Assembly: GCA_031256635.1 (NCBI GenBank)
Contig: JAIRQF010000159.1
Coordinates: forward strand, 1-49,050
Reading direction: 5' to 3'
Length of the DNA: 49,050 nt
From: Treponema sp.
GTDB lineage: Bacteria > Spirochaetota > Spirochaetia > Treponematales > Breznakiellaceae
Shown here: one piece after another, positions 1-49,050 of the stretch
How positions within the stretch are numbered: position 1 is the first letter of the stretch
Layout: the number at the start of each line of letters is the position of its first letter
The notes under the pieces: model-generated
Databases searched by the model: none
What the model was told of the DNA's origin: nothing
What the model saw: the letters and a program-made list of their open reading frames with translations, nothing else
Made by a program: the position numbers and the translations under genes

Positions 1-426
1 CGGGGCGTTTGCCGCAAACGATACTGACTGCATGCCTTGAACAATTACCGTGTAACTGCCGGTTCCTCTGTCGTTGAAAAAGCCCGCGAAGAAAGTGAAA
101 ACTTCCCCCGCTCGTAATTCCCGCGTAAATCGAAAATTATCGCCTTCCCCGCCGTCATCGTCAATTTTATCTGTACCGCTCACCGCCGAAAACGCCACAG
201 GGTCAAGCGTTCCGTTGTTTGTTGACTCAATTGTGTAAGTTCCCGCAGAAGGCGCGGTAAAACTCAACCGCACTCTCTGACCATTATTTATAGTTACAGT
301 CGCCGGGGCGTTTGCAGTAAGCGTCTGCGCCGCCGCTTGCGGCGATGACTGCTGCGCGTGCAGCCCGACAAGGTTGTAAAGAAAACCGCACATTACAAAA
401 ATCGCGCTAAATATTTTAACTTTCAT
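1..426 (-). CDS. Secreted repeat protein, N-terminal part (cut by left edge)
   Basis: The minus-strand frame opens at 426 and runs off the left edge without a stop, giving 142 codons. A GGAG ribosome site lies just upstream. The first residues form a signal peptide (MKVKIFSAIFVMCGF..., then GLHAQQ), so the product should be exported. After it comes one complete copy of a roughly 100-residue beta module with the signatures INNGQRV, FTAPSAGTY, STNNGTLDPVAFSA and GEVFTFFAGF, and the start of a second. The complete neighbour at 1000-5559 has three copies of the same module, so the two genes are paralogues. The module resembles bacterial pre-peptidase C-terminal (PPC-like) domains, usually found in secreted enzymes and adhesins. 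What follows it here is outside the window, so the catalytic part, if any, is unknown. Confidence 0.8.
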   Translation of the reverse strand, partial: MKVKIFSAIFVMCGFLYNLVGLHAQQSSPQAAAQTLTANAPATVTINNGQRVRLSFTAPSAGTYTIESTNNGTLDPVAFSAVSGTDKIDDDGGEGDNFRFTRELRAGEVFTFFAGFFNDRGTGSYTVIVQGMQSVSFAANAP

Positions 427-779
427 TCCTCACTCCTTTTTTTTCCACTGTTCACTGCCATTAACCTCACCGTAAAACGCCTCTCTCATTATTCCTTATT
501 CCGTTTCATGCTATATTAGTAATATGACGATAACGCAAACTGTAGACATTCCGGCTGACCGCCGTATAACTACAGAGTGGTAAATGGTTCGAGGTAATTT
601 ATTATTAGAAAAAGCCGTATCCGGTTCAGACAAAACATTTGCCGTTAATTTTTTACAAATTGCTCTTTTAAAAATAATTCCTTACATACAGACTGTAAGC
701 AAAGTCTTCCGCTTTTCACTTGTATAACGCGCCTAGTGTCCTGTTTTCTTCATTCTATATCACACATTTTAGGATCAGA
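427..779. other. Intergenic stretch with possible gene remnant
   Basis: No convincing intact gene is visible. On the plus strand a 19-codon frame (524-583) looks like a broken antitoxin-type gene and is listed separately. It is followed at 584-727 by a 47-codon open frame without a good ribosome site and without recognisable features, which I do not call as a gene. The part near 427-480 holds the leader of the minus-strand secreted protein. Confidence 0.4.
524..583 (+). pseudogene. Possible remnant of a small antitoxin-like gene
   Basis: The frame reads MTITQTVDIPADRRITTEW and then stops. From memory, small Treponema proteins with a similar start (T-I-T-Q-T, then I-P-A-D-R-R) are antitoxin-like and continue with a proline-rich segment; I cannot check this here. 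If so, this copy ends about 20 residues in. Reading GAG TGG as a GAG-GTG that lost a base gives only a few more codons before another stop, so the gene seems decayed rather than simply frameshifted. No partner toxin is visible next to it. Confidence 0.3.
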
Positions 780-920
780 TCACATCCCAGGCGCGCCTTC
801 AAACACGGCATGAGCTGAGCCGTTGGTGAATGTTATGGTTAATAAATCATACGCTCTATCAAACTCCCACATATTTTCATAGTAGAGATCATTTCCGCTT
901 TTTTTAAGTGCGTTTTTCAT
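780..920 (-). CDS. Small hypothetical protein (46 aa)
   Basis: A 46-codon minus-strand frame starts with ATG at 920 behind a good AGGAG ribosome site seven bases upstream, and ends with TGA at 780-782. The product begins MKNALKKSGNDLYYENMW and ends with a segment (LLTITFTNGSAHAVFEG) that could form two beta strands. It has no signal peptide or membrane segment. It lies between the two paralogous secreted proteins, which are on the same strand. I do not recognise a family. The ribosome site and balanced composition favour a real gene, but it is short. Confidence 0.45.
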   Translation of the reverse strand: MKNALKKSGNDLYYENMWEFDRAYDLLTITFTNGSAHAVFEGAPGM

Positions 921-968
921 AAAAACTCCTTTTTCTGTTGTTGTGAATTATTAAACCTGTTGTTTACA

Positions 969-996
969 GGAATGTGTATGTTATTTTGCTCATATT
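969..996. repeat. 28-bp direct repeat, copy 1
   Basis: The 28 bases just past the stop codon of the M6 protease gene match 25 of 28 positions of 5717-5744, which lies just past the stop codon of the XRE regulator gene. Both copies sit in the same place relative to a minus-strand stop codon and in the same orientation, so the M6 gene is bracketed by direct repeats. Confidence 0.6.
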
Positions 997-999
997 TTG

Positions 1000-3900
1000 T
1001 TACTGCTCGCTGCGGTCTATGATTTCGCCGCCGGTTCTGTTGAATCTTCCGAGTACCGAAACATTTACGTTATTGAAGCGGTCGCCTACAATATTGCCCC
1101 TGATTACGCCGCCCTGCATATTGAATACACCGTTCACATCCACGCCGCCTGCGTACGTTCCCGCGGTATTGGCGTTGATTTCGCCGCCTTGCATGTTGAG
1201 CGTGCCGTCCAGGAGTACGCCGCCTGCGCCTTGAGAGGCGTTGTTGGCTGTGATTCTGCCGGTGCGCAACGTGAATATGGCTGTGCTGTGGACGCTTACG
1301 CCTGCGCCTAAAGGCGCGGTATTGCCGCTTATTTCGCCGCCCTGCATTATAAATTCCACGCCTCTTCTCAGCGAACTGCCTATATTTACGCCGCCGCCTG
1401 AGCGGCCTGCGGTATTACCGCTTATTAGGCCGCCTGTCATGGTGAACGATCCTGTCGCGTACACGCCTCCTCCGGAGCTTTCGGCAGTATTGCCGCTTAT
1501 CTCGCCGCCTGACATAACAAGCGATCCTGAAACGCCGCTGTCACGGTTGCCGCTGATAAGCCCGCCCGACATAGTAAGCGTACCTCTGACGCCGGATTTG
1601 GCATTGTTGCTTATTTCGCCGCCTGTCATACTCAGTACAGCCTGAGATGCGGTTGTATTGTGGCTGTTTACGCCGTGTTCCATGTTGCCGCTGATTGCTC
1701 CGCCTGATATCGTAAAAGAGCTGTCCCTGTCCGCGCTTACGCCGCCTGTGTTGCGCGTAATCAAACCGCCTGACATAGTGAATGCGCCATTTCTCTCTAT
1801 GCTGACTCCGCCGCTTGAAACATTGCGCGGATTTGTAGTATTGCCTGAAATTTCGCCGCCTGTCATGTTAAACGAACCGAGTATCATAAGACCGCTGCCC
1901 TGTGTACTGGTATTCGAGTTGTTGCGTATAACGGCGCCTGAGTTCATGGTAAAGAAGCCGCCTCTTTCAACGCGCATCAATACGCCGCCTGTTGCCGGAA
2001 AAGCGGCGCTGTTGCCGTCAATTATTATATTTTCCAAAACAAGAATTGCGCCATCTGATACTGTGAATAAATTGCCGTTTATCCCGCGTGTAAGAACGAT
2101 GGGAGCTCCGCGGCCTGCGCCGCGTATGATAAGCCTGCCGCCTGCGGCTACAGCTTTCGGAATTGTTAAACGTGTGTCTATCGTCATGTTCTGACCAATG
2201 TTGATAACGATATCACCCCTTACATTGGCGTGATCCGCTATGCGCCTTTGGAAAACCGCCATCGTTGTAACGAGGTCTTCATTGCTGCTGACAAACGCAT
2301 TCGGCATTTCCACAAAGCCCGTGTTCGCGCCGTTTCTGTATGAGATGCCGGATTTGTCTCCCTGCCTGCTCCATGAAGCAAATGAGCCTACAGACATAAT
2401 TAAATCCGCCGTTGAGCCTTCTGTGTAGTTATAAACGCCGCCGCCGTAGTAGGCGGCATTGATGTTGGGTCTGTTCCACATAACCGTTACGGCATTGTTT
2501 GGAGCAGTGCCTTTATTGATGTTATAATCACCTGATATTATCGGAACAACGTTTCCCAAAACGGTTTGCAGGGGGTTATGTTTGCTGGTAGGTCCCGCGA
2601 CAAGTCCGCCGTTTATATTCAAGGCTGAGGCGCTTGAATTGTTCCTAATGTTTCCGCCTGTATTGTTGACGATTCTGCCGCCGTTCATTGTGAAAGTTCC
2701 GAAGGCATCAAATCCGATTCTCAAACGCACACCGCCGCCATTGGTTTCGCTTAATAAGGTCATAGTACCGGCAAAAGTACCAGAATCAATATAAGTAACA
2801 TCTGCTGTGTTGGCGGTATTGCCTGAGATCTCTCCGCCGTTCATGGTGAAAAAACTGTTCTCCTGGACTTCCACACCGCCGCCTATGTTGTTGCGTAAAA
2901 CCGCGCCTGAGTTCATTATGAGATTGCTCCCCTTTTTGGTCCATCCAATTATCGCCCGCGTGATTTCATGCCTCCAAGCGATACTGACGCCGTCAACCAG
3001 CACAAGCGGAGTGGTGTTGTCAGGGAAGTTAACCGAGTCGCCGTCAAGGATGATATTTTCCAAAATGAGAGTCGCCCCCGGAATGAACACGCCCGGCGTT
3101 TCGCTGCTGCCGTAGGATACGCGCAACATTTCAACAGCCGCGCCGCGCTTTATTGTTGCCGGACGTGCAGGATTCGCGCTGCGGATGGTAAGAGTTGCGT
3201 TAGGGTTTCTTGGCACTGGTATATTGACTGTCTCAGTAAGCGTAATATCTTCTCTGAGCTCTATAACCATATTGCTCTGGGCGTTGGCGAAAGACAAAAC
3301 TTGTAAAAGAAAGTCATTAGCGGATGTTCTTGGAATATCGCCAATAATGAATGTCATCGCGTTCCCTGTGTTTTCTATGCCGGTAATTCTTAAACCTGAA
3401 GGCAATCCGTCGTGCCACACCGCGGCGGGAACAGTCATGCTGTTAAAGTGAGTATTAACGCCCGGGCGGAACAGGTCGGTGGTATCTCCCCTGTTGTTGC
3501 CGCCGCCAAGGTCGTCCCTGCCGTCCGCCTGTAAAAGCGCCACGTATGGGAACCCCCGGCTGGCAAGCCTCCAGTTGTCGCCGTCCGTGTGGATATGCCA
3601 TATCGCAAGCCCGGTTCCCGGAGGGATTCCATAGCGGCGGCCTTCCGAAGTGAGCGCTTCGATATAAAAAGCTTCCTTTTCGTTTCTCCTGTACATTAAA
3701 GCGGTGTGGCTGTTGGGGGTGAGGGTAAACCTTGTCCCGTCTCTTGCGTTGGTGATATCCGTTACATCAATCCACCCTGAGCGGTGTCTGAATGCGGCGT
3801 TGGGATATATGCCGTTCGCCATAACGCACCATATCCCGATTCCATAAGAAGGCTCTGTCCTCGCGGGGGGAGCATAGATGTCGGGCCAGCCCATCAGCAT

Positions 3901-5559
3901 GTGGCCGTTTTCATGCACAAACGTACGGATTGACGGAATAATAAAGGGAGGCCCCCAGTCCGTTAACTGATAATTCCTGAAAACGGCTCCCCTTATCGTA
4001 ACATTGGCGTTTAAAGAACCGGCGTGAGGCCAAAGCCCTTCTCTCCATTCGTGGCTTGCGGTGCCGATGTAGATTATATTAAGCGCCAATACTCTGCCGT
4101 TTGCGTCTTTTGTAACACTCGACAGATCGACATTGGTTCTGGTCAGTTTGTCCATTATTTCGGCGAGAAACATATCGACGTGAGCGCGGCTCCCGGTGGC
4201 ATAGTTCACCTTAACATCGTAATGGCTCTTGGGGTGATCCATGGTAATAACCGGTGTTAAAATGTTGGTGTAATCCAGCCTCCCGTTGGAAACATCAAGG
4301 AAATAGCCGCGGACGGAACTGCTCCCCGTGTTGAGCCAATCATTAATCATTTCCCGAGTGACGCTCATGCTCATTCTCTGGTCGGGAAACTGCACCAGCA
4401 CCGTAAGCCCGGTTATGTTCCCTGTTCTGGGATTTAAAGCCGCCGCTGTAGCGCCGGAAGCCGGAGCGGGAGTCGGAGCCTGGGTAAGAGTGAATGGAGT
4501 GGCGGGAGCGGCGGTGGTAGGTGAAGTTGCGGCAGGCGTCTGGGTTTCAGCCACAGACTGGCTGCCTTGAACGTTTACCGAATAATTGCCGCGTGCGCCG
4601 CTGCCGTAAACTCCCGCAAAGAAAGTAAAAACCTCCCCTTCGCGTAAAACCCGTGTAAAGTAGAAATTTCTGCCTTCTCCGCTGTTATCGTCAATAGTCC
4701 CTGTGCCGCCCGCCGCTGAAAACGCCTCCGGGTCTAACGTACCGTTGTTTGAAGAGAAAAAAGCGTAATTCCCGTCAGTCGGCGCTGTAAAACTTAATTC
4801 TGTCCTGCCGCCGCTGTATATAGTAACAGGCGTTGCGGCGTTCACCGTAAGGGATACTGTTGCCCCAGCAGACTGCGCAGTCGCAATCTGGCTGCCTTGA
4901 ACGTTTACCGTGTAACCACCGTTTCCATTATCGTTGTAAATTCCCGCGAAGAAAGTGAAAAGCTCTCCCGCGCTTAAAATACGCGAAAAGCGGAAATTTT
5001 TGCCTTCCCCGCTGTCATCGTTTATATTCCCTGTACCGCTCGCCGCCGAAAACGCCACCGGGTCAAGCGTTCCGTTGTTTGTAGATTCAAACCTGAATTC
5101 CCCCGCATAAGGAGCGGTAAAACTCAACTGCACCCTCTGCCCGTTGTTTATATTGACAGATACCGGAGCGTTTGCCGTAATGGATACCGAAGGGATAACG
5201 CTGACACCCACCGTGTAACTGCCGCTCCCCCTGTTGCTGTGAACGCCCGCGAAGAAAGTTAAAATTTCACCTGCGCGTAAATTATGCGTAAAGAGGAAAT
5301 TACTGCCCTGCCCGCCGTCATCGTTAATATTCCCTGTACCGCTCGCCGCCGAAAACGCCGTCGGGTCGAACGAACCGTTATGTGAAGACTCAAACCTGTA
5401 GGTCCCCGCAGAAGGCGCGGTAAAATTCATCTGCACTCTCTGCCCGTTGTTTATATTGACAGCCGCCGTGGTGTTTACCGTAAGCGTCTGCTGCGCGTGC
5501 AGGATGCCCGGGAACAGGAGGAAAATTGTTAAAATAATAAAACTGTATTTCGATTTCAT
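1000..5559 (-). CDS. Secreted M6-type metalloprotease with PPC-like modules and repetitive beta-helix
   Basis: This 1519-residue protein starts with a signal peptide ending in ILHAQQ. Three copies of a PPC-like beta module follow (roughly 25-125, 127-228, 236-340), then an Ala/Thr/Pro linker near 345-385. The next part carries H549-E550-N-G-H553 followed by MLMGWPDIY. This fits the zinc site HExxHxxGxPDxY of M6 peptidases (immune inhibitor A-like), so it should cleave proteins outside the cell. From about 760 to the end there are two pectate-lyase-like blocks, each starting with an ENIIxDG segment and continuing in many short repeats such as MxGGxISGNTA, expected to form a right-handed beta-helix that may bind surfaces or host/plant polymers. 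There is no LPXTG-type or type IX sorting tail. It is a paralogue of the gene at 1-426. The repeats are also visible in the DNA (about 1200-1900), so repeat number may vary between strains. Confidence 0.88.
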   Translation of the reverse strand: MKSKYSFIILTIFLLFPGILHAQQTLTVNTTAAVNINNGQRVQMNFTAPSAGTYRFESSHNGSFDPTAFSAASGTGNINDDGGQGSNFLFTHNLRAGEILTFFAGVHSNRGSGSYTVGVSVIPSVSITANAPVSVNINNGQRVQLSFTAPYAGEFRFESTNNGTLDPVAFSAASGTGNINDDSGEGKNFRFSRILSAGELFTFFAGIYNDNGNGGYTVNVQGSQIATAQSAGATVSLTVNAATPVTIYSGGRTELSFTAPTDGNYAFFSSNNGTLDPEAFSAAGGTGTIDDNSGEGRNFYFTRVLREGEVFTFFAGVYGSGARGNYSVNVQGSQSVAETQTPAATSPTTAAPATPFTLTQAPTPAPASGATAAALNPRTGNITGLTVLVQFPDQRMSMSVTREMINDWLNTGSSSVRGYFLDVSNGRLDYTNILTPVITMDHPKSHYDVKVNYATGSRAHVDMFLAEIMDKLTRTNVDLSSVTKDANGRVLALNIIYIGTASHEWREGLWPHAGSLNANVTIRGAVFRNYQLTDWGPPFIIPSIRTFVHENGHMLMGWPDIYAPPARTEPSYGIGIWCVMANGIYPNAAFRHRSGWIDVTDITNARDGTRFTLTPNSHTALMYRRNEKEAFYIEALTSEGRRYGIPPGTGLAIWHIHTDGDNWRLASRGFPYVALLQADGRDDLGGGNNRGDTTDLFRPGVNTHFNSMTVPAAVWHDGLPSGLRITGIENTGNAMTFIIGDIPRTSANDFLLQVLSFANAQSNMVIELREDITLTETVNIPVPRNPNATLTIRSANPARPATIKRGAAVEMLRVSYGSSETPGVFIPGATLILENIILDGDSVNFPDNTTPLVLVDGVSIAWRHEITRAIIGWTKKGSNLIMNSGAVLRNNIGGGVEVQENSFFTMNGGEISGNTANTADVTYIDSGTFAGTMTLLSETNGGGVRLRIGFDAFGTFTMNGGRIVNNTGGNIRNNSSASALNINGGLVAGPTSKHNPLQTVLGNVVPIISGDYNINKGTAPNNAVTVMWNRPNINAAYYGGGVYNYTEGSTADLIMSVGSFASWSRQGDKSGISYRNGANTGFVEMPNAFVSSNEDLVTTMAVFQRRIADHANVRGDIVINIGQNMTIDTRLTIPKAVAAGGRLIIRGAGRGAPIVLTRGINGNLFTVSDGAILVLENIIIDGNSAAFPATGGVLMRVERGGFFTMNSGAVIRNNSNTSTQGSGLMILGSFNMTGGEISGNTTNPRNVSSGGVSIERNGAFTMSGGLITRNTGGVSADRDSSFTISGGAISGNMEHGVNSHNTTASQAVLSMTGGEISNNAKSGVRGTLTMSGGLISGNRDSGVSGSLVMSGGEISGNTAESSGGGVYATGSFTMTGGLISGNTAGRSGGGVNIGSSLRRGVEFIMQGGEISGNTAPLGAGVSVHSTAIFTLRTGRITANNASQGAGGVLLDGTLNMQGGEINANTAGTYAGGVDVNGVFNMQGGVIRGNIVGDRFNNVNVSVLGRFNRTGGEIIDRSEQ

Positions 5560-5716
5560 ATATTCTCTTTGTTTTACCGCACCGTAAAGTTAATACTTGT
5601 TGGAATATTTTCTACAGACCACATGACGATTCTCAATTGCTCATTGTTATGATTCGTATATTGAATTATCAATCAGTTATATCTATCCTTTTTAATTAAT
5701 ATATCTTTTGATACCG

Positions 5717-5744
5717 GGAATGTTTATATTGTTTTGCTCATATT
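5717..5744. repeat. 28-bp direct repeat, copy 2
   Basis: Second copy of the repeat at 969-996, with three differences in 28 bases. It lies a few bases downstream of the XRE regulator stop codon, upstream of the M6 protease gene. The flanking sequence beyond the 28 bases is not similar. Confidence 0.6.
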
Positions 5745-5749
5745 AAAAA

Positions 5750-6682
5750 TTACAGCTCTATGCCGAATTCTTTCGCGTCATCCTTTACCATAGTTACCCA
5801 GTTGTGATAACCGAACATCTTTGAAGCGTAATACGACTGCTTCAAAAGCTCAGGTGCTTCATCCTTGTTACCCAAATAATATAGACAATGAGCTTTATAC
5901 GCGGTTATCAAAGGCAAAAGGCGGAAAACCCCTGTTTCTTTGCATATTTCCGCGGCGCGGTCGCACATAGCCAAGGCTTCATCAAATTTTTTGGCATAGG
6001 CAAGAAGCGTGGCAAGAGCGTAGACAACGCTGGCGTAATATTCCCCTTTGGATTCCTTATCAATGTTGGTTTCCTCAAAATTCTTCTTTAACAGGGTCAG
6101 TACGTTGATACCGTCATCCAGACGTCCGTTATCACGGTATACCATCGTTGTAAGATTGATTATGCGCACATCCTGTTTGGAAAGATAATATTTATCTATG
6201 TCTTTTTCGTTATACTCAGGGATGCTGATTTTCATGGCTTCCATAAGCATCTGAAGTACACGCCCGCCGTCTTCTTTTCTGTGTAAAGCGCACATGGCTT
6301 TATTTAATAAAATATACTGACGATTGACGCGTTCCGCCATGAATTCCGCATCTTCTTCCAGAGTTTTAATTAATACATCCGCTTTTTTTGTTCTTTCTTC
6401 CTGATCATCATATATGCTTTCAGTTTTTATTAATGCGTACAATTCATCCATAATCTTTTGGATATCCGCTGTTTTTTTATCAATTATAATATCAATATTT
6501 CCCGGATTATACCCAAGCCTTTCCAGCAGCATCTCGGTCGTGTTTTTGTTCGGCATGGTCTGCCCGTTCTCTATCCTCGACAAAGTTGACTGTTCAATAA
6601 CCGGATACGCAAGCTCCTCCTGCGTCATTCCCTGTTGAATGCGAAGTTTTTTAATCAGCGTCCCTATGTTTAAAAGCGGCAT
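5750..6682 (-). CDS. XRE-family regulator with helical repeat C-terminus
   Basis: The 310-residue protein begins with a helix-turn-helix of the HTH_3/XRE type (about residues 5-60): IGTLIKKLRIQQGMTQEELA, then STLSRIENGQTMPN. The remaining 240 residues are helical with TPR-like character (for example YASVVYALATLLAYAKKFDEALAMCDRAAE), the architecture of Rgg/PlcR-type regulators, where the repeats sense a peptide or partner protein. No peptide gene is visible next to it. A sigma70-type promoter ends seven bases before the ATG, so translation probably starts on a leaderless mRNA; no Shine-Dalgarno site is present. The M6 protease gene follows on the same strand after about 190 bases and is a possible target. 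It is divergent from asd. Confidence 0.85.
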   Translation of the reverse strand: MPLLNIGTLIKKLRIQQGMTQEELAYPVIEQSTLSRIENGQTMPNKNTTEMLLERLGYNPGNIDIIIDKKTADIQKIMDELYALIKTESIYDDQEERTKKADVLIKTLEEDAEFMAERVNRQYILLNKAMCALHRKEDGGRVLQMLMEAMKISIPEYNEKDIDKYYLSKQDVRIINLTTMVYRDNGRLDDGINVLTLLKKNFEETNIDKESKGEYYASVVYALATLLAYAKKFDEALAMCDRAAEICKETGVFRLLPLITAYKAHCLYYLGNKDEAPELLKQSYYASKMFGYHNWVTMVKDDAKEFGIEL

Positions 6683-6689
6683 TGTATAT

Positions 6690-6718
6690 ATTATAGGCGT
6701 TTAATCTGCCGCTGCCAA
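6690..6718 (-). promoter_or_regulatory. Promoter of XRE regulator (leaderless)
   Basis: On the minus strand TTGGCA (6713-6718), a 17-base spacer and TATAAT (6690-6695) make a near-consensus sigma70 promoter. The -10 box ends seven bases before the start codon at 6682, so the transcript should begin at or next to the A of ATG. Confidence 0.65.
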
Positions 6719-6815
6719 CCTTCAGCACAGTAAACGCCATGGTGTCAGCAAACCGTTTTTGCCACTTAATAAAAATGTCAATTTGTGTTACCATCGCTGT
6801 ATTAAGGAGAAAATT

Positions 6816-7919
6816 ATGGCAAAAATCCCGGTTGGTATTTTAGGCGCCACGGGTATGGTTGGGCAGCAGTATATCTCACTTCTGAATGATCATCCCTGGT
6901 TTGAGGTACGCTATGCCGCAGCGTCACCGCGAAGCGCGGGAAAAAAATATAAGGACGCTGTCGCTGGAAGGTGGCATCTTACTAAAACTTACACATACGA
7001 AGTCGGCTTAATCACAGTAGAAGACGCCAATGATGTAAGCAATGCGGCAGCGGCATTTAAAAACGGCGGATGCTCATTTGTGTTTTCCGCGCTTGAGATG
7101 GGAAAGGAAGAAACCCGTGCTCTTGAAGAGCAGTACGCCGCCGCGGGAATCCCTGTTATTTCAAACGCGTCCGCGCACCGCTGGACGCCCGATGTGCCGG
7201 TTTTAATCGCCGAAGTGAATCCTGATCATACTGATATTATTCCGATGCAAAAAAAAGCGCGCGGCTGGGATCGCGGCTTTATCGCTGTTAAACCAAACTG
7301 TTCGATACAGAGTTATATGAAACCTCTTCACGCTCTCGCGCAGGCCGGTTACACGGCGCAGAGGATCATTGTTTCTACGATGCAGGCAGTCTCCGGGGCA
7401 GGATATCCCGGAGTTCCAAGCCTGGATATGATTGATAATATTGTGCCTTTTATCGGCGGTGAAGAGGAAAAATCCGAAAAAGAACCGCTTAAAATTTTTG
7501 GTTCTATTGAAAACGGCATTTTTAAAAACGCGGAGTTTCCGAAAATTTCCGCTCATTGCAACCGTGTACCCGTAACAGACGGGCATACCGCATGCGTCTC
7601 GCTTGAGTTCGCAGGAAAAAAACCTTCTTCTATGGATGAAATTAAAAAAATCTGGGCTGATTATAAAGGTTTGCCGCAGGAAGCCGATTTTCCGACAGCG
7701 CCAAAGCAGCCGATTATTTACCGCGATGAGGATAACCGTCCTCAGCCGCGAAAAGACCGCGATGCTGACAAGGCGATGGCGGTTGTAATCGGGCGGCTTC
7801 GTCCCTGTAATGTGTTTGATATCCGCTTTACCTCTCTTTCGCATAACACAGTGCGCGGCGCGGCCGGCGGCGGAATACTCAACGCGGAACTTTTAAAGTA
7901 TAAAGGTTATTTGAACTGA
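6816..7919 (+). CDS. asd: Aspartate-semialdehyde dehydrogenase
   Basis: The enzyme reduces aspartyl-4-phosphate with NADPH to aspartate semialdehyde, the branch point to lysine/diaminopimelate, threonine and methionine. The N-terminus has the nucleotide-binding motif GILGATGMVGQQY. The catalytic cysteine is C162 in KPNCSIQ, and the catalytic histidine is expected in the segment HCNRVPVTDGH (about 247-257). The sequence fits the archaeal/fungal-type branch rather than the E. coli type. The frame is open 19 codons further upstream to 6759, but AAGGAG at 6804-6809 places the start at 6816, giving 367 residues. Only one base separates its stop from the lysA start, so the two are very likely co-transcribed and translationally coupled. 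Confidence 0.95.
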   Translation: MAKIPVGILGATGMVGQQYISLLNDHPWFEVRYAAASPRSAGKKYKDAVAGRWHLTKTYTYEVGLITVEDANDVSNAAAAFKNGGCSFVFSALEMGKEETRALEEQYAAAGIPVISNASAHRWTPDVPVLIAEVNPDHTDIIPMQKKARGWDRGFIAVKPNCSIQSYMKPLHALAQAGYTAQRIIVSTMQAVSGAGYPGVPSLDMIDNIVPFIGGEEEKSEKEPLKIFGSIENGIFKNAEFPKISAHCNRVPVTDGHTACVSLEFAGKKPSSMDEIKKIWADYKGLPQEADFPTAPKQPIIYRDEDNRPQPRKDRDADKAMAVVIGRLRPCNVFDIRFTSLSHNTVRGAAGGGILNAELLKYKGYLN

Positions 7920-7920
7920 A

Positions 7921-9222
7921 ATGAATGAAAAATATTTTCCGTTAGATAAAATTGCGCTGGAGAAAATAGCCAAACAGTATCCGACGCCGTTTTATATTTA
8001 CGATGAAAAAGCGATTATAGAAAATGTCAGAAAGATTAAAGAGGCGTTTTCTGTTTTTCCTTCATATAAAAATCATTTCGCGGTAAAAGCATTACCCAAT
8101 CCTTATATACTAAAAATTCTTTCAGCGGAAGGTTTCGGTGCCGACTGCGCGAGCCTTCCGGAGCTGCTGTTGGCTGAAATGGCAGGAATGAAAGGTGAAG
8201 ACTTGATGCTTACTTCCAATGAAACTCCGGCAAATGAATACGCGGCCGCTAAAAACATGGGTGCTGTTATTAATCTGGATGATTTTACCCACATTGAATT
8301 CCTGGAAAAAACTGCGGGACTGCCGAAGCTTATTTCAATGCGCTACAACCCAGGGCCTCTTAAGGAAGGAAACGCGATTATCGGAAAACCGGAAGAAGCA
8401 AAATACGGATTTACACGGGAACAGTTAATTCTGGGTTACGCTCTCTTAAAACAAAAAGGCGTAAAAAGATTCGCGCTTCATACAATGGTTGCCAGTAACG
8501 AACTTTCTGTTCCATATCATATTGAAACCGCGCGCATGCTTTTTGAGCTTGCCGTTGAAATATTAAACAAAACAGGAGTGCGGGTCGAGTTTATAAATCT
8601 CGGCGGAGGAATGGGAATCCCATACAAGCCGGATCAGGATGCCGTTGATTATCATGTTCTTACCGCCGGAATAAAAAAGGCATATGACGAAATTTTAATT
8701 CCCGCCGGGCTTGATCCGATGGAAATTCGAACAGAATGGGGAAGAGCAGTAACCGGTCCGTATGGCTGGCTTATCGCCCGCGCTGTTCACAAAAAAGAAA
8801 TTTACCGCAATTATATTGCGCTGGACGCGTGCATGGCGGATTTAATGCGTCCCGCGCTTTACGGCGCGTATCATCACATAACAATTCCGGGCAAGGAAAA
8901 CGCTCCGTTATCTGAAACTTACGATGTAGTGGGAAGCCTGTGCGAAAATAATGACAAGTTTGCGGTTCAGAGAAAACTCCCGAAAATTGAAACAGCGGCG
9001 GATGCTGCCGGCGGCATTGTTTCCGATAAAACCGGAGATTTTGTAGTTATACATGACGCAGGCGCTCACGGAAGATCAATGGGTTTTAACTACAACGGAA
9101 AACTTCGCTGCCGGGAATTGTTATATCGCGCAGACGGCTCAGTCGTACAGATTCGCAGAGCGGAAACAGTAGAAGATTATTTCACCACACTGGATTTATC
9201 CGGTGTAAAGAATTTTACTTGA
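7921..9222 (+). CDS. lysA: Diaminopimelate decarboxylase
   Basis: The protein is a PLP-dependent decarboxylase of the alanine-racemase fold (fold III), expected to convert meso-diaminopimelate to L-lysine and CO2. The PLP lysine is K56 in FAVKA, the phosphate-binding glycine stretch is INLGGGMGIP, and the partner active-site cysteine is C341 in GSLCENNDKF. HDAGAHGRSMGFNYNGKLR near the C-terminus is the usual closing motif. The 433-residue length is typical. It has no strong ribosome site of its own and starts one base after the asd stop, pointing to coupling. Together with asd and dapL it covers the first committed branch and the last steps of the aminotransferase-type lysine pathway; dapA, dapB and dapF must lie elsewhere. 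Confidence 0.93.
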   Translation: MNEKYFPLDKIALEKIAKQYPTPFYIYDEKAIIENVRKIKEAFSVFPSYKNHFAVKALPNPYILKILSAEGFGADCASLPELLLAEMAGMKGEDLMLTSNETPANEYAAAKNMGAVINLDDFTHIEFLEKTAGLPKLISMRYNPGPLKEGNAIIGKPEEAKYGFTREQLILGYALLKQKGVKRFALHTMVASNELSVPYHIETARMLFELAVEILNKTGVRVEFINLGGGMGIPYKPDQDAVDYHVLTAGIKKAYDEILIPAGLDPMEIRTEWGRAVTGPYGWLIARAVHKKEIYRNYIALDACMADLMRPALYGAYHHITIPGKENAPLSETYDVVGSLCENNDKFAVQRKLPKIETAADAAGGIVSDKTGDFVVIHDAGAHGRSMGFNYNGKLRCRELLYRADGSVVQIRRAETVEDYFTTLDLSGVKNFT

Positions 9223-9244
9223 AGCTTTCTACTGGAGGAACAAA

Positions 9245-10468
9245 ATGATAAACCGTAACCCTAACATCGCAAACCTGAAAGCAGGCTACCTCTTTCCGGA
9301 AATCGCAAAGCGCAGACGCGAATATGCCGCTTCTCACCCTGACGCGAAGATTATCAGTTTGGGCGTTGGCAACACAACAGAACCGGTTTTACCTCATATT
9401 AACGCAGGCCTTATTGAAGGAGCAAGAAGACTCGGCACTGCCGAAGGTTACTCAGGTTATCAGGATGAAGGGCTGCCGGAGTTAAGGGAGAAAATTTCTT
9501 CTGTTTTTTATAACGGAAAATTCGAAATTGACGAAATTTTTATTTCTGACGGAGCAAAGTGTGATATAGGAAGGCTGCAGATTCTTTTTGGAAGCGGAAC
9601 CAAAATTGCCGCGCAGGATCCGTCGTATCCTGTTTATGTCGACGGCTCTGTTCTCGCAGGAGCGGCACAGGGCTGGGAAGGCACAGGCTACGCGGGAATT
9701 ACATATCTTCCCTGCACAGCGGATAATAATTTTTTCCCCGACACTGATTTGATTCCGAATGACAGCCTGATTTATTTTTGTTCACCTAACAATCCGACAG
9801 GAGCGGTTGCGGATCGCGGTCAGCTTGCCGCGTTGGTTGAAACCGCGGTTAAAAAAGACTGTATCATCATTTTTGACGCAGCTTACAGCGAGTTTATCCG
9901 CGATTCATCGCTTCCAAAAACAATTTATGAAATAGACAGGGCGGACCAATGCGCGATCGAAGTAAACTCTTTTTCAAAACCTGCGGGTTTTACAGGAGTG
10001 CGTCTTGGATGGTCTATTGTTCCCAAAGCGCTTAAATTCGCAGGCGGAGAAAGCGTTAATGCGGACTGGAACCGCATCGCAGGCACTATTTTTAACGGGG
10101 CGTCAAACATCGCCCAGGCAGGAGGACTTGCCGCGTTAGACGACGAGGGCCTGAAAGAAATCCGCGAATTAACAGATTTTTATTTAGGCAACGCGAAATT
10201 GATCAGGGACTCGCTTAAAAAACTGAAAATACAATGTATAGGCGGAGATAATTCACCTTACATTTGGGCGTATTTTCCGGGCAGGGACAGCTGGGAAGTC
10301 TTCGCGGAAATTCTTGAAAAATGTCAGGTTGTCACAACACCGGGAGCAGGTTTCGGTCCTGCGGGACAGGGTTATATCCGTTTTTCCGCTTTCGGCCATC
10401 GCGCCGATGTAGAAGAAGCGTGCAGGCGGCTTATTGTTTTAATGCAGAAAAACCCATTCAGACAGTAA
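9245..10468 (+). CDS. dapL: LL-diaminopimelate aminotransferase
   Basis: DapL converts tetrahydrodipicolinate directly to LL-diaminopimelate using glutamate, bypassing the succinylase and dehydrogenase routes. The sequence has the typical DapL start (NPNIANLKAGYLFPEIAKR), GDxT-like ISLGVGNTTEP, and YSGYQDEGLPELREKI. The PLP lysine is K245 in NSFSKPAGFTGVRLGWS, and SPNNPTGA contacts the substrate. The 407-residue length matches the family. A GGAGG site precedes the ATG, and the 22-base gap to lysA places it in the same operon. This route is known in spirochetes, Chlamydiae, plants and some anaerobes. Confidence 0.94.
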   Translation: MINRNPNIANLKAGYLFPEIAKRRREYAASHPDAKIISLGVGNTTEPVLPHINAGLIEGARRLGTAEGYSGYQDEGLPELREKISSVFYNGKFEIDEIFISDGAKCDIGRLQILFGSGTKIAAQDPSYPVYVDGSVLAGAAQGWEGTGYAGITYLPCTADNNFFPDTDLIPNDSLIYFCSPNNPTGAVADRGQLAALVETAVKKDCIIIFDAAYSEFIRDSSLPKTIYEIDRADQCAIEVNSFSKPAGFTGVRLGWSIVPKALKFAGGESVNADWNRIAGTIFNGASNIAQAGGLAALDDEGLKEIRELTDFYLGNAKLIRDSLKKLKIQCIGGDNSPYIWAYFPGRDSWEVFAEILEKCQVVTTPGAGFGPAGQGYIRFSAFGHRADVEEACRRLIVLMQKNPFRQ

Positions 10469-10487
10469 TGGCCTGAATACCGTTAAC

Positions 10488-10517
10488 TTGACATTATATT
10501 ATACAATATTACATAAT
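10488..10517 (+). promoter_or_regulatory. Promoter of small membrane protein gene
   Basis: TTGACA (10488-10493) and CATAAT (10512-10517) are separated by 18 bases, 22 bases before the ATG at 10540. The second copy of this gene (15033) has a promoter in the equivalent position, which supports both calls. Confidence 0.6.
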
Positions 10518-10539
10518 TTTCAAGTGAGGTTTGGTTTTT

Positions 10540-10698
10540 ATGAATAAAGACACAGGTAAAGGGATAGCGGTTATTACCGGAAGCGCTGTTGGAATTGTTC
10601 TTTTTTTGGTTTTTCTACCCATTTTGTTAAAAATTGTTTTTTCAATTCTTGGCATAGTTCTGATTGTATTTTTTACTAAAAAGATTATGGGAAAATAA
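10540..10698 (+). CDS. Small two-helix membrane protein, copy 1 (52 aa)
   Basis: The 52-residue product has a short polar start (MNKDTGKG), two hydrophobic segments (about 9-30 and 33-45) and a basic tail (TKKIMGK). It is a clear paralogue of the 52-residue protein at 15033-15191, with the same length, the same ends and conserved positions between. A GTGAGG ribosome site and its own promoter lie upstream. It is followed at short distance by a 23-codon frame and the DUF4230-like gene. It probably sits in the cytoplasmic membrane. I do not recognise a named family. Conservation of two copies is the main reason to believe it is real. Confidence 0.7.
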   Translation: MNKDTGKGIAVITGSAVGIVLFLVFLPILLKIVFSILGIVLIVFFTKKIMGK

Positions 10699-10760
10699 GG
10701 CAATTAAAAAAATTTCACTCTAGTGTTATATGACAGACCAGTAATTATAAGGGGGTTTTT

Positions 10761-10832
10761 ATGAAATTAAAATTAATTGGAGTAATCGCAGCGTTTATTA
10801 TTATTGTTTTACTTGTTCTAAGGGCATGTTAA
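10761..10832 (+). CDS. Very small hydrophobic peptide (23 aa)
   Basis: A 23-codon frame starts behind an unusually strong AAGGGGG site. The product is a basic start (MKLKL) plus one hydrophobic helix and ends in VLRAC, so it looks like a lipoprotein signal peptide that stops right at the cysteine. It could be a one-helix membrane peptide, a tiny lipoprotein, or a leader peptide for the DUF4230-like gene starting 28 bases later. The strong ribosome site supports translation; function is unknown. Confidence 0.4.
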   Translation: MKLKLIGVIAAFIIIVLLVLRAC

Positions 10833-10860
10833 ATATATTGGTATTGAAAGGATAGGTAAA

Positions 10861-11472
10861 ATGAAAGTGTTTTTAAAAATTGTTTTGGTTATTATTATCA
10901 TTTTCATCTTATTTTTTATAGCTCAAATTTTATTTCCTGACACAGTAGGAATGTTAACAAATTATGTAAAGCTAAAAATGACATCAACTACTGTAGGAGG
11001 AGATCCTGCCTATATACCTGTATTTCAAATTGTATCATTAGAGGTTTTTTATCCTGGTAATATAGCGCTTGCAAAAGTTGATGTAAGAAGAATTCTAGGA
11101 TTGGAATTTGGTACTATCACGTTAATTTACGAATATGATTTTTATCTAAAATATGGTGTTTATGATCCGAAAACAATTAAAATTGAAAGAATAAATGATA
11201 CAATTTTTGTTGACGAATCTACAATAAATATTGAATTACTCGATCCTCCCAGAATAAATAATTATAAGCATATTGAAACTTACAGCAGCGGTACAGCGCG
11301 TCCCAATATGCCTGATAATTTATTAGCTGAAGCATGGAATAATCTGGAGAGAGAACTCGAGGAAAAAATGAGAAAAAATGGTCAAGCTAATTTTGATTAT
11401 GCAAAAAAGAATTTTATGTTAAACTATGAAAACATGATTAATGCAATGGGTTTACAGGTTGTTTGGAGATAA
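10861..11472 (+). CDS. Membrane-anchored protein, probably DUF4230-like
   Basis: The 203-residue protein has one N-terminal membrane helix (about 5-26, rich in Ile and Phe) and an extracytoplasmic remainder. The middle (about 75-140) contains IYEYDFYLKYGVYDP, then IKIERINDTIFVDESTINIELLDPPRI. This matches the pattern of DUF4230 proteins, which have a G-[IV]-D segment, a strand pair and a conserved L-P/D-P-P turn. The last 60 residues are helical and charged. The biochemical role of DUF4230 is not known. A GGATAGG ribosome site lies upstream. It probably shares a transcript with the 52-residue membrane protein. Confidence 0.5.
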   Translation: MKVFLKIVLVIIIIFILFFIAQILFPDTVGMLTNYVKLKMTSTTVGGDPAYIPVFQIVSLEVFYPGNIALAKVDVRRILGLEFGTITLIYEYDFYLKYGVYDPKTIKIERINDTIFVDESTINIELLDPPRINNYKHIETYSSGTARPNMPDNLLAEAWNNLERELEEKMRKNGQANFDYAKKNFMLNYENMINAMGLQVVWR

Positions 11473-11476
11473 CAGA

Positions 11477-11593
11477 ATGATAAAGGAAAAGATGGGCGCT
11501 CCTGCCGCGCTCACTGTAATTTCAGCTAACGGAGCGGCTTGCAGGCGAAAGGATGGAGTTAATGTTGTGCCGCTGGAAACATTGACTGCTTGA
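11477..11593 (+). pseudogene. Possible C-terminal remnant of a DUF4143-type ATPase
   Basis: A 38-codon frame with no good ribosome site encodes a segment ending LTVISANGAACRRKDGVNVV followed by PLETLTA. The pattern strand, short loop with charged residues, then V-x-V-V-P-hydrophobic resembles the last residues of DUF4143 ATPases. The intact ATPase in this window (32441-33697) ends in a comparable way (VLYTGTDLVP... then FWAVPVNFLW). I infer the tail of a lost gene. It could also be a chance frame. Confidence 0.25.
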
Positions 11594-11602
11594 ATTAATT
11601 AA

Positions 11603-14600
11603 TTATTTTTCAATTTTCCAAAATTCCCTATATCTAATGCCTGTCTTTTTTCTTATTTGTTTAGCTATATTCTTTTCTGCGATTATTACAGGGTGGATTG
11701 GATTTACAGAATCTTCAAGCTGCGACGAGAATCGTTTTATTGCTTCATCTAACAGCTTCGGCGTTACGGTTAATATCTCTCTTCTTCTTTTTAACCTGTC
11801 TTTATTTTCTATTCCTGTTAAATAATCGCAAAAATCAGTGTAACCCATACTCGAAGGAGTACATGGCGTATATTCCGCAATAGTTCCTATTATTGCTTTT
11901 TCTAAAACGCTTTTATCTTTTATTATTGATTCTGCTGACGCATTTTTAAAAAAACCTGTAATAAATTCTAAGGATCTTAGAGGATCAGGGTCTCTGTCCG
12001 TAATTATAGAAAACCCGCCTAATAGATTATTTAATCTTGTTTGGACTATGTAAACACCGCCCTTTAAGCGCAGGTTCTCGTAAAAAGAGCCTGTCTCAAG
12101 CAGATTAGATAATACTCTTTCCACAGGGTGCAGAATCGAGCCTGCCGGAGATGCCCTAAAAGGGACAGCGCATGTGCCGGAACGCAGATCGTCACAGAGA
12201 AAGACATCAGGCAGAGGATATGAATATTTGGTTTCTAAAGCTAAATTATAATTATTCCAATTTTTAATTTCCGGATTACAAGGTTTTGGAGCGCTTAACC
12301 AGCCAAAGTGATTTTTTAATTCCTTTATAGTTTTATTTATATTATTTCCAGTAATATTTATTATTGCTCCCGAATTTATAATTACTTCCCGATAATTATA
12401 AAATATATCGCGCATTTCAGAAATAAAAGCATTTATTTCTTTTTCGTTTTCTTCACTTAAAAATTTGTGTTCAATATTTTTTTGGAAAATATACTGATTC
12501 ATGCCTCCCCAAATTTCAGTAATACCTATGCTTCTTGAATTATGATAACCGGAAAAACTGTTTGCATAGTTGCTGCATTCCATCTCAATATCTAAATCCG
12601 GTATTAGTTTATGCATATTTTCCAGACCGGAAAAGTCAGCTTCTTTTATAATCATATTTGCTAAATGCAATGCAGGACCTATATTTTCGTCAAGTGTTAT
12701 AATAGAAAAAACAATCCATTCACGTCCTTGAATATCAGGATTAAAATTTATTTGTAAAGAAGGAAGTATTTCCAGATCAACTTCAAAACAACCTATATTT
12801 CTTTTTAAAAGATGATCAATTTCTTCCGGCGATAATCCGGGAACGCCTGACTTTCTTATAGCGCGCGTAAATAATGGTAATCCAAGATATGTTTCCGGAT
12901 CTAATGTATCAACCGGGAATGCAATATGTATATTAGATATACAATTATTAAGAATTGGATTTATTATTACAGGAGCGCCGTTTATATCGGCATACTCCCT
13001 TTTAATAAATGAAATATTCGGATCAATTTCGTTCAAAGAAATATGCGGTATTTTTGCCGTGTGTCTTGGGTCGTCTTCTTTGTTTTGATATTCTTTTAAT
13101 TCTTGCGCTTTTTCTTGTATTATTTCCTTTTCTTTGAGTGTCATGTTCTTTCGCATTTTTTCCAGACGCTCTGTTATACTAATTTCTTTAATATCTGTAT
13201 CCGGCTCGATTATTGTAAAAAGATAATGAGAGTTATTTAATAAATATTTGCGAATCAAATTTTTTACATATCTTTTATTAATTCTTTTCTTAAAATCAGC
13301 AAAAGGTTTATCAAAAACAAGGCTTTCCCATGGTTTTTTATTAAATTGCCATGCTTCAAGAGAACGACCCATTAAATTATAAGAAAAAGGATAGCCTCCA
13401 TCTCCCTTGCGAATAATTTTATTTTCAAATTCCATTTTATAAATAATTCTTTTTAATGTTTCTCTTGATATACCGGTACGGCAAAGCCGTTTAAGTTCTT
13501 TATATATTATATCTAAAGCTGCTAGATAATATTCTTCTATAGATTCTTCTGTGTCTGATTCTTTATAATCAATATCAATTTCCGCAGTTAAATTGAATAT
13601 TAATTCTCTGCTTCTGTATTCTCCGCCCGGTAAAGAAAAAATATTGATTATAATAGCATAACTATTAATTTCTTTAAAAAAATCAGAATTTTCTTTTTCA
13701 GTTAAGATTTCTTTTAATAATTTATAATCAAAATAGTATTTTATATTGGTTAAATCGCCGCAATACCATGAAACAGCGATAGCCGGATTTTTATTACCGG
13801 GAATAGATATCTTATTTGATTTTGGTTCTTTCCATTTTTTAACTTTCTTAAAATCATCTTTCTTTTTATCATAAAGCGCTTCCTGTTCATTTTCCGCGGA
13901 AGAAAAAACGTTTTCGTTTAATACCAATAATTGCTTTTCTGTGGGAATATTTCCGTAAAGGAAAATCCGGCAGTTAGAAGGAGTATACCATTTAAGGTGA
14001 TATTCGTTTACATCATTCCAATTGGTATCCAAAATGCAGCTTGATTTGTATTTATAACTATCAGGCTCTTCAGAAAGAATACTTTCCAATATACAGAAAT
14101 TGCATTCAAGATAAGTGTTTTTATATGCATTTAAATTCATTTCGTTAAACACAACGCCGTTTAATTTAAGTTCGCCGAATTTTTTTGATCCTTTTGGAGC
14201 AAAATAATAATGATAGCCTTCCTGCATAAAGGATTTTTGAGTTAAAAGAGGATTAAAAACAGCGTCTGCGTTCACAATCATTGAGTTAAAGTAATCATGC
14301 TCATTTACAGAACTTGAAAAATAGCATGTTTTTGAAAAGTATGTTTCTGCATTTAATGATGTTAAAAGGCTTCCTTTCTCTAAGCAATTGAAAGGGTCTT
14401 TTATCGGGTATGCTTTTGATCCGCATAAAACCATATGTTCTAAAATATGCGCTGTATCAAATGTGAATTCAGACGGAGTTTTAAAGGTAAACGAAAAGAA
14501 ATTTTCTATATCATCATTAAGAAGATGAAAGATCTCTGCGCCTGTTTTTTGATGAATTGCCCATATTCCCTTAGACTGAAACTCCGGAAGATCGACAATA

Positions 14601-14656
14601 TCAAGGATTTTAAAATCGCTTTCTAAAATTTGGTTCTTTTTCAAGGCTGTGTCCAT
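11603..14656 (-). CDS. M16C zinc peptidase, presequence-protease-like
   Basis: This 1017-residue protein has the inverted zinc motif HxxEH of the M16 family (H70, E73, H74 in HILEHMVLCGS) and a downstream GVVFNEMN segment that supplies the third ligand. PFNCLEKGSLLTSLNAETY and QEGYHYYF are typical of the M16C branch (PreP, falcilysin, CymX). The length fits two M16 halves joined by the M16C-associated domain. Such enzymes enclose and degrade peptides of up to about 70 residues. There is no signal peptide, so it should be cytoplasmic. A TATAAT box ends nine bases before the ATG and there is no Shine-Dalgarno site, suggesting a leaderless or nearly leaderless mRNA. It is on the opposite strand to the GTPase/LRR genes and may be a housekeeping gene between them. 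Confidence 0.92.
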   Translation of the reverse strand: MDTALKKNQILESDFKILDIVDLPEFQSKGIWAIHQKTGAEIFHLLNDDIENFFSFTFKTPSEFTFDTAHILEHMVLCGSKAYPIKDPFNCLEKGSLLTSLNAETYFSKTCYFSSSVNEHDYFNSMIVNADAVFNPLLTQKSFMQEGYHYYFAPKGSKKFGELKLNGVVFNEMNLNAYKNTYLECNFCILESILSEEPDSYKYKSSCILDTNWNDVNEYHLKWYTPSNCRIFLYGNIPTEKQLLVLNENVFSSAENEQEALYDKKKDDFKKVKKWKEPKSNKISIPGNKNPAIAVSWYCGDLTNIKYYFDYKLLKEILTEKENSDFFKEINSYAIIINIFSLPGGEYRSRELIFNLTAEIDIDYKESDTEESIEEYYLAALDIIYKELKRLCRTGISRETLKRIIYKMEFENKIIRKGDGGYPFSYNLMGRSLEAWQFNKKPWESLVFDKPFADFKKRINKRYVKNLIRKYLLNNSHYLFTIIEPDTDIKEISITERLEKMRKNMTLKEKEIIQEKAQELKEYQNKEDDPRHTAKIPHISLNEIDPNISFIKREYADINGAPVIINPILNNCISNIHIAFPVDTLDPETYLGLPLFTRAIRKSGVPGLSPEEIDHLLKRNIGCFEVDLEILPSLQINFNPDIQGREWIVFSIITLDENIGPALHLANMIIKEADFSGLENMHKLIPDLDIEMECSNYANSFSGYHNSRSIGITEIWGGMNQYIFQKNIEHKFLSEENEKEINAFISEMRDIFYNYREVIINSGAIINITGNNINKTIKELKNHFGWLSAPKPCNPEIKNWNNYNLALETKYSYPLPDVFLCDDLRSGTCAVPFRASPAGSILHPVERVLSNLLETGSFYENLRLKGGVYIVQTRLNNLLGGFSIITDRDPDPLRSLEFITGFFKNASAESIIKDKSVLEKAIIGTIAEYTPCTPSSMGYTDFCDYLTGIENKDRLKRRREILTVTPKLLDEAIKRFSSQLEDSVNPIHPVIIAEKNIAKQIRKKTGIRYREFWKIEK

Positions 14657-14665
14657 GGGAACTTT

Positions 14666-14694
14666 ATTATAGAATATTTATAAAAAATTGACAG
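14666..14694 (-). promoter_or_regulatory. Promoter of M16 peptidase gene
   Basis: On the minus strand CTGTCA (14689-14694) and TATAAT (14666-14671) are separated by 17 bases. The -10 box ends nine bases before the ATG at 14656, leaving a leader of only about two or three bases. Confidence 0.5.
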
Positions 14695-14790
14695 AGTTTT
14701 GAGCTTTTTTCAAAAACTGAAGTTTTGGGAAAGCCTTTTTTGAATAAAAAATAGATCTAGCATTTCCTGATAGATCAGCATTATTCAATG

Positions 14791-14840
14791 GACTTGTTCG
14801 ACAACTCGGTTAGTTGTCTTGGACTAAAGTCTGACAAGTC
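14791..14840. repeat. Cloverleaf-like inverted-repeat element
   Basis: GACTTGT (14791-14797) pairs with ACAAGTC (14834-14840). Inside lie GACAAC (14800-14805) pairing with GTTGTC (14813-14818) and a small GAC/GTC stem (14822-14831). Thirteen bases of it, GGACTTGTTCGAC, recur in inverse orientation at 39147-39159. It may be a degenerate dispersed repeat or a structured leader. Confidence 0.45.
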
Positions 14841-14889
14841 TCTGCATTTTTCGAGCTAAATCTCTGCAAAATGCTGTTTTTAAAAAGAA

Positions 14890-14920
14890 GTTGTTCGATA
14901 AACTGAAGTTATTGAACAAC
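14890..14920. repeat. 12-bp hairpin
   Basis: GTTGTTCGATAA and TTATTGAACAAC pair over 12 positions with one G-U and a seven-base loop. On the minus strand it is followed by a T-rich run (TTCTTTTT), so it could end minus-strand transcription. It shares the GTTGTTCGA core with the element at 14791-14840. Confidence 0.5.
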
Positions 14921-14981
14921 TCTAATAAAAAACCAAAAATCCGTTTTAAAACCTTATAGACAATAAGGTTTGTATATTATA

Positions 14982-15010
14982 TTGACAGAATTTCTAAAAA
15001 TAACTATAAC
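14982..15010 (+). promoter_or_regulatory. Promoter of the small-protein/GTPase operon
   Basis: TTGACA (14982-14987), a 17-base spacer and TATAAC (15005-15010) form a near-perfect sigma70 promoter 22 bases before the ATG at 15033. It is the only strong promoter I see before the two GTPase genes. Confidence 0.75.
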
Positions 15011-15032
15011 ATTAAAGTGGGGAAAAGCATAT

Positions 15033-15191
15033 ATGAATAGAGATACAGGCAAGGGATTAGCGGTTATAGGCGGAGAGGTAGTTTTAGTTGTCCTCTTTTT
15101 AGTGCTTTTACCGGTTATATTAAAAATCGTTTTAACTGTTCTTGGTATTGTATTGATTGTATTTTTGACTAAGAAAATAATGGGAAGATAG
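15033..15191 (+). CDS. Small two-helix membrane protein, copy 2 (52 aa)
   Basis: This paralogue of 10540-10698 has the same length, a polar start MNRDTGKG, two hydrophobic segments, and a basic tail TKKIMGR. The frame is open upstream to 14970, but that would run through the promoter; the ATG at 15033 follows GTGGGG and aligns with copy 1. It ends nine bases before the first GTPase gene, whose ribosome site overlaps its stop codon, so the two are co-translated. This links the small protein to the GTPases; a membrane anchor or regulator is a reasonable inference. Confidence 0.75.
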   Translation: MNRDTGKGLAVIGGEVVLVVLFLVLLPVILKIVLTVLGIVLIVFLTKKIMGR

Positions 15192-15200
15192 GAGAAAAAT

Positions 15201-17120
15201 ATGCCATTACCAGCATTTGTTATTGCCGCAGGATCAGCAATATCTGCCGCAGCGCCGGTTGTGCTAGCAAAAACAGCTGCAGCTGTAGCTATCGCCGCGC
15301 CAATTGCATTAACGGGAGTAAAAGCAATAGCCCAAGGCGGCGGCGTAGTAAACAACTGGTTAAAAGAAAAATGTCCGTTACCTTCCGATTCAGCGGAAAC
15401 GGAAGAGTTTCCGCCTTTGCCTGAATTTTTCTCTGATAATAAAGGATATAAAATAAAACTTCTTAAAGAAGCGGCAGTTACTCTTGGTACGGCAGATGCC
15501 GTTTACAGGACAAGAGGCGTTATCGAACAAATTAATGAAAAAACATTTACGCTGCTTTTTGTCGGAAAATTCAACGCAGGAAAGTCCTCGTTATTAAATA
15601 AAATACTTGGCAGGGATATTTTAAAAACAGGTAAAGGCGAGACAACCAAGATTCTTACATGTTTAATGGGAAAAGATGAAGAAGCCGCGTATTATCATGA
15701 CTATTTATCTGATTCATTGCATGGAATTCCTTTGGATGATGTAAAAAATATTCCTGAAGATCCTCCTGTGTCTGCTATTGTGGCTTGTGTTAATAATGAT
15801 ATTTTAAAACATAATGCGTATTTTATTGATACTCCGGGAATGTACGCTTCCGAGGAAACAGCGAAACTTACAAGAGAAATGCTTAAAACAGCCGATGCGG
15901 TTGTTCTTGTTGTTGATCATTTTCCTGAAGATGTAAATGATAATAAATTCATAGAAGATTTAAAATTCGCTGGAAAGGGAGATCGTTTAATTATCGCTAT
16001 GAATAAAATGGAAAAACTTTCACCCGAAAAACGAAGTACCCGCATAGAAAAGCGAAAAGCTTGGCTTAATGGTTTAGGAATTCGCGCGGATATTTATCCG
16101 CTTTCCTATACTCATAAGCTGGATGCTATTGATAAAGACTTTAATGATTTTCGCGCCGCGCTCGAAGAATATTTAAAAACAGGTTTGCAAAAAGCGAAAG
16201 ACGCCGGTATCGAACAGCGGATAAAAAACACCGCCGCAGAGTTGAGAGACATGTGCAGAGACACTGTAGGATTCGCCAAAGAAGAGAACATCAATTTAAT
16301 TAATAAAACTAGAACCGAAGTACAGGCATGGAAGAAAGAATTTGATGAAAATGTAAAGAAAATACTTCAAGCTAACCGGCGTGAAATACTATACAAAAGA
16401 GAAAGCGTTAAAAGCGAGTGGGGTGAACTGTATGGAAGACTTAAAGGAGAAGTCAGCGTAAAAATTCAAAAAGCAACTGACGGGCAATTATATAATTTGA
16501 ACCAATTATTTGAAGATGTGCAGGCGCAAATAAAAAGATTTCTGATAAACAAATTTCATGAAACAGAAGATCAGATTCGTGACAATCTTAACAAGCTTAG
16601 CGCAGGTTTATCTTTTAATGACGCTAACCTGCCTGTTCCTCAAAGAGCAGGTCAGATGTCCGCGGAACTAGTCCGCTGGGATAAAACCAGAATCCCCGCG
16701 GAATTTGCGTCGATGGGACTGCTTGCATATACTTTAATAACAAAAACAACACAAGGAATTTTTGCGGCGATTGGTTCGATACCTCAACTGTTTTTAATTT
16801 TTACATTGAGTCCGCTCATTAATAAAGTTTTTGCCGAAATACAGGAAGCCGGCGGAAAAATTGCGACTTCGGTTTTAAAAAGCAAGCTGCAGGAAAGAAT
16901 AAATACCGAATGGCCCGGAATAGACAAAAATGTGCAAAATCAAATTGATGCGTATTTTGATGAGCTGCTAAAACAATCGGACAGGATTGAAACAATCGGA
17001 AACAAAAATGGGAAGAATGTTTTTGACGAAAAGATTAACGCAGCGGAATCTTTTAGGAACGGCAATAGAATTTCCGAATTGGAAAAATTAAAAGAGCAAT
17101 TGGATATTGCTTCTAAATAA
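15201..17120 (+). CDS. Dynamin-like GTPase 1
   Basis: The 639-residue protein starts with an Ala-rich hydrophobic stretch (about 1-50) that may form one or two membrane segments. The GTPase domain has G1 GKFNAGKS (122-129), a G2 threonine in KGETTKILT, G3 DTPG (210-213) and G4 NKME (268-271), where the usual Asp of NKxD is Glu. Long helices follow (about 330-500), then a hydrophobic segment (about 505-545) and another helical tail. A GTPase with long helical stalk and hydrophobic tip is the layout of bacterial dynamin-like proteins, which bend, fuse or tether membranes. The start follows AGGAG overlapping the stop of the small membrane protein. A second GTPase gene follows after 11 bases; paired dynamin-like genes often work as heteromers. 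Confidence 0.85.
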   Translation: MPLPAFVIAAGSAISAAAPVVLAKTAAAVAIAAPIALTGVKAIAQGGGVVNNWLKEKCPLPSDSAETEEFPPLPEFFSDNKGYKIKLLKEAAVTLGTADAVYRTRGVIEQINEKTFTLLFVGKFNAGKSSLLNKILGRDILKTGKGETTKILTCLMGKDEEAAYYHDYLSDSLHGIPLDDVKNIPEDPPVSAIVACVNNDILKHNAYFIDTPGMYASEETAKLTREMLKTADAVVLVVDHFPEDVNDNKFIEDLKFAGKGDRLIIAMNKMEKLSPEKRSTRIEKRKAWLNGLGIRADIYPLSYTHKLDAIDKDFNDFRAALEEYLKTGLQKAKDAGIEQRIKNTAAELRDMCRDTVGFAKEENINLINKTRTEVQAWKKEFDENVKKILQANRREILYKRESVKSEWGELYGRLKGEVSVKIQKATDGQLYNLNQLFEDVQAQIKRFLINKFHETEDQIRDNLNKLSAGLSFNDANLPVPQRAGQMSAELVRWDKTRIPAEFASMGLLAYTLITKTTQGIFAAIGSIPQLFLIFTLSPLINKVFAEIQEAGGKIATSVLKSKLQERINTEWPGIDKNVQNQIDAYFDELLKQSDRIETIGNKNGKNVFDEKINAAESFRNGNRISELEKLKEQLDIASK

Positions 17121-17131
17121 GGAGTTTTAAA

Positions 17132-19114
17132 ATGAATAACTTACCGGAAACGAAAAAAAGATTTTACCCGATTATCGAAGGTTATGTAAATTTTCTTGAA
17201 CGCAAAGGAAGCAAAGACGAGCTTAAGAAATATTTTATTACGCAAAGAGAAGTTATAAAGCGGGATAGATATCAGATTGCGCTGATTGGACATGTAAGCC
17301 GCGGTAAATCAACTTTGTTAAACGCGTTACTTGGGCAAAAGGGAAATTATGATTTAGCGCCTGTTGACAATGAGGCGACTACCGCAGCTATAGTTAAATA
17401 TATTGACTCTGAGCTAAACCAAGAGGCAAAGGGCAAGGAAGAAGCGGTAATCAAATTCAATAATGGAAATATAAAAAGAATTGATAGATCTGAGTTAAAT
17501 AAATTTATCAATTGGGAAGCTCCCGGCTTTAGTGAAAGTAAAACCGAAGAAATAGAATATATAGAAGTATATGGCAATTTTCCTTTAATAGAAACAAGAG
17601 GTGTTTTTGTTGATACGCCTGGCAGGGGAGCTTTACATAATCAGGATCAATTAACCCTGGATATTTTACCGATGGTTGATGTCATACTTTGTCCTATTTC
17701 TGTTGATCTTCCTCTTGAATTGGACGAAAGAAGGTTTTTAAAAAACCTGCGAAAAGACGATAAAAATAAATTGATGTATGTTGTTACAAAAATTGATGAC
17801 TGTGACGAAGACGAACAGGATGAATTAAATAAAATAATTTCTGATGTTGAAAAAATAGCTTCTGAAACAGGCGGGGGAATGGGTGTATTTCCGACAGCCG
17901 CAAAAAAGGTTTTGGATTTATATGAAAATTATGAAAGCAGTGAAGATACAATAAAAAAAGCAAAACAAAAATGGGGCATGCAGGATTTAGAAAACGCACT
18001 AGACGATAAACTTCGCAAAGAATCAAACGCGGCGGATCGTATAAGAGAAGTAGGCAAGGCATTAGAAGAAAATATTAACAGCGACTTGGGCCGTTTAAAT
18101 GAAAACTTAAATGATTTTAAATTAAAATCTGCGGACTTAGGAAAGAAAAAAGAAGTTCTTGAAACTACTATTAGTAATTTAAAAACTTCTTTTGATAAAA
18201 ATTTTAAGAAATTAGAACGGGAATGGAAAAAAACTGTAATACGCTTTACAAGAAGACTAGAAAGTAAAGGAGGCGTTATTGCAGATAGTATTATTCACGG
18301 ATTTGAAAATAAAAATTTGTTTTATTTAATAGGAAAATCATCTCAGTTTTCCAGGGATATTCAAAAGAAATTAAACGGAATGATAGAACCTGAACTTCTT
18401 GATCTTCAGGATCAACTGATTGATGTTATTGAAAAATTTGCAAAGGAATTGGAAAATGATTATAACGATGATATAGCAATATATAGTACAGCTTTTCCGC
18501 AAAATAGTTTAAAAAATGAAATCGGAGCATTTGTAGGAAGCGGCATCGCTGTAGGCGGGGCGGTTGCAGGCGCGTCATTAATAGGTACCGGTGTATTACC
18601 AATAGCAACTGCTATATCAGGATTATCAAGTGCCGCTGTCACAGCGGCAGGAGCAAGTCCGATAGGTGCATGGTTTCTGGGACTTTTTGGTGCCGGTGCA
18701 AATGCGGGGTTAGCCGCCGCTCAAGCTACTTTATTAGGCGCTTTGGCAACGGGTCTTCTTCCTATAATTGGCGGAATTGTATGTGTTATAATTACTTATA
18801 ACCTTGGATCCAAGTTTGCAAAAGACAAGACAGTAAGTAATATTCCGGTAATGGTAGAAGCTCAAATAAAGGCAGCTGTTGAATCTATAAAAGAAACATC
18901 TGAAAAAATGTTAAAAGCCGTACTTTCTGATTTTAAACCTCGTATTGATGCTTTACTTGACGGTAAAATAGATGAGTTAGAAATAATAATCAATGATGTA
19001 AAAGCTCTTGGCGGCGAGAAGAGGCGCAAAGATATTGAACAGGATATTAATGAACTTGAAGATTTTTCTAACAGATTAAAACCTCTGTTAAACGAAATAA
19101 GGGCTGGATTTTAA
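17132..19114 (+). CDS. Dynamin-like GTPase 2
   Basis: The 660-residue protein has G1 GHVSRGKS (53-60), G2 threonines in EATTAAIVKY, G3 DTPG (161-164) and G4 TKID (219-222). Helices with coiled-coil character (about 305-460) follow. A long Gly/Ala-rich hydrophobic region (about 465-560) could insert into the membrane as a hairpin, and a charged helical end closes the protein. This is again a bacterial dynamin-like layout, with the membrane segment late in the chain. AGGAG precedes the ATG, and it is separated from GTPase 1 by 11 bases, so the two are in one operon. Base use is AT-rich like its neighbours. Confidence 0.87.
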   Translation: MNNLPETKKRFYPIIEGYVNFLERKGSKDELKKYFITQREVIKRDRYQIALIGHVSRGKSTLLNALLGQKGNYDLAPVDNEATTAAIVKYIDSELNQEAKGKEEAVIKFNNGNIKRIDRSELNKFINWEAPGFSESKTEEIEYIEVYGNFPLIETRGVFVDTPGRGALHNQDQLTLDILPMVDVILCPISVDLPLELDERRFLKNLRKDDKNKLMYVVTKIDDCDEDEQDELNKIISDVEKIASETGGGMGVFPTAAKKVLDLYENYESSEDTIKKAKQKWGMQDLENALDDKLRKESNAADRIREVGKALEENINSDLGRLNENLNDFKLKSADLGKKKEVLETTISNLKTSFDKNFKKLEREWKKTVIRFTRRLESKGGVIADSIIHGFENKNLFYLIGKSSQFSRDIQKKLNGMIEPELLDLQDQLIDVIEKFAKELENDYNDDIAIYSTAFPQNSLKNEIGAFVGSGIAVGGAVAGASLIGTGVLPIATAISGLSSAAVTAAGASPIGAWFLGLFGAGANAGLAAAQATLLGALATGLLPIIGGIVCVIITYNLGSKFAKDKTVSNIPVMVEAQIKAAVESIKETSEKMLKAVLSDFKPRIDALLDGKIDELEIIINDVKALGGEKRRKDIEQDINELEDFSNRLKPLLNEIRAGF

Positions 19115-19248
19115 TTATTTTATCTGCATTAATAAAAATTGCTAATAATCTTTCTCTCATAAAATATAAAAAACGTCTAAAAAAATTAAATAATTCTATT
19201 TGTTTTTATAAAACTTATTTTGAATCAAATTCAGAGTATCCTCCGGAA

Positions 19249-22200
19249 ATGAAAGATACCATTGACCATTTAAAAAAACTACAGAAAGAAATACTGAGGT
19301 ATCAGAAAATATTAACTGGTAACAAAAATATAAAAGTCGGCGTCTTTGGCTGTCAAAACCGTGGAAAATCAACTTTAATTAATGCATTACTTGGCATTGA
19401 AATATTACCTGCACAAAAAAGCTTAGGAACAACAAAATACGGAACAGAGATTCGTTTTAAAAAAACAAAAAGGAAAAAACCATATAGAGTAACAATAATA
19501 TATAATGATAGAGAAGAAGATAAATATTTTGAAGATCATAAAGAAATAGATATAAGAGGACAACTGGAATCAATAACCAATGATAATGAATATATAAAAC
19601 CAAGCACAAAAGAAATAATTATTGAAGGTCCGTTTAATTTATTTTTTAAAAATAAAAAAATCATTTTTATTGATACTCCGGGCGTTGAACCCGGCTGGAA
19701 CGAAACCCATTTAACTGATGTTCCGGAAGCAGAAATATATAAACTTCACACAGAACGAACGCTTGAAGTCCTTGAACATTCTGATGTTGATGTTGTTATT
19801 TTTTGTTTACGATGTAACTATACAGAGGCAACAGACAAAGATTTTTACATAGAACACATAAAGAAAAAATACGAAACCATAAACGTAGTTACTCATGCGG
19901 ATAAAAGAGATTATTCTATTACCGAAATAATTAATAAAAAACAAGAGCAATACGGGTTGATGCCTTCTAATACTGTAGTTGTAGATTCCAAAGGCGCTCT
20001 AAAAGAAATAATTAAAGTACGAAATGAAAAACCAAAACTTAAAGATAAATTAAAAATAATAAAGGATAATTTAAAAAATAAAAAAAATATGATAGAGTTT
20101 TTTAAAGATGTTTTCAAAGAAACAAAGAAAGTACTGAGTAAAAAAGAAGCAATAAAAGATATTTTTGAAAATAATGAAAACTTTTCTGGATTTTTGAAAC
20201 TAGAGGAACTAATTTTAGAAAATGCAGGAATAATAGATAGAAAAACTATAAAAGAAAAAATAGTAAAATATGAAAGTGAATATTCTAAATTAAATATAAA
20301 AATTATAAAATATTATGAAGAATATTATAAAAAGCAAGGCATAACAAAAAAACAAAAACCCAAAAAGAGAAAAAACAAAAAATTAATAATATGGCTTATT
20401 ATTATAGCAATTATTTTATTTTTCGCGTTGCCTCATAGAATTGAATACAGACCATATTCGGTTGAATTTTCGGATAAATCCTCTGTCCCTGCCGAATTTA
20501 TAGGCAGATGGTATTCTGGAGACAGTGAAAATACGCCGTTTATGTATGAAATTACCCCGGACGGACAAATAATACGCGAAGACGAATCGCGCATACGAAA
20601 ATTTCTTAAAGAGGGGTTCACGTTAATTATTTATACCGGAAATGTTATTATTAATGAGAATAAAATTACCATAGCGGATAAGTCTAAAACTATAGGAACA
20701 GCAGATTTAAATATTTCGAATAACGTATTAACTTTAACAAATATCGAAGGTAAAATGCAGGGAATGCCTGTTAAGCACTTTAAACATGATATTAAATATG
20801 ACTGCAACATTGATGATAAAAAATATACAACAGCTATCAATTTGGAATTTAAGCATCTTGTGCGTAATTTATCTATAGAGGATATATTAATAAATGAAAT
20901 TACCGGATCTGTAGAACCGGGAAATTTATATTCAAACGGAAAATATTGGACATTGCCGGTTACAGTTACAAAAGCCGGAACAATTGAAATTTCAATTGAT
21001 GTACCGGGTATAGATAATACGCCGCAGCCTATAAATGTGGATAATAGAATAACTTGGAAATATGCGCTTGATAACAATAATAATACAACCAGAATCAATT
21101 TTTCATTTATTAAACCTGTTAATGATCTTTCAATAGATAATATTGAGATAATTAGCGGTACAACATCTGTAGAAAAAGTTAATATAACAGGCAATGAAAA
21201 TTATTGGTCGCTGAATGTTAAATTGCCGGATTTTAAAAGCGGTGATATAAATGTAAAAATTAATTATCCGGGTGTTGACGCGGATTGGGAGAGAATTAAT
21301 GTTTATTGGCAGCCGTTAACATGGACATGGAGTACAGAGAGCGACGATAAAGAAAAAACAAAGGCTGTAAAATTAAAATTTTCGCATCCTGTTGATCTTT
21401 TAATAGATGATATTGTTATTTATTCAGGAACTGCCAATGCGGAAAAAAAGGATTTAATTGGCAGTGAAGATAAGAAAGAGTGGACGCTTAATATAGTTTA
21501 TAAAAGTTTTAACAGCGGAAATGTATTATTAAGAATCAATAAACAAGGCATTGAAAACACATCAAAGCAAATTCCGGTACTAAGGCCTATTATCAAATGG
21601 AGCGCGGTGGCTGTAGGTTCTCCTTATACAACCGGCATTGAATTTATATTTGATGAATCTATAGATGAATTTAATGAATATTTAGAGCTTATTTTTAACA
21701 ATATTATAATTGAAGGAACCAGCAAAATTGAACGGGGAGTTTTTGAAGGTGATAAAACAACATGGTTAATGCCGATAAATGTTACAAGTATCGGAAATGG
21801 AAATATATCTGTATTTATTAATGTTTCAGGAATTGAAGAAAAAAGAGAGTTAATAGACGTTACAAGAGAGCCTGTTAAATGGTCAATGCAAATTGATGAT
21901 GATTCAGCCAGACCAAATATTAACTTTGAATTTTCTGAATCAATAGATTTGCTCGAGAGCAATATAATAATTTCTGATGAAAACGGAGCAGTGGTTAGAA
22001 CAATATTTAACGGAGAGGGAACACTTTGGTCGCTTGAGGTAATAGTCGTTAAATCTGGTGAAATAGAAATTTCAATTAATCAAAACGGAATTGATGAAAT
22101 AAAAGAAAAAAGAGAAGTTAAATTATCACCTGTAAAGTATGCTCATGCAGGAGAAGAACATTCAATAATTATTAGAGAAGACGGATCATTGTGGACATGG

Positions 22201-23127
22201 GGTTTAAATAATCAAGGGCAGCTTGGTGATAATACCATAATAAATAAAAACAGTCCCGAATTAATTGATAATAATATTTGGGTTGATATTTCCGTTGTAG
22301 GACAGAACACAGCGGCTGTTAGTCAAAACGGTAAATTATGGTTATGGGGAGGTGACAGAAATTATTTCACGGCAGCGCAAATGGAAGAAAATTTTTCTTC
22401 TGTATCATTAGGATCGAATTTTGTTATCGCGATAAAAAACGGCGAACTTTGGGCGTGGGGAAATAACGCAAATGGTAGATTAGGTGATGGTTCAACTATT
22501 AATCACTCGGAACCTGTTCGAATAGGGCAGGATAGCACATGGTCTTTAATTTCAACAGGTGAGGAGCATACTGCCGCGATAAAAAAAGACGGATCGCTTT
22601 GGACATGGGGACATAACGGACAAGGAAGACTTGGAAGATCCGGAAATGAAAGGGTGCCGTTACAGGAATCCGAAAGAGCGATGGATTGGTCATATGTTTC
22701 GGCGGGAAGCATGCATACTATGGCGATAAAGAATGACGGCTCTCTGTGGGCATGGGGAAATAATTCTTACGGCAGATTAGGATTAGGCGATACAAGACAA
22801 CGTGATGTTCCCGTAAGAATTGGAGATGAAAACTGGCTCTCGGTATCAGCAGGACAAAATTATACTGTAGCGGTAAAGGCGGATGGTTCTCTTTGGGGAT
22901 GGGGAAATAATGATAACAATAAGTTAGGTGTCAGCGGGCACCGTTATATAACATCACCGGAAAGGATTGGCTCGGGAAGTAATTGGAAGTCTGTCTCCGC
23001 CGGTATTAATCATATCTTACTCATTGATAATAACGGTTCGCTTTGGAGTATGGGTGAAAATAATTATGGTCAGCTTGGCAACGGCACTACAACACCAAGC
23101 GGAGTTCCGATTCCGGTAACATATTAA
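19249..23127 (+). CDS. Transmembrane GTPase with lipocalin-like, beta-sandwich and RCC1 repeats
   Basis: The 1292-residue chain has several parts in order. A dynamin-like GTPase domain carries G1 GCQNRGKS (34-41), G2 TT (61-62), G3 DTPG (142-145) and G4 THAD (215-218). A charged helical part is followed by one strong membrane helix (about 379-398). A lipocalin-like domain (about 410-520) starts PAEFIGRWYSGDSE. Five beta repeats of about 85 residues (about 530-960) share the pattern FS/FxxPV...DI.I..GT...VEK, W.L.V, SG.I.I.IN..GI. Seven RCC1 repeats (963-1292; DGSLWTWGxNxxGQLG) are enough for one full propeller, with repeat 2 degenerate. With the GTPase in the cytoplasm, the rest should face outside the cytoplasmic membrane. 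No good ribosome site precedes the ATG, and the frame is open back to 19072 without a usual start codon, so the true N-terminus may lie upstream. Confidence 0.85.
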   Translation: MKDTIDHLKKLQKEILRYQKILTGNKNIKVGVFGCQNRGKSTLINALLGIEILPAQKSLGTTKYGTEIRFKKTKRKKPYRVTIIYNDREEDKYFEDHKEIDIRGQLESITNDNEYIKPSTKEIIIEGPFNLFFKNKKIIFIDTPGVEPGWNETHLTDVPEAEIYKLHTERTLEVLEHSDVDVVIFCLRCNYTEATDKDFYIEHIKKKYETINVVTHADKRDYSITEIINKKQEQYGLMPSNTVVVDSKGALKEIIKVRNEKPKLKDKLKIIKDNLKNKKNMIEFFKDVFKETKKVLSKKEAIKDIFENNENFSGFLKLEELILENAGIIDRKTIKEKIVKYESEYSKLNIKIIKYYEEYYKKQGITKKQKPKKRKNKKLIIWLIIIAIILFFALPHRIEYRPYSVEFSDKSSVPAEFIGRWYSGDSENTPFMYEITPDGQIIREDESRIRKFLKEGFTLIIYTGNVIINENKITIADKSKTIGTADLNISNNVLTLTNIEGKMQGMPVKHFKHDIKYDCNIDDKKYTTAINLEFKHLVRNLSIEDILINEITGSVEPGNLYSNGKYWTLPVTVTKAGTIEISIDVPGIDNTPQPINVDNRITWKYALDNNNNTTRINFSFIKPVNDLSIDNIEIISGTTSVEKVNITGNENYWSLNVKLPDFKSGDINVKINYPGVDADWERINVYWQPLTWTWSTESDDKEKTKAVKLKFSHPVDLLIDDIVIYSGTANAEKKDLIGSEDKKEWTLNIVYKSFNSGNVLLRINKQGIENTSKQIPVLRPIIKWSAVAVGSPYTTGIEFIFDESIDEFNEYLELIFNNIIIEGTSKIERGVFEGDKTTWLMPINVTSIGNGNISVFINVSGIEEKRELIDVTREPVKWSMQIDDDSARPNINFEFSESIDLLESNIIISDENGAVVRTIFNGEGTLWSLEVIVVKSGEIEISINQNGIDEIKEKREVKLSPVKYAHAGEEHSIIIREDGSLWTWGLNNQGQLGDNTIINKNSPELIDNNIWVDISVVGQNTAAVSQNGKLWLWGGDRNYFTAAQMEENFSSVSLGSNFVIAIKNGELWAWGNNANGRLGDGSTINHSEPVRIGQDSTWSLISTGEEHTAAIKKDGSLWTWGHNGQGRLGRSGNERVPLQESERAMDWSYVSAGSMHTMAIKNDGSLWAWGNNSYGRLGLGDTRQRDVPVRIGDENWLSVSAGQNYTVAVKADGSLWGWGNNDNNKLGVSGHRYITSPERIGSGSNWKSVSAGINHILLIDNNGSLWSMGENNYGQLGNGTTTPSGVPIPVTY

Positions 23128-23315
23128 ATGAGTAATACACGGCGAAATCTGATGTTCATAATATTTCGTAAATAAAAAAATTTTATTTCTCCTCTATCAC
23201 CTCATGACAGATCAATATGTTATCATTTATATCAGAAGGATGTTTCCACGTAAAAAAGGTACTGAAATATTAATCGAAAATAATATACATTTAAAATATT
23301 AATCAGGAGGTTTAA

Positions 23316-26300
23316 ATGCGTTACTATGACAATGCCCCAGGCACAAAGGAAATTACTCAAAGGATCGAAAGATGCCGCCGTGAACAGGCTGAAGTCTTGG
23401 ATATTTCCAACTTGTATATGCTGGAAGTGCCGGAAGAAATAAAGAACTTGCCGCATCTAAAAGAACTTAATATTGGTTACAATAAACTGCAGGAATTACC
23501 GGATTGGATAGGACAGCTGCAATCTCTTAAAAAATTGATTATAAAAGGGAACAGTATTGTTTTGCTTCCCGATTCTCTTGGAGAGTTAACAAATCTCGTC
23601 TTTTTTGATGCCGGTATAAACGGGATTAATAATATTCCCGAAAGTTTAAAACAATTAAATCATCTTGAATATCTCGATCTGGAATCATTAAGATTATTTG
23701 ACAATGTAATAACTCCGAACGATGTTAAAACGCTGCCTGATTGGATAGGCGGATTGTCCGCCCTTAAATATTTAAACATTAACCATTGCGGAATTAACGC
23801 ATTGCCCGAATCAATTAAAAATTTATCCAATTTAAAAACATTTTATCTTGGCGCTAATTGTTTGCCGGAGCTGCCGCAGTGGCTTGGAGAAATGACTCAG
23901 CTTGAAGAACTTGATATAAGCGCGAAGGAAATTTATAAAATACCGGATTTTATCGGAAACCTTAAGAATCTTCGTACTTTTAATCCAGGTTATTCAAACG
24001 AATGGGAATATCTTAGGCTTCATCGTTATATGTCAAATCTGGACGAGCAGATAAACGAGCTTGATGAACTACCGGATTTTATTTCAGCTCTGCCGCGTCT
24101 TGTGCATTTAAACCTCGGGCATACAAGATTAAAAAAAGTGCCGGAAAATCTTCGCGCATTAAAACTGGAAAGCCTTTGTCTCGACTGCAATGAATTAACA
24201 GAAATACCGCAGTGGCTTGGCTCAATGACAAGTTTAAAAAAACTTGATTTATCCAAAAATGAAAATTTGAAACATCTTCCTGAAAGCTTAAAAAAACTTT
24301 GCAATCTGGAAGAGTTCAGTATAAACGAAACATTTATCGGCAAGTTTCCAAAATTTATCCGGGAGTTAAAAAAATTAAAAAGTTTATCTATTGGCGGCAT
24401 TTATACTTCGGCTATCCGGATTTTTAATTTCGAATTTGACGCTTTTTCCAAATCAATAACAGTTCCAAAATGGCTCGGCGAACTTTCAGGTCTTGAATGT
24501 TTAAATTTTGGGCATTGGGTTTCTAAAATTCCTAAAAGTATTGGTAATTTAATTAACTTAAAGAAACTTACATTAGAACAAAGTAAAATAAAGAGTTTAC
24601 CTGAGTCTATTGGAAAACTCTCTTCGCTTAAAGAAATGACGCTTGAACATAATTACCGCCTTTGTAAACTGCCTAAGTCATTTGGCAGTCTTGTTTCACT
24701 GGAAAAATTAAATTTAACAGGAGTTGTTTCATTCTTTTATAAGTGGAAAAAACTCCCTGTTTCTTTTGGTAATTTAAAATCATTAAAAAAATTGATAATT
24801 AATAATCTTTGCGGTCTTAGAACACTGCCGGATTCATTCGGGAAACTTTGTTCTCTTGAACGTCTTGATTGTGATGTTCCCAATCTTCCTGAATCTTTCG
24901 GTAATTTACCGTCACTTTTTGATTTATCAATTACAGGCAGTGAAATTCGCCGCCTCCCTGAATCCTTCGGAAATCTTAAAGCGCTTGAAAAATTTGAACT
25001 TGTTAATACAGAGATTGAATCTCTCCCTGAATCTTTCGGAAACCTGTCCGCATTAAAAATATTTCACACTTTCCGAGGAAATCTTACGCGTCTTCCCGAA
25101 TCTTTCGGAAACCTTGCTTCTCTTGAAGAAATTAATCTTGATCACAGTAAAACAGAATATTTCCCTCTTTCTTTTGGGAATTTAAAATCATTAAAATATT
25201 TTTGTTTTGAAAAAGGCGCTGAAAGTTATGAAGAAGAACCAAAGAAAAATAAAAAACAAACTGAAGAGCAGAAAAATGATACAATCCGTTTCCCTGAATC
25301 AATCGGAAACCTTTCATCTCTGGAAGAATTAAAAATCAGTTGCCGTCTTGCCGCTCTTCCTGAATCATTTGGAAATTTAAAATCACTTAAAAGATTGGAT
25401 TTAAGTTTAATGGTTGATGTAGAATATCATCTAAAAGGAGGAGCCAGTTTTATAGGTCCTTGCTTTACCATTAATGATTTTTCTTCTTTGCCTGATTCAT
25501 TCGGCAACCTTTGCTCTCTGGAAATATTTTTTATTAAAGGCGGAAATATTAAAACACTGCCTGAAAATTTCGGAAATCTTCGCTCGCTTAAAACATTGGG
25601 AATAGAAGACACAAAACTTGAATCGCTTCCTGATTCATTTGGGAATCTTGGCAATCTAGAAGAATTGATAATCAGCAATGTAAGCTATGTACGCGATGAA
25701 GAAGATAAGGTAAAACCTTTGTTGTTACCCGCATCAATAGGAAAGCTTTCAAAACTTAAAAAATTGACAATTAAATCGCCGCTGGAACCAATTCCCGAAT
25801 GGCTTGGAACAATGGATGCTCTGGAAGAATTTTGTTTAACATCAGATACAATAAGTATCATTCCGAATTCGATATGCGATCTTTCTTCGCTTAAAGAATT
25901 TTATATTGACTGTAAAGAATTAACTGCGCTGCCGCTTAATATCGGAAATTTAAAAAACTTAAAAATATTAAATATAGACGCGCCTTCCTTAAAATCATTG
26001 CCGGAATCAATCGGAAATCTTAGCATTCTTGATTCGTTTAAAATAGAAAGCTCTTCTATTTCTGTTTTGCCGGATTCAATCGGCAATTTATCTTCGTTAA
26101 CAAGATTGTATGTTTATCAGTCAAAATTAATAGTTCTGCCGGATTCAATTTCGAATTTAGCATCTATAAGAAAAATACGCATCATACGCTGTCCTGAGTT
26201 TGAATCTCTTCCTGAAAAAATAGGAAACTTAAAAACCCTGGAAACAATGACAATTCGCGGCGGAACAATAACATCGCTTCCTGATAGTATCGGAAATCTC

Positions 26301-26750
26301 TCTTCTCTTTATGGGTTGCAATTACAATATACAAATATAAAGGAACTTCCCGATTCTATCGGAAATTTAAGCAAACTTATTTCTTTGGGCGTTTACAGTT
26401 ATCGTAATAAAATGTCATGGGACGGCGGCTTTGATACTCCTCCTGAGTATAATGATGATAAAACTAATGAAAAAAGAAGTCCTCTAAACAAACTACCTGA
26501 CACAATTTCAAAACTTGAATTGCTTGAAGAACTTAATTTGGATTGTTCTGAAATAAACGAATTGCCGCAATTTTTAGGAAATCTTCCCAAGCTTAGAGAA
26601 ATCAGAATTAACGGCTGCAATATTTCATCAATTCCTTCTTCGATTCAACGGCTTGCTGATAACGGAGAAATTTCTCTTATTAGGACAGATGATGATTTTT
26701 ATCACAGCGAAAGAGGCGGAAGAGTAAAAAGAAAACCAAGGAGAAAATAA
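23316..26750 (+). CDS. Large leucine-rich-repeat protein 1
   Basis: The 1144-residue protein is almost entirely leucine-rich repeats of about 23 residues with consensus LPxSFGNLxxLxxLxIxxxxI, the class seen in intracellular plant and bacterial LRR proteins. It starts with a capping segment (about 8-70: TQRIERCRREQAEVLDISNL, then VPEEIKNLPHLKELNI) like that preceding LRRs in Roco-type proteins. A basic tail (VKRKPRRK) closes it. There is no signal peptide or membrane segment, so it is probably cytoplasmic and binds proteins. Charged insertions of about 20-40 residues break the array around 620-650 and 700-720. AGGAGG stands before the ATG. It is a close paralogue of the gene at 28957, and it runs into the next gene with two bases between stop and start. 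Confidence 0.9.
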   Translation: MRYYDNAPGTKEITQRIERCRREQAEVLDISNLYMLEVPEEIKNLPHLKELNIGYNKLQELPDWIGQLQSLKKLIIKGNSIVLLPDSLGELTNLVFFDAGINGINNIPESLKQLNHLEYLDLESLRLFDNVITPNDVKTLPDWIGGLSALKYLNINHCGINALPESIKNLSNLKTFYLGANCLPELPQWLGEMTQLEELDISAKEIYKIPDFIGNLKNLRTFNPGYSNEWEYLRLHRYMSNLDEQINELDELPDFISALPRLVHLNLGHTRLKKVPENLRALKLESLCLDCNELTEIPQWLGSMTSLKKLDLSKNENLKHLPESLKKLCNLEEFSINETFIGKFPKFIRELKKLKSLSIGGIYTSAIRIFNFEFDAFSKSITVPKWLGELSGLECLNFGHWVSKIPKSIGNLINLKKLTLEQSKIKSLPESIGKLSSLKEMTLEHNYRLCKLPKSFGSLVSLEKLNLTGVVSFFYKWKKLPVSFGNLKSLKKLIINNLCGLRTLPDSFGKLCSLERLDCDVPNLPESFGNLPSLFDLSITGSEIRRLPESFGNLKALEKFELVNTEIESLPESFGNLSALKIFHTFRGNLTRLPESFGNLASLEEINLDHSKTEYFPLSFGNLKSLKYFCFEKGAESYEEEPKKNKKQTEEQKNDTIRFPESIGNLSSLEELKISCRLAALPESFGNLKSLKRLDLSLMVDVEYHLKGGASFIGPCFTINDFSSLPDSFGNLCSLEIFFIKGGNIKTLPENFGNLRSLKTLGIEDTKLESLPDSFGNLGNLEELIISNVSYVRDEEDKVKPLLLPASIGKLSKLKKLTIKSPLEPIPEWLGTMDALEEFCLTSDTISIIPNSICDLSSLKEFYIDCKELTALPLNIGNLKNLKILNIDAPSLKSLPESIGNLSILDSFKIESSSISVLPDSIGNLSSLTRLYVYQSKLIVLPDSISNLASIRKIRIIRCPEFESLPEKIGNLKTLETMTIRGGTITSLPDSIGNLSSLYGLQLQYTNIKELPDSIGNLSKLISLGVYSYRNKMSWDGGFDTPPEYNDDKTNEKRSPLNKLPDTISKLELLEELNLDCSEINELPQFLGNLPKLREIRINGCNISSIPSSIQRLADNGEISLIRTDDDFYHSERGGRVKRKPRRK

Positions 26751-26752
26751 AA

Positions 26753-28957
26753 ATGAAAACGACACAGAGCATGAAAGATTTGTTAATAATGGATGAGAAT
26801 GAAATGTACGCAGAAGCTCAAAGACGGATTAAAGAATGCCGAATAAAAAAGGGCAAGATGCTTGATTTTTCCTGTCTTCATCTTACAAAAATTCCTCCCG
26901 AAATCGCAGAGCTGGAAACTCTGACAGAATTAAATTTAAAAGATGTTGACATAAAAGAAATCCCGGATTTTATCGGAAAAATTACTTCTTTAAAAAAATT
27001 AAGTGTTGGCTCGGATCACGGCGGCAAATACAAAAAAGATGAAATTGTTTTGCCGCCGCAGCTTGCGAACCTGCATAATCTGGAAAACCTTTCTCTTGGA
27101 TATGGAACTCCCGTAATTCCGCAGTGGGTTTACGGAATGCAAAATTTAAAAGCCTTAAGTATACACAGTGAGTTTGCAGAGACAATCCCGGCAGAAATTG
27201 TTAATTTAAAAAACCTTAATAAATTGCGCGTATATGGATATAAAATTTCCAGCTTACCGCGTGAAATTGGAGAACTTCTTTCGCTGACTTTTATTGATCT
27301 AAACTGTCCTCATCTGGAAAAGCTGCCTGAAACATTTGCTGCTTTAAAAAACTTGAAAATATTTAATTCTCAAGGTTGTGAATTTGACAGCATCCCTGAT
27401 TTTATCTGTGGCTGGATAAAATTGGAATATTTAGGAATAAATATGATGGATGATTTTTTTAAAAGTTCTAATTCAAAAATGAAACGGATACCAAAAAATA
27501 TCTGTAATTTAAAAAAATTAAAAACACTTGATCTTCATGGCACAAGCATTGATAAAATTCCTGATTCCCTGGGAAATTGTCCTCTTGAAAATCTGGCTCT
27601 TACCGGAGATTTTAAATCCATACCGGAATCATTTGGCAAACTTGACAAATTGAAATTATGTGAACTCTATTCAAATAAACCATTTTCACTCCCGGATTCT
27701 ATCGGATATCTTTGCGCATTAAAGAAAATGTCAATAAGCGCTCCGGCGATTAAATTGCCGTCTTCATTCGGCAGACTTGTTTCTCTTGAAGAATTGAATA
27801 TTCGTACAGGAAAAGATTTTAGTTTTCCAAAGAATTTCGGAGGATTGTCTTCGTTAAAAGATATTTATATTAATGCTGAAAAAATGCAAAAATTGCCTAA
27901 TTCAATAGGTGAATGTAAGAATATTAAAATACTGAATGTTGAAAGCGATAAGTTAACAATTTTACCTGATTCTTTTTGTAAATTAAAATATCTTGAAGAA
28001 CTTCACCTTGATACATTCGCGCTGAAAAAATTGCCGGATAATATCGGAAAACTCTCTGCATTAAAATATTTCTATATTGTATCAGGCGCATTGACTGCTT
28101 TCCCCGAGAGTATCGGCAATTTAAAAGAATTAAAGTATCTCTCAATTGACACTTATAATGTTAAAAAACTGCCGTTATCATTTAATAAATTATCGTATTT
28201 AAAAAGATCTTCTGTCTGTATCGGTAAGGAAGAACCGGCTTTTATGATGAATATTCACAGTAAACCTTCCGGTAATAATAAAAAAAGAAAAATTGATTTT
28301 AATGAATTTATCAGTATGGGACATACATACAGATGGAAACTTCTTGAAAGTTACTCTGTAAAGCAGATTGAATCCCTTTTAAAGGCGGCGCCTCGTTTTA
28401 ATGAATCATCCAATGAAGGAAAAGAAGTAGTAAGAGACTTTATGATGATAAGGAGTAGAAAGCTTAACAAAATATTTAAATGGACAGATGAAAACATAAA
28501 ACAAACTGTAAAAACAGGCGGCGCTTTTATTAAAGCATGGGAGGATAGTTTTAATAAAGTAAAAAAAATGCTTGAAGCCCTGGAACAGACAAAAGAAAAA
28601 TATCATGTAGAAATCATATTGCGTCCTGAAATTCTCAGTGATGAAACTGATGATATAGAGTTGTATAGTACAATGACAAATTATTTAAAAGCTGAGTATG
28701 AAATGAGCATATGTTTAAATTTTGATTCAAATAACAAAGAAGAATCGCTTAAAAAAATGGAAGAAGATTTTAATAATGATCTTAATATCAGGAATGAATT
28801 AAGCTGGAACATAGAAGGTTTTGGGGATATTGAATTAAAAGATCATTATATCTGCTATGCTTTACATACTCTGTATTCTCATAACAACTGGGCAAAAGGG
28901 GATATAATAAAAATTAATAATATCCTTGCAGAAATAAGAATAACAGGAGGTTTATGA
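26753..28957 (+). CDS. Leucine-rich-repeat protein 2 with unique C-terminal domain
   Basis: The 734-residue protein has a short acidic start, the same capping segment as its neighbours (about 20-75: AQRRIKECRIKKGKMLDFSC, then IPPEIAEL), and LRRs to about residue 490. The last 240 residues are not LRR: a mixed helical region (SMGHTYRWKLLESYSVKQIE, then KWTDENIKQTVK, then AWEDSFNKVKKMLEALEQ) and an alpha/beta end with LSWNIEGFGDIELKDHYICY. I do not recognise this domain; it is absent from the two flanking LRR proteins, so it is the likely functional difference between them. AAGGAG at the end of the previous gene is its ribosome site. Its TGA shares its last base with the ATG of LRR protein 3, so translation is coupled. 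Confidence 0.85.
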   Translation: MKTTQSMKDLLIMDENEMYAEAQRRIKECRIKKGKMLDFSCLHLTKIPPEIAELETLTELNLKDVDIKEIPDFIGKITSLKKLSVGSDHGGKYKKDEIVLPPQLANLHNLENLSLGYGTPVIPQWVYGMQNLKALSIHSEFAETIPAEIVNLKNLNKLRVYGYKISSLPREIGELLSLTFIDLNCPHLEKLPETFAALKNLKIFNSQGCEFDSIPDFICGWIKLEYLGINMMDDFFKSSNSKMKRIPKNICNLKKLKTLDLHGTSIDKIPDSLGNCPLENLALTGDFKSIPESFGKLDKLKLCELYSNKPFSLPDSIGYLCALKKMSISAPAIKLPSSFGRLVSLEELNIRTGKDFSFPKNFGGLSSLKDIYINAEKMQKLPNSIGECKNIKILNVESDKLTILPDSFCKLKYLEELHLDTFALKKLPDNIGKLSALKYFYIVSGALTAFPESIGNLKELKYLSIDTYNVKKLPLSFNKLSYLKRSSVCIGKEEPAFMMNIHSKPSGNNKKRKIDFNEFISMGHTYRWKLLESYSVKQIESLLKAAPRFNESSNEGKEVVRDFMMIRSRKLNKIFKWTDENIKQTVKTGGAFIKAWEDSFNKVKKMLEALEQTKEKYHVEIILRPEILSDETDDIELYSTMTNYLKAEYEMSICLNFDSNNKEESLKKMEEDFNNDLNIRNELSWNIEGFGDIELKDHYICYALHTLYSHNNWAKGDIIKINNILAEIRITGGL

Positions 28958-31900
28958 TGAGTATTTACGATAATGTACCAAACAGAAAGGAAATAAATAA
29001 AATAATAGAAAAATGCCGCAGTGAAGGGGGAGATGCTCTTAATCTTTCCGATTTGTATATAAAAACTATCCCGGAAGAAATTAATAATTTTACAAATCTT
29101 AAAGAACTTAATATTAGTTATAATAAAATTGAGAAGCTGCCGGATTGGATAGGAAATCTTTGTTCTCTTAAAAAATTAAACATAAGAGGGAATAGAATCA
29201 ATTCGCTTCCAGATTCATTGGGAGAATTAAAAAATCTTATTATACTTGATGCCGGTGTTAATAATATTCGCAGCATTACAGATAATTTAAGGCAGTTAAA
29301 ACTTCTTGAATATCTCAATTCGGATTCGATTTCCGGTTATGAAATAAAAGACCTTCCTGAATGGATAGGAGAGCTGTCTGCGCTTACATATTTAAATATA
29401 AGTCATTGCGGGTTTAAATCCCTGCCGGAATCAATAAAAAATCTTTCCAATTTAAAAACATTTTTACTCGGCGCAAATTGTTTAAAAGAATTACCGCAGT
29501 GGCTTGGAAATATGACACAGCTGGAGGAACTTGATATAAGCGCGAATGAATTTTACAAAATACCTGAATTTATAGAAAGCTTAAAAAATCTGCGTTCTCT
29601 TTCTCTTGGTCATTCTAAAAAATGGGAATACCATGAACATCATCATACCCAATCCGATATTGACAGGCAAATAAACGAACTTGATATAATTCCGAACTTT
29701 ATCGTAAAACTGCCGCATCTTGTTCATCTTGACCTTGGCAATACCGGATTAAAAAGACTGCCGGATTTTTTAAGTAATTTAAAACTTAAGAGCTTGTCTC
29801 TTGGCGGCAACGAGTTAACAGAAATCCCCGAATGGCTTGGAATTATGACAAGTTTAAAATTACTCGATCTGTCAGAAAATAAAAAATTAAAAAGTCTGCC
29901 GAAAAGTTTAGAAAATCTTTGCAATCTGGAAGAATTGAATTTAAACGAGACATCTATCGGCGCTTTTCCAAAATGTATACGCAGGTTTAGTAAATTAAAA
30001 AGATTAACTGTTGGCGGAATATATAAGCAGCCTTTATATTTAAGCAAATTTAAATTCGATATATATTCTAAATCAATTGTTATTCCAAACTGGATAGGCG
30101 AACTTTCAGCTCTTGAAGAATTGAGTTTTGGTCAATGGATATCAAAAATTTCTGAAGGCATCGGAAATTTAAAAAACTTAAAAAAATTGAAACTGGACAG
30201 TTGTAAAATAAAAACTCTGCCCAAATCTATAGGAGAACTTTCCTCGCTTAAAGAATTAAGTATTGATAGCTGCGGTAACCTTAAAAATCTCTCAGAATCG
30301 TTCGGTAATCTTGCTTCGCTTGAAAAATTAATATTATCAGGAAATTTTGAAATTAAAAATAAATTGAAAAAACTGCCGGAAACTTTTGGAAATTTAAAAG
30401 CGTTAAAAGAACTGGACATCTGTAATCTTCATGGTCTTAAAACTTTGCCGTATTCTTTTGGTAACTTGTCTTCTCTTGAGCGGTTTAACACAGACCTTCC
30501 CAATCTGCCGGAATCCTTCGGCAATTTACCGTCTTTAATTGAATTATCAATAAATGGAAGCGATATACGCGGTCTTCCTGAATCATTCGGAAATCTTAAA
30601 GTTCTTGAAAAATTTGAACTTGTAAATACAGAAATAGAATCTCTCCCGGAGTCATTCGGAAACTTATCAGTTTTAAAAACATTTCACACTTTCCGGGGAA
30701 ATCTTAAACGTTTACCTGAATCATTCGGGAACCTTGCCTCTCTGGTAGAACTTGAATTTGGTCACAGTAAAACCGTCTGTTTTCCGGATTCTTTCGGCAA
30801 TTTAAAAGTATTAAAAAACTTTAAATTTGAAAGGAGCAAAGAATATCACAACAGAAAAGATTTCATGGAAGAAAAACATGATGATGATTTTATAAGTTTG
30901 CCTGAATCTTTCGGGAATCTTACATCTCTTGAGAACCTTGAATTAAACTGCTGTCTTGATGCGCTTCCTGAATCATTTGGAGACTTAAAATCATTAAAAA
31001 ATCTGGAATTGGATTTTAGTATTTGGGTAGATAATTTTTATAACAAGGGACGAGGACGTGAAGGAAGCCATGGATATGTAAAAAATAATTTTTACGCATT
31101 GCCGCAGTCCTTCGGCAGTCTTTGTTCTCTGGAAACATTCTCTATAGACGGAAGCAATATTAAAACACTTCCCGAAAGTTTCGGCAATCTTTGCTCGCTG
31201 ACACATTTGGAAATTTGTCGTTCAAAACTGGAATCTTTGCCTGAATCGTTCGGGAATCTTCAAAATCTTGAAATTTTAAGCATTAATAATTTTAGTAATG
31301 ATGAGAATCTTAATGAAGAGAAAATAAAACCTTTAGATTTACCTGAATCAATCGGCAGGTTATCAAAATTAAAAAATATCGATATTGATATTCCGCTGCA
31401 ATGTATTCCTGACTGGCTTGGAGGAATGTCCTCTTTAGAAAAAATCACTATAAAATCAGATACAATAAGCGTTTTGCCGGATTCAATATGCGATCTTGCT
31501 TCGCTTAAAGAAATGAAAATCGAATTTAAAAAATTAACCTCGCTTCCGGAAAATATCGGAAAACTTAAAAATCTGGAAAATATAAATATTGACGCACCTT
31601 CTCTTACCTCACTGCCGGCGTCAATAGGAAACCTAAACAGGCTTAATGTATTAACAATAGAAAGCTCTTTTATTTCTGTTCTGCCAAATGAGATTGGAAA
31701 CCTGTCATCATTAACAAGGCTGTATGTATATCAATCAAAAATTAAAACGCTGCCGGATTCTATCGGTAATTTATCATCGCTGTTAAAAATCCGATTGCTT
31801 CGTAATCACGAACTGGAAACTCTTCCAGAAACAATCGGAAATCTGCGCTCTCTTGAAACGCTGTATATTCGCGGCGGAAAAATGACAACGCTTCCTGAAA

Positions 31901-32367
31901 GCACCGGAAATATCTCCTCTCTGCGCGGAATCAGTTTGCAATATACAAATATAATTAAGCTCCCGGGTTCGATAAGTAAACTTGACAAACTTGTTTATTT
32001 TGGAATTTACAGCTATCGTAATGAAATGCCTTGGGATTATAATATCGATAATCCGCCGGATTTCATGGAAAATACAACAACAGAAAAAAGAAGTCCCTTC
32101 AGCGAATTGCCCGCTTCAATGGCAAAACTCGTCTCTTTAAAATGCATTACTCTGGATAATTCCGAAGTAACTGTATTGCCGGATTTCTTGGCTGATCTTC
32201 CTGAATTGGAAGAAATCAACATCAACGGCTGTAATATTAAAGAGATACCACCGTCACTTCAGCGTCTTATAGATAACGGAGAGATAAGCCTTTATAAATC
32301 CGATGAAGAATTTTTGGAACGCGAATGGGGTGGTTTCCGGGAAAGAAAAAAGCCGAGGAGGAAATAA
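28957..32367 (+). CDS. Large leucine-rich-repeat protein 3
   Basis: The 1136-residue protein parallels LRR protein 1 along its whole length: same cap (NKIIEKCRSEGGDALNLSDL), same order of repeats and insertions, and same basic tail (RKKPRRK). Two ATG codons occur in a row at 28954 and 28957. The second has the better distance to GGAGG and aligns with the start of LRR protein 1, so I chose 28957, which overlaps the previous stop by one base. No signal peptide is seen. The two large proteins probably arose by tandem duplication and have diverged moderately. The likely role is protein binding, perhaps to the GTPases encoded upstream; this is inference from position. Confidence 0.9.
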   Translation: MSIYDNVPNRKEINKIIEKCRSEGGDALNLSDLYIKTIPEEINNFTNLKELNISYNKIEKLPDWIGNLCSLKKLNIRGNRINSLPDSLGELKNLIILDAGVNNIRSITDNLRQLKLLEYLNSDSISGYEIKDLPEWIGELSALTYLNISHCGFKSLPESIKNLSNLKTFLLGANCLKELPQWLGNMTQLEELDISANEFYKIPEFIESLKNLRSLSLGHSKKWEYHEHHHTQSDIDRQINELDIIPNFIVKLPHLVHLDLGNTGLKRLPDFLSNLKLKSLSLGGNELTEIPEWLGIMTSLKLLDLSENKKLKSLPKSLENLCNLEELNLNETSIGAFPKCIRRFSKLKRLTVGGIYKQPLYLSKFKFDIYSKSIVIPNWIGELSALEELSFGQWISKISEGIGNLKNLKKLKLDSCKIKTLPKSIGELSSLKELSIDSCGNLKNLSESFGNLASLEKLILSGNFEIKNKLKKLPETFGNLKALKELDICNLHGLKTLPYSFGNLSSLERFNTDLPNLPESFGNLPSLIELSINGSDIRGLPESFGNLKVLEKFELVNTEIESLPESFGNLSVLKTFHTFRGNLKRLPESFGNLASLVELEFGHSKTVCFPDSFGNLKVLKNFKFERSKEYHNRKDFMEEKHDDDFISLPESFGNLTSLENLELNCCLDALPESFGDLKSLKNLELDFSIWVDNFYNKGRGREGSHGYVKNNFYALPQSFGSLCSLETFSIDGSNIKTLPESFGNLCSLTHLEICRSKLESLPESFGNLQNLEILSINNFSNDENLNEEKIKPLDLPESIGRLSKLKNIDIDIPLQCIPDWLGGMSSLEKITIKSDTISVLPDSICDLASLKEMKIEFKKLTSLPENIGKLKNLENINIDAPSLTSLPASIGNLNRLNVLTIESSFISVLPNEIGNLSSLTRLYVYQSKIKTLPDSIGNLSSLLKIRLLRNHELETLPETIGNLRSLETLYIRGGKMTTLPESTGNISSLRGISLQYTNIIKLPGSISKLDKLVYFGIYSYRNEMPWDYNIDNPPDFMENTTTEKRSPFSELPASMAKLVSLKCITLDNSEVTVLPDFLADLPELEEININGCNIKEIPPSLQRLIDNGEISLYKSDEEFLEREWGGFRERKKPRRK

Positions 32368-32440
32368 AAGTTTTCATTAATTCTGAAAATCTCATATAAA
32401 AGCGTCTTACCGGATGAGGAGAAGTGTCTTTTTATATACC

Positions 32441-33697
32441 TCACTCCCACAAAAAATTTACCGGCACCGCCCAGAAATTTTCACCAAACGGAACAAGATC
32501 CGTTCCTGTATAAAGAACAAACCCCTTTTTAAACTTTGCTCCAATGATGTTTTTACATGTTTCCAGATTTTTAAAATCTTTTTCATTTAATGAAGAATCC
32601 AGTTTAACTTCAATTGCAATTGTTTCGCCGTTGTCTTTCTCTATAATAAAATCTGTTTCTTTGCCGTCTCCGCGCACAGGATTAAAATGCGATACGTAGT
32701 ATTTGTCAGGAAGCGGGCTGATTGATTTAATTATCTCCGCTGCGATAAAATTTTCAAATATGTGTCCCATTTGGGATGGATCGTTTTTATACAAATCATT
32801 AATATCACGCCTTAATAAAAAACATAAAAAATTGGCGTCTGTAAAATAAATTTTTTTACTTTTAACAAATCTTTTATTCAGTTTGTTTGGCTTTGCCCAC
32901 GGCTGAAGTTCAAACGTCAAATAAACATTATTACAAAATGTTTTATATTTTTCGTATGTAATCTGATTAAGGCCGGTTTCATTCATTACATTGTCGTTGT
33001 TTAAAAGGCTCCCGACACGGCAGCTTAAAGAAGCCAGTAATTGTAAAATCAATTCCGGCTTTCTTATTTTTGCGAACTCTGCGGCGTCTCTTTCCAAAAT
33101 GGTATCAATATAACTGTCCATCCATACGCCGCGATCAATATTTTTATTTAACGCTATCTCGGGAAACGTGGCGCTCTTTATTGTCTCTATCAGGTTTGCA
33201 TGTTTATAATTTTTAATTGTCAGATTATTATTCCATAATTTTTCCATGAAGTTTGCTTTTGAATTGTTTATCTCCGCCGTCGAGAATGGAAACAGGTTCA
33301 ATAAAGCCATTCGTCCAACCATGGCTTTTGCCAGATTCGGCAATCCGAATATGTTTGCCGAGCCTGTTAATAAAAAAAGAGCTTTGCCCTGTCCTTTCAG
33401 GCGTTTTTCATCAATTGTTTTCTTTATTAATAAATGAATCGAAGGAACTCTTTGTACTTCGTCTATGATGTTTAATCTGTCCTTTGGAAGGCCAAAAATG
33501 AAAGCCTCAGGATCTTTTTTTGCCGATGTTCTGATTATATTTGAATCAAATGTCATATAGTTTGTTTTATCAGCAGGCAAAAGGTTTTGAACCAGGGTTG
33601 ACTTCCCGCATTGTCTGGGGCCGTCCAGGTATACAGCCGAGAATGTTTTTGTAGTATTTTCCAGTTTATTAGCTAATATTCTGTGTGTAAAATTCAT
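32441..33697 (-). CDS. AAA-type ATPase with DUF4143 domain
   Basis: The 418-residue protein has a Walker A motif GPRQCGKST (26-34), a Walker B motif LNIIDEVQRVP and a sensor segment LLTGSANIF, followed by the DUF4143 C-terminal domain (ETDFIIEKDNGETIAIEVKL, a nuclease-like fold motif). This is the AAA_14/DUF4143 family, common in multiple copies in spirochetes, Bacteroidetes and archaea; its role is not settled, with links to mobile elements and defence suggested. TGAGG precedes the ATG, and a good promoter lies about 90 bases upstream. It is convergent with LRR protein 3, ending 73 bases from it. Confidence 0.9.
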   Translation of the reverse strand: MNFTHRILANKLENTTKTFSAVYLDGPRQCGKSTLVQNLLPADKTNYMTFDSNIIRTSAKKDPEAFIFGLPKDRLNIIDEVQRVPSIHLLIKKTIDEKRLKGQGKALFLLTGSANIFGLPNLAKAMVGRMALLNLFPFSTAEINNSKANFMEKLWNNNLTIKNYKHANLIETIKSATFPEIALNKNIDRGVWMDSYIDTILERDAAEFAKIRKPELILQLLASLSCRVGSLLNNDNVMNETGLNQITYEKYKTFCNNVYLTFELQPWAKPNKLNKRFVKSKKIYFTDANFLCFLLRRDINDLYKNDPSQMGHIFENFIAAEIIKSISPLPDKYYVSHFNPVRGDGKETDFIIEKDNGETIAIEVKLDSSLNEKDFKNLETCKNIIGAKFKKGFVLYTGTDLVPFGENFWAVPVNFLWE

Positions 33698-33783
33698 TTT
33701 TACCTCAAAATCCTGTATTACAAAAAGTATAAGTACAGTTATACAATAAGTATAAATATATCATTACAATATGTATTATTAAT

Positions 33784-33812
33784 ATTATGTTAAATTTATA
33801 TGTGAAAGTCAA
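33784..33812 (-). promoter_or_regulatory. Promoter of DUF4143 ATPase gene
   Basis: On the minus strand TTGACT (33807-33812) and CATAAT (33784-33789) are separated by 17 bases. Between it and the gene lies an imperfect inverted repeat GTATAA-N6-TTATAC (33727-33744) that could bind a regulator. Confidence 0.5.
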
Positions 33813-33843
33813 GTAATATATAAATATACCATTGGCATTTACA

Positions 33844-33872
33844 TTGATTTGAAGCGGTTTCCCTCTTATAAT
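33844..33872 (+). promoter_or_regulatory. Promoter of GH3 gene with operator-like core
   Basis: TTGATT (33844-33849), 17 bases and TATAAT (33867-33872) precede the GH3 gene. The spacer contains TTGAAGCGGTTTCC (33849-33862), an imperfect palindrome centred on CG like LacI/CcpA-family operators, which would place a repressor over the promoter. Confidence 0.5.
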
Positions 33873-33924
33873 AGCCTAACGGCATGTTTTATATAATAAT
33901 CCTGCCATATATCAGGAGCGCGTC

Positions 33925-36039
33925 ATGGATCGAATATCGAAAATTAATGAATTAATTTCCCAAATGACGCTGGAAGAAAAAGTCTCCCAGCTGGTTTACA
34001 CAAGCCCTGCAATAGAGCGGCTTGGAATCCCTGAATATAACTGGTGGAATGAGTGTCTGCATGGAGTCGCAAGAGCGGGAACGGCGACTGTATTTCCCCA
34101 GGCAATCGCGATGGCGGCAACTTTTGATGAAAATCTTGTCAGGGAAATTGCCGAAGCGATCTCTGATGAAGCGCGCGCGAAATATAACGAAGCGATAAAA
34201 CAGGGTAACAGAGGCCAGTATTGGGGGCTTACTTTCTGGACGCCGAATATCAACATTTTCCGTGATCCGCGCTGGGGGAGAGGCCAGGAAACATACGGCG
34301 AAGACCCTTACCTGACAAGCCGTATCGGCACCGCATTGGTAAACGGCCTTCAGGGAGATGATCCTGAAAATTTAAAAACAGCCGCTTGCGCAAAGCATTA
34401 CGCCGTTCATTCAGGCCCGGAAAAAGACCGCCACTCATTCAATGCGATTGTCAGCCGGAAGGATCTCTTTGAAACATACTTACCCGCGTTTAAAGCGCTG
34501 GTTGATGTTGGCGTTGAATCAGTTATGGGCGCTTACAACCGCACTCTTGATGAACCGTGCTGCGCGAGCAATTTTCTTATTAAAGATCTTCTTCGCGGGC
34601 GCTGGAACTTTAAAGGCCATGTTGTCTCCGACTGCTGGGCCATCCGCGATTTTCATGAACACCACAAGGTAACGAATACGCCTGAAGAATCGGCGGCTCT
34701 TGCTCTGAACGCGGGCTGCGATTTAAATTGCGGCTGCACCTACCCGATGCTGACAGTCTCTTTTAAGAAGGGGCTTGTTACAGAGGAAGCAATCAACACC
34801 GCGCTTGAACGTCTTCTGCTTACACGGTTTAAACTTGGGATGTTCGATCCTCCGGGATCAGGTAAATACGATAAACTGGGGCGCGAAGTTATAAACTGCG
34901 AAAAACACAGAAAGCTCGCGCTTAAGGCGGCGCATAAATCCATCGTTTTGCTTAAAAACGACAACAATCTTCTGCCTCTTGACTCAAGTCCGAAAAGAAT
35001 CGGCGTAACAGGGCCGGGCGCCGCCAACGCTCATACTCTATTCGGCAATTATTACGGTATCAGCTCACACTTTATTACCGTGCTTGAAGGGTTAGGTGAC
35101 AAGGTTAAAGACAAGTTCGGTATTAATCTGGAATACAAACAGGGCTGCCTGATGTACTGCGAAAACAGAAAATCTGTTAATTTTGCCGGGATGAGTCCTC
35201 AAACCGCGAATCAGCTTCAAAAAGAAGCGCCTAATGTAACCATTGTTGTAATGGGACTTGACGGCGCAATCGAAGGCGAAGAAGGCGACGCTATCGCTTC
35301 AGATTCAAACGGCGACCGTAATACGATTGAGCTTCCGCAGTGGCAGCTTAATCACCTTAGATTTATCCGCGCAATTGGAAAGAAAGTAATTCTTGTTCTT
35401 ACAGGCGGCAGCGCAATTGCTTTCCCGGAAGATATTGCCGACGCTGTTATTTACGCGTGGTATCCGGGCGAATCAGGTGGTCAGGCTGTAGCGGATATCA
35501 TTTTCGGCGATGTTGTTCCTTCCGGGAAACTTCCTGTTACATTCCCCGCCTCAACTGATCAGCTTCCCGATTATTCTGACTATTCCATGAAGGGCCGCAC
35601 TTACCGTTATATGACAGAAAAGCCGCTCTATCCGTTTGGATTCGGTCTTTCCTATACAAGTTTTAAATTCGATTCCATTGCTCTTTCCTCGTCTTCAATT
35701 TCCGCAGGCGGCTCTGTGAAAGTGACCGTCACAGTCAGCAACAAAGGTAAGTATGACGCCGATGAAGTTGTGCAGATTTATATCGCGAAAGACGGACGAG
35801 GCGAAGATGATCCTGTTGCATCATTGAAAAATTTCCGCCGTGTTTTTATACCCGCAGGTAAGAGTGAAAAAGTTGAGTTTGAACTTTCTTCTTCTGCTTT
35901 TGAAACAGTGAGCGCGCAAGGCGAATACTATCTGGTACCAGGCGTTTATTCGGTTATTGCCGCGGATGCCGCTCCTGTACCAGTTGCCGCAGAGAAAGGA
36001 GCGCCGCAGCCTGTCACCGCCAAAATTACAATCGCGTGA
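33925..36039 (+). CDS. GH3 beta-glycosidase (xylosidase/glucosidase type)
   Basis: The 704-residue enzyme has the two GH3 domains plus a C-terminal fibronectin-III-like domain (about 600-695). The catalytic nucleophile is D236 in GHVVSDCWAI. Substrate-site motifs include WWNECLHGVAR, DPRWGRGQETYGEDPYLTS and KHYAVHSGPEKDRH. These motifs match the beta-xylosidase/arabinofuranosidase-like branch of GH3, though beta-glucosidase activity cannot be excluded. There is no signal peptide, so it should act in the cytoplasm on imported oligosaccharides. CAGGAG stands before the ATG. It faces the arabinan operon tail to tail and completes the set of hemicellulose enzymes. Confidence 0.92.
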   Translation: MDRISKINELISQMTLEEKVSQLVYTSPAIERLGIPEYNWWNECLHGVARAGTATVFPQAIAMAATFDENLVREIAEAISDEARAKYNEAIKQGNRGQYWGLTFWTPNINIFRDPRWGRGQETYGEDPYLTSRIGTALVNGLQGDDPENLKTAACAKHYAVHSGPEKDRHSFNAIVSRKDLFETYLPAFKALVDVGVESVMGAYNRTLDEPCCASNFLIKDLLRGRWNFKGHVVSDCWAIRDFHEHHKVTNTPEESAALALNAGCDLNCGCTYPMLTVSFKKGLVTEEAINTALERLLLTRFKLGMFDPPGSGKYDKLGREVINCEKHRKLALKAAHKSIVLLKNDNNLLPLDSSPKRIGVTGPGAANAHTLFGNYYGISSHFITVLEGLGDKVKDKFGINLEYKQGCLMYCENRKSVNFAGMSPQTANQLQKEAPNVTIVVMGLDGAIEGEEGDAIASDSNGDRNTIELPQWQLNHLRFIRAIGKKVILVLTGGSAIAFPEDIADAVIYAWYPGESGGQAVADIIFGDVVPSGKLPVTFPASTDQLPDYSDYSMKGRTYRYMTEKPLYPFGFGLSYTSFKFDSIALSSSSISAGGSVKVTVTVSNKGKYDADEVVQIYIAKDGRGEDDPVASLKNFRRVFIPAGKSEKVEFELSSSAFETVSAQGEYYLVPGVYSVIAADAAPVPVAAEKGAPQPVTAKITIA

Positions 36040-36073
36040 TGAGTGATAATTTTTATTTATTAAGACAGACAAT

Positions 36074-36098
36074 TAACCCGATTAATTAATTGGTTTTT
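36074..36098. terminator. Possible bidirectional terminator
   Basis: Between the convergent GH3 and GH51 genes, CCGATT and AATTGG pair around an AATT loop, followed by TTTTT on the plus strand and AATTG on the other. The stem is AT-rich and weak. Confidence 0.35.
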
Positions 36099-36099
36099 G

Positions 36100-37584
36100 T
36101 TATAGCTTGAATTTGAATAAATTAAAGGATTTTGGCTCCAGTATCAACTCCGGTTTTTCCACCGCAGCTCCTGAACAGTCCATAAACTTCGGTTTAACCC
36201 TGTCAGGATCATTTAATGTATTTACCGCGGAAAGATCTCCTGACATAACCTGATGTTCAGCTAACACTGCTCTGCCGAAAGATCGCATGTCAAGTTCCAG
36301 ACACTGCCTCTCGCCGGATATATTGGCGCAAATTAAATTGATTTCTTTTTTCTCTTCATTCAGGACAACGGCATTTGGAATTGCCGTTACTTCGCCGTAA
36401 GATTTGCTTTCCAGAACGGGCGTTTTTCCCATTGTTTTAAGTACGGTTCCAAGGCAATTGTTAGCTGCCATCGCAAACGGGAAAAATGTTGTCTGCCTTA
36501 CAGCCTTGCCGCCTTTTTCCGTAAATATCGGCGCGATAACATTTACCATCTGCGCAAGACATGCGATGCGAACCCTGTCTGAGTTGTTAATCAATGTGCA
36601 TAACAGCGCGCCGAATGAAATCGCGTCAAGAAGCGAGTAGTTGTCTTCCAGAATGTGGGGCGCGAATTCCCACTGTTTCAGCTGTGTCTTCGCCTGATAC
36701 CATATGTTCCATTCATCAAAGGAGAGCATCATGGTTTTTTTGGAACGTTTCAGCGCTTTGACATAATCCGCTGTCGCCGCGATTGTTTTTATAAAACCGT
36801 CCATCTCGTGAAAAGACGCAAGAAAATCAATTTCGTCCCCGTGGTTTTCGTAATACCTGTGCAGTGAAATATAATCAACTTTGTCGTATACATATTCCAG
36901 CACCAGACGATCCCATTCCGGGTATGTAGGCAGAGTTGATGTCGCGCTGCCGCATACGCAAAGCTCAATGGAGGGATCCGCCCACTTCATAATCTTTGCG
37001 GTTTCCAGCGCTTTTTTTCCGTAATCGTGAGCGTCAAGATGGCAGATCTGCCATGGGCCGTCCATTTCGTTTCCCACGCACCATAGTTTTATATTATGAG
37101 GATCTTTGTGTCCGTTTTTAATCCGTAAATCGGAGTAGTATGTGCCTCCGGGAAAGTTTGCGTATTCTACCATATAACCCGCATCCTGCGGGCTGCCTGT
37201 CCCCATATTGACCGCGTACATTACTTCGCTGCCCACGGATTTTGCGTAATCGCAGAATTCATCCATGCCGATTTCATTCGGCTCTATGGAACACCACGCG
37301 TAATCAAGGCGTTTGGGACGCTCTGCGCGCGGCCCGATTCCGTCAAGCCAATTGTATCCTGAAACAAAATTGCCGCCGGGATAACGTAAAGCGCCGAAGC
37401 CAAGTTCGCGCACCAAAGCGCGCACATCTTCGCGAAATCCGTTTTTATCCGCGGTTGGGTGCCCTGGTTCATAAATTCCTTCGTAGATGCACCTTCCAAG
37501 GTGCTCAACAAATGTTGAATAAAGGCGCTTTCCCAATGACGCGATTTTATAATCTTTATCCAGCAGCAGTTTTGTTTTATTCAT
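36100..37584 (-). CDS. abfA: GH51 alpha-L-arabinofuranosidase
   Basis: The 494-residue enzyme removes terminal arabinofuranose from arabino-oligosaccharides. The acid/base is E173 in CVGNEMDGPWQ and the nucleophile E291 in SFDEWNIW; FGALRYPGGNFVSGYNW near residue 65-80 is the family signature. The C-terminal beta domain ends the protein, and the length is typical. There is no signal peptide, so it is cytoplasmic. AAGGAG precedes the ATG. It is the last gene of the minus-strand arabinan operon, 26 bases after the GH43 gene. Its position downstream of an importer and a surface GH43 supports arabinan as the substrate. Confidence 0.93.
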   Translation of the reverse strand: MNKTKLLLDKDYKIASLGKRLYSTFVEHLGRCIYEGIYEPGHPTADKNGFREDVRALVRELGFGALRYPGGNFVSGYNWLDGIGPRAERPKRLDYAWCSIEPNEIGMDEFCDYAKSVGSEVMYAVNMGTGSPQDAGYMVEYANFPGGTYYSDLRIKNGHKDPHNIKLWCVGNEMDGPWQICHLDAHDYGKKALETAKIMKWADPSIELCVCGSATSTLPTYPEWDRLVLEYVYDKVDYISLHRYYENHGDEIDFLASFHEMDGFIKTIAATADYVKALKRSKKTMMLSFDEWNIWYQAKTQLKQWEFAPHILEDNYSLLDAISFGALLCTLINNSDRVRIACLAQMVNVIAPIFTEKGGKAVRQTTFFPFAMAANNCLGTVLKTMGKTPVLESKSYGEVTAIPNAVVLNEEKKEINLICANISGERQCLELDMRSFGRAVLAEHQVMSGDLSAVNTLNDPDRVKPKFMDCSGAAVEKPELILEPKSFNLFKFKL

Positions 37585-37610
37585 GTATTTACTCCTTAAC
37601 CAGCTTCATT

Positions 37611-39137
37611 TTATTTAACGGCGGCGCCTGCGCCCCAAAGGGCAATGCCGTTCGCGGACAGCGCTGTAAATGCCTGCACCCATTGCTTTTTTTCTTCATC
37701 ATAACAGCGCAGGAACACGCCCTTGTAAAGCACCCCGTCCATTGTTATATACACTGTTTTGCCGTCGCTTTTCAATTCCCATGTTCCGCTTGAGTCATGC
37801 GGGCCTTCCATTTTTCCGTTATCTGAAAATTTATATTCGACGGATTTTACCGGCATTGTATTGTTAACCTTTCCGTGATTAATCAGTTTCCATGTGCCGG
37901 GTATGCCTGCGGGGCTGAAGCTGCGGATTGTTCCGCCGTCATAACGGAAAGGAGACGCGACAAACCAGCCGTCTTCATTTAAAAACATTTCGCATACGCG
38001 CGCTTCGTGATATTCTCCGCGGCCGCTGAAGCGTTGGTGATAAATTAAGAAATATTTTTCTGTATCTGAATCATGATAGACGCTATTATGACCCGGCGAT
38101 AAATATTCTATGCTGAGCGAAGGTGTTTCACCGGGAATATTTTCATATTTATAGCTGCCCATTATTTTTACACCGTAGTTATAATGTACTGTATGCATCA
38201 AGTCCTGACTCATATCGCTTCCGGGGCGCTCTGCGTCTTCATACGGGCCTGTAGGACTTCGGGAACGGAATACTCTCATGTTATATCCGCCGTTTGCAGC
38301 TAACCCGCCGTAGGAAACAAACAGATAATAATATTGAGTTTCCGGGCTGTAAATTATATACGGGCCTTCTATCGAAGAATGACTGTTACGGATTAGTTTT
38401 TTTCCGTAACCTGCGTTTTCCGCGTTAATCATTGAGTCTTCTTTTAACAACCCTGTCTGTGGATTTAATTCGTAGATAAAAATTCCGCCGCTCCATGAAC
38501 CGTAAACAAGATAGAAATTCCCGCCGTCTTTATCAAAAAACGCCTGAGGGTCTATGCAGTTCGGAAACATTGACATATGCCATCTTGATGTGCCGTCAGG
38601 CGACATGCTGTTATCGGCGGCTTCGCCTGAACGGACAATAAGCCCCTGCGTTATATAAGGGCCTTCAATGTTATCTGCAATGGAAAGCCCGATCGCGCTG
38701 CAGTACCATGAGGATGTCATGCAGTAATACTGAAAAAATCTACCGTCCGGCATCCTGTGTATGTCACCTGCGTAAAAACTTATCGGAAACTGCGAGCCGC
38801 GCATTACATCCGTAATCTGAGACTGTACTGTCTGCACCGCCGCGTCAGGATTATCCTGCGGATAAAAACTGTTGGGTACGCCTTTCCAGTCCTGTGTTAC
38901 CTGAACCCAGTTTATAAAATCCGCCGTTTTTGCCGCGGCAAGATGCGACCCCATCACATAAAATTCATTATTCCCTGAAAGAAAAACCGAAGGGTCATGC
39001 ACGCTTACGGCCGTATACTCAGGTGCCGGAGGATCGTTATATTTTTCCTTTGCTCCCGGCATAACCGGTTTGGATTCGCCGCAAGAAACTACAGACACTG
39101 CCACAAGGGTTAACAATAACGGCATTACTTTTATCAC
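37611..39137 (-). CDS. GH43 lipoprotein, probable endo-arabinanase
   Basis: The protein has a lipoprotein signal with cysteine C19 in VAVSVVSC, so it is anchored outside the cytoplasmic membrane. The GH43 five-bladed propeller has base D48 in VHDPSVF and acid E257 in SSIEGPYI. A lipocalin-like C-terminal domain (from about GTWKLINHGKVNN to GVFLRCYDEEKKQW) is typical of the arabinanase branch with a GH43 C-terminal domain. It probably cuts alpha-1,5-arabinan. The frame is open to an ATG at 39203, which overlaps the permease gene and gives no signal peptide at the N-terminus. I chose the GTG at 39137, just behind GAGGAG, which gives a standard lipoprotein leader of 508 residues. Confidence 0.85.
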   Translation of the reverse strand: MIKVMPLLLTLVAVSVVSCGESKPVMPGAKEKYNDPPAPEYTAVSVHDPSVFLSGNNEFYVMGSHLAAAKTADFINWVQVTQDWKGVPNSFYPQDNPDAAVQTVQSQITDVMRGSQFPISFYAGDIHRMPDGRFFQYYCMTSSWYCSAIGLSIADNIEGPYITQGLIVRSGEAADNSMSPDGTSRWHMSMFPNCIDPQAFFDKDGGNFYLVYGSWSGGIFIYELNPQTGLLKEDSMINAENAGYGKKLIRNSHSSIEGPYIIYSPETQYYYLFVSYGGLAANGGYNMRVFRSRSPTGPYEDAERPGSDMSQDLMHTVHYNYGVKIMGSYKYENIPGETPSLSIEYLSPGHNSVYHDSDTEKYFLIYHQRFSGRGEYHEARVCEMFLNEDGWFVASPFRYDGGTIRSFSPAGIPGTWKLINHGKVNNTMPVKSVEYKFSDNGKMEGPHDSSGTWELKSDGKTVYITMDGVLYKGVFLRCYDEEKKQWVQAFTALSANGIALWGAGAAVK

Positions 39138-39146
39138 TTTCTCCTC

Positions 39147-39159
39147 GTCGAACAAGTCC
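39147..39159 (-). repeat. 13-base match to the structured element at 14791-14840
   Basis: On the minus strand this reads GGACTTGTTCGAC, identical to 14790-14802. It overlaps the start region of the GH43 gene, just before its GAGGAG ribosome site. Confidence 0.4.
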
Positions 39160-39160
39160 G

Positions 39161-39997
39161 TTATTCTTTTACAGCGGAAACCATTACCGACTGGATTATC
39201 CACCTTTGGAAAATTCCGTAAATTATCAATACCGGTACAAGCAATATCACGGATCCCGCCATCATCCGGGGGACATGGGTGTCAATCGCGTATTGCGCGT
39301 TAAATTTCGCGATCATAACCGTAACCGGCTCCCAGATTTGCTGCCTGATAAAAATTACCGGCGCAAGATAATCGTTCCATGACGCGATAAACCATAAGAC
39401 CGCGTGAGCCGCAAGAGCCGGAGCTACAAGCTGAATTATTATTTTATAGTATATCTGGAAATAATTACACCCGTCAATTTTTGCGGCTTCAACAAGCGAA
39501 TCCGGAATATTGATCATATACTGCCGCAGAAAAAAGATCATTAAAACATTTCCTGTTAATTTTGGCAGTATTAGCGGCAGGGGAGTGTTTAAAATCTGCA
39601 TGCTGCTGAACAGCACAAACTGCGGAATCATAATCGCCGGGAAAGGAACCATAATGGACGATAAAAGCACCAGAAATACTATATTACGGCCCTTAAACCG
39701 GATTTTTGACAGCGCGAACGCCGCCATTACAGAAACAAGAGCGCCTACGATAACAGGCGGGATCGAATATAAAATAGTGTTCAAAAATCCGCGCAGCAGT
39801 GGTATTTGAGACCATATTTGCACATAACTTGAAAAATCCCAAATCTGCGGCAACAGTCCGGCAAGGTATATATGCAGTTTCGGTTTTAACGAAGTAAAGA
39901 TCATCCAGACAAACGGGTAAAGCATAATCACAGATCCGGCAAGAAGAAAAGCAAATACCAGTATATGCGCGCTTAATTGTATTTTTTTCGCATTCAT
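39161..39997 (-). CDS. Sugar ABC transporter permease (MalG type)
   Basis: The 278-residue protein has about six membrane helices and the permease EAA loop VEAAKIDGCNYFQIYYKIII (about 180-200), which docks the ATPase. It belongs to the CUT1 carbohydrate family (MalG/AraQ-like). The ATG overlaps the stop of the upstream permease as TAATG, so the two are translated together as a heterodimer. With the binding lipoprotein and GH51/GH43 it most likely imports arabino-oligosaccharides. It has no adjacent ATPase. Confidence 0.9.
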   Translation of the reverse strand: MNAKKIQLSAHILVFAFLLAGSVIMLYPFVWMIFTSLKPKLHIYLAGLLPQIWDFSSYVQIWSQIPLLRGFLNTILYSIPPVIVGALVSVMAAFALSKIRFKGRNIVFLVLLSSIMVPFPAIMIPQFVLFSSMQILNTPLPLILPKLTGNVLMIFFLRQYMINIPDSLVEAAKIDGCNYFQIYYKIIIQLVAPALAAHAVLWFIASWNDYLAPVIFIRQQIWEPVTVMIAKFNAQYAIDTHVPRMMAGSVILLVPVLIIYGIFQRWIIQSVMVSAVKE

Positions 39998-40893
39998 TAT
40001 TTGCTCCCCTTAAGATAAAACCGCATTTGTACCGCCGTAACAATAAATACGATGAAGCTGAGTATAACCGCAAGCGCGGATCCGTAACCTGCGCGGGTAT
40101 GGCGGAAGGTATGATCGTAAAGATAAATTACCGTACTGAACGTACTGTTCGCGGGTCCGTTGTTTGTAAACATAAGGCGCGGTTCCACGTAAATCTGCGC
40201 ACCGCCGATAATTCCTGTGACTATCATATAAAATGTAACAGGCATTAAAAGTGGAAAAGTTATTTTCGCGAATATGTCAAATGAATTGGCTCCGTCAATC
40301 CTTGCGGCTTCATAAAGAGTAGGCGGAATCCCCTGCATCCCCGCGATATACAAAATGATGGTCCCGCCAAGACCTTTCCACACATTCATGATGATGATAA
40401 CCCATTTTGTCCATCGCGGGTCGGAAAGCCATATCGGCGGATTTTTTATTCCGAGAGCCTGAAGAAAAACATTAATAGTGCCGCCGTCTGTCATAAAGAG
40501 GCGCTGAAATACAAAGCTGATTGCCACTACGCTTGTAACAACCGGAACATAATAAATAACTCTGAAGATTGTTTCGCCGGGTGTCCCGCGGTTCATTAGC
40601 GCGGCCAGAAAGAGCGATAAAGCAATGCCGATGGGAATGCCAAGCATGTAAAAAAAAGTATTATAAAGACTGGCCCAGAACAGTTCATTACTGAACATAT
40701 CTGTATAATTCTTCAAACCAATCCATCTTGCCTTGAATACCGACAGTCCCAGCGGCCAGTTTGTAAAACTCGCGTAAAGCGTCATTAAGTAGGGAATGAC
40801 GACAAAAATCGCCATTCCCAATAGCGGAATCGCTACAAACGCATACCCCCACAGATTATCGGTTAACCGAATCCGATTTGTATGCTGCTTCAT
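39997..40893 (-). CDS. Sugar ABC transporter permease (MalF/UgpA type)
   Basis: The 298-residue membrane protein has about six helices and the EAA loop YEAARIDGANSFDIFAKITF (about 205-225). It is the MalF/AraP-like half of a CUT1 importer. It starts four bases after the stop of the binding-protein gene and overlaps the next permease by one base. The partner ATPase is not in the window. Confidence 0.92.
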   Translation of the reverse strand: MKQHTNRIRLTDNLWGYAFVAIPLLGMAIFVVIPYLMTLYASFTNWPLGLSVFKARWIGLKNYTDMFSNELFWASLYNTFFYMLGIPIGIALSLFLAALMNRGTPGETIFRVIYYVPVVTSVVAISFVFQRLFMTDGGTINVFLQALGIKNPPIWLSDPRWTKWVIIIMNVWKGLGGTIILYIAGMQGIPPTLYEAARIDGANSFDIFAKITFPLLMPVTFYMIVTGIIGGAQIYVEPRLMFTNNGPANSTFSTVIYLYDHTFRHTRAGYGSALAVILSFIVFIVTAVQMRFYLKGSK

Positions 40894-40897
40894 TAAA

Positions 40898-42379
40898 TCA
40901 CCTGTTTGGGTTCATAGCGCGTTGATCGGCGATTGCTTCATCCAAAAGCCTCTGCGCGGTTGCCTGAATGCTCCTTAAATAAGCGGACGCGCTGATCGGA
41001 GTATTGCCGTTGTTGATATTTTCATGGTATGCCCATACGCCGCCGGCTCCGGGGATAAATGCCTGTGAGTGCCACAGATCGTTAAATGTAAGCGACGTCG
41101 GTACGCGTTTTCCGTTCTGTCCTGAAAGCATGTTGATAAATACAACGCGTCCCGGCGGATAATATCTGCTGTCTGAAAGATATTCGCCGCGCGCCATACT
41201 GACAATGTTTGGAACCTGTCCGCCTCTTAACGCGATAAAGCGCTGTACTTCCTCATCGGCGCTGAGAATAAACGCAAGTTTCGCGGCAAGCTCTTTATTT
41301 TTTGACTGTGCTGATACCGCGTAACCGATTGAGTCTACCCTGCCGAACCATTTATCCTGTCTTTGCTCAATTGGAAGGCTTCTGTATCTGTCGCTGATCG
41401 GCCACGGAGCAACGTCAAAATCAAACCATGCCCTGTTCGGGTTGATTACGGCGTCTGTAGTAATTGCCTGGAAAGCGCCGACATCCCATGTTCCGCATGG
41501 GAAATAAGCGACGCGGCCGGCAAGGAATTTTAAGTAGCCGGAAATTTCATCGACAGATGAACCTGAACCGCCTAGTTCCACTATTTTCATGAAGCCTTCA
41601 TATCCCTCAATGAATCCCGGGGAGTCATATAATACTCTTGTATTGGTCGAGTCAAGATACTCACCGCCCGCTCCCCATATGAAGGGTTGCAGGGTAAAAT
41701 CTTCCCAAAGGTGCGTACCGTAAACCTGAGTTCCGCCTGATGTCGCGGGAAGTGATGTGTCATTAAATGTTAAGACGCGGCAAAGCTCGGCAAATTCGGT
41801 GAATGTGAACACAGGCAAATTGCCTCTTGAATCAATTTCCGGGAAAAACGGCAAGGTTCCGTTATTAACAAGCGCCTGAATCTGCGGACGGCGTTTTTCG
41901 ATAATCGCTTTGTTCACAGTCATTGATACGGCCGAGAAATCCTTCGGCAGCGCGTAAATATTGCCTCTTCCCAGGGTATCCGAAGCTGAGTCATAACGGT
42001 AAAGATCCAGAGAGTCCTGCCAGATAGTGCTGAGAGTAGATGCGTCAAGCAGGTTATTTAATGGCTCAATTTTGCCTGTCCAGACACGGCGTCTGATATC
42101 AGGAATGCCCAAATAGAAAACATCAGGCGCCTGATTCGCGCTGAGCGAAGCTTCAAGTTCCGGCCAATACTGATCTCCGGCGACGCGGAAATCTACTGTT
42201 ACATTATTGGCTTCCTCGAATCTTTTGATAACTTCCCGGTACATCACCTGTTCGTGTTCCTGCGCGAATACACTTACGGTCAGTACAGGTTTTCCGGTTT
42301 CCTTTTTACAGCCGGTAACAAACGCCAACATACAAAAACACATTACCAGCAGCAGTGAAAGCTGTAATAACTTTCTCAT
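40898..42379 (-). CDS. Sugar ABC transporter solute-binding lipoprotein
   Basis: The 493-residue protein has a lipoprotein signal ending at C24 (FVTGCKK) and belongs to family-1 extracellular sugar-binding proteins, with the usual hinge elements such as APDVFYLGIPDIRRR and FAELCRVLTFN. It captures oligosaccharides for the two permeases that follow immediately. CAGGAGG precedes the ATG. It is the first transport gene of the operon, with its own promoter and a perfect inverted repeat upstream. The predicted substrate, arabino-oligosaccharide, comes from the neighbouring GH43 and GH51 genes, not from its sequence. Confidence 0.93.
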   Translation of the reverse strand: MRKLLQLSLLLVMCFCMLAFVTGCKKETGKPVLTVSVFAQEHEQVMYREVIKRFEEANNVTVDFRVAGDQYWPELEASLSANQAPDVFYLGIPDIRRRVWTGKIEPLNNLLDASTLSTIWQDSLDLYRYDSASDTLGRGNIYALPKDFSAVSMTVNKAIIEKRRPQIQALVNNGTLPFFPEIDSRGNLPVFTFTEFAELCRVLTFNDTSLPATSGGTQVYGTHLWEDFTLQPFIWGAGGEYLDSTNTRVLYDSPGFIEGYEGFMKIVELGGSGSSVDEISGYLKFLAGRVAYFPCGTWDVGAFQAITTDAVINPNRAWFDFDVAPWPISDRYRSLPIEQRQDKWFGRVDSIGYAVSAQSKNKELAAKLAFILSADEEVQRFIALRGGQVPNIVSMARGEYLSDSRYYPPGRVVFINMLSGQNGKRVPTSLTFNDLWHSQAFIPGAGGVWAYHENINNGNTPISASAYLRSIQATAQRLLDEAIADQRAMNPNR

Positions 42380-42424
42380 ATCTCCTCCTGAATTTATTTA
42401 TTTGAGCGTAATACCCATTTGGCT

Positions 42425-42454
42425 ATTCTATATCAGGATTAATTTATATGTCAA
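42425..42454 (-). promoter_or_regulatory. Promoter of the arabinan-uptake operon
   Basis: On the minus strand TTGACA (42449-42454) is followed after 18 bases by TAGAAT (42425-42430), or after 16 bases by TATAGA. It lies about 45 bases before the binding-protein start codon and downstream of the inverted repeat at 42473-42501. Confidence 0.6.
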
Positions 42455-42472
42455 GAATGTTAATAAAAAATA

Positions 42473-42501
42473 TTTATATATCAAATACATTGATATATAA
42501 A
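42473..42501. promoter_or_regulatory. Perfect 12-5-12 inverted repeat (operator or terminator)
   Basis: TTTATATATCAA and TTGATATATAAA flank five bases with no mismatch. It abuts the stop codon of the regulator gene and lies about 20 bases upstream of the -35 box of the binding-protein operon. Size and symmetry suit a winged-helix (ArsR-type) operator. On the minus strand it is followed by TATTTTTTATT, so it could also act as a weak terminator of the regulator transcript. Confidence 0.6.
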
Positions 42502-43443
42502 TCAGGAATTATCTGGGTATAATTTTAAAATAATATCCTGATCATAATCTCCAAAACCTTTTCCGAAAATGTTAATACCGCCTGAATGTGTTGCTTTTTC
42601 CGCTATCCCTATTCTGACTTTTATGGAATGGTGTTTATCCAGATTAAGATCGTACAGCTTTACTTCGGATACCTGCCGCCTGTCAATGAAGGTTCCTTTA
42701 TCAGTTACTTCCCATGTTGTAAGAATGCCGTATTGAGAACCTTCCAGCTTCCAAAATGACGGCGTTAGTTTGCCTCTTCTGTCGCCGAAATCACCCGGAG
42801 ATGTCCAGACGCCGATCTCTTTTTCATTAATGCAGATTGATATATCCGAAAGCCACTTGCAATTTGTTCCCGGTGTTTCAGAACTCATTTCAAGAGAAAG
42901 CTCCAGCCGTTTTATGCTCCCTTTTTCCATGTACAGCGAATTATTTGGGAATTTATATTCCACATAGCCTTTTCCAAACCAGACAAGAGCCGCGTTTATT
43001 CGTTCCGGTGAATAAAATGTGCTAGGCACATCAAGAAACCCGATTATACTTTCCCTGCTGCACAGACCGCACGGTGTTGAAACATTATACGAAGTAAAAA
43101 GCCCGACAGGCATTTCCACCTCGACCATTTTATTTTCTTTTGTAATGTTTGGAGGAGTGAATGTGACCAATAACTCATTATATCTGGCTTTACAGCGTTT
43201 TTGACCGCCTTTAACTCCGTTTGCGTTGTAGCTGTTTATCAGTCCTGCCTCTTCCAGCGCAAGTATGCTTGTTGTTACAGTAGACTGCGGTATACCCAGC
43301 TCCCGGGCGATTTCCGTTACGTTTAATTCATGATTTTGCAGTAATTCCAGTATCCGCACTCTCACTTCTGTTCCAAGAACTTTAAGAACGTGATAATCTC
43401 TGGATATATCAACAATCAAAGTATGATTTTCATTTTGCTTCAT
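42502..43443 (-). CDS. ArsR-like winged-helix regulator with large sensor domain
   Basis: The 313-residue protein has an N-terminal winged helix (about 20-90): LKVLGTEVRVRILELLQNHE, then NVTEIARELGIPQSTVTTSI and LEEAGLINSY. The 220-residue C-terminal part is beta-rich, starts with a short CGLC motif and ends LYPDNS; it could bind an effector. Architecture and length fit the COG4189-type predicted regulators, often beside carbohydrate genes in spirochetes and Firmicutes. It sits at the head of the arabinan operon on the same strand and is divergent from GH5, with a palindrome just after its stop, so it probably controls one or both sides. Confidence 0.8.
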   Translation of the reverse strand: MKQNENHTLIVDISRDYHVLKVLGTEVRVRILELLQNHELNVTEIARELGIPQSTVTTSILALEEAGLINSYNANGVKGGQKRCKARYNELLVTFTPPNITKENKMVEVEMPVGLFTSYNVSTPCGLCSRESIIGFLDVPSTFYSPERINAALVWFGKGYVEYKFPNNSLYMEKGSIKRLELSLEMSSETPGTNCKWLSDISICINEKEIGVWTSPGDFGDRRGKLTPSFWKLEGSQYGILTTWEVTDKGTFIDRRQVSEVKLYDLNLDKHHSIKVRIGIAEKATHSGGINIFGKGFGDYDQDIILKLYPDNS

Positions 43444-43510
43444 TTCCGTATCCTGTTATAAATTCCATTTTACATTTATAATATAATATCATTTTGATTT
43501 GGAGAATGTC

Positions 43511-44602
43511 ATGTATCAAAATCCGGAAATCATTGGCTTTTATAAGACTTCAGTTTTTAAAAAACCTGTAAAAAATTACTACAATGTGCTTGCTGGTGTA
43601 ATCGTTTCTTTTTTGGCAGTATTATTTCTATCTTCTTGCGAAGTTGATGACAGGCTGCTTTCTGTTGATAAAAACGGTCAGACCGTTGTGGAACGGTTCG
43701 AGCAGCTCAGGGTGGAAGGCTCAAAACTGGTTGACCAAAACGGGAGGCAAATTCAGCTCAGGGGAATGAGTTCTCACGGACTGCAATGGTACGGCAGATA
43801 CGCGAATGAAGATGTTATTCGCTGGCTGAGAGATGACTGGAATATCCAGGTTTGGCGCGCTGCCATGTACCTTCGAGAAGACGGTTATGTTAACCAACGA
43901 GGCTTAAAATTTACAGTGGAGCAGGGTGTAGAAGCTGCTCTTAAACTTGGAATATACGTAATTATCGACTGGCATGTCCATAATGACCGGGATCCGCGTG
44001 TTTATCAGGAGCTATCCATCGAATTTTTCCGTGAAATGTCACAGAAATACGGCTCTTATCCTAACATTATCTATGAAATCTGCAATGAGCCGAATGGAGA
44101 CGATGTAACATGGAGCGGAGCAATCAAACCATATGCGGAGGCTGTAATCCCTGTTATCAGGGAAAATGACCCTGATAATATAATAATTGTCGGAACGCCG
44201 AGTTGGAGCCAGCATGTTGATATTGCCGCCCTTGACCCGCTAAATTTCCCGAATATTATGTATTCTTTACATTTTTACGCCGGAACGCACGGACAGGAAT
44301 TAAAAGACAGGGTGAACAGGGCTGTTGAAAATGGGCTTCCCATTTTTGTTACAGAATGCGGGACAACGCAAAGCAGTGGCGGCGGAGGGGTTTTTGAGAA
44401 GGAATTTCAAGACTGGATTTCTTTTCTTAAAAAACACGGGATTTCCTGGGTAAACTGGTCTGTTACAAACAAGGGGGAAGATTCCGGTATTTTAAGGCTT
44501 AATGCAGATCGCGAAGCTAAAGGCGGCTGGACAGATAACGACCTTTCCCAATCCGGAAAATTTATCAGAAAAATACTAAGAAATGAAATTCGTATAAAAT
44601 AA
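43511..44602 (+). CDS. GH5 endoglucanase lipoprotein
   Basis: The 363-residue protein has a long basic start, a hydrophobic segment and a lipobox cysteine C43 in LFLSSCEVDD, so it is probably membrane-anchored outside. The catalytic domain is GH5 of the cellulase type (subfamily 2-like): RGMSSHGLQWYGRY, IDWHVHN, acid/base E193 in EICNEPNG, nucleophile E282 in VTECGT and W-S-V-T-N-K-G near the end. It should cut internal beta-1,4-glucan bonds. The frame could begin at a TTG at 43499, but GGAG at 43501-43504 sets the start at the ATG 43511. It is followed by a second importer on the same strand, which probably takes up its products. Confidence 0.9.
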   Translation: MYQNPEIIGFYKTSVFKKPVKNYYNVLAGVIVSFLAVLFLSSCEVDDRLLSVDKNGQTVVERFEQLRVEGSKLVDQNGRQIQLRGMSSHGLQWYGRYANEDVIRWLRDDWNIQVWRAAMYLREDGYVNQRGLKFTVEQGVEAALKLGIYVIIDWHVHNDRDPRVYQELSIEFFREMSQKYGSYPNIIYEICNEPNGDDVTWSGAIKPYAEAVIPVIRENDPDNIIIVGTPSWSQHVDIAALDPLNFPNIMYSLHFYAGTHGQELKDRVNRAVENGLPIFVTECGTTQSSGGGGVFEKEFQDWISFLKKHGISWVNWSVTNKGEDSGILRLNADREAKGGWTDNDLSQSGKFIRKILRNEIRIK

Positions 44603-44614
44603 TTAAAAAACATC

Positions 44615-44643
44615 TTGAATATTTCTGTATAATTTGATATTAT
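44615..44643 (+). promoter_or_regulatory. Promoter of second sugar-importer operon
   Basis: TTGAAT (44615-44620), a 17-base spacer and TATTAT (44638-44643) stand about 60 bases before the binding-protein start, so the importer can be transcribed independently of GH5. Confidence 0.5.
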
Positions 44644-44702
44644 CTTTCTATAGTGTTAATTCCTATTTAATTAGGAGTGAAATTTATTATGGAGGATGAG
44701 AG

Positions 44703-45956
44703 ATGAGAAAAGCATTAGTTATCGTTTGTGCAGTCCTTTTACTTTTTAGCGTATTTGGCTGTAAAAAAGATCAGGGGATCATTGTATGGTCATTCACCGA
44801 CGAGTTGGAAGACATGATTAAAAATTATTACATTCCGGCGCATCCGGATGTCAAGGTTGATTATGTAATGACTCCAACAGAGCAATTCCAAAGCAGGCTG
44901 GATCCTGTATTTGCATCAGGCAACGGAGCTCCTGACGTTATCGCGCTGGAAGCTGACTTTGTCCGCAAATATGTTGAATCGGGACTTCTTTTGGATATTA
45001 CTGACATTTATGAAAAAAACAGGCAAAAGCTTTACGCGTATCCTGTTGAAATCGGAACATACAACGGCAAAGTATACGGAATGTCATGGCAGGCAGCGCC
45101 AGGCGCGTTCTTCTATCGCCGCAGTCTTGCAATTAAATATCTCGGCACGGATGATCCTGCTGTAGTACAGAGATATTTCTCCGATTTCCCGACTTTCCTT
45201 TCTACCGCAGAATTACTTAAACAGGCTTCGAACGGCGGATGCGTAATAATCGGCAGCCGCGGCGACCTTACCAAGGTTTTCTATGAACTGCGCTCACAGC
45301 CTTGGGTTGTAAGCGGCAGAGTAAACATTGATCCGGCTCTGGAGCAGGCAATGGATATCGCGAAAATCATGCACGACAACAGATATGACGGCCGCGTAGG
45401 TCAGTGGTCAGAAGGCTGGTTTGCAAGCTTTAACGGCACGCTTACAGATGAAACAGGAAGACAGCTTGAAACATTCGGAACCTTCCTCCCGACATGGGGT
45501 CTACACTATGTTCTTAAGACCAATGCTCCCAATACATCAGGCGACTGGGCAATGATCCCCGGTCCTGTGGGTTGGAGATGGGGCGGCACATGGGTTGGCG
45601 CTTATGGCAAGACAAAGAATCCTGAAGGCGCAAAAGCAATGATCGAATGGCTTACAACCGATGACGGCTTCCTTGAAAGATGGGCAAGAGATAAGGGTGA
45701 TGTTGTCAGCAACTCAGCGGTTGTTAACAGAATTAAAGATGGTTTCCGAGAACCTTTCCTCGGCGGCCAGAACCATTACGCGGCGTTTGCCGAAATGATT
45801 CCCAATGTTAACGGAAGGCTTGTACAGGCAACCGATTCAACATTTGACTCACTCTTCAATGAAGCTGTTACAGCTTATGTCCAGGGTGAAAAATCCAAAG
45901 CCCAGGCTCTTGATGATCTCAGGACACAGGCCCGGACAATGCTTAGTCTGAACTAA
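44703..45956 (+). CDS. Sugar ABC transporter solute-binding lipoprotein 2
   Basis: The 417-residue protein has a lipoprotein signal ending at C20 (SVFGCKK) and a family-1 binding-protein fold: VKVDYVMTPTEQFQSRLDPV, then GAPDVIALEADFVRKY and MSWQAAPGAFFYR. It belongs to the CUT1 importer group. GGAGG precedes the ATG at 44703; a second ATG at 44691 is upstream and less likely. The GH5 gene just upstream suggests cello- or other beta-gluco-oligosaccharides as the ligand. A strong terminator follows the gene, so this protein should be made in excess over the permeases. Confidence 0.93.
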   Translation: MRKALVIVCAVLLLFSVFGCKKDQGIIVWSFTDELEDMIKNYYIPAHPDVKVDYVMTPTEQFQSRLDPVFASGNGAPDVIALEADFVRKYVESGLLLDITDIYEKNRQKLYAYPVEIGTYNGKVYGMSWQAAPGAFFYRRSLAIKYLGTDDPAVVQRYFSDFPTFLSTAELLKQASNGGCVIIGSRGDLTKVFYELRSQPWVVSGRVNIDPALEQAMDIAKIMHDNRYDGRVGQWSEGWFASFNGTLTDETGRQLETFGTFLPTWGLHYVLKTNAPNTSGDWAMIPGPVGWRWGGTWVGAYGKTKNPEGAKAMIEWLTTDDGFLERWARDKGDVVSNSAVVNRIKDGFREPFLGGQNHYAAFAEMIPNVNGRLVQATDSTFDSLFNEAVTAYVQGEKSKAQALDDLRTQARTMLSLN

Positions 45957-45989
45957 TCAGAGGATTAATCAGCTAAATTATAAGTTTTT

Positions 45990-46023
45990 ACCTGACCACT
46001 TTAACGTGGTCAGGTTTTTTTTT
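45990..46023 (+). terminator. Intrinsic terminator between binding protein and permeases
   Basis: CCTGACCAC (45991-45999) and GTGGTCAGG (46006-46014) form a perfect 9-bp stem with a six-base loop, followed by nine T. The next gene starts at 46034 with its ribosome site right after the T run, so permease expression depends on read-through. Confidence 0.92.
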
Positions 46024-46033
46024 AGGAGAACTT

Positions 46034-47008
46034 ATGGAAAAAAGATTAATCGGGCATGAAGCAAGAACGAACCGGTGGGGCTATGTCTTTGTCGCGCCTT
46101 TTATTGTTGTATTTTTGGTTTTTAATCTTTGGCCTACCATCAATACAGTTACACTTGGATTTACCGATTTAAGAGGATTTGCACAAGTTAGAAATTTTGT
46201 CGGTTTAAATAATTTTGTAAAATTAATTGCTGACCAGTACTTCTGGGGAGCTCTTGGAAATACTTTTATTATTTGGATTGTCAATTTTATACCGCAGCTC
46301 GGTATAGCATTAGTCCTTGCAATATGGCTTTCTGATACTCAGTTAAATCTTACCGGCAAAGGTGCGTTCCGGGCGATTGTCTATCTACCCAATCTTCTTA
46401 TGGCAATGTCTGTATCCATGCTTTTCCGCAGTCTTTTCGGACAAGGCGGCCATGTACAGGCACCCGCGAATCAGTTTTTAAGAATGTTGGGTATTTATTA
46501 CAACAATGTACAGCAGGGGATTCCGCAGGATGCGTTTAATTTCTTCCGCAGTGTTCCTTTTACACGGGGACTTGTCTCGTTTATACAATGGTGGATGTGG
46601 TACGGGCATACATTGATTATTCTGATGGCAGGTATTACAAGCATACCGTTATCACTGTTTGAATCCGCTGTTGTTGACGGCGCGAACAGCCGTCAGGTTG
46701 CTACAAGGATTACACTGCCGTTATTACGCCCGATTATGCTTTACATTCTTGTTACATCAATGATCGGCGGTATGCAGATGTTTGATATTCCATTCGCGTT
46801 AACCGACAGATTAGGCGCTCCCGGCAATTCGATACGAACAACTGTTATGTACCAGTACAATATTGCCTTTATGAGCGGTTTTGATTATGCGTACGGATCT
46901 GCAATATCTATAGGCATATTTTTAATCACTATTGTTTTGGCATTTATTATATTCTTCCTGCTGCAGGATCGAAGTGAGTTCAAGAAGAGAAAAGGAGGTA
47001 CAATATGA
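46034..47008 (+). CDS. Sugar ABC transporter permease 2 (MalF type)
   Basis: The 324-residue membrane protein has an N-terminal polar stretch, about six helices and the EAA loop FESAVVDGANSRQVATRITL (about 215-235). It is the MalF-like half of the second CUT1 importer. AGGAG lies directly downstream of the terminator T run. The last four bases overlap the start of the next permease (ATGA). Confidence 0.92.
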   Translation: MEKRLIGHEARTNRWGYVFVAPFIVVFLVFNLWPTINTVTLGFTDLRGFAQVRNFVGLNNFVKLIADQYFWGALGNTFIIWIVNFIPQLGIALVLAIWLSDTQLNLTGKGAFRAIVYLPNLLMAMSVSMLFRSLFGQGGHVQAPANQFLRMLGIYYNNVQQGIPQDAFNFFRSVPFTRGLVSFIQWWMWYGHTLIILMAGITSIPLSLFESAVVDGANSRQVATRITLPLLRPIMLYILVTSMIGGMQMFDIPFALTDRLGAPGNSIRTTVMYQYNIAFMSGFDYAYGSAISIGIFLITIVLAFIIFFLLQDRSEFKKRKGGTI

Positions 47009-47844
47009 TTGGCAGAACCGGTAATCCGATAAAACGCCACCTTATTCATGCACTGATGATTTTCCTTGTTCTTCTGGCAATAGTACCGATTTATGTTCTG
47101 ATGATTAACGCGACGCGATCTACAGAGCAAATTAATACAGGCCTTTCAATGTTACCCGGATCTAATGTCGCGTATAACTGGAACGCTCTTACAAGCAGGG
47201 GGTTTGCGATCTGGCGCGGGTTTTTAAACAGCACCATTATATCAATTTCCACTACGATTGTCAGCGTTTATTTTTCCGCATTAACCGCTTACGGCCTTCA
47301 TGTGTACCGATTTAAAGGTAGACTTGCTCTTTGGGGTTTAATTCTGATTATAATGATGCTTCCGGGATCGCTTACATTTATCGGTTTTTATCAGCTTATG
47401 GCTTCATGGAGATTGACGGATAATTTCCTCCCGTTAATCATACCGAGCATTGCCGCCGCCGGAACTGTTTTGTTCATACGGCAGTATATGAGCGCGACGT
47501 TAAATGTCGATCTTATTGACGCGGCCCGTATTGACGGCGCCGGCGAATACAGGATTTTCAATTTAATAATTCTACCGATAATTGTTCCCGCTCTCGCCGC
47601 GCAATCGATTTTTACATTTGTCGGTTCATGGAATAACTTTCTTACGCCGGCTGTTCTGCTTTCATCAAACAGCAGAATGACTTTGTCGATGGTAATCTTC
47701 CAGCTTCGCGGAGATATTTACAGAACGGAGTTCGGCGGAATATATCTTGGAATCGCGATTTCGCTGATACCGATTATTATTTTCTATGCTTTCATGTCGC
47801 GCTTTATTATTTCCGGATTGACTCTTGGGGGAATTAAAGAGTAA
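47005..47844 (+). CDS. Sugar ABC transporter permease 2 (MalG type)
   Basis: The 279-residue membrane protein has about six helices and the EAA loop IDAARIDGAGEYRIFNLIIL (about 170-190). It is the MalG-like partner of the permease before it; AGGAGG within the preceding coding sequence and the four-base overlap show coupling. No ATPase gene follows; instead its last 11 bases overlap the convergent recQ gene. Confidence 0.92.
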   Translation: MIGRTGNPIKRHLIHALMIFLVLLAIVPIYVLMINATRSTEQINTGLSMLPGSNVAYNWNALTSRGFAIWRGFLNSTIISISTTIVSVYFSALTAYGLHVYRFKGRLALWGLILIIMMLPGSLTFIGFYQLMASWRLTDNFLPLIIPSIAAAGTVLFIRQYMSATLNVDLIDAARIDGAGEYRIFNLIILPIIVPALAAQSIFTFVGSWNNFLTPAVLLSSNSRMTLSMVIFQLRGDIYRTEFGGIYLGIAISLIPIIIFYAFMSRFIISGLTLGGIKE

Positions 47845-49050
47845 TTTTGTTCTTCCATGGAAACAGACGAAGCCTCCTTAGCTTTTTGGTTTTTAACAGA
47901 TAACCAATTACGCGGGAGGCTTCTTCTTCTGACCACCTGATTGATTTACCCGCGGCCAGGACCGATGAGGCTTCGCTCTGTGTAAAACGTCTTTTATTCT
48001 TTTTAAAAAAATTCAATATTGATGATTCTTCCCGCAGATTGCTGTTTGTTTTATTTTCTGCCGGATGACAAACATCACAACAGTTGTTTTCCGGTACTTC
48101 TCCGCCGGAGTCGTAATTCAACAAAGACAAAAGAGCATGCCTGCGGCAATTTTTATCATCTCTCGCGTAATTTAACACAGCCAAAAGCCTGTTTTTATCG
48201 GCTTCTTTTCTCGCTCTTGCCATAGCGCCTTCGTCATCAGGCCCCCACAGGAGAATCGCTTTTGACTGCTTCCCGTCACGCCCCGCTCTTCCTGATTCCT
48301 GCAGATACGCTTCCACAGAAGGAGGGCAGTCCCTGTGTATGACTGTGCGTACATCGGCTTTGTCAACGCCCATCCCGAACGCGCAAGTGCTGCACAGGAC
48401 TGCCTCTGTATTATGAAGCAGCCATTCTTCTGTTATTTTTTTTTCTTCTCTTGTTAATCCCGCATGATAAAAACGAATCTCCTTATACCAGCCATAACCC
48501 ATTTCTTCCAGTTCATTGCGAAGGTAGTGCGCAAGTTTTGCCGTTCCGGGGCGCGATGAGCAAAATACAATCGCAGGGCGGCTGTTTTCAATTAATAGAT
48601 CGCGTACTGCAAGATCGCGGTTTATACAGCCTTTGGCTGAATAACTGATATTCGGTCTGTCCGGATTTCCAACAATCTGGCGCGCCTGTATATCGCCGAA
48701 AATGTATTTTCTGATTTTTTCCAGAACAGGAGCGCTTGCTGTAGCTGTAAAAGCTGTGATTAGCGGAGGGTTTATTGAATCAATTATGGAATTAATTTGC
48801 AAATAACTCGGTCTGAATGTTTCTCCCCATTCGCTGACGCAATGCGCTTCATCAATTACAACATGAACAATATTGATTTTTTCTATTCTTCTTTTTATCT
48901 GCTCTGTAAGCAGGATCTCAGGGTTAGCGATAATAAATTTGCTCTTTCCGCTCTCCAGTTTCTCCCAAATTTCATCCCGCTCTTCTTTGCTTTGTTCTCC
49001 TCTTAATATTACCGGGGAAAAACCGCATTCAGTAAGCCGCCTCTGCTGAT
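47834..49050 (-). CDS. recQ: RecQ-type DNA helicase, C-terminal part (cut by right edge)
   Basis: The frame is open to the right edge; the part seen has 405 codons and lacks the N-terminus with Walker A. Visible motifs include DEAHCVSEWG (motif II), TAFTATASAP (motif III), HAGLTREEKK, CSTCAFGMGVDKADVR and QESGRAGRDG (motif VI). A zinc-binding segment follows (CRRHALLSLLNYDSG, then NNCCDVCHP), and a short winged-helix-like end. There is no HRDC domain. RecQ unwinds DNA 3' to 5' in recombination and repair. The gene ends inside the last 11 bases of the permease gene on the other strand. Confidence 0.92.
   Translation of the reverse strand, partial: QQRRLTECGFSPVILRGEQSKEERDEIWEKLESGKSKFIIANPEILLTEQIKRRIEKINIVHVVIDEAHCVSEWGETFRPSYLQINSIIDSINPPLITAFTATASAPVLEKIRKYIFGDIQARQIVGNPDRPNISYSAKGCINRDLAVRDLLIENSRPAIVFCSSRPGTAKLAHYLRNELEEMGYGWYKEIRFYHAGLTREEKKITEEWLLHNTEAVLCSTCAFGMGVDKADVRTVIHRDCPPSVEAYLQESGRAGRDGKQSKAILLWGPDDEGAMARARKEADKNRLLAVLNYARDDKNCRRHALLSLLNYDSGGEVPENNCCDVCHPAENKTNSNLREESSILNFFKKNKRRFTQSEASSVLAAGKSIRWSEEEASRVIGYLLKTKKLRRLRLFPWKNKITL

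What the first reader, a model, noticed from the sequence alone, without database searches (positions are those of the whole stretch)
15033..32367. Candidate new system: small membrane protein, three dynamin-like GTPases, three LRR proteins
Seven plus-strand genes follow each other with short or overlapping junctions, except for two gaps of about 130 and 190 bases. All are AT-rich compared with the dap and sugar genes. Paired dynamin-like GTPases are known in membrane remodelling and, in the Eleos (LeoBC) system, in phage defence; I know of no described system that adds a transmembrane GTPase with a propeller and three large cytoplasmic LRR proteins. A sensing role for the LRR and propeller proteins and an effector role for the GTPases would fit, but this is inference.
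Basis: partly seen in the sequence, partly recalled or inferred. Interest (0 to 1): 0.85.

Follow-up and report, generated by a model that had tools for sequence, protein, structure and literature searches.

The report
Three-GTPase dynamin operon with swappable sensor
A spirochaete genome, probably from a termite gut, carries three neighbouring membrane-remodelling GTPase genes, one of which bears an exchangeable sensor-like domain; related sets occur in a few relatives, and the large leucine-rich-repeat genes beside them look like a separate module that landed in the same insertion site.

Summary
In detail: seven plus-strand genes, three of them dynamin-type GTPases (A, B, C), one 52-residue membrane peptide, three LRR proteins, all AT-rich. 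The seven-gene system does not hold. A-B-C recurs in the same order in 5 of 195 genomes of the family (6 loci, 4 genera), with matching A, B and C distances. LRR2 with its own C-terminal domain occurs in 8 genomes, 6 of them without a B match. All seven genes lie in a 23.5-kb low-GC island between dapL and a GH3 gene, which are 28-112 bp apart in five relatives; other relatives hold other cargo there (STAND-like ankyrin protein, AAA ATPases, an LRR2 end). A resembles Cj-DLP2/LeoA and B resembles BDLP1, as in known dynamin pairs. The new part is GTPase C, whose tail is exchanged: TM, Ig-like repeats and RCC1 propeller here, an FGE/FGS domain in a same-genus genome, no such domain in three others. 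A Lysinibacillus plasmid has a comparable three-dynamin operon whose first GTPase has a TM and an SH3_3 tail. Best reading: a dynamin pair guarding the membrane, controlled by a third, sensor-bearing GTPase, probably in defence. The function is untested.

The parts
15201..17120 (+). GTPase A: dynamin-like protein, Ala/Gly-rich hydrophobic N-terminus, hydrophobic segment 518-540
   Evidence: Dynamin_N 57 bits; best PDB profile match Cj-DLP2 5owv_C, E 9.4e-19; hydropathy and motifs G1 GKFNAGKS, G3 DTPG, G4 NKME
17132..19114 (+). GTPase B: dynamin-like protein with hydrophobic stretches between 466 and 560
   Evidence: Dynamin_N 65.3 bits; best PDB profile match Nostoc BDLP 2j68, E 4.3e-19, then IniA and Cj-DLP1; hydropathy
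19249..23127 (+). GTPase C: N-terminal dynamin-type GTPase, TM at 375-400, Ig-like repeats (judged by eye and a short pattern), RCC1 propeller to the end
   Evidence: Dynamin_N 57.7 bits, RCC1 six stretches; one TM after a Lys/Arg-rich stretch; repeats
19072..19248 (+). stop-free stretch in C's frame, probable N-terminal extension of C in part (59 codons, overlaps the end of B; no ATG/GTG/TTG, ATT and ATA codons present)
   Evidence: other C proteins have a longer N-terminus
15033..15191 (+). 52-aa membrane peptide (s52)
   Evidence: no relative upstream of A in G444, G557, G428; both G003 contigs end 77-93 bp before A and cannot tell
10540..10698 (+). second 52-aa peptide, 71% identical to s52, at the left end of the island
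23316..26750 (+). LRR1: LRR protein without hydrophobic segments, 62% identical to LRR3; separate module
   Evidence: relative beside an LRR2 relative in G002 without GTPases
26753..28957 (+). LRR2: LRR protein with its own C-terminal domain (about 235 residues) without a shared Pfam family; separate module
28954..32367 (+). LRR3: paralogue of LRR1
32441..33697 (-). AAA_14/DUF4143 ATPase, island cargo, 79% identical to a gene at the same site in G015
10861..14656 (.). rest of the island's left part: 203-aa protein with a sub-threshold DUF4230 match (10861-11472, +) and M16C/PreP-like peptidase (11603-14656, -)
9245..10468 (+). aminotransferase (called dapL here; name inferred from its Pfam class and dap neighbours), left border of the insertion site
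33925..36039 (+). GH3 glycosidase, right border of the insertion site

Best explanation
The unit is the GTPase trio A-B-C. A and B are a dynamin-like pair that binds the inner membrane through hydrophobic tips. C is a third GTPase that works as the regulated switch: its tail is the sensor and is exchanged between lineages. In this genome C is a single-pass receptor with the GTPase inside and Ig-like repeats plus an RCC1 propeller outside. Binding of something outside, such as a phage, an attacking peptide or a neighbour's surface, is thought to change the state of C, which recruits or releases the A-B pair to tether, fuse or seal the membrane, delaying lysis or limiting spread as DynA does in Bacillus. 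The LRR proteins are a second accessory module carried in the same insertion hotspot. Shown: domains, order, conservation, exchange of the C tail, insertion site. Inferred: topology, complex formation, trigger, and the defence role.
For: A-B-C in the same order and strand at 6 loci in 5 of 195 family genomes, gaps 10-20 bp except A-B in G444 (127) and B-C in the window (134). Each of the six strong B loci has an A and a C neighbour, one C being cut by a contig end. A, B and C identity matrices agree across loci (r 0.91-0.96; 1-2 of 720 relabelings as good; related loci are not independent). C tail: RCC1 here, FGE-sulfatase in G003 L020 and in a second C-type fragment at C60, no such domain visible in L072-L074 (by eye; families not searched for those three). 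A matches Cj-DLP2 best, B BDLP best. All 6 A match PADLOC LeoA, all 6 B match LeoBC. RCC1 proteins opened in G002 and G001 begin with lipoprotein-like signal sequences by eye, which fits an outside propeller. The insertion site carries conflict-type cargo in some relatives. A Lysinibacillus plasmid has three adjacent dynamin genes, the first with TM then SH3_3. DynA delays lysis after phage infection (PMC8844932, passages).
Against: No functional, expression or interaction data. PADLOC scores are modest (window A to LeoA 56.7 bits, B to LeoBC 60.3) and their cut-offs were not available. C's G4 is variable (NKRD in one G003 copy, DKRD in the window, others weaker) and window A has NKME, so some may bind GTP weakly. 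Neighbours of A-B-C differ from locus to locus and are not consistently defence genes. G003's FGE-bearing C has no TM, so the sensor is not outside in every member. Site cargo also includes genes without a defence look. The structure model of C's GTPase region is poor (mean pLDDT 53). The C of G428 is about equally close to window B and window C.
Confidence: 0.45

Rival explanations
1. One seven-gene system: LRR and propeller proteins sense, GTPases act.
For: Same strand, short junctions, similar GC; no plus-strand terminator-like or listed promoter-like site in the two gaps (a weak scan whose 8 weakest promoter sites are not shown); LRR2 C-terminal domain and core co-occur in 2 genomes, 0.2 expected (hypergeometric P 0.014).
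Against: Adjacent in 1 of 5 core genomes; in G444 the two lie on different contigs; 6 of 8 LRR2 genomes have no B match; G002 has LRR1- and LRR2-like genes together without A or B; G009 and G013 have an LRR2 end at the same GH3 gene without A or B.
Confidence: 0.1
2. Membrane upkeep or vesicle release, not defence: the DLP pair repairs or sheds membrane and C senses envelope stress or the gut surroundings.
For: LeoABC was linked to secretion of periplasmic and outer membrane proteins (PMC4159319, passages); an outside sensor on C would suit envelope stress.
Against: Rare and patchy (5 of 195), low GC, in an insertion hotspot, about 40% identity between same-genus A proteins against 73-88% for most same-genus dapL matches: unlike housekeeping genes.
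Confidence: 0.3
3. An Eleos variant: A and B are LeoA and LeoBC, and C is an optional accessory.
For: All 6 A match LeoA and all 6 B match LeoBC.
Against: A C gene is beside all six strong B loci; A also matches LeoBC in 6 of 6 and B LeoA in 4 of 6, and window B matches LeoA better than LeoBC, so the models do not separate the two.
Confidence: 0.15

Closest known systems
Bacterial tandem dynamin pairs (Campylobacter Cj-DLP1/DLP2, Nostoc BDLP)
   Same: Two adjacent, different DLP genes; A nearest Cj-DLP2, B nearest Nostoc BDLP, then IniA and Cj-DLP1; hydrophobic tip region
   Different: A third GTPase, with an exchangeable tail in some, is next to the pair at all six loci seen; the Cj pair is described as two genes with an HcpA-like gene (PMC6104087, passages)
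LeoABC / Eleos
   Same: A and B match PADLOC LeoA and LeoBC
   Different: No split LeoC/LeoB; third GTPase with sensor-like tail; Eleos as a two-component defence system is recalled, not read
DynA of Bacillus subtilis
   Same: Two dynamin units acting together; protects the population from phage by delaying lysis (PMC8844932, passages)
   Different: One fused protein; no sensor-bearing third GTPase in the passages seen
[quoted passage not shown] 2020, PMC7159879)
   Same: Constant GTPase or ATPase core plus variable modules, FGS domains among them; one A-B-C locus (G557) is followed by a DO-GTPase2 gene
   Different: A, B, C have no DO-GTPase2 match; the paper's main text has 0 occurrences of dynamin and of RCC1
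Three-dynamin operons on Lysinibacillus capsici plasmids pFN9A and pFN9B
   Same: Three adjacent dynamin-family genes with junctions of -4 to 20 bp; in pFN9B the first has TM then SH3_3
   Different: Sensor-like gene comes first, not third; 22-31% identity over parts only for pFN9B; no TM in the pFN9A trio

Membership tests
Tandem bacterial dynamin pair | Two adjacent full-length DLP genes of different subtype | tested here: met
   the profile matches cover mainly the GTPase and neck part
Tandem bacterial dynamin pair | Hydrophobic paddle or tip late in the chain | tested here: met
   window A 518-540, B 466-560 by hydropathy; A of G557 has no segment over the threshold
Tandem bacterial dynamin pair | Hetero-oligomer that tethers membranes | not testable with these tools
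   needs purified proteins
Eleos (LeoA, LeoBC; definition recalled) | One gene of LeoA type and one of LeoBC type | tested here: inconclusive
   A matches LeoA in 6 of 6 and B LeoBC in 6 of 6, but A also matches LeoBC in 6 of 6 and B LeoA in 4 of 6; cut-offs unknown
ETEC LeoABC | Second DLP split in two, with a membrane anchor at the end of the first half (LeoC) | tested here: not met
   B is one continuous gene at all 6 loci; feature from PMC4159319 passages
Eleos | Phage protection | not testable with these tools
   no experiment
DO-GTPase/GAP1 systems | DO-GTPase domain in the core GTPases | tested here: not met
   no PF19993 match in window A, B or C at E 0.01
NLR/STAND receptors | NTPase and LRR in one polypeptide | tested here: not met
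   no NTPase family among the matches of LRR1-3
DGR-diversified FGS sensor | Reverse transcriptase in the genome with the FGS-bearing GTPase | tested here: not met
   no RVT_1 match in G003, a draft given as 92% complete

The most novel reading that the evidence does not exclude
A class of tri-dynamin guard systems, present in Spirochaetota and Bacillota, in which one GTPase is a receptor with an exchangeable ectodomain or lectin-like tail (RCC1 propeller, FGS, SH3) that gates a dynamin pair at the membrane: a bacterial receptor-controlled dynamin immune machine.
Probability: 0.35. Interest if true: 0.82.

Novelty: new variant of a known kind. Interest (0 to 1): 0.6.

Why it matters
Bacterial dynamins are known mostly as pairs or fusions, and what switches them on is largely open (my understanding of the field). 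A conserved third GTPase with an exchangeable, in this case probably extracellular, sensor would give a direct handle on that question. It would also link dynamin-type membrane machines to the sensor-swapping logic described for other bacterial conflict systems.

Tried and rejected
Seven-gene unit: rejected by separate distribution of the LRR family and by no relative of the 52-residue peptide upstream of A in G444, G557 and G428; the two G003 contigs end too close to A to tell, and whole genomes were not searched for the peptide. Diversification of C's FGS tail by a retroelement: no RVT_1 match in G003. Phage or plasmid carriage: no relative of A, B or the LRR2 C-terminal domain in viral contigs by pattern scans; in plasmids (A and B) and phages (B only) just partial, distant dynamin matches. 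Wider spread: the one genome-contig scan used two narrow peptide patterns and returned only the two G003 loci. In 392 phylum genomes A gave only partial matches outside the window (this even sample does not list G003), and of the 15 best B loci opened none showed A-B-C, but they are only 3.3-4 kb long. Absence elsewhere is therefore not shown, and C alone was never searched across genomes. Fold of C's GTPase region: model too poor to use. LRR2 C-terminal domain: no Pfam family shared by more than 1 of 9 members. LRR1 against LRR3: 701 of 1131 identical; over 23 pattern-found units the lowest identity (7 of 23) is at a presumed exposed strand position, which fits but does not prove ligand-driven variation.
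Full report
What is there. GC of the seven genes is 0.32-0.39, against 0.44-0.48 in the dap and glycosidase genes, and third-position GC is 0.24-0.31 against 0.40-0.49. The small gene is a 73-aa ORF from a TTG in the mechanical list; the 52-aa form from the ATG at 15033 is favoured by a 71% identical peptide at 10540-10698 that begins at the same residue. The 134-bp gap before GTPase C is stop-free in C's frame, 59 codons in all, and other C proteins have a longer N-terminus, so C probably begins further upstream with an unusual start.

Where it comes from. The window lies in an unnamed draft genome of 2.48 Mb. A same-genus genome, G003, has two contigs of the same lengths and matches as public records of a MAG named Spirochaetes bacterium Th196P1bin3. 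Placement in Breznakiellaceae, a family with most termite-gut spirochaetes, is my inference. The family's GC is given as 43.2-52.9% in PMC13067680 (passages); the island is 33.7% and the rest of the window 45.6%.

The GTPase trio is a unit. A profile of B found strong relatives (at least 150 bits) in 5 of 195 family genomes: window, G003 twice, G444, G557, G428; 13 further genomes had weak matches. All six loci have A, B and C in the same order and strand, with A-B gaps of 11-19 bp (127 in G444) and B-C gaps of 10-20 bp (134 in the window). One C, in G003, runs off its contig, and the C of G428 is about as close to window B as to window C. Identity matrices of A, B and C across the six loci correlate at 0.91-0.96, and only 1 or 2 of 720 relabelings, the true one included, do as well; the loci are related, so this is supportive, not a strict test. 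The trees show the same splits when read without roots; window against G444 is unresolved, and B's inner split has support of only 91/94. Window and G003 A proteins, same genus, are about 41% identical, although most same-genus dapL matches are 73-88%; G003 itself has no close dapL match. This suggests transfer or old divergence. A shortened A gene without B or C on its contig was seen in G488.

What the GTPases are. Profile A finds Cj-DLP2 best in the PDB (E 9.4e-19), profile B finds Nostoc BDLP (4.3e-19), then IniA and Cj-DLP1. Cj-DLP1 and Cj-DLP2 form a described heterotypic pair in which Cj-DLP2 is grouped with LeoA and Cj-DLP1 with BDLP1 (PMC6104087, passages). A and B match PADLOC's Leo models: A LeoA in 6 of 6, B LeoBC in 6 of 6, with cross-matches. 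Profile C finds Era, Der and mitofusin GTPase domains. C shows no late hydrophobic paddle and in G444, G557 and G428 is only 383-426 residues. G1 and G3 are present in A, B and C at all six loci; G4 is variable in C and NKME in window A.

The tail of C is exchanged. In the window it is a TM at 375-400 after a Lys/Arg-rich stretch, Ig-like repeats (judged by eye) and an RCC1 propeller. In G003 (L020) it is an FGE-sulfatase domain with no TM, in a genome with 70 matches to that family, against 6 in the window's genome. In the window's genome RCC1 is found only in this gene. RCC1 proteins opened in G002 and G001 start like lipoproteins (by eye), so an outside propeller is plausible. FGS domains are described as invader sensors in bacterial conflict systems (PMC8195603, passages). 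No RVT_1 match was found in G003, so retroelement diversification is not supported there.

A comparable set elsewhere. Distant dynamin matches on plasmids led to Lysinibacillus capsici pFN9B, with three adjacent dynamin genes (999, 641, 574 aa). The first has a TM at 585-611 and an SH3_3 match above its cut-off at 672-714. A second plasmid of the strain, pFN9A, has another trio without TMs. I opened nine plasmid stretches: by their incomplete gene tables two have trios, three have pairs (Prescottella, Anabaena, Treponema) and four show one dynamin gene (Nostoc, Lichenicola, Aphanizomenonaceae, Bacillus). Identity of the pFN9B proteins to A, B and C is 22-31% over parts, so common descent of the trios is not shown.

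The LRR genes are separate. LRR2 has its own C-terminal domain without a shared Pfam family. By the match table, 8 of 195 family genomes have it (G000, G444, G567, G002, G001, G431, G009, G013); six of these have no B match, and in G444 it is on another contig than the trio. The flanks opened in G444, G567, G002, G001, G431, G009 and G013 show no relative of A, B or C. G002 has LRR2- and LRR1-like genes side by side. Two of 5 core genomes have the LRR2 domain (0.2 expected, P 0.014): weak association remains possible.

An insertion hotspot. dapL and the GH3 gene enclose the island: 23,456 bp apart here. Of 39 genus genomes, eleven have both on one contig within 25 kb, the window included (in G016 and G038 only the start of GH3 is on that contig). 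Five have 28-112 bp between them: G035, G006, G011, G020, G016. Five have other inserts: G007 1.1 kb, G012 2.1 kb, G038 4.3 kb (small genes, one resembling an Rhs fragment by eye), G015 4.9 kb with an AAA gene 79% identical to the window's, and G010 9.3 kb with an AAA/ankyrin, STAND-like protein. In G013 an AAA_5 gene cut by the contig end follows dapL, and an LRR2 end opens the contig that carries GH3, with small genes between; in G009 an LRR2 end is directly before GH3. In the other genomes of the genus the two genes lie on different contigs or one has no close match, and I did not examine them.

How it most likely works. A and B act as a membrane-binding dynamin pair; C is the regulated switch with the sensor. 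Binding at the propeller outside would shift C and so recruit or release A-B to seal or remodel the membrane. DynA of Bacillus delays lysis after phage infection (PMC8844932, passages), a tested precedent for dynamin protection. Rivals are envelope upkeep or vesicle release (LeoABC; PMC4159319, passages) and membership of Eleos. None has been tested for these genes.

Known or new. Kaur et al. 2020 (PMC7159879, outline and passages) has no occurrence of dynamin or RCC1 in its main text; PMC10907252 (passages) has none of dynamin. Paper searches listed no paper whose title or shown abstract describes a three-dynamin operon with a sensor-bearing GTPase; the phrase 'three dynamin' had 0 occurrences in the ten papers listed of 95. 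The library holds open-licence papers only, so this is not proof of novelty. I rate it a new variant of the tandem bacterial dynamin kind.

Noticed in passing
window 10540-10698: Second 52-residue membrane peptide, 71% identical to the one before GTPase A, just after dapL.
   Followed up: partly
G003 (L019-L021 and other contigs): 70 matches to the FGE-sulfatase family and 44 RCC1-repeat matches in one draft genome, against 6 and 6 in the window's genome.
   Followed up: no
G557 contigs C25, C27, C59 (L162, L164, L163): RVT_1 matches lie about 1.4 kb from FGE-sulfatase matches on the same strand, as in diversity-generating retroelements.
   Followed up: no
L177 6333-11828: In G010 the same insertion site holds two genes without Pfam match and a 1042-aa AAA/ankyrin, STAND-like protein.
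   Followed up: partly
window 28235-28954 and relatives in L098-L105: LRR2 C-terminal domain, about 235 residues, without a shared Pfam family; also found without LRRs in L102 and L103.
   Followed up: partly
L073 4367-4816 and L099 7412-7843: LRAT-domain genes near the GTPase trio of G557 and beside the LRR2 relative of G567.
   Followed up: no
L195 4371-9282; L075; L077: WYL-type regulator followed by a pair of dynamin genes on a Treponema saccharophilum plasmid; a similar GTPase pair follows a regulator-like gene (by eye) in G548, and G432 has a related pair.
   Followed up: no
L190 966-7632 and L193 1322-8362: Two different three-dynamin operons on two plasmids of one Lysinibacillus capsici strain.
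   Followed up: partly
L076 4191-5330: Shortened GTPase A gene in G488 without B or C on its contig.
   Followed up: no
window 1000-5559: 1519-residue minus-strand protein without any Pfam match at E 0.001.
   Followed up: no
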